37,443 nucleotides of DNA, taken from NCBI GenBank assembly GCA_947470805.1, contig CANIVU010000088.1, positions 1 to 37,443 of the forward strand, read 5' to 3'. The position numbers were made by a program, and so were the translations under genes. Position 1 is the stretch's first letter. Every line of letters begins with the position of its first letter. Positions 1 to 37,443 of this stretch are shown here, one piece after another. This DNA comes from Acidobacteriota bacterium. Lineage in GTDB: Bacteria; Acidobacteriota; Terriglobia; Bryobacterales; Bryobacteraceae. Under the pieces are notes generated by a model, which saw only the letters and a program-made list of their open reading frames with translations, was not told the DNA's origin and did not search any database.

Positions 1-23
1 GCATTATATGTGAGGGCCCCGGA

Positions 24-1325
24 TCAGCGCTCCTTCTTCTTTTTCTTGTTGGCATCGCGGCCGGCGTGGCGGCCGGTGCCGTCGCCGGTGTCGAGGATTC
101 CGCCGGCGGGGTTAAGCTTCGCGAGCGCGGCCTGGAGGCGGGCGCGGGCTGGGGCGGCGGCGGTGGCAGGAAGGGGGATTTCTTCGAAGGGCGCTTTGGA
201 CATGTCGAAGAGCTGGCCGTCCTGGTCGAGCTTATACTTAGCGTCGCGGACGTACCACATGCGGGCGAGTTGGATGAAGATCCATTCGCGGGGCTGGCCT
301 TTTTTGCCCTGAATTTGCGGGGCAAAGGTGCGGCCATCGATCACGGTTTTGGCGGGGAGGGGGGCACCGGCGAGTTCGGCGAAGGTGGGGTGGAAATCGG
401 TGGAATCGATGAGATCAGCGGTGACTTTGCCGGCGGGGGTTTTGCCGGGCCAGTTGACGATGAGGGGAACGTTGGCACCACCTTCGAGCATGGAGCCTTT
501 TTCGCCGGAGATGCGCCGGCCACCGATGGTGGAGGATGCGGCATAGTGGCCGCCGGTGCCGTTGTCGCCGACGAAGACGATGAGGGTATTTTCGCGGAGT
601 TTGAGGCGGTCGAGTTCGGCGACCAACTGGCCGACGAGTTTATCCATGTAGCGGATGTTGTCGGGGTAGTAGTCCTTCGTATCAGGCGCGCTGTCGGGCG
701 TGGGGAGAATTTCGGCGTGGACGTGGGAGAGGGAGTAGTAGGCGAAGAACGGCCGGTCTTTGTGGCGAGTGATGAAATCGACCAGGAAGCGGTGCATCAC
801 GTCGGGGAGATACTCTTTGTCGGCGAGTTTGACGGTTTCGCCGTTGCGCAGGTATTTCCGGCCTTTGTCCTGGGTGTTCCAATAGGTGCCGCTACCGGTG
901 AATTTCAGATACTCGTCGAAGCCGAATTCGGCGGGACCCAAGGGGAGCTGGCCCCACTTGCCGACCATGGCGGAGACGTAGCCGGCCTGTTTGAGGACTT
1001 TGGGCGTCATGGTTTCGACTTCGGGCTTCATGAGCCCGGTGGCGTCCTGGTTGGTAGCGCCGGTGCGGAAAGCATAACGGCCAGTGAGGATGAGGGCGCG
1101 GGAGGGGCCGCATAGGGGGGCGGTGTAGGCGTTGGTGTAGCGGGTGCCGGCGGCGGCGAGACGGTCGATGTTCGGGGTGCGGAGATGGTCGGCACCGTAG
1201 CAGCTGACGCCGTTGATGCCGAGATCGTCAGCGAGGATGAAGACGATGTTGGGTTTTTTGGCGGGGGGCTGGGCCCAGGTGGAGACGGAGGCAGCGGCGG
1301 CGGCGAGGAATGCTCTACGAGTCAT
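24..1325 (-). CDS. Exported type I sulfatase (formylglycine-dependent)
   Basis: This 433-residue protein is a family S1 sulfatase that should hydrolyse sulfate esters on glycans or aryl compounds. The CxPSR maturation motif is present as CGPSR, with Cys72 the residue normally converted to formylglycine. An early metal-binding Asp pair follows LADD (residues 33-34). The N-terminus MTRRAFLAAAAASVSTWA looks like a short twin-arginine-type signal peptide ending near residue 18, so the enzyme is probably periplasmic. The length suits a compact S1 enzyme. The last residues are unusually basic, with five consecutive lysines before the final ER. It lies 78 bp downstream of the winged-helix regulator on the same strand, and that gap carries a repeated GCAACGG motif. 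The maturation enzyme is not in the window. Substrate cannot be told from sequence alone. Confidence 0.9.
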   Translation of the reverse strand: MTRRAFLAAAAASVSTWAQPPAKKPNIVFILADDLGINGVSCYGADHLRTPNIDRLAAAGTRYTNAYTAPLCGPSRALILTGRYAFRTGATNQDATGLMKPEVETMTPKVLKQAGYVSAMVGKWGQLPLGPAEFGFDEYLKFTGSGTYWNTQDKGRKYLRNGETVKLADKEYLPDVMHRFLVDFITRHKDRPFFAYYSLSHVHAEILPTPDSAPDTKDYYPDNIRYMDKLVGQLVAELDRLKLRENTLIVFVGDNGTGGHYAASSTIGGRRISGEKGSMLEGGANVPLIVNWPGKTPAGKVTADLIDSTDFHPTFAELAGAPLPAKTVIDGRTFAPQIQGKKGQPREWIFIQLARMWYVRDAKYKLDQDGQLFDMSKAPFEEIPLPATAAAPARARLQAALAKLNPAGGILDTGDGTGRHAGRDANKKKKKER

Positions 1326-1382
1326 AGCGTACTTTCATTGATAGCAGTCCGCTATGGGTGTTGAACAGTGGCGCAGGGGTGT

Positions 1383-1402
1383 CGCAACGGTTGTTGCAAC
1401 GG
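1383..1402. promoter_or_regulatory. Candidate operator A: repeated GCAACGG motif
   Basis: Two copies of GCAACGG lie 12 bp apart (starting at 1384 and 1396). GCAAC and GTTGC arms also allow a small inverted repeat. The ten bases GCAACGGTTG recur on the other side of the adjacent regulator gene at 2745-2754. The site ends two bases before the regulator's stop codon and 58 bp upstream of the sulfatase start. I infer a binding site, possibly for the regulator encoded next to it. Confidence 0.45.
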
Positions 1403-1403
1403 A

Positions 1404-2702
1404 CTATTTTTCAAGGACATAGTGGGCGGCATAGCCGCAGGAGAGGGGGAGGCTGTCCTCGGCGGTGCAGCGGACGACGAGTTGGTAGGCGCTGGGGAAA
1501 CCGGGGAGACCATCCTGGCGGAAGTGGTTTTTGAGGTCCTGGAGGCGTTCGGGAGAGGAGAAGAATTCCATGGCGCCTTGGGTGCCGACCTGGGAGACGC
1601 CAGAGACGATGAGGGTACGGCGCGGTTCGCCGGGAGTGCCATCGGAGGGGAGGACGGTGAGGAGGCCATAGACCTGGGCCGGTTCACCGGGGCGGCCTTC
1701 GCGGCGGGAGAAAGCGGGCGGATCGGAGGCGGGTTTCTGGCGATCGCGGATGACGAGTCGGCTGGTGGCGGGATCCTGGACGACGGTGAGGCGGCCGCGG
1801 CTGAGGAGGTGGGCGGCGGCGAAGGAGTTGATGGGGTCGCCAAAGAGGATGACGTTGCGATTGCGGAAACTGGCGAGGGGGGCTGAGCGTTCGGGGAAGA
1901 TCTGGTAGTGGGCGCCGAAGGAGCGCAGGGTGGAGGAGACGGCGGCGGCGCCTCCGACAACACCGAGGTTGGCGACGTTGGGGGCGGGGCGCATGGAGAG
2001 GGTGGCGCCGTCGGGAAGGGGGTTGGATTTGCGGTAGAGGGACTGGATTTCGGGGGGAGTGGAGAAGGTGGGGAGATCGCTATCGGGGGAGAAGCCGCCG
2101 GGGCGGACGAGCATGTGGAAATTGGAGGCGACGCAGATGAGGACGTTGGCTTGCGCGGTGGCGAGCGGGCCCCAGGCTTCATGGAGGATGGAGTTGGCGG
2201 GGGAGGCGGCGGGGGTTGCGGGCCAGAATAGGCGCATGAGGAGGGCGCCGAGGAGGAACGTCAGGGCCGGAATGAGGAAAGAAGGACGGGCGGGCGGAGG
2301 TGGGGCGGGCTCGGGCTGGAGTTCCGGGGCGGAGGGCGGAGCAGGGGGCGGGGCTTGATCGTGAAAGCGAAAGATGGGGACGTAGGAGCCCTTGGGGAGA
2401 TCGATACGGACATCGCTGGCGGCGAGTTCGCCGGCGTAGACTTCGTCGAGCTTGTGGCGGAGTTCGAAGGCGCGGCGGCGGACGGAGGAGTCCGCAGTGG
2501 GGGAGTAGGACGGGTGGCGGCCGAGGGCTTCAACGCCGATGGAGTACTCTTTGATTTCGGCGGCGCGGCCGGCGATTTCGAGTTCGCAGACGTAGCGGAG
2601 GAAGTTCTTGAGCTGTTCGCTGCGGGAGAAGGTTTGGCTCTCCAGAACGCTGGCAAGCGCCTGTTCTCGTTCCTCTCTCGCCGGAGCTACAGGCCTATTC
2701 AT
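1404..2702 (-). CDS. Membrane-anchored winged-helix regulator (module A)
   Basis: This 432-residue protein is predicted to be a one-component transmembrane regulator. Residues 10-115 form a winged-helix-like domain with the conserved run IKEYSIGVEALGR, then DSSVRRRAFELRHKL and IDLPKGSYVPIF. This resembles the N-terminal domain of proteins often annotated as adenylate-cyclase-like or CadC-like regulators. A proline-rich linker (about 117-139) leads to one hydrophobic segment (about 140-160), then an extracytoplasmic domain of about 270 residues. That C-terminal domain is shared with the protein at 17028-18245 (for example LIVSGVSQVGTQGAMEFF here). It is divergent from the TonB receptor at 2840 and upstream of a sulfatase. 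The DNA-binding role is inferred from family resemblance; the ligand is unknown. Confidence 0.72.
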   Translation of the reverse strand: MNRPVAPAREEREQALASVLESQTFSRSEQLKNFLRYVCELEIAGRAAEIKEYSIGVEALGRHPSYSPTADSSVRRRAFELRHKLDEVYAGELAASDVRIDLPKGSYVPIFRFHDQAPPPAPPSAPELQPEPAPPPPARPSFLIPALTFLLGALLMRLFWPATPAASPANSILHEAWGPLATAQANVLICVASNFHMLVRPGGFSPDSDLPTFSTPPEIQSLYRKSNPLPDGATLSMRPAPNVANLGVVGGAAAVSSTLRSFGAHYQIFPERSAPLASFRNRNVILFGDPINSFAAAHLLSRGRLTVVQDPATSRLVIRDRQKPASDPPAFSRREGRPGEPAQVYGLLTVLPSDGTPGEPRRTLIVSGVSQVGTQGAMEFFSSPERLQDLKNHFRQDGLPGFPSAYQLVVRCTAEDSLPLSCGYAAHYVLEK

Positions 2703-2730
2703 CTTGGTTTCTTAAGAGGATACAGGAATC

Positions 2731-2756
2731 CGCAACGGGTTGCAGCAACGGTTGCG
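2731..2756. promoter_or_regulatory. Candidate operator B: GCAACGG repeat with dyad symmetry
   Basis: This 26-bp element begins with CGCAACGGG and ends with CAACGGTTGCG. The outer arms CGCAAC and GTTGCG are perfect inverted repeats, and GCAACGG occurs twice, 13 bp apart. It lies 29 bp upstream of the regulator start and 83 bp upstream of the TonB receptor start. A weak -10-like TATCCT on the minus strand (2717-2722) would place the element over the -35 region of the regulator promoter. GCAACGGTTG is shared with the element at 1383-1402. Autoregulation is inferred. Confidence 0.5.
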
Positions 2757-2769
2757 AGACCGAGCGGCC

Positions 2770-2813
2770 ACTTCTTTTTGGGTTTTTCTCATGATGTGAT
2801 GGGTAAAAGAAGT
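2770..2813. repeat. Inverted repeat in the receptor leader region
   Basis: ACTTCTTTT at 2770-2778 is perfectly complementary to AAAAGAAGT at 2805-2813, with a 26-nt loop. It lies just upstream of the ribosome-binding site of the TonB receptor. It could be an operator or a leader hairpin. The A/T-rich arms stand out against the GC-rich surroundings. No function is assigned. Confidence 0.4.
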
Positions 2814-2839
2814 TCATTTTGGGTGCTTGAGGGAGTTCC

Positions 2840-5800
2840 ATGACGAACAGCCGAATTGGGTTGGCGGTGGTGATTTTGTGGGCGGGCGCGATGGGTCTGT
2901 TGGCGCAGGAATCGCGCGGGGTGATCGCGGGCCGGGTGAGCGACAGCACGGACGCGGCGGTGGCCGGGGCGCGGGTCCAGGCGTCGAACGTGGAGACAGG
3001 AATTGTGACGACGGCGGTGAGCGGAGATGGCGGGGGATACCGGTTGCCGTTCTTGATCCCGGGGACGTATCAGGTGACGGCGGAGTTTGCGGGGTTCAAG
3101 AAGGTATCGATGGACGGCGTGGAGGTCCGGGTGGGCGAGACGTTGGACCTGGCTCTGCGGCTGGAGGTGGGGAATGTGGCGGACACGGTGGAGGTGAGCG
3201 GGGCGGCGCCGTTGCTCGAATCGGGCACGGCATCGATGGGGACGTTTATGGACTCGCGGCGGCTGCAGGAGTTGCCACAGCGGGGGGGGAACCCAATGGA
3301 ACTGGCGCGACTGGCGCCGCAAGTGGTGAACCTGACGAATTTGCGGGCGCTGAAGGCGTCGTCGCCAAGCGGGACGTCGCAGATGGCGGTGAGCGGCGGG
3401 CCGCGGTTCAGCACGGAGTTTCAGATTGACGGGATCAGCAACACGACGGCGGATTTGGGGGACGGGCGGGTGCGGGTGGCGTTCATTCCGCCCTCGAGCG
3501 CGGTGAGCGAGTTCCGGATGGAGGTGTCCCCGTATGATTCGACGTTCGGGCATACGCCGGGGGCGACGGTGAACATCAGCACGAAGAGCGGGACCAATCA
3601 GATCCATGGCGATTTGCGGTACTGGTTCCGGAACTCGGCGCTGGACGCGCCGAACTGGTTTGAGAACCGGAACGGGACGAAGCCCGCGATCTATCAGGAC
3701 AACCGGTACGGGGCTTCGGCGGGCGGGCCGGTGTGGATTCCGAAGGTGTACGACGGGCACAACCGGACCTTTTGGTTCTATGCGTATGAGGGGAACCAGT
3801 GGGGGCGGCCGACATCGTCGACGAATACGGTGCCGACGCTGGCGCAGCGGAACGGGGATTTTTCGGCGTTGTTGACGATCCCCAACGGGAGCCGGTACCA
3901 GATCTACGACCCGTTTACGACGCGGGCGGCGGCCAATGGGCGGTTTCAACGGGACCCGATTGTGGGGAATGTCATTCCGCGGAGCCGCCTGGACGCGGTG
4001 GGGCTGAACCTGGTGAATCTGTTCCCGGCGCCGAATATCGCAGGGCGGAACGACGGGACGAATAATCACTTCTACTCCGATGTGCGGAAGCAGGAGTACA
4101 ACACGCAGTTCGGGCGCATGGACCATCAGTTCCGGGAGGGACACCGGATCTTCTTCCGGGCGCACGATTACGACTGGATCAGCGGGCAAGACCGGTATGG
4201 GCTGCCGGTTTCGCGGTTCAATACGCGGTCCGGGCGGCGGGGATTGGCGTTGGACGATGTGCTGATTTTGAGCCCGACGATGGTGTTGAATTTGCGCTAC
4301 GGGCTTTCCTATGGGGACATGGGCGAGGCGCGGGACACGCAGGGGACGGACTTAACGACGCTGGGGTTTTCGAAGGCACTGGCGAGTTTGGTGGACCCGA
4401 CGTTATCCACGGTGCCGCGGATGCGGGCTGGGGCATATTCGCCGTTGGCTGAGTGGAGCAACGGGGACGGGGCGAACAGCACGATTGCGCATACGGTGCA
4501 GGCAAACTTCACGAATACGCGGGGCGCGCACACGCTTCGGTATGGCTTGGACGCGCGGTTGTACCGCGGCTTCGGGACGCGGATTCCGCTGGCGAATTCG
4601 CCGGATTTGAACTACTCGAACGCGTTTACGCGCGGCCCGTTAGACAATTCGGCGGCGGCGGCAATCGGGCAGGAGTTGGCGTCGATGCTGTTCGGGATTC
4701 CGGATGGACAGATGGAGCGGACGGCGACGTCGGCGTTTCAAGACCTGTATTTCGCGCCGTTTTTCCAGGACGACTGGCGAGTGAACTCGCGACTGACGCT
4801 GAACCTGGGGTTGCGGTACGAGTATGAGACACCGTTGACGGAGCGGTTCGACCGATTGGTGGCGGGGTACGACGTGACGGTGCCGAATCCAGTGGACGGG
4901 CCGGCGCGGGCGGTGTATGCACTTAACCCGATTCCGGAGATTGCTCCGGCGGCGTTCCGGTCCATGGGCGGGTTGCGCTTCGTGGGGCAGAACGGGAATG
5001 GCCGGAGCCCGTTCCGGGGGGAGAAGGACAACGTGCTGGTGCGGGCGGGGCTGGCGTACAAGGTGGCGAAGAACACCGTGGTGCGGGCGGGGTACGGGAC
5101 GTATTTTGACAGCATCGGCACGTACCGGACGATTCCGCAGCAGACGGGGTTCAGCCAGTCGACGCCGATCCAGTCATCGCTCGACAACGGGCTGACGTAC
5201 GTAGCGCGGAACGCGAATCCCTTCCCGCAGGGGCTGATTCCGGTGCAGGGCTCGACGGCGGGGCTGGCGACGAGTCTGGGGCAGGGGTTTTCGTACTACG
5301 ATCCGAACCTGAAGCAGGGGTACTCGCAGCGGTGGTCGTTCAACGTGCAGCAGATGCTGCCGGCGCAGGTGATGGTGGAGGCGGCATATGTGGCCAACCG
5401 GGGCACGCGGCTGGCGATTTCGCGGGATTTCAACTCGATTCCGAACCAGTATTTGAGCCGGGCGGGGGCGCGGGATACAGCGGTGATCGGGTCGTTGTCG
5501 CAGCAGTTGCCGAACCCGTATTTCGGGCTGGCGCCTTCGTACACGAGGACAATTACGCGGGGGAATCTGTTGCGCCCGTATCCGCAGTTCGGCAACTTGA
5601 GCGCGGTAGTGCCGGATGGCTATTCCTGGTACCACTCGCTGCAGTTGCGGGCGGAGCGGCGGATGCGGAACGGGCTGAGCCTGCAGGCGTCGTATGTATG
5701 GTCGAAGTTCATGGAAGCGATTGAGTATTTGAACGCGGCGGATGAACGGCCGTATGAGGTGATTGCGGACAATGACCGGCCGCACCGGATTTCGGCGAGC

Positions 5801-6307
5801 GGGATCTGGGAACTGCCGGTGGGGCGTGGGCGGCGGTATGGGGGGACGATTCCGAAGGCTTTGGATTTGGTAGCGGGAGGGTGGCAGTTGAATGGCGTGG
5901 TGATTGTGCAATCGGGGCCACCGCTGGGTTTTGGGAATTCGATTCTGCTGGGCGATCTGAAGTCGGTGCCGCTTGCAGGCAGTGAGCGAAGCGTGGACCG
6001 GTGGTTCCGGACGGAGGCGTTTGTGCGGGACGCGAGCCTGCAGTTGCAGTCCAACCGGGTGCAGCTGCCGCTGCGGTTCAGCGGGATCCGGGGAGATGGG
6101 CAGCGGGCGTGGGACTGGTCGCTGTTCAAGACGTTCCCGGTGACGGAGCTGGTGAAGGTACAGTTCCGCGCGGAGGTCTACAATGCTTTTAACCAGGCGA
6201 GTTTCAACGCGCCGAACCGGAACCCGACAAGCGGGGCGTTTGGCACGGTGACGGATACACAATCGGAAGCGCGCAACTGGCAGTTTTCGCTGTTCGTGAA
6301 GTTTTAG
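2840..6307 (+). CDS. TonB-dependent receptor with carboxypeptidase-regulatory-like domain (module A)
   Basis: This 1155-residue outer-membrane receptor is likely to import a large substrate such as an oligosaccharide, powered by TonB. Residues 1-22 are a signal peptide ending at LLAQ. A carboxypeptidase-regulatory-like beta-sandwich follows (about 26-112). The plug domain (about 115-255) contains FQIDGIS and GATVNISTKSGTN, and the rest is a long beta-barrel. The protein ends in FSLFVKF, with the terminal aromatic residue expected for barrel assembly. The start is supported by GAGGGAG four bases before the ATG. The sulfatase gene follows 16 bp after the stop, so the two are probably co-transcribed. 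Codons are strongly G-ending. Acidobacteria carry many such receptors; the substrate is not visible. Confidence 0.9.
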   Translation: MTNSRIGLAVVILWAGAMGLLAQESRGVIAGRVSDSTDAAVAGARVQASNVETGIVTTAVSGDGGGYRLPFLIPGTYQVTAEFAGFKKVSMDGVEVRVGETLDLALRLEVGNVADTVEVSGAAPLLESGTASMGTFMDSRRLQELPQRGGNPMELARLAPQVVNLTNLRALKASSPSGTSQMAVSGGPRFSTEFQIDGISNTTADLGDGRVRVAFIPPSSAVSEFRMEVSPYDSTFGHTPGATVNISTKSGTNQIHGDLRYWFRNSALDAPNWFENRNGTKPAIYQDNRYGASAGGPVWIPKVYDGHNRTFWFYAYEGNQWGRPTSSTNTVPTLAQRNGDFSALLTIPNGSRYQIYDPFTTRAAANGRFQRDPIVGNVIPRSRLDAVGLNLVNLFPAPNIAGRNDGTNNHFYSDVRKQEYNTQFGRMDHQFREGHRIFFRAHDYDWISGQDRYGLPVSRFNTRSGRRGLALDDVLILSPTMVLNLRYGLSYGDMGEARDTQGTDLTTLGFSKALASLVDPTLSTVPRMRAGAYSPLAEWSNGDGANSTIAHTVQANFTNTRGAHTLRYGLDARLYRGFGTRIPLANSPDLNYSNAFTRGPLDNSAAAAIGQELASMLFGIPDGQMERTATSAFQDLYFAPFFQDDWRVNSRLTLNLGLRYEYETPLTERFDRLVAGYDVTVPNPVDGPARAVYALNPIPEIAPAAFRSMGGLRFVGQNGNGRSPFRGEKDNVLVRAGLAYKVAKNTVVRAGYGTYFDSIGTYRTIPQQTGFSQSTPIQSSLDNGLTYVARNANPFPQGLIPVQGSTAGLATSLGQGFSYYDPNLKQGYSQRWSFNVQQMLPAQVMVEAAYVANRGTRLAISRDFNSIPNQYLSRAGARDTAVIGSLSQQLPNPYFGLAPSYTRTITRGNLLRPYPQFGNLSAVVPDGYSWYHSLQLRAERRMRNGLSLQASYVWSKFMEAIEYLNAADERPYEVIADNDRPHRISASGIWELPVGRGRRYGGTIPKALDLVAGGWQLNGVVIVQSGPPLGFGNSILLGDLKSVPLAGSERSVDRWFRTEAFVRDASLQLQSNRVQLPLRFSGIRGDGQRAWDWSLFKTFPVTELVKVQFRAEVYNAFNQASFNAPNRNPTSGAFGTVTDTQSEARNWQFSLFVKF

Positions 6308-6323
6308 TGGAAATAGGAAGACG

Positions 6324-7757
6324 ATGAATTCAATGACCCGTAGGCAGCTGTTTTTTCATGGGACGGTGGGGCTGGCGCTGCGCGCCGCTGAGCCGAAGAA
6401 GCGGCCGAATGTGCTGTTTTTCGCCGTGGACGACCTGCGTCCGGAGTTGGGGTGTTATGGCGTGGCGGGTATCAAGAGCCCGAACATCGACCGGCTGGCG
6501 AAGCGGGGCATGGTGTTTGAACGGGCGTACTGTCAGCAGGCGGTATGTTCGCCGTCGCGGACCAGCCTGATGACGGGCGCGCGGCCGGATTCGACGACGG
6601 TGTGGGACCTGGTGACGCACTTCCGGAAGGCGATGCCGGAGGTGGTGACGCTGACACAGCACTTCAAGCAGAACGGATATTTTGTGCAGGGGATGGGGAA
6701 GATTTTCCATCCGGGCTACGACGATGAGCGGAGTTGGAGCGTGCCGTGGCAGACGCCGAAGGCGCCGACGTACGCGAAGGTGAAGGGGCCGGACGAGAAA
6801 GACGAGGACAAGCCCAAGCAGAAGGACGGCCCGGCGTATGAGGCGGGCGAGGTTGCCGATGATTTCTACAAAGACGGGCAGGTGGCCAATCTGGCGGTGA
6901 AGACGCTGCAGGGATTGAAGGGGAAATCGGAACCGTTCTTTCTGGCGGTGGGATTCGCCAAGCCGCATCTGCCGTTTGTTTCGCCGAAGAAGTATTGGGA
7001 TCTGTATGACGCGGCAAAGATTCCGATGGCGGCGAATCCCTACCGGCCAAAGGGCGCGCCGGAGTTTGCGTTGACCAATAGCGGCGAGCTGCGGAACTAT
7101 CCAGGAATGCCGGCGGAGGGGGCGATTCCGCCGGAGCTGGCGCGGAAGTTGAAGCATGGCTACTACGCGGCGGTGAGCTACACGGATGCGCAGATTGGGA
7201 AGGTGCTGGACGAGTTGGACCGGCAGGGGTTGGCGGAGAATACGGTGATCGTGCTGTGGGGCGACCATGGGTGGAAGCTGGGCGAGCACGGCGAATGGTG
7301 CAAGCACAGCAACGTGGAAAACGACACGAACGCGCCACTATTGATGTCCGCGCCAGGGATGAAGGCGGCCGGGAAACACAGCCGGGCGCTGGTGGAGTTT
7401 GTGGATATTTACCCGACGCTGGCGGACCTGGCGGGGCTGCCGTTGCCGGCGCATTTGGAGGGTACGAGTTTTAAGCCGCTGCTGGATAACCCGGGCCGCG
7501 CGTGGAAGCCGGCGGCATTCAGCCAGTATCCGCGCGGGCAGAAGTTGATGGGCTATTCGATGCGGACAGACCGGTATCGCTTTACGGTATGGGTGGGGCG
7601 GAACGATCATTCGCGGATTGAGGCCGTGGAGCTATACGACCAGCAGACGGATCCGCAGGAGAATACGAACATTGCCAAACAGCAGCCGAAGCTGGTGGGC
7701 GAACTGATGGAGCAGTGGCGCGCCGGGTGGCAGGGCGTGAAGAAGGGGATGGGCTGA
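6324..7757 (+). CDS. Iduronate-2-sulfatase-like sulfatase
   Basis: This 477-residue S1 sulfatase carries CSPSR, with Cys75 as the formylglycine site, and a metal-binding Asp pair at residues 36-37. The stretches ELGCYGV, THFRKAMPEVVTLTQHFK and GKIFHPG are typical of the iduronate-2-sulfatase-like group (often called S1_7), so a sulfated sugar is the probable substrate. MTRRQLFFHG at residues 4-13 resembles a twin-arginine signal, although the hydrophobic stretch is short. An AGGAAG-like ribosome-binding site precedes the start. It sits directly behind the TonB receptor. Its stop codon abuts the stop of the opposing gene at 7758, with no base between them. The preferred sulfate position cannot be read from the sequence. 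Confidence 0.9.
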   Translation: MNSMTRRQLFFHGTVGLALRAAEPKKRPNVLFFAVDDLRPELGCYGVAGIKSPNIDRLAKRGMVFERAYCQQAVCSPSRTSLMTGARPDSTTVWDLVTHFRKAMPEVVTLTQHFKQNGYFVQGMGKIFHPGYDDERSWSVPWQTPKAPTYAKVKGPDEKDEDKPKQKDGPAYEAGEVADDFYKDGQVANLAVKTLQGLKGKSEPFFLAVGFAKPHLPFVSPKKYWDLYDAAKIPMAANPYRPKGAPEFALTNSGELRNYPGMPAEGAIPPELARKLKHGYYAAVSYTDAQIGKVLDELDRQGLAENTVIVLWGDHGWKLGEHGEWCKHSNVENDTNAPLLMSAPGMKAAGKHSRALVEFVDIYPTLADLAGLPLPAHLEGTSFKPLLDNPGRAWKPAAFSQYPRGQKLMGYSMRTDRYRFTVWVGRNDHSRIEAVELYDQQTDPQENTNIAKQQPKLVGELMEQWRAGWQGVKKGMG

Positions 7758-8369
7758 TCAGGGTTTTCGCAGGATTTTCGTTCTGAAGAAGCGCTTCAAG
7801 TCCGGGGAGAATTCCAGGATGAGGTTTTCGGCGGCAATCTGGCCTACCTGCTGGTGGCCTAGCTGAAAGCCTTTTTGGCGAATGGAATAATTGTCGGGGT
7901 ACAGGCTGGCGCCGAGATAACCAGCGCCATAGGCGGAGACGATGTTGGAAGGGTCGAAACGGAGCGTGCCTTTGGAATCGGCCTGGACGAAAATGCCGAC
8001 GAGAGCGTGGCCGGTGCGGCGCCAGGGCCCCTTGCAGTCACAGCGCTGATAGCGGGGGTCGTGGCCGAGAGCGGCGGTGCCGAGGGACTGGATGAGATCC
8101 CGGGAGGTACGGGTGACGGCGTTGACGGCCAGGCGGCGGCCGAAGCCTTCGGCGTCTTTGTCCCATTCTTTTGGCCGGTCGGCGAGCTGAGCGCCGAGGG
8201 AGGGGCCGACGGTGCGGAAGAAAGCGCCGGGGGAGGCGAAATCGTTCCGGAGGAAGAGTTCGACGCGCTGGGAGCCGGTGAGAGGGGCGTCCGATTGGGA
8301 GCGGGTGCGCCAGTTGGGATCGGCCTGGGCAAAGACCGGGAGAACAAGGAGGAAGAGGAGAGATTTCAT
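7758..8369 (-). CDS. Exported protein of unknown function
   Basis: I do not assign a function to this 203-residue protein. MKSLLFLLVLPVFAQA is a clear signal peptide. The mature part contains ALGHDPRYQRCDCKGPWRRTG, split here as ALGHDPRY and then RCDCKGPW with two nearby cysteines. Later comes YGAGYLGASLYPDNY, which has a small-residue and aromatic pattern common in acidobacterial envelope proteins. It is the last gene of the exporter operon, three bases after the DUF2147 stop, so it is probably co-expressed with the efflux components. An envelope or outer-membrane location is inferred. Its stop is directly back to back with that of the sulfatase. Confidence 0.75.
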   Translation of the reverse strand: MKSLLFLLVLPVFAQADPNWRTRSQSDAPLTGSQRVELFLRNDFASPGAFFRTVGPSLGAQLADRPKEWDKDAEGFGRRLAVNAVTRTSRDLIQSLGTAALGHDPRYQRCDCKGPWRRTGHALVGIFVQADSKGTLRFDPSNIVSAYGAGYLGASLYPDNYSIRQKGFQLGHQQVGQIAAENLILEFSPDLKRFFRTKILRKP

Positions 8370-8372
8370 TGG

Positions 8373-8768
8373 CTATTTTTCCAGGGCGCAGAGGTTGGCT
8401 TGATCGCCAGTGAAGGATTGCAGCGTGAGCGTTTTGGAGAGAAACGCTATGGAAGCGCGGACTGTGAGGTTGTTTTTGCCATCGGTTGTGGCGGTGGCAT
8501 TTAGGGGTGTCTTCATTTCAGGAGGCTGGAGGGAGCCTTCCCATGGATGCTTCTTCTCATTCCAGATGAAATCCAGGAAGAGTTTGGTGCCACAAAAGTT
8601 GGCGGGCGGGTTCTGTTTCTTTGTACCGGCAGCGTAGCCGCAGAAGCCAGCGCCGCAGGGGGCGATGCGGACGATGAGGCCTTCCGCGGGGTTGACCCAG
8701 AGACCGGCGGGAATGGGTGGCTGGGCGAAGGCCACGGGGAGCAGCAAGAGAAGGGTGGCTGGTGTCAT
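8373..8768 (-). CDS. DUF2147-like exported protein
   Basis: This 131-residue protein has a signal peptide ending near VAFA, then the pattern seen in DUF2147 proteins: GLWVNPAEGLIVRIAPCG, a FCGYAAG loop, and later FCGTKLFLDFIW and WEGSLQPPE. The conserved cysteines and WEG motif fit a small periplasmic beta-rich domain of unknown function. Its ATG overlaps the stop of the TolC-like gene in an ATGA junction, and the unknown exported gene follows after three bases. This places it firmly in the exporter operon. Its role in export is not known. Confidence 0.72.
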   Translation of the reverse strand: MTPATLLLLLPVAFAQPPIPAGLWVNPAEGLIVRIAPCGAGFCGYAAGTKKQNPPANFCGTKLFLDFIWNEKKHPWEGSLQPPEMKTPLNATATTDGKNNLTVRASIAFLSKTLTLQSFTGDQANLCALEK

Positions 8769-10057
8769 TGGGCGAGTCCTTGCAGCTGACCGGCGGCGAT
8801 GAGGAGATCGAGCCGGGCGAGATCGAGTTGGTGGCTGGCGGCATCGCGGGAGTCGCGAGCGCGGATGAGCCGGGTTTGGGCGTCGGCGAGATCGAGTTCG
8901 AGGCCTAACCCGGCTGACAGGCGGGCGCGGGACTGGGTGAGCTGCTGTTCGGCAAGGTCGAGTTCGGCTTTGGTGAGATCCGAACGGGTGCGCGCGGAGG
9001 TAACGGAACGGTGGGCGAGGATGACGTCGAGGTGGATCTGGCGGCGGAGGTCGCGGGTGCGGGTTTCCTCGTCCCGGAGGGCGAGTTCGGCCTGCGACAG
9101 GTCGGCGCGGCGGCGGCCCCCATCGAAGACGGGGATGTTGAGGGAAAGGGAGAGCGAGCGGGTGTTGGCGGTATTGGCTGGGGTGAGACCGTTGGGGCCG
9201 TAATCGGCGGAGCCGGAGATGGTGGGGAGGAACTTGCGGCGGGCCGCAGTGACGCGGAGAGCGGCCACTTGTTCGCGTTTCTGTTGGGAGGCTAAATCAG
9301 GACGATGGGATTCGGCGAGAGGGATGATGGCGGCCGGGTTGTCCGGAAGGGCGTCCGAGGTGGCAGGGCGCTGAAGGCGGAGTTCGCCTTCCAGAGGGAG
9401 GCCGATCCAACGGCGGAGGGTGAGTTCCGCCTTTTCGGCTTCGAACTTCGCGGCGGTGAGGGCGCTATTGTCACTGGCGGTTTGGGCACGGGCGCGGAGG
9501 AGGTCCACGCTGGTGACGGTACCGGCGGCGAGGCGGATGCGGGCGGCGTCTTCGAGCTCGCGGGAGAGTGCGAGATTGGCGGTAAGCAGCGCGATGCGTT
9601 CGTTGGCGCGGAGGGCGTCGTAATACACGCGGGCGATCTGGGCGGCGACGGCGTGGCGCTCCGATTCGAGATCGTCGGCGGTGCGGGCGATGTCGCGGCG
9701 GGCGGCTTCGTGGGTTTTGCGGGCAGACAGATCGAGGAGCGTGGCGTTGACGGCGGCGCGGGTGTCGAAGGAGGTGAAACTGGGATTCAGGTTTGCGGGG
9801 CCGGTACCGAGCGAACCGATGCCGAGAGTGGCGAGGTTGCGGGTCTGTTCGCCGCCGGTGGCGCGTATATCGACAGAGGGCAGCATGGCGGCGCGGGTTT
9901 GGCGGGCGGAGAGTTCGGCGCGGGAGCGGTTGGACTCCGCGAGCGCGAGGGCGGCACGGTGGCGCGGGTCGAGGCCCAGGCGAATGGCGTCGGCAAGCGT
10001 GAGTGGCTGCTGGCTCCAGGCGGCAAGGCTGAGGAGGATTAACACGAGGGACTTCAT
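8765..10057 (-). CDS. TolC-family outer-membrane efflux channel
   Basis: This 430-residue protein is an outer-membrane factor that would form the exit channel of a tripartite exporter. It has a short signal peptide ending near AAWS, then two repeated halves. Each half has an amphipathic helical stretch rich in Ala, Arg, Glu and Gln, such as QTRAAMLPSVDI and ARRKFLPTISGSADYG, followed by a strand segment. LPLEGELRL and LSLNIPVFDGG are typical of the family. The length matches TolC relatives. The gene overlaps the membrane-fusion gene by ATGA at its start and the DUF2147 gene by ATGA at its end. It should partner with the ABC transporter encoded upstream. Confidence 0.9.
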   Translation of the reverse strand: MKSLVLILLSLAAWSQQPLTLADAIRLGLDPRHRAALALAESNRSRAELSARQTRAAMLPSVDIRATGGEQTRNLATLGIGSLGTGPANLNPSFTSFDTRAAVNATLLDLSARKTHEAARRDIARTADDLESERHAVAAQIARVYYDALRANERIALLTANLALSRELEDAARIRLAAGTVTSVDLLRARAQTASDNSALTAAKFEAEKAELTLRRWIGLPLEGELRLQRPATSDALPDNPAAIIPLAESHRPDLASQQKREQVAALRVTAARRKFLPTISGSADYGPNGLTPANTANTRSLSLSLNIPVFDGGRRRADLSQAELALRDEETRTRDLRRQIHLDVILAHRSVTSARTRSDLTKAELDLAEQQLTQSRARLSAGLGLELDLADAQTRLIRARDSRDAASHQLDLARLDLLIAAGQLQGLAQ

Positions 10058-11142
10058 AGAGACTCCTTTGCGCCGAGGTAGGCGGTGACGCGCTGGCCGG
10101 GAAGGAGCGGGGTGGCGGCGTCGAGTTCGATGAGGACTTCCAGGATCTTGGTGTCGATCCGTTCGCGGGGATCGTCGGTGCGGAGGTTCTTGCGGCCGAT
10201 TCGTTTGCCAATCTCTGTGACTCGGCCGGGAAATCGCTCCTTTGGAAAGCTAACGGCGGTGACGAAGGCGGGCGTGCCGAGGGAGACACGGGCGATATCG
10301 CGTTCATCGACGTCGGCACGGACGCGAATCTTGGAGAGATCGCCGAGGAGGAGGAGCGGATCCCCGACGCCGGGGAGCACGTATTCGCCTTCTCTGTATT
10401 TCAGCTGGAGAACGGTTCCGGCGAAGGGGGCGCGGATTTGACGGGCGGAAAGCTGCGCCTGTTTTTCGGCCAGGCGGGCCCGGGCGGTTTCGATGCGGGC
10501 GGTGGCGATGGAAACGTCCTCCGGGCGGGGGCCGTTGGCGGTGGCGTTGCGGCGGGCGCCGGCGGCTTCATAGGCGGCACGGTCCTGTGCGGCCTGATGG
10601 CGGGCGCGGTCGTGCTCGTCGTTGGTGACCAGGTTCTGGCGGGCGAGCGTGTCGAGCCGTTGGAGCGCGGCGGCGGACTGGGCGGCGCGTTCGCCGGCCG
10701 CATCGGCATCGCGGCGAGCGGCGTCAATGAGTTCAGGACGTTCGCCGGCGTTGGTCTTTTGGAGATCCCGTTCGGCGGCGGCGACTTCGGCCTGCGCGCT
10801 TTCGACAGCGGAGGCTTCCAGCCGCGCGTCGAGCTCGACAAGCAGCTGGCCGGCGAGGACGGCGGCGCCTTCCCGAACGAGGATTCGTTTAATGACGCCG
10901 CTCGACATGGGGGCGATTTTGCCTTCGCGGCCGAAGGGTTCCACGATGCCGTTCCCGGTGACGAGTGTGGCGGGTTCGGCTTGGGTGGCGACCGCTTGGC
11001 GATTGAGGACGGCAGCACGGTCGGCAGCGGTTGGGATCGACAGGGTGTTGCCGGCTTTGAGTTGGTAGACGACCATACCGGCGGAGAGCAGTAGGACGGC
11101 GCCGGCGATGAGTGAGAACCATTTCAGTTTCGGGAACTTCAT
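10054..11142 (-). CDS. HlyD/DevB-type membrane-fusion protein
   Basis: This 362-residue periplasmic adaptor should bridge the inner-membrane ABC transporter and the TolC-like channel. A single membrane anchor lies at residues 9-27. A split lipoyl-like domain is visible around SGVIKRILVREGAAVLAGQL (81-100) and again around IRAPFAGTVLQL (237-248). Between them is an Ala/Glu/Arg-rich coiled-coil hairpin (about 110-235). A beta-barrel region follows, with LPGQRVTAYLG near the end. The start is set at MKFPKLK because this ATG overlaps the ATPase stop in ATGA. The frame stays open further upstream, but that part is merely the shadow of the ATPase gene. Confidence 0.9.
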   Translation of the reverse strand: MKFPKLKWFSLIAGAVLLLSAGMVVYQLKAGNTLSIPTAADRAAVLNRQAVATQAEPATLVTGNGIVEPFGREGKIAPMSSGVIKRILVREGAAVLAGQLLVELDARLEASAVESAQAEVAAAERDLQKTNAGERPELIDAARRDADAAGERAAQSAAALQRLDTLARQNLVTNDEHDRARHQAAQDRAAYEAAGARRNATANGPRPEDVSIATARIETARARLAEKQAQLSARQIRAPFAGTVLQLKYREGEYVLPGVGDPLLLLGDLSKIRVRADVDERDIARVSLGTPAFVTAVSFPKERFPGRVTEIGKRIGRKNLRTDDPRERIDTKILEVLIELDAATPLLPGQRVTAYLGAKESL

Positions 11143-11831
11143 TGAGTTCCTCCTTCCTGGTGCAGGATTTGACCGTCTTCCATGTGGAGAATGCGGTCGG
11201 CATAGTGGTGGATACGCGCGTCGTGGGTGACGACGAGAATGCTGGAGCCGGCCTGGCGGGAGAGCCTGCGAAGGAGGTCCATGGCGACCTGGCCGTTGTG
11301 GGCGTCTAGCGAGGCGGTGGGTTCGTCGGCCAGGAGCAGACCGGGCTGGCCGGCCAGGGCGCGGGCGATGGCGACACGCTGCTGCTGGCCGATGGAGAGC
11401 TGGCCGGGCTGGTGTTGCTCCTTGCCGGCGAGGTTCACTTCGGCGAGCAGGACGCGGGCCTGGTTCAGGGCGTCGCGCTTGGACCAGCCGCGCATGCGGA
11501 GGACGGCTGCGATATTGCCTTCGGCGGTGAGGCCGGCCAGGAGATTGTGCGATTGGAAGATGAAGCCGATCTGCCAGAGGCGGAGGTCGTTCAGATCGGG
11601 CTCGCTGAGGGTGGTGGTCTCCTGACCGGCGATTTGTACGGAGCCGGCGGTGGCGCGGAGGACGCCGCCGAGGATGGAGAGCAGCGTTGTTTTCCCGCAG
11701 CCGGAGGGGCCGGCGAGCATGACGATTTCTCCGGGCTGGATCTCCAGGCTGACGCCGCGAAGCACCTGATAATCCTGGCCGCCGGTTCTGAATAGCTTGG
11801 TAACGTTCGCTACCTGCGCGGCGGGGATCAT
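11139..11831 (-). CDS. ABC transporter ATP-binding protein (DevA/LolD-like)
   Basis: This 230-residue ATPase powers the exporter. Walker A is GPSGCGKT (41-48), the Q-loop is FIFQSHNL, the signature is LSIGQQQ (145-151), Walker B is LLLADEPT (165-172), and the switch histidine is His203 in VTHD. The signature has Ile where LSGGQ has Gly, a variation seen in this group. The overall form matches ATPases that work with FtsX-fold permeases and a membrane-fusion partner, such as DevA and LolD. Both ends overlap neighbours by ATGA, which supports a single transcript and tight stoichiometry. Confidence 0.93.
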   Translation of the reverse strand: MIPAAQVANVTKLFRTGGQDYQVLRGVSLEIQPGEIVMLAGPSGCGKTTLLSILGGVLRATAGSVQIAGQETTTLSEPDLNDLRLWQIGFIFQSHNLLAGLTAEGNIAAVLRMRGWSKRDALNQARVLLAEVNLAGKEQHQPGQLSIGQQQRVAIARALAGQPGLLLADEPTASLDAHNGQVAMDLLRRLSRQAGSSILVVTHDARIHHYADRILHMEDGQILHQEGGTQ

Positions 11832-13012
11832 CGGAACACCATCCCGGGCTCAATGCGCCAAATGCGAACCATGGAGACGAGCGCGGCGGAGCAACACATG
11901 AGCACCATGGCGGCGAAGGTGGACCAGATCATGAACGGCTCAATGACGACGACGAGGGCGGCGGAACGGATGAGCAGGGCGACGGCGGAGACAAGGCCGA
12001 TGCCGATCACGGAACCCATGGTGGCGTAGGCGCAGGCTTGGATGAGCATCAGGATCGTCAGGTCGCCGGTGCGGGCGCCGATGGCGCGTAGTGTGCCGAA
12101 TTCACGGAGATTTTCGGAGACACCGGAGAAGACCGAGAGGCTGACCATGACGAAGCCGATGGCGATGCCGAAGGCGGCAAGGGAGCCGAAGACAACGCCA
12201 ATGGGAGTTTTTGTGAGCATGGTGTTGGTGATGACCTTGTCGAGTTCGGCCTTGGTGACCACCATGGCTTCCGGGAGTTCCTGCTGCAGGCGGGCGCGGG
12301 CGGTGGCTGGATCGACACCGGGTCTAAGAACCACGAGGCCGGCGGTGGCTTTGTCGATGGGGATTTTGGCGAGGTCGCGAACGAGATCGAAACTGCCGAA
12401 GGCGAGGGGGGCCTCCATCTGCTGCGCACCCCAGGTGAGGCCGCTGATGGTGATGGACTGGCCGTTGACTTCGTGGGTGGAACCGAGCGTGACGCCGGGG
12501 AAGCGGACAAGATCGGCGGATTCGAGGATAAGCTGATCGCCGGCGAGGGCATTCGGGGTGGCGGCGACTACATTCCATGGGCCGCCGATGTGCGCGGGCG
12601 CGGTGGTGCCGACGAGGGTTAGGCCGTCGGAGGAGCCGTTGGGGAGGGCGATGGAGCCTCCGGCGAGTAGGAAGGGTTGGGCGTCAGCGACTTCGGCGGA
12701 GCTGCGGGCTCGTAGGACGGAACTGGTTGCAATGTACCGGCCGGGTACGAGGAATTCGGTGGCCGGGGGGAGGATCCAGATGTCGGCTTTAGCGTTGCGG
12801 ATGAGCATGGCGCTTTTGTTTATGAGCGCAAGCATGATGCCGATGGATTGGTTGGCGAGGATGGAGGCGAAGATGACCCCAAGCAGGGTTGCGACCAGGC
12901 GCAACTTGTTGTGCCACATGATGTTGAGGCCAATATCGGCCATGAGGGATAGGTTCCACAGGGTGAGGGGACGGCTGCCCTTTCTCCTGTTGGCTTTGTA
13001 ATTTGACTCCAT
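11828..13012 (-). CDS. FtsX-fold ABC transporter permease (DevC-like)
   Basis: This 394-residue inner-membrane protein has one N-terminal membrane helix (about 38-63) and a periplasmic domain of about 200 residues. Three helices near the C-terminus begin at about IGVVFGSLAAFG, ILMLIQACAY and FMIWSTFAAM. This is the DevC/MacB type, which exports substrates by mechanotransmission. LREFGTLRAIGA is the usual coupling motif. I chose the ATG at 13012 (MESNYK). An ATG at 12943 (MADIGLN) would give 371 residues and is also plausible. Neither has a strong ribosome-binding site. One palindromic TetR-type site covers the 13012 start codon, which slightly favours the downstream start or a leaderless message. 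Confidence 0.88.
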   Translation of the reverse strand: MESNYKANRRKGSRPLTLWNLSLMADIGLNIMWHNKLRLVATLLGVIFASILANQSIGIMLALINKSAMLIRNAKADIWILPPATEFLVPGRYIATSSVLRARSSAEVADAQPFLLAGGSIALPNGSSDGLTLVGTTAPAHIGGPWNVVAATPNALAGDQLILESADLVRFPGVTLGSTHEVNGQSITISGLTWGAQQMEAPLAFGSFDLVRDLAKIPIDKATAGLVVLRPGVDPATARARLQQELPEAMVVTKAELDKVITNTMLTKTPIGVVFGSLAAFGIAIGFVMVSLSVFSGVSENLREFGTLRAIGARTGDLTILMLIQACAYATMGSVIGIGLVSAVALLIRSAALVVVIEPFMIWSTFAAMVLMCCSAALVSMVRIWRIEPGMVFR

Positions 13013-13018
13013 AGTCAA
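13003..13018. promoter_or_regulatory. TetR-type operator copy 1, TTGACT-N4-AGTCAA
   Basis: This is a perfect palindrome with six-base arms TTGACT and AGTCAA around CCAT. The same arms with the same spacer length recur at 13069-13084, with centres 66 bp apart. It overlaps the start codon of the permease at 13012. The location between a tetR gene and the operon it faces is the classic position for a TetR operator. Confidence 0.65.
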
Positions 13019-13067
13019 TTTACAAGACGGAGTAGATTCGAAAAAGGTTCCCAGGCTGACGAAATAA

Positions 13068-13085
13068 TTTGACTGTGAAGTCAAA
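13068..13085. promoter_or_regulatory. TetR-type operator copy 2, TTTGACT-N4-AGTCAAA
   Basis: This is a perfect palindrome with seven-base arms around GTGA. It lies 37 bp upstream of the GTG start chosen for the TetR gene and 55 bp upstream of the permease start. The TTGACT arm itself resembles a -35 hexamer, so a bound repressor could block promoters in either direction. Confidence 0.68.
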
Positions 13086-13107
13086 CCCTCGCGGGCGGGG
13101 TGTTGGA

Positions 13108-13113
13108 TATGAT
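13108..13113 (+). promoter_or_regulatory. Possible -10 element of the tetR promoter
   Basis: TATGAT lies nine bases before the GTG start. Transcription would then begin just before the start codon, giving an almost leaderless message. No good -35 hexamer sits 16-18 bp upstream, so support is weak. Confidence 0.22.
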
Positions 13114-13122
13114 GAAGGCAAC

Positions 13123-13743
13123 GTGGCGACGAAGCGATTCCAGAACCTGGATGCGGAGAAGCGGGACAAGATCCTGCGGGCGGCGATTGAGGAGTTTGGG
13201 GAGAAGGGGTTGGACAAGGCGACGCTACAGGATGTGGCGGCGCGGGCGGGGGTAGCGAAGGGGTTGTTGTACTACTACTTCGAAGACCGTGAGGATTTGC
13301 TGGCAACGCTGTTTGAATTTGTGCAGGAGCGGTTGTCGGCAGCGCTGGTGGAGACGCCTGTGTATGAAGATGTAGCGACGTTTTGGGCTTTTGTAGAGGG
13401 AGTGGCTGTGCAGGCGATCCGCGGGTTTACGCCGCAGGGGTGGATGATTCCATTTATGGAGCGGGTATTGGAGTCGGTTTCGAAGGGGATTGTGCCGAGT
13501 GGGTTCGAGGAGCGGAAGGCGCTGACGGAGCGATTGATTGGACAGACGGTGATGGATGGGGTGCGGCTGGGGGCGCTGCGGGCGGATTTGCCGCCGGAGT
13601 TGATGCAGCGGGGGATTGGGCTGTTGATGCGGGCGTGTGAGACGTGGCTATTCGGGCGGATTGGACGGGCGGAAGCCACAGAGGGGGATGCGGCGGTGAT
13701 TGTGGGATTGCTGCGGGATGCGTTTGGGCGACGGCCGGGATGA
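13123..13743 (+). CDS. TetR-family transcriptional repressor
   Basis: This 206-residue regulator starts at GTG (MATKRFQNLDAEKRDKIL), the usual position just before the first DNA-binding helix, with a GAAGG-like ribosome-binding site. The frame is open further upstream to a TTG at 13069, but that region holds the operator. The helix-turn-helix is at residues 33-52 (ATLQDVAARAGVAKGLLYYY). The C-terminal helical ligand domain is variable, as expected. It is divergent from the ABC-exporter operon, with two matching palindromes between them. By analogy with other TetR repressors, it probably represses both itself and the exporter until a small molecule binds. Confidence 0.9.
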   Translation: MATKRFQNLDAEKRDKILRAAIEEFGEKGLDKATLQDVAARAGVAKGLLYYYFEDREDLLATLFEFVQERLSAALVETPVYEDVATFWAFVEGVAVQAIRGFTPQGWMIPFMERVLESVSKGIVPSGFEERKALTERLIGQTVMDGVRLGALRADLPPELMQRGIGLLMRACETWLFGRIGRAEATEGDAAVIVGLLRDAFGRRPG

Positions 13744-13752
13744 CGACTCCCT

Positions 13753-14592
13753 TTATGGCTGCAGGACGGAGAGGAGGAAGGCTTCGGCCTTCTTCAACGT
13801 GTCATTGAAGGCGGGGGTGCCGCCGGGTTTGTAGTTGAAGAAGCCGTGCTTTTCGCCTTCGTACCCGATGAGGTCGCAGCGGGCGCCGGCTTGTTTCATT
13901 TTGGCGGCGAAGGACTCCATGGAGGCGTAGGGGACGGTGGTGTCGGCTTTGCCGTGGAGAATGAGGGTGGGCGGGGAGTTCTTGGAGACGTGGTGCCAAG
14001 GGGAGATACTGACGCCGTCGACACCGCCGAAGATGGGGCGCGCGGTGCGGTTGGCGGACCAGGCGGCGAGGGCCTCGTCGCCGGGTACGGGGGCAAAGAT
14101 AAGATCGGGGTTGAAGAGGACCAGCGCGGCGACTGTCGTTTTGGGGATAGTACCGGCAACGGCGGCGAGCATGCCTCCGGCGGAGCCGCCGCCGGCAGCG
14201 ATTCGAGCAGGGTCGATACCGAGGCGGGCGGCGTTGGCGTGGACATAGCGGAGAGCGGCGCGGGCATCGAGGATGCTATCGGGGATTTTGGATTGGTGGC
14301 GGGATTCGACGCGGTAATCGGCGGTGATAGCGACAAAGCCGAGAGAGGCCAGACGGCGGCAGTGCTGTTCGAACTGGACCGGGCTGCCGTGATGCCAGCC
14401 GCCGCCGAAGAAGAAGACGACGGCGGGGCGGGGGGTGGATTTCTGCGGAGGATCGAAGATGTAGAGGTTCAGTTTGGCGCTGGCAACAGTGGCGTACGTT
14501 TCGACTTTGGCGCCGGGCATTTCGGGCGGGTAGGGGAGATCAGCTCTCTGGGCAAGAGCGACGGCGGCGGTGAGGAGGAAGAGAGTTTTCAT
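13753..14592 (-). CDS. Secreted alpha/beta hydrolase (BD-FAE/esterase-like)
   Basis: This 279-residue alpha/beta hydrolase has a signal peptide ending near VALAQ. The oxyanion-hole motif appears as FFFGGGWHHGS (60-70). The nucleophile elbow is GGGSAGG with Ser137. Asp217 (HGKADTTVP) and His249 (GEKHGFF) complete a plausible triad. The layout resembles the esterase/lipase and feruloyl-esterase-like group that removes acyl groups from sugars, but the substrate is not certain. I start at the ATG at 14592, which overlaps the stop of the upstream gene in ATGA. The frame is open further upstream only as a shadow. It ends nine bases from the TetR stop, so the two genes converge. Confidence 0.87.
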   Translation of the reverse strand: MKTLFLLTAAVALAQRADLPYPPEMPGAKVETYATVASAKLNLYIFDPPQKSTPRPAVVFFFGGGWHHGSPVQFEQHCRRLASLGFVAITADYRVESRHQSKIPDSILDARAALRYVHANAARLGIDPARIAAGGGSAGGMLAAVAGTIPKTTVAALVLFNPDLIFAPVPGDEALAAWSANRTARPIFGGVDGVSISPWHHVSKNSPPTLILHGKADTTVPYASMESFAAKMKQAGARCDLIGYEGEKHGFFNYKPGGTPAFNDTLKKAEAFLLSVLQP

Positions 14593-15911
14593 ACGCGGCA
14601 GGCGGCACGGACGGCGCCGATCATTCGTTTCTGGGCGGTTTCGACAGTGTTCATGATTGTCCGGACTTTGGCGGCGGCCTGTTTGGGATTTTTGTGGATG
14701 GCTTCCAGGCGGCTCCAGAGTTCGGCACCGCTGGTTTCGTCGACTTCGAAGAACCAGTCGTTGGAACCAAAGTCGCGGTACATCTGGCCTTTGCAGGTGT
14801 CGGTGGGCTGGCGCACATAGAAGGCCGGGGTGCCGTTCCGGAGGGCGATCAACGGCGAGTGACATTCGACGCTGACGACGGTCTGCGCCTGGGCGTAGAC
14901 GCTGGCAGCTTCGTCGGGGAGCCAATAGGTATCGCGCCAGACGACGTTTTTGCGGACGTCTTCGGGGAGCGGATCGACGAGGACCTCTTTCGCCATTTCG
15001 ACCTGGTAGGTCATCTCGGCGCATGCGAGGACTCGGTTGCCAGTTTTGCGGACGTAGGCGGTGATCATGTCGCGGAGCTTGGCGTGATCGGCGTTGGTGG
15101 TGCGGTTGTTGATGGCGTCGCGAATGTGGTCGGCGGGGACGCGGGCTTCGTTGCGGATTTTGTAGTAGGGCGTGTAGCGGAGACGGGGGATAACGCAGAT
15201 GAACTTGCCGCGTTGGAGATTGTGGGCCTGGAGGTAGGCGGCGGCTTTAGCGTCATCGCGGAGGTGCATGCCGAGCTGCGCGTCGGGGCCGAATTCGAGG
15301 ATGGGAGTTTTGAGGTTCTGGGTGCGGAGATAGTCGCGGGAGATGGTATCGCGGCAGAAGAAGAAGGCGGCGCGATCGATGACGTAGCGGAGGTCGGCGG
15401 GGAGGTGGGTGGCGGGGAGTTTGACGGCTTTGGCGTGGAGTTGGGTAAGCGTGCCGCCTTCGGGTTCGCGGTCGCCGCCGATGCCGGAGATGGGATCGGT
15501 ACTGACGCCGAGGACGCCAACGGGTTTACCGGTGGCTTTGGCGAAGGCGACAGCGTGATTGGAGGCGGGGAAGCCGGAGCCGGAACCGGAGAGGTAGAGA
15601 TCGGCTTCGGCCCAGGCTTGGGCGAGTGCCGGGGTGGTGGGTTTGTTGTCCTTGTCGAGCGTGCCTTCGGCGATGCGGAGGCGGGGGTAGCCCTTGGTGA
15701 GCAGTTCGCGGGAGCCGTGACCGAGACTGCCGGGCCAGAGGGTGATTTCGGCTTCGGGGAAGAATTTGTTGAGCAGGGTGAGGGCGCCGGGGGTGTGGCC
15801 GATGTCGCCAATGTTGACCGACTGCCAGGAGCTGCGGAGGAGAATGCGGGGCGGGCGGGTGGCGGCTGTTAAAGGGAGGGCGGCCAGGAGTTGGCGGCGG
15901 GAGATGCGCAT
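14589..15911 (-). CDS. Polysaccharide pyruvyl transferase-like protein with exported N-terminus
   Basis: This 440-residue protein resembles the polysaccharide pyruvyl transferase family. Visible features are NIGDIGHTPGALTLLNKFFP near the start, LYLSGSGSGFP, KPVGVLGVSTDP, FFFCRDTISRDYL and a late QTVVSVECHSPLIALRNGTP, a nucleotide-sugar-fold pattern with an acidic ECHSP site. MRISRRQLLAALPLTAA looks like a twin-arginine signal, which is unexpected for an enzyme normally found in the cytoplasm. I chose this ATG over the upstream one because the signal is well formed. It overlaps the hydrolase gene by ATGA. A role in modifying exported or envelope glycans is inferred; a catalytically altered homologue is possible. 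Confidence 0.72.
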   Translation of the reverse strand: MRISRRQLLAALPLTAATRPPRILLRSSWQSVNIGDIGHTPGALTLLNKFFPEAEITLWPGSLGHGSRELLTKGYPRLRIAEGTLDKDNKPTTPALAQAWAEADLYLSGSGSGFPASNHAVAFAKATGKPVGVLGVSTDPISGIGGDREPEGGTLTQLHAKAVKLPATHLPADLRYVIDRAAFFFCRDTISRDYLRTQNLKTPILEFGPDAQLGMHLRDDAKAAAYLQAHNLQRGKFICVIPRLRYTPYYKIRNEARVPADHIRDAINNRTTNADHAKLRDMITAYVRKTGNRVLACAEMTYQVEMAKEVLVDPLPEDVRKNVVWRDTYWLPDEAASVYAQAQTVVSVECHSPLIALRNGTPAFYVRQPTDTCKGQMYRDFGSNDWFFEVDETSGAELWSRLEAIHKNPKQAAAKVRTIMNTVETAQKRMIGAVRAACRV

Positions 15912-15969
15912 GTTGGTATTGTATGGATTTTCTTGACCCCATATTCCGCTGGTTCGCGCACGGGACGGT

Positions 15970-17031
15970 ATGAAACTTCTTGCGCCTTTTTTCATGCTTG
16001 CAGCCTTGGTATTTGGCGGCACGGTTTACACGTGGACGGATATGGGAACGCACCAGGGCGCGAGTACGGGCGCCAACGGCCTGAACAACAATGGTGAGGT
16101 GGTAGGCGTGTTTTCCTCGGGTAGCGGATTTCATGCCTGGAAGTATAGTGGCGGCGTTTTCACGGATATGGGGACGATGGGCGGGATTATTAGCGAGGCG
16201 AACGCGATCAACAACAGCGGGCAGATTACGGGCCGGTCGCAGATTGCGAATGGGAATGAGGTGGCGTTTGTCCATCAAGGAGGCCTTTTCACGAACATCG
16301 GTTCGCTAGGCGGGGTGAGCACGATCGGACAGGGAATCAACGAAAACGGATGGGTGACCGGGTATGCGGATACGGCGAATAGCGGTGCGTATCAGACGTT
16401 CTTGTACAACGGAACGAGTTTTGTGGCTTTGAACTCGCTGGGAGGCGGGTCGGGTCAGGGGATAGATGTGAACGCCAGCGGATGGGTGACCGGGGGGTCA
16501 TACACGGCGGGTGGGCAATTCCACGCGTTCGTGTGGGACGGAGTAACGATGATTGACCTGGGGACGATGGGCGGCGTTTATAGCATCGGCCGCGGGATCA
16601 ATGACGCTGGACAGGTGGCGGGTTACCTGGTTGATAGTTCCGGCAACTTCCACGGATTTCTGTATACACCCGGAGTAGGGATGGCCGACATCGGCATGCT
16701 GGGCACGCAGTTTACCTTTGCGCGGGCGATCAATTCAGCAGGGTGGGTGACCGGGAATTCAGCGAACGCGAGCTTTCAAAATCGGGCGTTCGTTTATGAC
16801 GGCACGACGATGCAGGATATGAATTTGTTGTCGTTTGTGACGCCGTTGCCGACGGTGCTGACGGTTTCGTTTGGAATCAACGATGTGGGCCAGATCATCG
16901 CCAATGGCGACGATGGGAAGGCATATCTGCTGACGCCGGTAGGCGGGGACGTGCCGGAGCCGGGGACGTGGGCAATGATGACGATGGGGTTGGCGGGAGT
17001 GGCGTGGCGGGCGAGACGCTATCGGGGCTAG
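15970..17031 (+). CDS. HAF-repeat protein with PEP-CTERM anchor
   Basis: This 353-residue exported protein starts with a signal peptide ending near VFGG. It then has about six or seven imperfect repeats of roughly 45 residues. Each has a segment like DMGTMGGIIS or DLGTMGGVYS followed by IN..G.VTG, as in INENGWVTG, VNASGWVTG, INDAGQVAG and INSAGWVTG. This is the pattern of the HAF extracellular-repeat family. The C-terminus has VPEPGTWAMMTMGLAG, then a hydrophobic helix and RARRYRG. This is a standard PEP-CTERM sorting signal, normally cleaved by exosortase. The gene is divergent from a pyruvyl-transferase-like gene, and PEP-CTERM systems are known to go with exopolysaccharide production. A surface or matrix role is inferred. 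Confidence 0.88.
   Translation: MKLLAPFFMLAALVFGGTVYTWTDMGTHQGASTGANGLNNNGEVVGVFSSGSGFHAWKYSGGVFTDMGTMGGIISEANAINNSGQITGRSQIANGNEVAFVHQGGLFTNIGSLGGVSTIGQGINENGWVTGYADTANSGAYQTFLYNGTSFVALNSLGGGSGQGIDVNASGWVTGGSYTAGGQFHAFVWDGVTMIDLGTMGGVYSIGRGINDAGQVAGYLVDSSGNFHGFLYTPGVGMADIGMLGTQFTFARAINSAGWVTGNSANASFQNRAFVYDGTTMQDMNLLSFVTPLPTVLTVSFGINDVGQIIANGDDGKAYLLTPVGGDVPEPGTWAMMTMGLAGVAWRARRYRG
16027..16911 (+). repeat. Coding repeats of the HAF protein
   Basis: The repeats are visible at DNA level as well. GGGTGACCGGG occurs three times, each encoding part of GWVTG, in units near 16350, 16480 and 16745. They are imperfect, with unit lengths varying around 140 bp, so they look old rather than freshly duplicated. 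Confidence 0.6.
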
Positions 17032-18245
17032 TGACGGCGCCAGGCGACGATCTTGGAGGAGTAGGCGGTGCCTTCGGTGGCCTGGCTGGACAGGACAAGT
17101 TCAAAGGGAGGGAGCGGATCGGCGGGAGAAATGGCGAGCACGCGGCGGACTTCGGCTAAGGATTCCGGACGCAGAAGGAACTCGCCGGCGCCTTCGGTCC
17201 CTTCGAAGCTGATGCCGGCGATGAGCAGTACGGCACCGGAGCCGGAGAGGTTGTTGACGAGCGCTATGCGGCTCCAGTGGCCGGTTTCGAGCTCATAGGT
17301 GGTTGACTCGGCGGGTGAGGGTTGGCGGTTGATGATTTTGGCCTTGTCGAATTGGAAGTTCAGGCCGGCATCGAAGAGACCGGCCCATGGGTTGGAGGCC
17401 TGGCTGCCGGTGACGATAAGGTTGCCGGATTTGAGATCGCGGGCGCTGACGTGTTTGGCGTGGCGAATTTCGATGCGGCGGGCGGAGGAGGGATAGCCCT
17501 GGAGGAGTTTGGCGAGGACGCCTACGTCGGCGAGGGACGTGATCTGGCGGAGGGACATGTCGCGCCAGATGTGTGAGGCGACTTCGTTGCCGGTGAATTC
17601 ACGGGCGCCTTCCTCGACGAACTCGCGGCTGCCGTATTTGTCGACATCGGGCTGTTGACTGGACCAGCGGTTCATCGAAGCAAGCGCGGAATCGGTGAGG
17701 ACGAAACGGATGGGCCCGGGGGACTGGCGGAGGTATTGGGCGAAGACGGAGTCGGACTCCGCGGCCCATTCTGCGGGGCGGTTACGGTCGAGAGCGAGCC
17801 AGAGGGCAACGAGGGCGAGAGCAGCGGTGAGGGCGATCCAGAGGTAGGGCTTTGGCGGAACCGTTGGGGCAGGCGGGGCGGCGGCGAGGGGCCGCTCGGC
17901 GAAAGCGGGGACATAGGCGCCTTTCGGGATATCGAGGATGAGGGGTTCGTGGGCGCCCTCGGTGTCGAAGTATTCCTTCAGCTTGGTGCGAAGTTGGCGG
18001 GCGGAGGCGCGGACGATGTTGTCGTCAGCCGGGTTGTAGGTTTCAGGGCGGCCGAAGACATGGACGCCAATTTGCTGTTCACCGAGCGCCTCGGGATGGG
18101 CGGCGTGGGAGGTGATGTAAAGGAGTAATTCGCGGAGGCGGGCGGCACGTTGGAAGGCACGGCTAGCCAGAATCCGTTCGACGACGGCCTGGCGCACGAT
18201 GAAATCCGCGGACGCAGGCGGTGGAATCAACTCCTGTTCTGGCAA
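17028..18245 (-). CDS. Membrane-anchored winged-helix regulator (module B)
   Basis: This 405-residue paralogue of the regulator at 1404-2702 has the same order of parts. A winged-helix-like domain spans about 15-115 (EQQIGVHVFGR, DNIVRASARQLRTKL, LDIPKGAYVPAF). A short proline-rich linker precedes one membrane helix (about 134-152), and a C-terminal extracytoplasmic domain follows with LIAGISFEGTEGAGEFLL. The likely start is TTG at 18245, with AGGGGT six bases upstream. Its stop shares CTAG with the stop of the HAF gene. It is divergent from the TonB receptor at 18318, only 72 bp away. Regulation of that receptor is inferred from layout. Confidence 0.72.
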   Translation of the reverse strand: MPEQELIPPPASADFIVRQAVVERILASRAFQRAARLRELLLYITSHAAHPEALGEQQIGVHVFGRPETYNPADDNIVRASARQLRTKLKEYFDTEGAHEPLILDIPKGAYVPAFAERPLAAAPPAPTVPPKPYLWIALTAALALVALWLALDRNRPAEWAAESDSVFAQYLRQSPGPIRFVLTDSALASMNRWSSQQPDVDKYGSREFVEEGAREFTGNEVASHIWRDMSLRQITSLADVGVLAKLLQGYPSSARRIEIRHAKHVSARDLKSGNLIVTGSQASNPWAGLFDAGLNFQFDKAKIINRQPSPAESTTYELETGHWSRIALVNNLSGSGAVLLIAGISFEGTEGAGEFLLRPESLAEVRRVLAISPADPLPPFELVLSSQATEGTAYSSKIVAWRRH

Positions 18246-18255
18246 TCAGTTACCC

Positions 18256-18285
18256 CTGTGAATCACAGCCTTAGCACAGTGAATT
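18256..18285. promoter_or_regulatory. Candidate direct-repeat operator of module B
   Basis: CTGTGAATC (18256) and CAGTGAATT (18277) are near-identical direct repeats exactly 21 bp apart, or two helical turns. The first copy also begins a perfect palindrome, CTGTGA-A-TCACAG (18256-18268). Evenly spaced direct repeats are the usual target shape for OmpR-like winged helices. They lie in the 72-bp gap between the regulator and the TonB receptor. Confidence 0.42.
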
Positions 18286-18289
18286 CCCC

Positions 18290-18295
18290 TATTAT
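18290..18295 (+). promoter_or_regulatory. Possible -10 element of the module B receptor
   Basis: TATTAT lies within an A/T-rich patch just downstream of the direct repeats. It would give a leader of about 16 nt before the receptor start. No clear -35 hexamer is seen, which would fit activator dependence. Confidence 0.28.
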
Positions 18296-18317
18296 ATGCG
18301 CCTCGAGGTGGTTCAGA

Positions 18318-21300
18318 ATGGTTAAGACCATGTTGACACCGAGAGTCCTTGCCGCCTTTCTGATTTTTGCCGGCACCGCGCTGGCGCAGACCGCCCAACT
18401 GAATGGGCGGGTGACGGACGCGACCGGGGCAGTTGTGCCCGCCGCCGCCGTTTCCGTGCGCAGCGCCGCGACGGGGACTGAACGGCAGACGCAGACGAAC
18501 GACGTTGGGCTGTATACGCTGCCGCTGTTGCCGCCGGGCGTGTATGAGATTCGGGTGAACCATACAGGGTTCAAACCGGTGCTGCAGGGAGGGGTACGGC
18601 TGGAGGTGGACCAGAGAGCGACGGCGGATTTCACGTTGGAGGTGGGCGCAACCACCGAGCAGGTGGAGGTGCGCGGTTCGGTGAGCCGGTTGAACACGGT
18701 GGAGGCATCGCAGGGGCAGGTGATCGACAATCAGCGGATTGTAGACATGCCGTTGAACGGGCGGAACTACCTGGACCTGGCTTTGATGTCGGGCGGGGCG
18801 GTGCAGCCGGCGAACGGGTCGCGCTCGGGCGGGTTCTCCGCTGGCGGACAGCGGATCAGCCAGAACAACTACATCATGGACGGGATTGACAATAACTCGG
18901 TGGAACTGGCGGCAGCCGGGCGGCGGGCGGAGATGGTGGAGCCGTCGATTGACGCGATACAGGAGTTCAAGGTGCAGACGAATTCCTATGCGGCCGAGTT
19001 CGGGCGCGGGATGGGCGCGGTGGTGAACCTGACGATCAAGAGCGGGACGAACGCGATTCACGGGACGGCGTTCGAGTTCGTCCGGAATGAGATCTTCGAC
19101 GCCAGGAACTTCTTCACGCCGGCCGGGGCGGCCAAGCCGCCGTTCAAGCGAAACCAATATGGTTTTTCGTTTGGCGGGCCCGTGGTGATTCCGCGGGTCT
19201 ACAACGGACGGAACAAGACGTTCTTCTTTGGCGACTTTGAGAAGACGCGAATTCGCGAGACTTCGACGATTGCCAGTACACTGCCGACGGTGAAGATGCG
19301 AGCAGGGGACTTTTCAGAGTTGACCAAGCGGGTGAACGACCCGACGACGGGGCTGCAGTTCCCAGGGAACGTCATTCCGGCTTCGCGGCTGGATGTGGTG
19401 GCGAACCGGTTGGTGAAGCTGTACCCGGCGCCGCAGAGCGCGGCACTGGCCAACAACTTCACGTATCTTTCGCCGCGCAACCAGAACGTGGATAAATGGG
19501 ACTTTCGCGCGGACCACAACATGGGCGCGTCCGACAACTTCTTCTTCCGCTTCAGCGCGCACGACACGTTTCTGCCCGACACACCGTCCCTGCCGGCGCC
19601 GGCCTATGGGAGCGGAAATCTGGATTACATCACCGAAGGCGTGAACACCGGCATCGGCTGGAACCATATCTTCTCGCCGAGCCTGATTCTAACGACGCGC
19701 GCGGGCTGGAACTATGCGCGGTTCCAACGGAACAATCCGGCGTCGGCGCTGGGCCACAATTTCAATCAGGAGTTCGGCATCCCGGGCGCGAGCTACGTGC
19801 CCGATGGGAGCTTTTCGCAGATGGCGATAACGGGATATCGCGCGTTGGGCATCGGCGCGAACAACCCGGTGGACCGCAACTCGCAGAACCGCCAAGTGAA
19901 TGGTGATCTGACCTGGGTGCGCGGGCGGCATTCGATCAAAACGGGCGCGTCGTTCATCCGTTCGCAGAATCCGATTTACAACATCCGGAACACGCTGGGC
20001 ACGTATACGTTTAACGGGCAGTATTCGGGCGACGGGGCGGCGGATTTTCTGCTGGGCGTGTCGAGCCAGTGGGCGTGGCAGTCGCCGCTGCAGGTATCGA
20101 TGCGGACCTTCAATTTCGCGGTGTATACGCAGGACGATTGGAAGATCAACAACCGGCTGACCATCAACCTGGGATTCCGGTATGAGGTGAGCCCGCCGTG
20201 GCTGGAGAAGTCGAACAAGATGGGGAACTTCGATATCGACTCCAAGCCCGGACAGGCGCAGCTGGTCTATTCGACGTCGAGTGGTTCGCGGGCGGACCGG
20301 GCGACGGTGGCCACCGACACCAATAACGTGATGCCGCGTGTGGGCTTTGCGTACAAATTGAACAACAAGACCGTGATCCGATCCGGATACGGACTGTTCT
20401 ACGCCTACATGCAGAACATGGGAGACAGCGAATACATCATTGGCAATGCGCCGTTCGCCTATGGCGTGACGCTTACGGGCAGCACGACCGTGCCCGCGGT
20501 ACGGTTGGCGACGGGCCCGGCGGCCGGGGCGACGGAGTTGAGCAAGGCGACCGGGTTGCAGTTTTCTTCGTATGAGCGCAATCCGCCGCAGTCGAGTGCG
20601 CACCAGTGGAACATGAACGTCCAGCGGGAGTTGGGGAACGACTGGCTGTTGGAGGTTGGGTATGCGGGCTCGCGTGGGCTGCATCTGATCCGGCGTTATG
20701 ACGGGAACTTTTCGCCGGCGGGGGCGGGAAGCATCGATGCGAAACGGCAGTTCAAGAGCCTGGTGATACCGGGGACCGGGATTACGGCCTCGCCGCTGGG
20801 GCCGGTATACAGCCACCGGGCTGACGGGAATTCGATCTACCACGCAATGGTGGCGAAGATTGAGAAGCGGTTTTCTAAGGGGCTGACTCTCTTAGGCTCC
20901 TACACGTGGTCCCGGACGATTGGGGATACGTGCGGCCAGTCTGTCGACGGAGACGCGGCGGGATGCGGATTCCAGAATCTGTTCAACCTGCGGCCGGAGC
21001 GGAGCCTGGACAATCAGGATGTGCCGCACCGGTTTGTCACGTCGGTGCTGTATGAACTGCCCGTCGGCAAGGGGCGGCATTTCCTGGCCGGGGCGCCGGG
21101 AGTGGTGGATGCGGTGCTGGGCGGATGGTCGTTGGGCTCGATCGTCACGGGGACTGCGAACCTGCCGTTCAGCCCGACGGTGCAGGGGAATCCGGCGAAC
21201 ACGGGAACGTATGGCGTGGTGCAGCGGCCGGACGTGGTGGGGGCGGCCTACGACGGCGAACGAACGTTGCAGCGGGACTTCAATACCGCGGCTTTTGCGC

Positions 21301-21560
21301 GGCCGGCGAACTTCACGTATGGTTCGGCGGGGCGAAATATCCTGCGCGGGCGGCCTCAGTTCAACTGGGACTTTTCGGCGTTGAAGAACTTCCGGATTAC
21401 CGAACGGGTGAAGGCTCAGTTCCGGTTTGAGGCGTTTACGTTCACCAATACGCCTCGGTTCGGGGCGCCGGGGAACGTGTTGGGTACGGCGGCCTTCGGC
21501 GTGATCAGCAGCGCCGCGACCCCGCGGAATTTGCAATTTGGTTTGAAGCTACTCTGGTAG
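18318..21560 (+). CDS. TonB-dependent receptor with carboxypeptidase-regulatory-like domain (module B)
   Basis: This 1080-residue outer-membrane receptor has the same architecture as the one in module A. It has a signal peptide to about residue 23 (TALAQ) and a carboxypeptidase-regulatory-like domain (about 26-112). The plug domain (about 113-255) contains MPLNGRNYLDL, MDGIDNN and VVNLTIKSGTN, and a long barrel ends in FGLKLLW with a terminal aromatic residue. The ATG at 18318 is chosen because GAGGTGG precedes it by six bases and it gives a proper signal peptide. The sulfatase gene follows 12 bp after the stop. Codons are more C-ending than in the module A receptor, so the two are not recent duplicates. 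Confidence 0.9.
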   Translation: MVKTMLTPRVLAAFLIFAGTALAQTAQLNGRVTDATGAVVPAAAVSVRSAATGTERQTQTNDVGLYTLPLLPPGVYEIRVNHTGFKPVLQGGVRLEVDQRATADFTLEVGATTEQVEVRGSVSRLNTVEASQGQVIDNQRIVDMPLNGRNYLDLALMSGGAVQPANGSRSGGFSAGGQRISQNNYIMDGIDNNSVELAAAGRRAEMVEPSIDAIQEFKVQTNSYAAEFGRGMGAVVNLTIKSGTNAIHGTAFEFVRNEIFDARNFFTPAGAAKPPFKRNQYGFSFGGPVVIPRVYNGRNKTFFFGDFEKTRIRETSTIASTLPTVKMRAGDFSELTKRVNDPTTGLQFPGNVIPASRLDVVANRLVKLYPAPQSAALANNFTYLSPRNQNVDKWDFRADHNMGASDNFFFRFSAHDTFLPDTPSLPAPAYGSGNLDYITEGVNTGIGWNHIFSPSLILTTRAGWNYARFQRNNPASALGHNFNQEFGIPGASYVPDGSFSQMAITGYRALGIGANNPVDRNSQNRQVNGDLTWVRGRHSIKTGASFIRSQNPIYNIRNTLGTYTFNGQYSGDGAADFLLGVSSQWAWQSPLQVSMRTFNFAVYTQDDWKINNRLTINLGFRYEVSPPWLEKSNKMGNFDIDSKPGQAQLVYSTSSGSRADRATVATDTNNVMPRVGFAYKLNNKTVIRSGYGLFYAYMQNMGDSEYIIGNAPFAYGVTLTGSTTVPAVRLATGPAAGATELSKATGLQFSSYERNPPQSSAHQWNMNVQRELGNDWLLEVGYAGSRGLHLIRRYDGNFSPAGAGSIDAKRQFKSLVIPGTGITASPLGPVYSHRADGNSIYHAMVAKIEKRFSKGLTLLGSYTWSRTIGDTCGQSVDGDAAGCGFQNLFNLRPERSLDNQDVPHRFVTSVLYELPVGKGRHFLAGAPGVVDAVLGGWSLGSIVTGTANLPFSPTVQGNPANTGTYGVVQRPDVVGAAYDGERTLQRDFNTAAFARPANFTYGSAGRNILRGRPQFNWDFSALKNFRITERVKAQFRFEAFTFTNTPRFGAPGNVLGTAAFGVISSAATPRNLQFGLKLLW

Positions 21561-21572
21561 GCGATTATCCCC

Positions 21573-23063
21573 ATGTTGAATCGACGCCAGTTTCTTGCTG
21601 CCTCCGCGGTTGCAGCGGCTCCGGCCAAGCGCCGGAATGTGATCTTTATTCTGAGTGACGATCACCGTTACGACGCCATGGGTTTTCTGAAGGCGCAGCC
21701 CTGGCTGCGGACGCCGCAGATGGACCGGATGGCGAACGAAGGCGTGCACTTCAAGAACGCCTTTGTGACGACGGCACTGTGCAGCCCGAGCCGGGCTTCC
21801 GTATTGACGGGCGTGTATGCGCACCGGCATCGGATTGTGGATAACAACACGCCGATTCCGGCGGGGACGACGTTCTTTCCGACGTATTTGCAGAAGGCGG
21901 GGTACAAGACCGGGTTCTTCGGCAAGTGGCACATGGGTGCGGAAACAGACGCGCCGAAGCCGGGGTTTGACCAGTGGGTGAGTTTCCGTGGACAGGGGAC
22001 GTATCTGCCGAATCCGAACGGGCTGAACGTGAACGGGAAGAAGGTACCGCAGAAGGGGTACATCACCGATGAGCTGACTGATTATGCGGTGGAGTGGATG
22101 CGGACTCTACCGAAGAATCAGCCGTATTTCCTGTATCTTTCGCATAAGGCGGTGCATGCGGAATTCCAGCCGGCGAAGCGGCACGAGGGGATGTACAAAG
22201 ACGCCAAGTTCGCTTATCCGCCGACGATGGCGGCCGATGGGGAGATGGCGCAGAACCGGCCGACCTGGGTGAAGAATCAGCGGAACTCGTGGCATGGGGT
22301 GGATTATCCGTATCACTCGACCCTGGATATCGCCGATTACTACAAGCGCTACGCGGAGACGCTGATGGCGGTGGACGAGAGTATCGGGCGGGTGTTCGAT
22401 GAATTAAAGACGCGCGGGGAGTTGGATTCGACGCTGGTGATTTACATGGGGGACAACGGGTTCGCTTTCGGGGAGCACGGGCTGATTGATAAGCGGACGG
22501 CGTATGAGGAGTCGATGCGCGTGCCGTTGCTCGCGCGGTGTCCGGAGTTGTTCGGGGGCGGAAAAACGGTGAAGGAAGTAGTGGCGGGGATCGACATTAT
22601 GCCGACCGTACTGGCAACTGCGGGGGCGGCGGGGCCGAAGGGATTGGACGGGATGAATTGGCTGCCGCTGGTGCAGGGGCAACAGGTCCCGTGGCGGAAG
22701 GAGTTGTTGTACGAGTATTACTGGGAGCGGAATTTTCCGCAGACGCCAACGATGCATTCGTTGCGCGGGGAGCGGTACAAGTTCATCCGGTATCAGGGGA
22801 TTTGGGATACCGATGAGCTGTACGACGTGCAGGAGGACCCGTTGGAGAGCCGGAACTTGATCGCCGATCCACGGGTGGCCGATGTTGTGAAGCAGATGCG
22901 GGAGCGGCTGTTTGACGTGTTGGAAAAGACGGACGGGATGAACATTCCGCTGCAGCGGGACCGTGGCGGCTTGAACAACAAACGGAATGAGGGGAAGGGG
23001 AAAGCGGCCGATTTCCCCGCGGAGATGTACAAGGCGCCGGGCGGGCCGGCGAGGCATAACTAG
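21573..23063 (+). CDS. Exported type I sulfatase (GlcNAc-6-sulfatase-like)
   Basis: This 496-residue S1 sulfatase has CSPSR with Cys70 as the formylglycine site and the metal-binding pair SDD (29-30). MLNRRQFLAASAVAAAPA is a twin-arginine-type signal peptide. The C-terminal stretch GMNIPLQRDRGG followed by KAADFP is common in a large bacterial group often annotated as N-acetylglucosamine-6-sulfatase or heparan-type sulfatase. That subgroup call is tentative. Metal-site residues in MGDNGFAFGEHG are intact. It follows the TonB receptor closely and shares a CTAG stop with the opposing GH57 gene. Confidence 0.9.
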   Translation: MLNRRQFLAASAVAAAPAKRRNVIFILSDDHRYDAMGFLKAQPWLRTPQMDRMANEGVHFKNAFVTTALCSPSRASVLTGVYAHRHRIVDNNTPIPAGTTFFPTYLQKAGYKTGFFGKWHMGAETDAPKPGFDQWVSFRGQGTYLPNPNGLNVNGKKVPQKGYITDELTDYAVEWMRTLPKNQPYFLYLSHKAVHAEFQPAKRHEGMYKDAKFAYPPTMAADGEMAQNRPTWVKNQRNSWHGVDYPYHSTLDIADYYKRYAETLMAVDESIGRVFDELKTRGELDSTLVIYMGDNGFAFGEHGLIDKRTAYEESMRVPLLARCPELFGGGKTVKEVVAGIDIMPTVLATAGAAGPKGLDGMNWLPLVQGQQVPWRKELLYEYYWERNFPQTPTMHSLRGERYKFIRYQGIWDTDELYDVQEDPLESRNLIADPRVADVVKQMRERLFDVLEKTDGMNIPLQRDRGGLNNKRNEGKGKAADFPAEMYKAPGGPARHN

Positions 23064-25066
23064 GGCCAGTGCGAAGGTTCGCCGGTTTCGAGTTCGAGCC
23101 AGTTATTTTGGGGGAGAGCTTCGACCGGCAGGTTGTCGAGCCAGATGGAGAGCTGGAACGGAATAGTTTCACCGGGCTGGTAGCCGAGTGCTGACAGCGG
23201 CACGGCGGCTTCGACGATGCGGCCGGTGGCAAAGTCCGCCGGGGTGAGCGTGACCTCATCGCGCTGGGTTTTCAGACGGATCTGCAGATGCATCTGGGCG
23301 GGCATGGGGTCGAAGTCACAACGCAGATAGAACGTGTCACCGCTGGTGCCGTAGTAGAACATCGCCAGACCGCTGCGACCGCCGTGCATGGCGCCCTGTT
23401 TCTGATCCACCTTGTATTCGCCGGCGCCCATCCACTCGAAGTAGGACGAGACCTCGCCGTCAATAATGGGTTGAATTTGCGAGGCGGGCCGGATGTTATG
23501 CTCCGCACTGGAGATGCGGAGGATAGGGCGTCCGAGTTCTTCGGGTGCGGGCTGGCCCAGGAGGCGGTAGACGTTGGAGAGATGATCGCGGAAGAGCTGA
23601 TCGAACTCAGCGCGGTTGGCCGATTCGTGGTGGGGGCCGTACCACCAACACCAGTCGGAGCCCTCGGCGATGAGGATTTCTTCGAAGGCCATTTCGCGAT
23701 CCGCGGCGGGCGCGGCGGCGGCGTATTTGTCGTAGGCCTGACGGGCCTTGAGGAGATGCTCCCAGGCGCGGTTGTCTTCGTCGAAGCCGATCCAGACGTC
23801 GAAGTTGGCGCTGATCCAGGAGCCGGGGAAGATGCCGGTCAATGGCTGGGGCGTATGCCGTTCGAGGGCCTCGCTGACGGTGAGGGCGTTGAGGTTGGGC
23901 GTAGACTCCAGGCGCTGATAGAGTTCGCGAAGGAACTGGCGGCCGCTTTCCGGGAAGTACTCCCAAGCGTTTTCGCCGTCGAGAATAACGGGGACCAACG
24001 CGTCGCGCCCACCGGCGTTTTCGACGATGCGGGAGATGAGATGATCGGCCGCCTCCGCGGGGCCCATCTTCGAGTACGTGAAGCCGACGAGATCACTCAA
24101 ATAGTGGTCGCGGAAGAGGCCGTGGAGCTGCTTGCCGTTCTGCTGCCAGAGGTAGGGGCGATAGGTTTCAACGACGCCGGCATCGCGACCAAGCGTACGG
24201 CTGAGCACGCCGTTATCGGTGGCGAACCACTTGAAACCGCATTCGGCCGCCAGAGTTAGCGCCTCGTCAGAGACGGAGCCTTCGCTGGGCCAGAGGCCCG
24301 TTGGCGCCACGCCGGTTTGCTGTTCCATGTAGGCACGGGCACGGCGGAGTTGTTCGCGGGCGTCTTCGGGATAACGGTAGCGGGTGGGGAGAGGGACGCC
24401 GGGATTGGAAATACCGGCGATGTTGGAGTCGCAGACAAGCGGGAGGATGGGGTGATAGAACGGCGTCGTTGAAATTTCGATCTGCCCGGTGGCGGCGAAC
24501 TTCTTGTAGACCGGGATGACGTGGCCCATCACTTCGGTTTGTTTGCGGCCAAGGAGGGTTTGATCTTCGTTGTTGTAATCGCGGCCTTTGCGGACGAGGG
24601 CGGCGATTTCGGGATCGCGGGTGAGGAAGAATTCGTCGAACCAGGCGAGTTGGGAGAGGACCTGCAGGTCGCGGTAGTCCTGAACCGAGTATGGGCGGGT
24701 ACGGCTGATGTACAGTTCCGCGTAGCGCGGATAGCGGTAGATGAGATTGTCGACGTTGGCCTGGAAGAAGTAGCTCAACAGGAACTGCTTTTCGCCGTCG
24801 GTGAGTGTTTCGGCTGGCTTTAGGGCGAGACGAAGGAACGGGTCCTCCGCCTTGCCGGAGGCATATTCTTCCACCTGGACGAGCATGGAGGGGACGAGGT
24901 TGAAGGTCTGGCGGACCTTGGGAAATTCGCCCAGGATTTCGACCATCCCGTAGTAGTCCTTGAGCCCGTGGAGACGGGTCCAAGGGAGCTTGTACTCTCC
25001 GCTCACCAGATCCTTGTAGAAGGGCTGGTGCATGTGCCAGACAAAGCAAACGTCAATCTGCGGCAT
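23060..25066 (-). CDS. Glycoside hydrolase family 57 protein
   Basis: This 668-residue protein is a GH57 enzyme, a family of retaining alpha-glucan hydrolases and transferases. HMHQP is at residues 11-15 and TPFYHPILPL at about 201-210. The nucleophile region is GLWPSEGSVS with Glu262, and LDGENAWEYF supplies the likely acid. There is no signal peptide, so it probably acts on intracellular glycogen or maltodextrin. The last 150 or so residues form an extra beta-rich domain (IIDGEVSSYFEWMGAGEY and after) resembling carbohydrate-binding modules found on GH57 proteins. Its ATG overlaps the stop of the preceding gene as TAATG. Confidence 0.88.
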   Translation of the reverse strand: MPQIDVCFVWHMHQPFYKDLVSGEYKLPWTRLHGLKDYYGMVEILGEFPKVRQTFNLVPSMLVQVEEYASGKAEDPFLRLALKPAETLTDGEKQFLLSYFFQANVDNLIYRYPRYAELYISRTRPYSVQDYRDLQVLSQLAWFDEFFLTRDPEIAALVRKGRDYNNEDQTLLGRKQTEVMGHVIPVYKKFAATGQIEISTTPFYHPILPLVCDSNIAGISNPGVPLPTRYRYPEDAREQLRRARAYMEQQTGVAPTGLWPSEGSVSDEALTLAAECGFKWFATDNGVLSRTLGRDAGVVETYRPYLWQQNGKQLHGLFRDHYLSDLVGFTYSKMGPAEAADHLISRIVENAGGRDALVPVILDGENAWEYFPESGRQFLRELYQRLESTPNLNALTVSEALERHTPQPLTGIFPGSWISANFDVWIGFDEDNRAWEHLLKARQAYDKYAAAAPAADREMAFEEILIAEGSDWCWWYGPHHESANRAEFDQLFRDHLSNVYRLLGQPAPEELGRPILRISSAEHNIRPASQIQPIIDGEVSSYFEWMGAGEYKVDQKQGAMHGGRSGLAMFYYGTSGDTFYLRCDFDPMPAQMHLQIRLKTQRDEVTLTPADFATGRIVEAAVPLSALGYQPGETIPFQLSIWLDNLPVEALPQNNWLELETGEPSHWP

Positions 25067-27555
25067 TATTTTCCGAAGTAGCTCCGAACGGGAATGGGGG
25101 GCTGGGTGCCACGGACGGCGAGCCAGATGATGTCGTTCATCTCGTCGTCGTCGATCTCGTCGGCTTCGGTGAAATCGAAGCGGGCGGAGCGGCGGGCGAG
25201 GGCGGTCTGGGCGGGGTTGCGATCATCGAGCGAGACGTTGGGTTTTTCGGCGGAGTACGGCTTCAAGTCCGCCGTATTCTGGAAGACGCCGAGCATCGGA
25301 CGGGCGCCGGCGTCGTGCATGGTCATTGGGTTCAGGCCCAGGATCAGCTCCATGGTCCGGAGGATGGAGGTGGTGTTGTAGAAGCTGGAATCGATGGCGC
25401 CACGCTTGGCGTAGGGCGAGATGACGTAGGCCGGGGAGCGGTGAGAGTCGACGTGATCGGGGCCGTTCTGGGCGTCGTCTTCGAGGACAAAGATCGCCAT
25501 TTTCGGCCAGAAACTGGAGCGGGTGAGGGATTCGACGATCATGCCGAGGGCTGCGTCGTTATCGGCCATTTGGGCCACGGGCGTGCGTTTGCCGGCGCTG
25601 GCGCCGGAGGTGTGATCGTTGCCGAGGCGAATGATGGTGAGGTGGGGAAAGCGCTTTTCGCCTTCCTGGCGGCCGAGGTCGGAGATGAAGACTTTGGCAC
25701 GATCGACGTCGAGGTAATCGAGATCGAAGGCGCGGTAGGCCTTGTGGGTGTGAGGGGCGAGAGCCGGGTCGCGGACGAGGGCGAGGTGGTTGTTGTCGTT
25801 GACTTCCGCCAGCGGGCGATTGGTGGCGTGGTAGCCGTAGTTGCGAAGGCGTAGGCCCTTGGCCAGCACGTTGTTCCAGATGAAGCCGGCGGGCGCGGTA
25901 GCGGCCGGTTCGCCGCCTTCATAGTCGTACTTCTTGCGGCGGCCGGCATAGCTGTTGGGCCATAGGCGCTGGACATAATCGGGCGCGATGGCGGCCATAG
26001 ACCAGTTGTGGCCATCGGCGCTGACGTCGGCGTTGACGTAGAAGTTGTCGAGCAGGACGAACTCGTTGGCAAGCTTGTGATGATTGGGGGCGATCTTCTG
26101 GCCGAAGACAGTGAGCGACGGATCGCTGTTGCCTTTGCCGATGTCGCCGAGCACCTGATCGTACGTCCGGTTTTCCTTGATGATGTAGACGACGTGCTCG
26201 ATGGGGGAACGATCGGAGGAGTGGGCGGGGATGACGGTGGCATCGCCACGGTGGCCGAGGTGGCGTTTTTCTTCTGTATAGGGAGTATTGCGGCGGACCT
26301 GATCGGTCCAGGCAAGAAGATCCGCCGGGTCGACCGTGCTGATGATGGAAGCCGAGCCCTGCTGCAAGCGACCGACGTACTGCGGGCTGGAGTTACCGAG
26401 GTGTTCATTGGCCGGGAGGCGGACGGGGCTGGGTCCGCGGGGGTTGGCGAAGCTGCGGTTGCCTCGGCCGTTAAGGACGATCAAGCGCTTGTCGTCGAGG
26501 GCACGCGCGGCAGTGGGATACCAACCTGTGGGAATGAAGCCGAGGACGCGGGAGCGGCCACCGGCAATGTTGACGGCGGCGACGGCGTTGGCGTCGGAGC
26601 AGACGACGTAGAGGGACTCCTCATCGGGGCTGAGGGCGAGGGCGGAGGGCGTCATGCCGGCCGGCGAATCGGGATAGAGCGACACGTTGATGGCTTCGAT
26701 GGGGCGGAGTTCTTTGGACTCTGTGACGCCGATGACGCGGACGGTATTGGTGTTGCCCAGGGTGACAAAGAGGCGGCCGGGAAACTCGTTGGATTCGCCC
26801 TCTTCATCGCCGGCTTTCTTGGCGCGCCAGAGCATATCGGTGGAGTGGGGACCGGCGTTGACACGGTTAAGAACGGTGCCGTTTTGCGAGTCGTGCTGGG
26901 TGATGATGCCGTCGGCCCAACTGGAGACGAAGAACGTTTTGCCATCGGGGTGGAAGAGGATTTTGTAGGGGCGGCGGCCGGTCTTCCAATTTTCGATGAC
27001 GCGGCCGGATTGGGGGTTGATGACCTTGATGGAGTCGTTGTACAGATCGGCCAGGTAGATCAGGCGGCCATCGGGGGAAAGGGCCAGATCGCCGAGGAAA
27101 TCGGTGGGTTTGCGCTGGGCGGCGGGGGTGACGTCGAAGACGCGGGAGGGGGCGAGTTTGCCTTCGTCGGAGAGGGTGAGTTCGTGGACGTTGTGGCGGG
27201 AGGCGCCGCCGACGTAGACGGTGTGGGAGTTGGGAGAGACGGCGAGGCCGAGCCAGGCGTCATCGAAGGAGACGCGGGAGAGCTCCGTCATGGTGGCCGG
27301 GTCGAAGACGGCGACGGAGGGCTTGTTGAAGCCGCCGTGGAGGATGAGCAGATGGCGCTTATTCGGCGTGAAAATGGCCGCCATGGGGAAGGTGTCGAGC
27401 GGCAATTGGCGGCCGGCGGGCTGGACGATTTGTCCCGTGGGAACGAGGAAGCGGCCGCCGGAGAGGGCACCGACGCGTTCACGGATCTCAGGCTGGGAGA
27501 GGAGGGCGGCGGCGGCAATAAGCACGAGGCCGGCGGCGAGCAGGATTTTTTTCAT
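25066..27555 (-). CDS. Beta-propeller/phosphoesterase fusion (YncE plus phospholipase C-like)
   Basis: This 829-residue exported protein has a signal or anchor segment (about 3-20). A YncE-like seven-bladed propeller covers about 45-415, with blade motifs such as LALSPDGRLIYLADLYNDSI and LFHPDGKTFFVSSW. A phosphoesterase domain of the phospholipase C/acid phosphatase type follows from about 450, with KENRTYDQ at 460-467, VNADVSADGHNW, and a late FVLEDDAQNGPDHVDSHR. Metal-binding residues appear intact. Such fusions are known in environmental bacteria. The substrate is not known; phosphate release from organic phosphate is a fair guess. Its start overlaps the nadE stop by ATGA. Confidence 0.85.
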   Translation of the reverse strand: MKKILLAAGLVLIAAAALLSQPEIRERVGALSGGRFLVPTGQIVQPAGRQLPLDTFPMAAIFTPNKRHLLILHGGFNKPSVAVFDPATMTELSRVSFDDAWLGLAVSPNSHTVYVGGASRHNVHELTLSDEGKLAPSRVFDVTPAAQRKPTDFLGDLALSPDGRLIYLADLYNDSIKVINPQSGRVIENWKTGRRPYKILFHPDGKTFFVSSWADGIITQHDSQNGTVLNRVNAGPHSTDMLWRAKKAGDEEGESNEFPGRLFVTLGNTNTVRVIGVTESKELRPIEAINVSLYPDSPAGMTPSALALSPDEESLYVVCSDANAVAAVNIAGGRSRVLGFIPTGWYPTAARALDDKRLIVLNGRGNRSFANPRGPSPVRLPANEHLGNSSPQYVGRLQQGSASIISTVDPADLLAWTDQVRRNTPYTEEKRHLGHRGDATVIPAHSSDRSPIEHVVYIIKENRTYDQVLGDIGKGNSDPSLTVFGQKIAPNHHKLANEFVLLDNFYVNADVSADGHNWSMAAIAPDYVQRLWPNSYAGRRKKYDYEGGEPAATAPAGFIWNNVLAKGLRLRNYGYHATNRPLAEVNDNNHLALVRDPALAPHTHKAYRAFDLDYLDVDRAKVFISDLGRQEGEKRFPHLTIIRLGNDHTSGASAGKRTPVAQMADNDAALGMIVESLTRSSFWPKMAIFVLEDDAQNGPDHVDSHRSPAYVISPYAKRGAIDSSFYNTTSILRTMELILGLNPMTMHDAGARPMLGVFQNTADLKPYSAEKPNVSLDDRNPAQTALARRSARFDFTEADEIDDDEMNDIIWLAVRGTQPPIPVRSYFGK

Positions 27556-29201
27556 TCGCGATACCGTTGGGCAATTGGGTAGCGGCGGCCCATGCCGAAG
27601 GCCTTGGAGGTGACCTTGATGCCGGGCGCTGCTTGCTGGCGTTTATATTCGTTTCGATCGACTTTATTGGTCACGTCGCGGACGACTTCGATAGCGACGT
27701 TGAGGCGTGTGGCGATGGCGGCCGGCGGGAGGAAGTCTTCGACGTAGGCTTTGAGAATGGGGTCGAGGACGTCGTATTCGGGGAGCGAGTCAGAGTCCTT
27801 CTGATCGGGCCGGAGTTCGGCCGAGGGAGGCTTGGTGAAGACGGATTCGGGGATGGCGTCGTTTAGCCGTTTGTTGGCGACGCGGCAGAGGTCGTAGACG
27901 ATGGTTTTGGGAACGTCAGAGATGACGGCGAGACCACCGCACATGTCGCCGTAGAGGGTGCAGTAGCCGACGGCGATTTCGCTTTTGTTGCCGGTGGTGA
28001 GGACCAGCGCGTTGAACTTGTTCGAAAAGGCCATCAGGGTGAGACCGCGCAGGCGGGATTGGATGTTCTCTTCGGCGACGCCGGGTTTGGTGTCTTTGAA
28101 GAGCGGATCAAGCGCGGCGATGGCGGACTGATAGCCGGGATTGATGGAGATGAGGTGGAACGGAATCGCTAGTTTTTCGGCCATTTCGCGGGCGTCGGTA
28201 ACGGAGTGGTCCGATGAATAGGGGCCAGGCATGCCGATGCCGCTGACGTTTTCGCGGCCCAGGGCTTCGACGGCGATACAGGCGACTAGGGACGAATCGA
28301 TCCCGCCGGAGAGACCGATGACGGCTTTGGAAAAGCCGCACTTGCGGAGGTAGTCTTTGGTGCCGAGCACGAGCGCTTCGTAGACGGCTTCGTTCTCTTC
28401 GGCGTGGGTGTCGTGGTGGTCGCCTTTGCCGGTATTGATGTCAGCGATAACGAGGTCTTCGGCAAAGCTGGCGGCCTGGGCGATGACCTTGCCGGTGGGG
28501 TCCATGGCGAAGGAAGAGCCATCGAAAACGAGCTGATCGTTGCCGCCTACCTGATTCACATAGACGACGGGAATGCCGTGGTGGCGGGCGATGTTGGAAA
28601 AGATCTGGCGGCGGAGGTCGCGCTTGCCCATCTGGTACGGCGAAGCGTTGATGGAGATGAGGACCTTGGCCCCTTCGTTGACGAGTTCGTCGACGGGGTC
28701 ACGATCGTACAGGCGCTTCTCCCAGAAGCGCTTGTCGTTCCAGGCGTCTTCGCAGATGGTGAGGGCGACGGGGGTGGCGCCGAGCTGGAGGAGCGTCTGG
28801 TCATCGGCAGAGCGGAAGTAACGCTGTTCGTCGAAGACGTCGTAGTTCGGCAGAAGCATTTTGCGCTGGCGGAACTGGATCTGCCCGCGCTGCAGGACAA
28901 CGGCGGTGTTCCAAATACGTTTGCCTTCGGGGGAGTCGACGGGCTCCACGGTGCCGCAGATGATGGTGATCTTGAGCGGCGCGGCGGCGGCGGCGAGCTT
29001 TTCGATTTCGAGCTGCGCCTGTTCGAGGAGTGCGGGGCGATCAAGCAGGTCCTGCGGCGGGTAGCCGATTAGGGAAAGTTCGGGGAAGACGACGACATCG
29101 GCACCGGCTTCGGCGGCACGCCGGGCGGTGCGGAGCATGAGGGCGGCGTTACCGGGGAGATCACCAACCGTGGTGTTGATCTGGCCGAGGGCGATGCGCA
29201 T
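27552..29201 (-). CDS. nadE: Glutamine-dependent NAD+ synthetase
   Basis: This 549-residue enzyme makes NAD+ from deamido-NAD+, ATP and glutamine, the last step of NAD synthesis. The N-terminal nitrilase-fold glutaminase domain has the Glu41 (FPELSLIGYPPQDLL), Lys114 (RKMLLPNY) and Cys150 (TICEDAWND) triad. The C-terminal synthetase domain has the PP-loop SGGIDSS from 298 and the later TTGNKSE and YCTLYGD motifs. Length and order match the two-domain bacterial form. It is cytoplasmic. It is the first gene of a three-gene overlapping operon with a propeller/phosphoesterase and GH57 gene. Confidence 0.95.
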   Translation of the reverse strand: MRIALGQINTTVGDLPGNAALMLRTARRAAEAGADVVVFPELSLIGYPPQDLLDRPALLEQAQLEIEKLAAAAAPLKITIICGTVEPVDSPEGKRIWNTAVVLQRGQIQFRQRKMLLPNYDVFDEQRYFRSADDQTLLQLGATPVALTICEDAWNDKRFWEKRLYDRDPVDELVNEGAKVLISINASPYQMGKRDLRRQIFSNIARHHGIPVVYVNQVGGNDQLVFDGSSFAMDPTGKVIAQAASFAEDLVIADINTGKGDHHDTHAEENEAVYEALVLGTKDYLRKCGFSKAVIGLSGGIDSSLVACIAVEALGRENVSGIGMPGPYSSDHSVTDAREMAEKLAIPFHLISINPGYQSAIAALDPLFKDTKPGVAEENIQSRLRGLTLMAFSNKFNALVLTTGNKSEIAVGYCTLYGDMCGGLAVISDVPKTIVYDLCRVANKRLNDAIPESVFTKPPSAELRPDQKDSDSLPEYDVLDPILKAYVEDFLPPAAIATRLNVAIEVVRDVTNKVDRNEYKRQQAAPGIKVTSKAFGMGRRYPIAQRYRE

Positions 29202-29238
29202 GTTCTATTTTAGCTGGCGGCGCAAAATTTCGTATTTC

Positions 29239-30447
29239 CTACAACCCGATGCTGTAAAGATGCGAGTCCGTCCGGTAGATGAGTTGATTGCCGGCGATGG
29301 CCGGGGAGGCTGTGATGCGCTCGCCGAGCTGGTTGGTAGCGAGGAGTTGGAACGCCGGGCCTGCTTTGACGACGAACGTGGCGCCGTCGTTGTTGCTGCA
29401 GTAGACGCGGCCGTTGGCGGCGATGGGCGATGAGTTACAGGCGCCGCCCAGGCGCTCGCGATAGAGTTCGCGGCCGGTTTTGCTATCGAGGGCGACGAGA
29501 ACGCCATTGTCATTCAGGGCGTAGAGAATGCCACGGTAATAAACGGGCGAGGGCTCCTGCGGCCCTGGCTTTTCGCTGACCCAGAGCCGTTCGGGTGGGC
29601 CACCATTGGGGTTCAGGCGGATGGCATGGATGGCACTTTGGCGCCAGAGCTGGAGGAAGACCACGCCATTGGCATGCACGGGACTAACAACGATTTCACC
29701 GTTAAACGGGCCTTCGCCTTCGCCGTATTGCCAGAGTTCGGCGTGGGTTTTGGCGTCGTAGGCGGTGAAGCGGTTCTTGCCGGAGATGAGGATTTGCGAG
29801 TTGACGAGCAGCGGCGTAGAGTGGGAGGTGCCGATGGTACGTTCCTTCTTCCAGGCGATTTGACCGGTCTTTTTATCGAGGCCGATCAGGTAGCACGGGC
29901 CTTTGTGGTGATCCCAGGGGAAGACCACCGCGTCGTCGGTGACGAGCGGGCTGACGCCGTAGCCCCACGCCATCTTCGGATCGCCGAAAAGGGACATGTA
30001 GCGGGTGACCCAAACGAGTTTCCCGTCGTGCGTATAGCGGGCGATGTCGGCATTGCCGAAGGCCACGTAGACGGCGTCGTCGGTAACGACGGGCGTGTTG
30101 ACGGCGAGGTTCGATTTTTCGTGGGCGCGCTGGTCGACACCGAGACCGAAATCATGACGCCATATTTCCTTGCCGGTGTTGCGGTTGAGGCAGAGCGTCA
30201 GAAGGGATTTCTTGCTGTCGGCCGGGGCCTGCGTGGTGATGAAGAGGCGATCTTTGTAGACCACCGGAGAACTGGTGCCCCAGCCGGGCAATTGGACGGA
30301 CCAGCGGATGTTTTTGGTTTGGCTCCATGTATCAGGAAAGGTGGCGCCATCGGCAACGCTATCGGCTTGGGGACCGCGCCAGCGAGGCCAATCGGCGGCG
30401 AAAGCGCTGGTACCTGCAAGAACGAGGGATCGGCGCGTGGGCTTCAT
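29239..30447 (-). CDS. Exported PQQ-like beta-propeller protein
   Basis: This 402-residue protein has repeated propeller blades with the DWPRWRGP opening seen in many PQQ-like domain proteins of planctomycetes, verrucomicrobia and acidobacteria. MKPTRRSLVLAGTSAFAA is a twin-arginine-like signal. Repeats include KTGQIAWKKE, AKTHAELWQYG and KTGRELYRERLGG. No catalytic dehydrogenase signature is evident, so it may be a binding or scaffold protein. The start at 30447 overlaps the sialidase stop by ATGA; another ATG lies 12 bp upstream. Confidence 0.83.
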   Translation of the reverse strand: MKPTRRSLVLAGTSAFAADWPRWRGPQADSVADGATFPDTWSQTKNIRWSVQLPGWGTSSPVVYKDRLFITTQAPADSKKSLLTLCLNRNTGKEIWRHDFGLGVDQRAHEKSNLAVNTPVVTDDAVYVAFGNADIARYTHDGKLVWVTRYMSLFGDPKMAWGYGVSPLVTDDAVVFPWDHHKGPCYLIGLDKKTGQIAWKKERTIGTSHSTPLLVNSQILISGKNRFTAYDAKTHAELWQYGEGEGPFNGEIVVSPVHANGVVFLQLWRQSAIHAIRLNPNGGPPERLWVSEKPGPQEPSPVYYRGILYALNDNGVLVALDSKTGRELYRERLGGACNSSPIAANGRVYCSNNDGATFVVKAGPAFQLLATNQLGERITASPAIAGNQLIYRTDSHLYSIGL

Positions 30448-31547
30448 CGGTACAGCCATCCTAGCGGGATGGAGGCGATCTGCGTACGGCTGAGATTCGA
30501 CAGGCCCTCGCTTCCGCCGGAGGCGAAGCCGAGGAGGATGCGGTCCTTGACGAATTCGACGGCGGTGTAGCAGTACCAGCCCTTGGGATCGTCGAGCAGG
30601 TTGCGTTTGCGCTCCCACGTTTTGCCTTCGTCGCGCGAGATGGCGAGGGTGAGCGGCGTGCGACGGCCTTTCAACTCCGGGGCGATCTGCGAGTGATCGT
30701 TCCAGACGGCGAGCAGGTGGCCGGTCTTGGGAATGCGTTCAATGGAGGCGGGGGAGACGGGGGAGATGAGTGGGCCGGGGCCGGGTTCGCGCCAGGATCC
30801 GCCGCCATCGTTTGAGTAGGACACGTATTGGGACCCGAGCGCGGTGCGGCAGAAGAGCATGAGCCGGCCGCCTTTCAGTTCAACGACGCCGGGTTCCTGG
30901 AGCCCAGTCTTATTGGCCGCGTCCGGGCATTCCAGGATCTGCGGGGAGCGGCGCCAGTGTTGGCCCTCGTCGTCGGACATGTAGATGCGAACGTTGCCGC
31001 GGCCGGTCCATTTGCCTTCGGGTGAGGTGTGCAGCGCAACGGGAGCAACAAGCCGGCCGCGACTGGTTTGGATGACACGGTCGTTATTGAGGACGTGGTA
31101 GCCGGGGTTATCGAGGATCACCGGGATGGGGTCGCGCGTCCAGGTTTTGCCTTCATCGGAGGAGTAGCGGAGGAAGGGCGCGCACTTGGTGTCAGAGTCT
31201 TTACGGAGATAGAAGAAGGCGATGCGGCGGGATTTTTTGAGACGGAGCAGGCTAACGCTCATGACGTTCATGCCGCCTTCATTTTCGAGGAGAGTGACGT
31301 CGTTGGCGGTCCAGGTTTGGCCGAGGTCGGAGGAGTATCGGGCAGCGATATGGGCGGTGGCGTGATCGCTGGTGCCGCCGGTGAATTTGGTGTAGGCGAA
31401 CAGGATGCGGCCATCGCGCAGGGGAAGGAAGTCGCCTTCGGTGTTGCGGGGGTTGCCAGGGGTGGGAGGGAGGAGGGGGAGGATGAGAGGTTGCTGCGCG
31501 AAGGCGAGGGGAGCGGCGGCGGCGAGGAAGGCGCGGCGGGGGATCAT
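30444..31547 (-). CDS. Exported sialidase/BNR-repeat protein
   Basis: This 367-residue six-bladed propeller protein has five Asp-box motifs: SSDLGQTW (72), SSDEGKTW (129), SDDEGQHW (191), SNDGGGSW (245) and SRDEGKTW (304). This points to a sialidase-like or related glycosidase. MIPRRAFLAAAAPLAFA is a clear twin-arginine-like signal. An Arg triad cannot be confirmed by eye, so it may act on a glycan other than sialic acid. It precedes the propeller gene with an ATGA overlap and is divergent from the quinoprotein gene, only 44 bp away. Confidence 0.85.
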   Translation of the reverse strand: MIPRRAFLAAAAPLAFAQQPLILPLLPPTPGNPRNTEGDFLPLRDGRILFAYTKFTGGTSDHATAHIAARYSSDLGQTWTANDVTLLENEGGMNVMSVSLLRLKKSRRIAFFYLRKDSDTKCAPFLRYSSDEGKTWTRDPIPVILDNPGYHVLNNDRVIQTSRGRLVAPVALHTSPEGKWTGRGNVRIYMSDDEGQHWRRSPQILECPDAANKTGLQEPGVVELKGGRLMLFCRTALGSQYVSYSNDGGGSWREPGPGPLISPVSPASIERIPKTGHLLAVWNDHSQIAPELKGRRTPLTLAISRDEGKTWERKRNLLDDPKGWYCYTAVEFVKDRILLGFASGGSEGLSNLSRTQIASIPLGWLYR

Positions 31548-31591
31548 TAGGAACAGGGTATCGTGCGCGTCCGGTGTGATGTAATCGCAGG

Positions 31592-33901
31592 ATGACGGCT
31601 TTGGGACGTGTTGTTCTTTTTGCGGCTTTAGCGTGGGGAGTGGCGACGGGGGCTGAGGTGCGGGAGAACTACGCCAAACTGTGCGCGGGGTGCCATGGCG
31701 CCGACGCGCGCGGTTCGCAGCAGGGGCCGGGATTGTCGGGGAATTTGCGGCTGCGGAAACGCTCTGCGCAGAACCTGCGGAACGTGATTACGCGTGGCAT
31801 TCCGGCGGCAGGCATGCCGGGGTTCGACCTGCCGGCCGCAGAGGTGGATGGGCTGGTGCAGTTGGTTGTTTCGCTGAATGCCTCCGCTGCGGAAGCAAAC
31901 GTGGAAGGGGACAAGAAGGCCGGTGGCGCATTCTTCTTCGGCAAGGGGCAGTGCTCGACGTGCCACATGGTGAACGGGCAGGGGTCGGCGATCGGGCCGG
32001 ACTTGTCGGCCGTGGCGCGGGAGCTGACGGTGGACCAGTTGCGGGACGCACTGGCGAAGCCGGAGTCGCGGATTGTGCCTGGATATGAACTGGTGACCGT
32101 GGCGCTAAAAAAGGGTGGCACAGTGCGCGGCTTCGCGCGGAACCGGACAGCCTACGAGATTGTCGTCCAGGACCTGAAGGGCGGGTTCCATCCGCTATCG
32201 ATGGACCAGGTTGCGCGCGTGACGGAGGAGAAGAGTTCGTTGATGCCGGTGGTGAAGGCATCGGCCGAAGAGGTGCAGAATTTGCTCGCGTTTTTGAGCG
32301 GCCGGAAGGGCGTGGAGGTGGGCGCAATTGTCACGGACCCGGCGGCACGAGTGGCAGCACCGGGCGGAGTGGACTTCTCGCGGATCCAGAATCCCAAGCC
32401 GGGCGACTGGGTTTCCTACAACGGGAACTTGAGCGGGAATCGCTACAGTTCGCTGGACCAGATCAACGCGGGCAACGTCAACAAACTGGCGCTGCAGTGG
32501 TCGTTCTCCATTCCGCTGTGGACTCAGTTTCTGCCGGACACGCCGTACTATCACGAGAACATGCGGTACTTCGGACTGGAGACCGTGCCGCTGGTCGCCG
32601 ACGGCATCATGTACGCCACCGGGCCGAACCAAGTGTACGCGCTCGACGCGACGACCGGGCAGCAAATCTGGCAGTACTCGCGGCCGCGTACGCCGGGCCT
32701 GGTTTCCGATCCCTCGCTCGGCACGAACCGCGGCGTGGCGATTCTGGGCGACAATCTGTTCTTCGTTACCGACAATGCGCACCTGCTGGCACTCAATCGA
32801 GTGACGGGCCGGCTGGTGTGGGAGACGGTGATGTGGGATGAGCCGCAGAAGTATGGCGGTACGATCGCGCCGTTGATCGTGAAGGACATGGTGGTGGCCG
32901 GCGTGGCGGGCGGCGACTGGGGCATTCGCGGATTCGTGACGGCGTACAAGGCCTCTTCGGGCGAGCGCGTCTGGCGCACCTGGACAGTGCCGGCGGCGGG
33001 CGAACCGGGGATCGAAACGTGGAAGGGAAACGGGTACAAATTAGGGGGAGGATCGACGTGGTTGACCGGCTCGTATGACCCGGGAACGGACATGCTCTAC
33101 TGGGCAACCGGCAACCCGTGGCCCAACTCCGACGACCGGGACCGCGGCGGGGACAACCTGTTCACCGACAGCGTCCTGGCGCTGGATCCGGCCACCGGCA
33201 AGATGAAGTGGTACTACCAGTTCACGCCGCACGACACGCACGACTGGGACGCCACGGAGCCCAACGTTCTGGTGGACACAACCTACCAGGGCAAGCCCCG
33301 GAAGCTGATGCTGCACGCGGATAGAAACGGATTCTTCTATGTGTTCGACCGGACGGACGGCAAACTACTGCTGGCGAAATCGTTCATGGACAAAGTGACG
33401 TGGGCCAGCGGGATCGGGGCCGATGGGCGTCCGATCAAATCGCCGCCCGGGGAACTGAGTTGCCCGGACCACGCGACAAATTGGAACGGGACCGCATACA
33501 GCCCGGCGACGAAGCTCTACTACGTGATTGCAATTGAGAAGTGCGTGGTGAACCTGTTGCCGGGGAGCTGGAAGACGGCACGCCCGCCGGAGGATCCGGG
33601 GAAGAAGTATCTGCGCGCGCTGAACATCGAGACGGGCCAGACCGCATGGGAGGTACCGCTTACCGGTCCGATCGACGGCAAACGCGTGGCGGGCATCCTG
33701 GGCACAGCGGGAGGCATTCTGTTCTACGGCGACCCCAGCGGCTACCTGGTGGCGGCCAGCGAGCGCGACGGCAAGACGCTGTGGCGCATTCCGTTGAACG
33801 CCACGATCAAGACGTCCCCGATGACCTACACAGTCGGCGGGCGGCAGTTTGTGACACTCGCCGCGGGCGCCAACATTTTGACCTTCGCGCTACCGCAGTA
33901 G
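31592..33901 (+). CDS. Quinoprotein (PQQ) dehydrogenase with two N-terminal heme domains
   Basis: This 769-residue periplasmic enzyme should oxidise an alcohol or sugar and pass electrons to its own hemes. After a signal peptide (to about 21) comes a class I cytochrome c domain with CAGCH (31-35) and a likely Met75 ligand. A second heme domain with CSTCH (121-125) follows, whose layout (GPDLS, then PGYELVTVALKKG, then SSLMP) matches the putative heme-binding domain typical of planctomycetes and verrucomicrobia. An eight-bladed quinoprotein propeller then begins at about DWVSYNGNLSGNRYSSL and includes GVAGGDWGIRG and HDTHDWDATE. The order heme-heme-propeller is unusual, since many quinohemoproteins carry the heme at the C-terminus. 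Confidence 0.9.
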   Translation: MTALGRVVLFAALAWGVATGAEVRENYAKLCAGCHGADARGSQQGPGLSGNLRLRKRSAQNLRNVITRGIPAAGMPGFDLPAAEVDGLVQLVVSLNASAAEANVEGDKKAGGAFFFGKGQCSTCHMVNGQGSAIGPDLSAVARELTVDQLRDALAKPESRIVPGYELVTVALKKGGTVRGFARNRTAYEIVVQDLKGGFHPLSMDQVARVTEEKSSLMPVVKASAEEVQNLLAFLSGRKGVEVGAIVTDPAARVAAPGGVDFSRIQNPKPGDWVSYNGNLSGNRYSSLDQINAGNVNKLALQWSFSIPLWTQFLPDTPYYHENMRYFGLETVPLVADGIMYATGPNQVYALDATTGQQIWQYSRPRTPGLVSDPSLGTNRGVAILGDNLFFVTDNAHLLALNRVTGRLVWETVMWDEPQKYGGTIAPLIVKDMVVAGVAGGDWGIRGFVTAYKASSGERVWRTWTVPAAGEPGIETWKGNGYKLGGGSTWLTGSYDPGTDMLYWATGNPWPNSDDRDRGGDNLFTDSVLALDPATGKMKWYYQFTPHDTHDWDATEPNVLVDTTYQGKPRKLMLHADRNGFFYVFDRTDGKLLLAKSFMDKVTWASGIGADGRPIKSPPGELSCPDHATNWNGTAYSPATKLYYVIAIEKCVVNLLPGSWKTARPPEDPGKKYLRALNIETGQTAWEVPLTGPIDGKRVAGILGTAGGILFYGDPSGYLVAASERDGKTLWRIPLNATIKTSPMTYTVGGRQFVTLAAGANILTFALPQ

Positions 33902-33918
33902 TTCATTACAATGGCTGC

Positions 33919-35865
33919 GTGAATCTACGCGTGCTGTTTCTCCTTTCCTCGTTCGTGCTGCAGGCGGCCCTGGTCCGCGTGGAGATTTCGGAGCGATCGG
34001 CGATCCTGGATGGCAAGGCGTTCGGGCAGGCGGGCGCGTATGAGCGAATGGTGGGAAAGGCCTATTTCGCGGTCGACCCGATGGCGGCGGCGAACCAGGA
34101 CGTAGTCAATCTGAAGCTCGCGCCCCGCAATTCCAAGGGGCTGGTGGAATTCTACGCTGACTTTGTGATCTTCTCTCCCGCGGACCCGCGGAAGAGCAAC
34201 GGCACCTTGTTTTTTGAAGTGTCCAACCGCGGGCGAAAAGGGCTCCTGGCGACGTTCAACAGCGCCACCGGCTCCAACGATCCGCGCACGGCCGCCGAGT
34301 TTGGCGACGGCCTGTTGATGGAACAGGGATTCACGCTGGCGTGGCTGGGCTGGCAGTTCGATGTGCCGCGCGAAGCGCCATTGATGAGCGTCACCGTACC
34401 GGTGGCAAAGAACGCGGACGGCACACCAATCAGGGGCGTTGTGCGCAGTGACTTTGTACCGGACGGGGCCGGCACCTCATTCTCCCTGGGCGACCGGCTG
34501 TTCTTCCCCTATCGGGCCGTGGCAGGCGCACCGGCGACGTTGACTGAGCGCAGTCTGGCGGATGGGCCCCGGCGAGTCATCCCCCGGGAACAGTGGAGTT
34601 TTACGGACGACCGGGGCGCGGTGCGGAAGACGTCGGGCTTTGAATCGGGCAAGATTTACGAGGTAGTGTACGAGTCGCAGGACCCGCCGGTAGTGGGGCT
34701 GGGGATGACGGGAATCCGGGACTTTATCGCCGCCCTGAAGAGCGGCGCGGCGCCCGGTCAATTGGCTGCGTTGGCGCCGGCGGCAAAACGGGCGCTGGCG
34801 TTCGGCAGCTCCCAGAGCGGCCGGTTCTTGCGGACTTTCTTGTTTCAGGGATTCAACCGCGATGAGCAGGGGAAGCGCGTCTTTGACGGGGTTTGGGCCA
34901 ACGTGGCGGGCGGCGGCCGCGGCAATTTCAATCACCAATTCGCCCAGCCATCGCGCGACGCCCGGCCGTTCTTCAACTTCTACTACGCCACCGATATCTT
35001 CCCCTTCACCGACCTGCGCCAAACCGATCCAGTAACCGGAATGGACGACGGAATCCTGGTACGCGCGCAGCGCGACAACGTCGTGCCAAAGATCTTCTAC
35101 ACGAACTCCGCCTATGAGTACTACGGGCGCGCGGCATCGTTGATGCACACGACGGTGGACGGCTTGCACGACGCGCCGCTTCCCCCCAATACACGCCTCT
35201 ACGTGATGGCGGGCGGCAATCACGGCCCGGGTTCAATTCCGCCGCCGGCAAACCCGAATACGCGATATGCGAACAACGGGAACGACTATCAGTGGGTCAT
35301 GCGCGGGCTGGTGCCGGCGATGCAGCGATGGATTGCCGACGACATCGCGCCGCCGCCATCCGTGTATCCGCGCGTTGATCGCGGCGAGCTGGCGGCGATC
35401 GCGAAAATCCGCTTCCCCAAACTCCCCGGCGTGATCGCGCCGACGCGAGTCCACGACGTCTTCCGTCTGGACTTCGGACCGGAGTTCCGGACGCGCGGCA
35501 TAGTAGCATTTGAACCGCCGAAGATGGGCGCGCCGTTTGCCATTCTGGTGCCGCAAGTGGATGCCGACGGCAACGACGTCGGAGGCCTGAAGACGCCGCA
35601 AGTGGCCGTTCCATTGGCGGTACATACGGGGTGGAATCTGCGCAATCCAGCCATCGGTTCACCAGAGGAACTGTTCAGCATGGTGGGTTCGTATTTTCCG
35701 TTCCCGAAGCAAACGGTGACGGCGCGCTATGGAAACCAGGCAGGCTATTTGGAGAAGGTGCGGAGTGCGGCGCGGAAGCTGATTGACGGCCGGTATTTGC
35801 TGGAGAGGGATCTGGGGAAGATCGAAGATTTGGCGCGGCGGGAGTGGACTTTCGTAATGAAATAA
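33919..35865 (+). CDS. Large exported alpha/beta hydrolase (Abhydrolase_10-like)
   Basis: This 648-residue protein belongs to the large alpha/beta hydrolase-domain family that carries a GSSQSGRFLRTFLFQGFN elbow, with Ser298 the likely nucleophile and GGNHGPG supplying a late His. No ATG fits, so I use GTG at 33919, which gives the signal peptide MNLRVLFLLSSFVLQAALV. A second GTG four codons on is also possible. It follows the quinoprotein by 17 bp and is probably co-transcribed. Codons are C-rich, like those of the quinoprotein. The substrate is not known; ester or lactone hydrolysis downstream of the dehydrogenase is a guess from context. Confidence 0.83.
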   Translation: MNLRVLFLLSSFVLQAALVRVEISERSAILDGKAFGQAGAYERMVGKAYFAVDPMAAANQDVVNLKLAPRNSKGLVEFYADFVIFSPADPRKSNGTLFFEVSNRGRKGLLATFNSATGSNDPRTAAEFGDGLLMEQGFTLAWLGWQFDVPREAPLMSVTVPVAKNADGTPIRGVVRSDFVPDGAGTSFSLGDRLFFPYRAVAGAPATLTERSLADGPRRVIPREQWSFTDDRGAVRKTSGFESGKIYEVVYESQDPPVVGLGMTGIRDFIAALKSGAAPGQLAALAPAAKRALAFGSSQSGRFLRTFLFQGFNRDEQGKRVFDGVWANVAGGGRGNFNHQFAQPSRDARPFFNFYYATDIFPFTDLRQTDPVTGMDDGILVRAQRDNVVPKIFYTNSAYEYYGRAASLMHTTVDGLHDAPLPPNTRLYVMAGGNHGPGSIPPPANPNTRYANNGNDYQWVMRGLVPAMQRWIADDIAPPPSVYPRVDRGELAAIAKIRFPKLPGVIAPTRVHDVFRLDFGPEFRTRGIVAFEPPKMGAPFAILVPQVDADGNDVGGLKTPQVAVPLAVHTGWNLRNPAIGSPEELFSMVGSYFPFPKQTVTARYGNQAGYLEKVRSAARKLIDGRYLLERDLGKIEDLARREWTFVMK

Positions 35866-35877
35866 ACTCCCGCCGCG
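35834..35877. terminator. Strong GC hairpin between convergent genes
   Basis: CGCGGCGGGAGT (35834-35845) and ACTCCCGCCGCG (35866-35877) form a perfect 12-bp stem around a 20-nt loop that includes the hydrolase stop codon. It lies between two convergent genes. There is no T-run on either side, so it is not a textbook intrinsic terminator, but it could serve as a bidirectional 3'-end structure. Confidence 0.58.
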
Positions 35878-35883
35878 GCGCGA

Positions 35884-37419
35884 TTAAGCGATGACGTCGT
35901 GGATCACGTTGCCGTGGACGTCGGTCAAACGGAAGTCACGGCCGCTATAGCGGTAGGTGAGCTTCAAGTGATCGATGCCGAGCAGGTGCAGAATGGTCGC
36001 GTGAATGTCGTGGACATGCACGGGCTTTTCCACGGCCTTAAACCCGAACTCGTCAGTAGCACCGTAAATGGTGCCGCCTTTGACGGCCCCGCCGGCCAGC
36101 CACATAGTGAAGCCAAATGGATTGTGATCGCGACCCTTCTTGGCCTGGCCACCGCCGCCGCCCACTTCGCGCACCGGCGTGCGGCCGAACTCTGAACCGC
36201 AAACCACCAGCGTGTCCTTCCACAACCCGCGCTGCTTCAGATCTTTGATCACCGCGGCAAAGGCCTGATCGGAATTCTTCGCATTCGTCTTGTGGCCCAT
36301 GATGTCGGCGTGGGCATCCCACGGGTCGCCGCTGGCGTAATAGACCTGCACCATCCGGACGCCCTTTTCAACGAGGCGCACGGCCTGCAACGCGCCGCGA
36401 GCGGTGGTCCCTTCACCGTACATGTCGAGCGTGGCCTGCGACTCCTTGCGCACGTCGAACACCTCGGGCGCCTCCGTCTGCATGCGGTAGGCGACTTCCA
36501 TCGACTTCATCACCGCTTCCACCTGTTGATCGTCGCCGGCATCCTTCTTCCGAATGCCTTCCAGCTTCTGCAGCAGGTCCATCTCGCGCTTCTGCTCAGT
36601 GAGTTCAAACTTGGGGTTGTTGACGTAGCTGACAAGCTTCTTCGGATCGAAAGCGGTTTCCACCTTCACCGGCTTCTTCTTGTCCTTGTCCTTCTCGTCC
36701 ATGGCGGGAGCCATCGGCTCTTCATCCATCGGCGAACCATCCGGATTCGTGCGCTGCTGAATCCGCGACGAGATATAGCTGCCCTGATGAATGCCGGGCA
36801 GGAACCCATTGCTCCACAGCGGAGAACCCACCGTGGTCGGCACCGTGGGGCAAAGAACAACGAAGCCCGGCAGGCTCTTGTTTTCCGAGCCGAGGCCGTA
36901 AGTAATCCACGCGCCCATCGACGGGCGGCCAGCCTGATTGGCGCCCGTGTTCATCATCAGGCAGGCGGGCTCGTGATTCGGAATCTCCGTATAAACAGAC
37001 CGAATCCAGCAGATATCGTCGGCCACCGTGCCCAGGTTAGGCCACAGTTCGCTCAGCTCCATGCCGCACTTGCCGTACTTCTTGAACGTAAACGGCGACT
37101 TCATCAACTCGCCAGTACGGCGTTCGGTTTTGATCCCGCCGCCAGGCATCGGTTGGCCATCGTACTTCTCAAGCGCTGGCTTGGGATCGAAGCTATCGAC
37201 CGCCGAACAGCCGCCGTTCATGAAGAGGAAGATGACGCGCTTGACCTTCGCCGGATGATCCAGCTTGGACATCGCCGTGTGGCCATCCGGCGTGGTGATA
37301 CCGCCGGCGCGGGCAATGGATTCACTGACCATGCTGGCGAAGGCCATCATGCCGAAACCGTTTCCGACCTGGCGGAGCGCCTCGCGGCGGGTGGTGGGGT
37401 TCTTAGGTTTGTGACTCAT
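35884..37419 (-). CDS. DUF1501 exported protein
   Basis: This 511-residue protein is a typical DUF1501 member. It has an N-terminal TTRREALRQVGNGFGMMAF, a twin-arginine-like signal. Then come KRVIFLFMNGGCSAVDSFDPKPAL and late CGSEFGRTPV and HDIHATILHLLGIDH, which recall the alkaline phosphatase/sulfatase fold. DUF1501 genes usually lie next to a DUF1549/DUF1553 cytochrome-type partner in planctomycetes and acidobacteria. An AGAGGA ribosome-binding site lies eight bases upstream of the ATG, overlapping the end of what looks like that partner. Function is not established. Confidence 0.9.
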   Translation of the reverse strand: MSHKPKNPTTRREALRQVGNGFGMMAFASMVSESIARAGGITTPDGHTAMSKLDHPAKVKRVIFLFMNGGCSAVDSFDPKPALEKYDGQPMPGGGIKTERRTGELMKSPFTFKKYGKCGMELSELWPNLGTVADDICWIRSVYTEIPNHEPACLMMNTGANQAGRPSMGAWITYGLGSENKSLPGFVVLCPTVPTTVGSPLWSNGFLPGIHQGSYISSRIQQRTNPDGSPMDEEPMAPAMDEKDKDKKKPVKVETAFDPKKLVSYVNNPKFELTEQKREMDLLQKLEGIRKKDAGDDQQVEAVMKSMEVAYRMQTEAPEVFDVRKESQATLDMYGEGTTARGALQAVRLVEKGVRMVQVYYASGDPWDAHADIMGHKTNAKNSDQAFAAVIKDLKQRGLWKDTLVVCGSEFGRTPVREVGGGGGQAKKGRDHNPFGFTMWLAGGAVKGGTIYGATDEFGFKAVEKPVHVHDIHATILHLLGIDHLKLTYRYSGRDFRLTDVHGNVIHDVIA

Positions 37420-37431
37420 CGTGGCAGTCCT

Positions 37432-37443
37432 CTAGTTGATGAA
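37432..37443 (-). CDS. Probable C-terminal end of the DUF1553-type partner gene
   Basis: On the minus strand the last 12 bases read Phe-Ile-Asn-stop (TTC ATC AAC TAG). DUF1553-type partners of DUF1501 genes often end in a similar FxN run, and a stop 12 bases before the DUF1501 start fits an operon. Only three codons are visible, so this is a suggestion. Confidence 0.3.
   Translation of the reverse strand, partial: FIN

Follow-up and report, generated by a model that had tools for sequence, protein, structure and literature searches.

Does the layout that recurs on this contig reflect a sulfatase module that was duplicated, or two members of a wider class of regulator and receptor pairs? The window, by which we mean the whole 37,443-nucleotide stretch of Bryobacteraceae (Acidobacteriota) DNA analyzed, carries twice a minus-strand regulator having a winged helix, a membrane helix and an ectodomain, then a divergent TonB-dependent receptor (TBDT) with a sulfatase close behind it. 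Gene calls and Pfam agree on this layout, which had been reported in a first-pass annotation; within the loci the calls were made with a simple purpose-made caller. Module A consists of regulator A (1404-2702, minus strand), receptor A (2840-6307, plus strand) and sulfatase 2 (6324-7757, plus strand), together with a second sulfatase behind the regulator, also reported earlier, which is the PF00884 protein encoded at 24-1325 on the minus strand (sulfatase 1). Module B consists of regulator B (17028-18245, minus strand, with an alternative start at 18197), receptor B (18318-21560, plus strand) and sulfatase 3 (21573-23063, plus strand). The longest open reading frame of receptor B begins at 18150 and would overlap regulator B; the ATG at 18318 is the likely start.

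Both receptors have a CarboxypepD_reg domain (PF13620) preceding a TBDT barrel matched by OMP_b-brl_4 (PF25183), which places them in the Oar subclass. In Pfam searches PF00593 gave weaker matches than these two families, and at E 0.001 neither receptor matched the PF07715 plug, a region that PF25183 may cover. All three sulfatases are S1 enzymes by their PF00884 match and C/S-x-P-x-R motif (C-G-P-S-R in sulfatase 1, C-S-P-S-R in sulfatases 2 and 3) and have twin-arginine-like starts, the TAT_signal match of sulfatase 3 being weak and under the Pfam cut-off. The closest solved structures are steryl-sulfatases for sulfatase 1, arylsulfatase 6hhm and iduronate-2-sulfatases for sulfatase 2, and mucin-desulfating and GlcNAc-6-sulfatases for sulfatase 3. 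The genome gave 16 matches to the formylglycine-generating-enzyme family (PF03781), the best of which (G000:C10:128533-131685) adjoins a sulfatase. Between the modules (7758-13743) lie an efflux set (OEP, HlyD-type, an open reading frame at 11139-11831 and FtsX/MacB-type) and an adjoining TetR-type regulator. A HAF-repeat protein with a PEP-CTERM sorting signal (15970-17031) lies directly behind regulator B and is convergent with it, a convergent GH57 protein (23060-25066) follows the module B sulfatase, and a BNR-repeat protein (30444-31547) lies beyond the GH57 protein.

Regulators A and B share an N-terminal helical/winged domain, a linker (Pro-rich in regulator A), one predicted membrane helix and a C-terminal ectodomain, here called ectodomain X. 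The membrane helix was placed by hydropathy scan at about residues 141-160 of regulator A, the model of which also contains it, and at about residues 134-152 of regulator B, where a second hydrophobic stretch at 327 falls inside the modelled ectodomain. Models of both proteins predict a folded C-terminal domain beyond the helix, which would lie on the periplasmic side of the membrane. Neither regulator matched Pfam at E 10 or NCBIfam at E 0.1. In its available text PMC5430869 describes ToxR-like receptors as having an N-terminal winged helix, a single membrane helix and a C-terminal sensor domain. By prediction (hydropathy and the regulator A model) a single helix likewise separates the DNA-binding and sensor domains in our proteins, an architecture shared with ToxR and CadC. 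The regulator model, however, lacks the four-stranded sheet described for CadC ahead of the three helices, the ectodomain is of another kind, and the regulators are linked to TBDTs and matched no Pfam or NCBIfam family.

The modules had been read as two copies of one unit, and this reading failed. In MAFFT alignments the regulators are 29%, the receptors 33% and the sulfatases 30-35% identical, values that rule out a recent module duplication. In BLAST comparisons the receptors of contigs C117 (47%) and C134 (39%), both of which adjoin regulators, match receptor A better than receptor B does (30%). In a tree of 91 regulators, regulator A groups with those of loci L015 and L016 (support 100), regulator B joins three from genome G018 (support 95), and the two branches lie in different halves of the tree. 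Third-position GC is 0.835 in receptor A and 0.812 in receptor B, so the claimed difference in codon usage is not upheld at that level. Modules A and B are thus two non-copy members of one large and so far unnamed regulator-receptor family, and what had appeared to be a duplicated sulfatase module is corrected accordingly.

A contig scan with regulator A alone gave only five loci. In the whole genome (8.7 Mb) regulator A found 16 relatives and regulator B 15, and nine X-type regulators there are free of internal stops. Profile searches gave matches in all 26 same-family genomes, at least 24 of which have the full form with ectodomain X, and in the phylum sample (19 candidates scored per genome) at least five of the seven other genomes from the class, and at least one of 82 outside it, gave full-length matches. 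The profiles for receptor, sulfatase, winged helix and ectodomain X were built from proteins of the window and iterated on the same loci. Among named relatives the nearest to regulator A, with 95% identity across residues 215-432, is encoded in a Candidatus Sulfopaludibacter metagenome-assembled genome, a lineage that the available text of PMC10564751 assigns to Bryobacteraceae, which makes this family very probable for the window as well. Two relatives in the window's genome look damaged, L007 (G000:C5:28632-29846), which has an in-frame TAG, and L014 (G000:C22:65886), with an open reading frame of only 288 residues, yet each adjoins a divergent TBDT; an X-type match in another genome (G086:C1:738919-740181) has three internal stops.

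The association with receptors was tested on 91 X-type regulators, chosen among the matches listed with preference for those having room around them. Of the short loci L020-L049, 24 of 30 were used as longer stretches (G015:C328, G019:C451, G016:C449, G006:C24, G023:C562 and G009:C334 were left out). The 77 control genes came from 20 stretches at round-number positions typed on large contigs of four genomes, TBDT-overlapping genes being omitted. A TBDT lay within 5 kb of 75/91 regulators versus 17/77 control genes, and a divergent TBDT whose match began within 1.2 kb was found for 48/91 regulators versus 0/77 control genes, so that divergent pairs of regulator and receptor occur much more often than chance would give. 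This bears out the earlier proposal of a separate class of membrane sensor-regulators tied to TBDTs. The association held in the same-family part of the census (58/70 within 5 kb; 36 of the 67 with enough room divergent within 1.2 kb) and in other families (18/21 and 12/21), and in the window's genome seven of nine X-type regulators had a divergent TBDT within 1.2 kb. Relatives of at least 500 residues having the same N-terminal domain without ectodomain X gave 4/25 and 3/22, respectively. Of five shorter relatives lacking an X call, three have a divergent TBDT (two damaged-looking and one a malectin form cut by a contig end). Conversely, none of 20 receptors of the window's genome picked as unpaired had an X-type regulator in stretches of up to 2.4 kb. 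In L016, a relative of module A, the place behind the regulator that holds a sulfatase in the window is taken by a second TBDT (10233-13577). Searches of open-licence literature gave no description of such regulator-TBDT pairing.

The expectation that sulfatases would likewise gather beside regulator homologues was not realized. A sulfatase lay within 7 kb of 12/91 regulators and 9/77 control genes (Fisher p 0.82), and a general sulfatase linkage was rejected on these counts. The general unit is the regulator plus its TBDT, and the sulfatase is confined to a few branches as a special feature. A same-strand sulfatase within 2.5 kb behind the paired receptor was found in 7/48 pairs: those of window module A, L015 and L016, those of window module B, G018_C28 and G018_C84, and G074_C1. 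Six of the seven therefore fall in the two unrelated branches of modules A and B. In G018_C218, the B branch's fourth member, the sequence stops 8 bp past the regulator, so that it cannot be judged for a sulfatase. As the B-branch sulfatases are only about 25-26% identical to the window's sulfatase, they were not inherited as one module.

Because the 8.7-Mb genome holds 71 sulfatase places, the sulfatases of both modules might be there by chance and the two modules might not act on sulfated glycans at all. The lack of enrichment within 7 kb agrees with this, as does the comparison of paired receptors (7/48) with unpaired ones (3/58), which was not significant (p 0.18). However, on the regulator tree of the 48 pairs the presence of a sulfatase behind the receptor required three changes, against a mean of 6.6 in shuffles of which 1 in 300 reached three. 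Moreover, sulfatase 2 has orthologues retained in L015 (83%) and L016 (69%), whereas the sulfatase 1 orthologue is at the equivalent place in L015 (74%) and absent there in L016. We consider chance placement rather unlikely, with perhaps a quarter of our belief. Another possibility is that the Oar-like protein exports the neighboring Tat-type sulfatase across the outer membrane, the regulator timing secretion. The available text of PMC6434023 reports that Oar of Myxococcus xanthus secretes the protease PopC, and our receptors share the CarboxypepD_reg N-terminal domain of that subclass. The twin-arginine-like starts of all three sulfatases fit such a role, and so does the number of receptors of the window's genome followed by a same-strand sulfatase within 2.5 kb, which is 5 of the 65 listed (2/7 paired and 3/58 unpaired) where 1.2 were expected; 65 places were scored of 170 candidates. 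In contrast, 41/48 paired receptors have no sulfatase behind them, and PMC6434023 in its available text shows only one Oar-type TBDT as an exporter. The genes behind the receptors are also too varied for a single cargo. Behind 33 paired receptors (25 of 72 families listed) there were five sulfatases, three TPR proteins and, among other single occurrences, GH106, GH31, GH77 and alginate lyase. We hold it quite improbable that the receptor exports its neighboring sulfatase.

The spacers between the divergent genes were examined for candidate operators. The proposed operator of module A, a 24-bp site at 2732-2755, consists of two imperfect palindromes of GCAAC/GTTGC and contains a direct repeat of GCAACGG with a spacing of 13 bp. 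Nowhere else in the genome is its pattern matched exactly; the next match differs at three positions, and so does a match of a reversed control pattern. The site is kept in L015 (one mismatch) and L016 (two mismatches), where the surrounding spacer has diverged. The proposed operator of module B (18250-18284) contains the palindrome CTGTGAATCACAG (18256-18268), which by itself falls short of significance (p 0.115), together with a 79% direct repeat (18250-18263 and 18271-18284) at a spacing of 21 bp.

Across the 48 regulator/TBDT spacers, direct repeats (at least 7/8 matches) were enriched at spacings of 10 bp (10 spacers, 2.5 expected, z 4.8) and 11 bp (nine spacers, 2.6 expected, z 5.6). Neither 44 other divergent spacers (z -0.8 and 0.3) nor the sequences ahead of 20 receptors chosen as unpaired (z 0.9 and 1.1) showed such enrichment. 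Note that the test set also gave z 2.9 at 9 bp and 3.8 at 21 bp, that the unpaired-receptor control was enriched at 9, 12, 15, 21 and 24 bp, which we read as coding sequence in those stretches, and that the repeats of module A (13 bp) and module B (21 bp) deviate from the 10-11-bp spacing. Palindromes as such were not enriched in a test on 31 spacers. AACGGT half-sites 10-11 bp apart occurred in 10/48 paired versus 2/44 other spacers (other spacings, 4-6/48), and the 6-mer CGTAAC in 16/48 paired spacers, 0/44 other spacers and 2/20 unpaired receptors, the 6-mers having been picked post hoc. Gibbs sampling gave a motif of 22 bp, AcCGgtAnnnaACcg, with 11.66 bits versus 10.3-10.7 in four shuffled sets; as this comparison used six starts versus two, we put more weight on the repeat test. 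PhoB-type winged helices are known to bind half-sites that lie in tandem, about one turn from each other.

What, then, might the regulators sense? Ectodomain X has no Pfam family. Its models in A and B resemble the flavodoxin-like domain of BcsB and the accessory domains of GH67 and GH115 enzymes, and another structural match is an S-layer anchoring domain. The modelled overall fold resembles those of BcsB and the N-terminal domains of GH67, GH115 and GH84 enzymes at about 10-15% identity, but ectodomain X sits on a transcription regulator. A 70-member profile searched against the sequences of solved structures gave only chance-level rows (best E 0.067). In six further loci (L010, L018, L019, L008, L009 and L013) the N-terminal DNA-binding domain is fused instead to malectin domains or PD40 propellers, so the sensor parts are exchangeable within the family; the malectin form of L010 also faces a TBDT, across a gap of 227 bp.

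The fold of ectodomain X, the malectin variants and some of the neighboring genes favor a glycan ligand, whereas the S-layer match and the mixed neighbors counsel caution. The regulator could instead sense the state of its receptor or of the envelope, perhaps by touching the receptor's periplasmic domain, no free glycan being involved. The linkage is indeed to the receptor and to no single enzyme family, the available text of PMC11379886 describes BcsB, the best structural match, as a periplasmic assembly subunit, and an S-layer anchoring domain is among the matches. A fixed contact might, however, be expected to show as co-evolution, and the correlation between regulator and receptor distances, strong at first, was gone once near relatives were removed; the malectin variants also point to sugar ligands. 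We therefore regard sensing of the receptor or envelope as unlikely, and glycan sensing by ectodomain X as likely.

Our favored reading, which we think probable, is that regulators A and B are one-component, membrane-spanning proteins of the ToxR/CadC kind, each wired to its own divergent Oar-like TBDT and sensing a periplasmic ligand through ectodomain X. From the computed patterns we infer DNA binding, a direction of control, a ligand and a substrate as follows. A ligand, most likely an oligosaccharide admitted by the partner TBDT, would reach the periplasm and be sensed by the BcsB-flavodoxin-like or GH67N-like fold of ectodomain X. The regulator, probably as a dimer, would bind half-sites repeated in tandem at a distance of about one helical turn within the shared spacer, and would thereby set how far the receptor and the genes following it are expressed. 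As these genes include exported sulfatases in the A and B branches, sulfated glycans would be the likely substrates there.

Membrane-bound sensor-regulators are also found in the polysaccharide-utilization loci (PULs) of Bacteroidota, where SusR and the hybrid two-component sensors carry an AraC-type DNA-binding domain. The first-pass annotation had called the modules an acidobacterial counterpart of these loci. The analogy is fair in that a membrane-bound sensor-regulator has its own TBDT as a neighbor, along with glycan-active enzymes of various kinds; it goes too far in that the genes behind the receptors follow no constant theme. Here, moreover, the DNA-binding domain is another and the receptor is Oar-like instead of SusC. 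The absence of SusD was confirmed: PF07980 gave no match in the 8.7-Mb genome (a control search in Bacteroides was positive) and none among the window proteins scanned, and the pairs are therefore not filed as a Bacteroidota-type PUL. Regulation dedicated to one outer-membrane receptor is also the mark of TonB-dependent transducers with FecR and ECF sigma factors, but receptors A and B have no STN signalling domain in Pfam and the regulators are themselves predicted to bind DNA. Oar of M. xanthus has in common with our receptors the CarboxypepD_reg domain and TBDT barrel (PMC6434023, available text), whereas here there are many paralogues, some with a dedicated regulator. On the best reading, by analogy, the pairs would work like ToxR or CadC and be placed beside a TBDT like SusR or the hybrid sensors.

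More tentatively, at somewhat short of even confidence, we propose a hitherto undescribed family with several to many members per genome, each the private switch of one Oar-like TBDT, in which ectodomain X reads an imported oligosaccharide and the winged helix recognizes half-sites arranged in tandem at a spacing of 10-11 bp. The analysis gives the unannotated ectodomain a modelled fold and a likely role. Acidobacteria have very many TBDTs, the substrates and control of which are largely unknown, and regulators devoted to single receptors give a handle on both. The ligands of the ectodomains would name the substrates of the receptors, and the spacer repeats are testable candidate operators. 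If the proposal is true, these regulators would play in Acidobacteria the part of SusR and the hybrid two-component sensors, and each genome could be read as a list of separately switched substrate channels, of which the A and B branches would have been separately turned to sulfated glycans.
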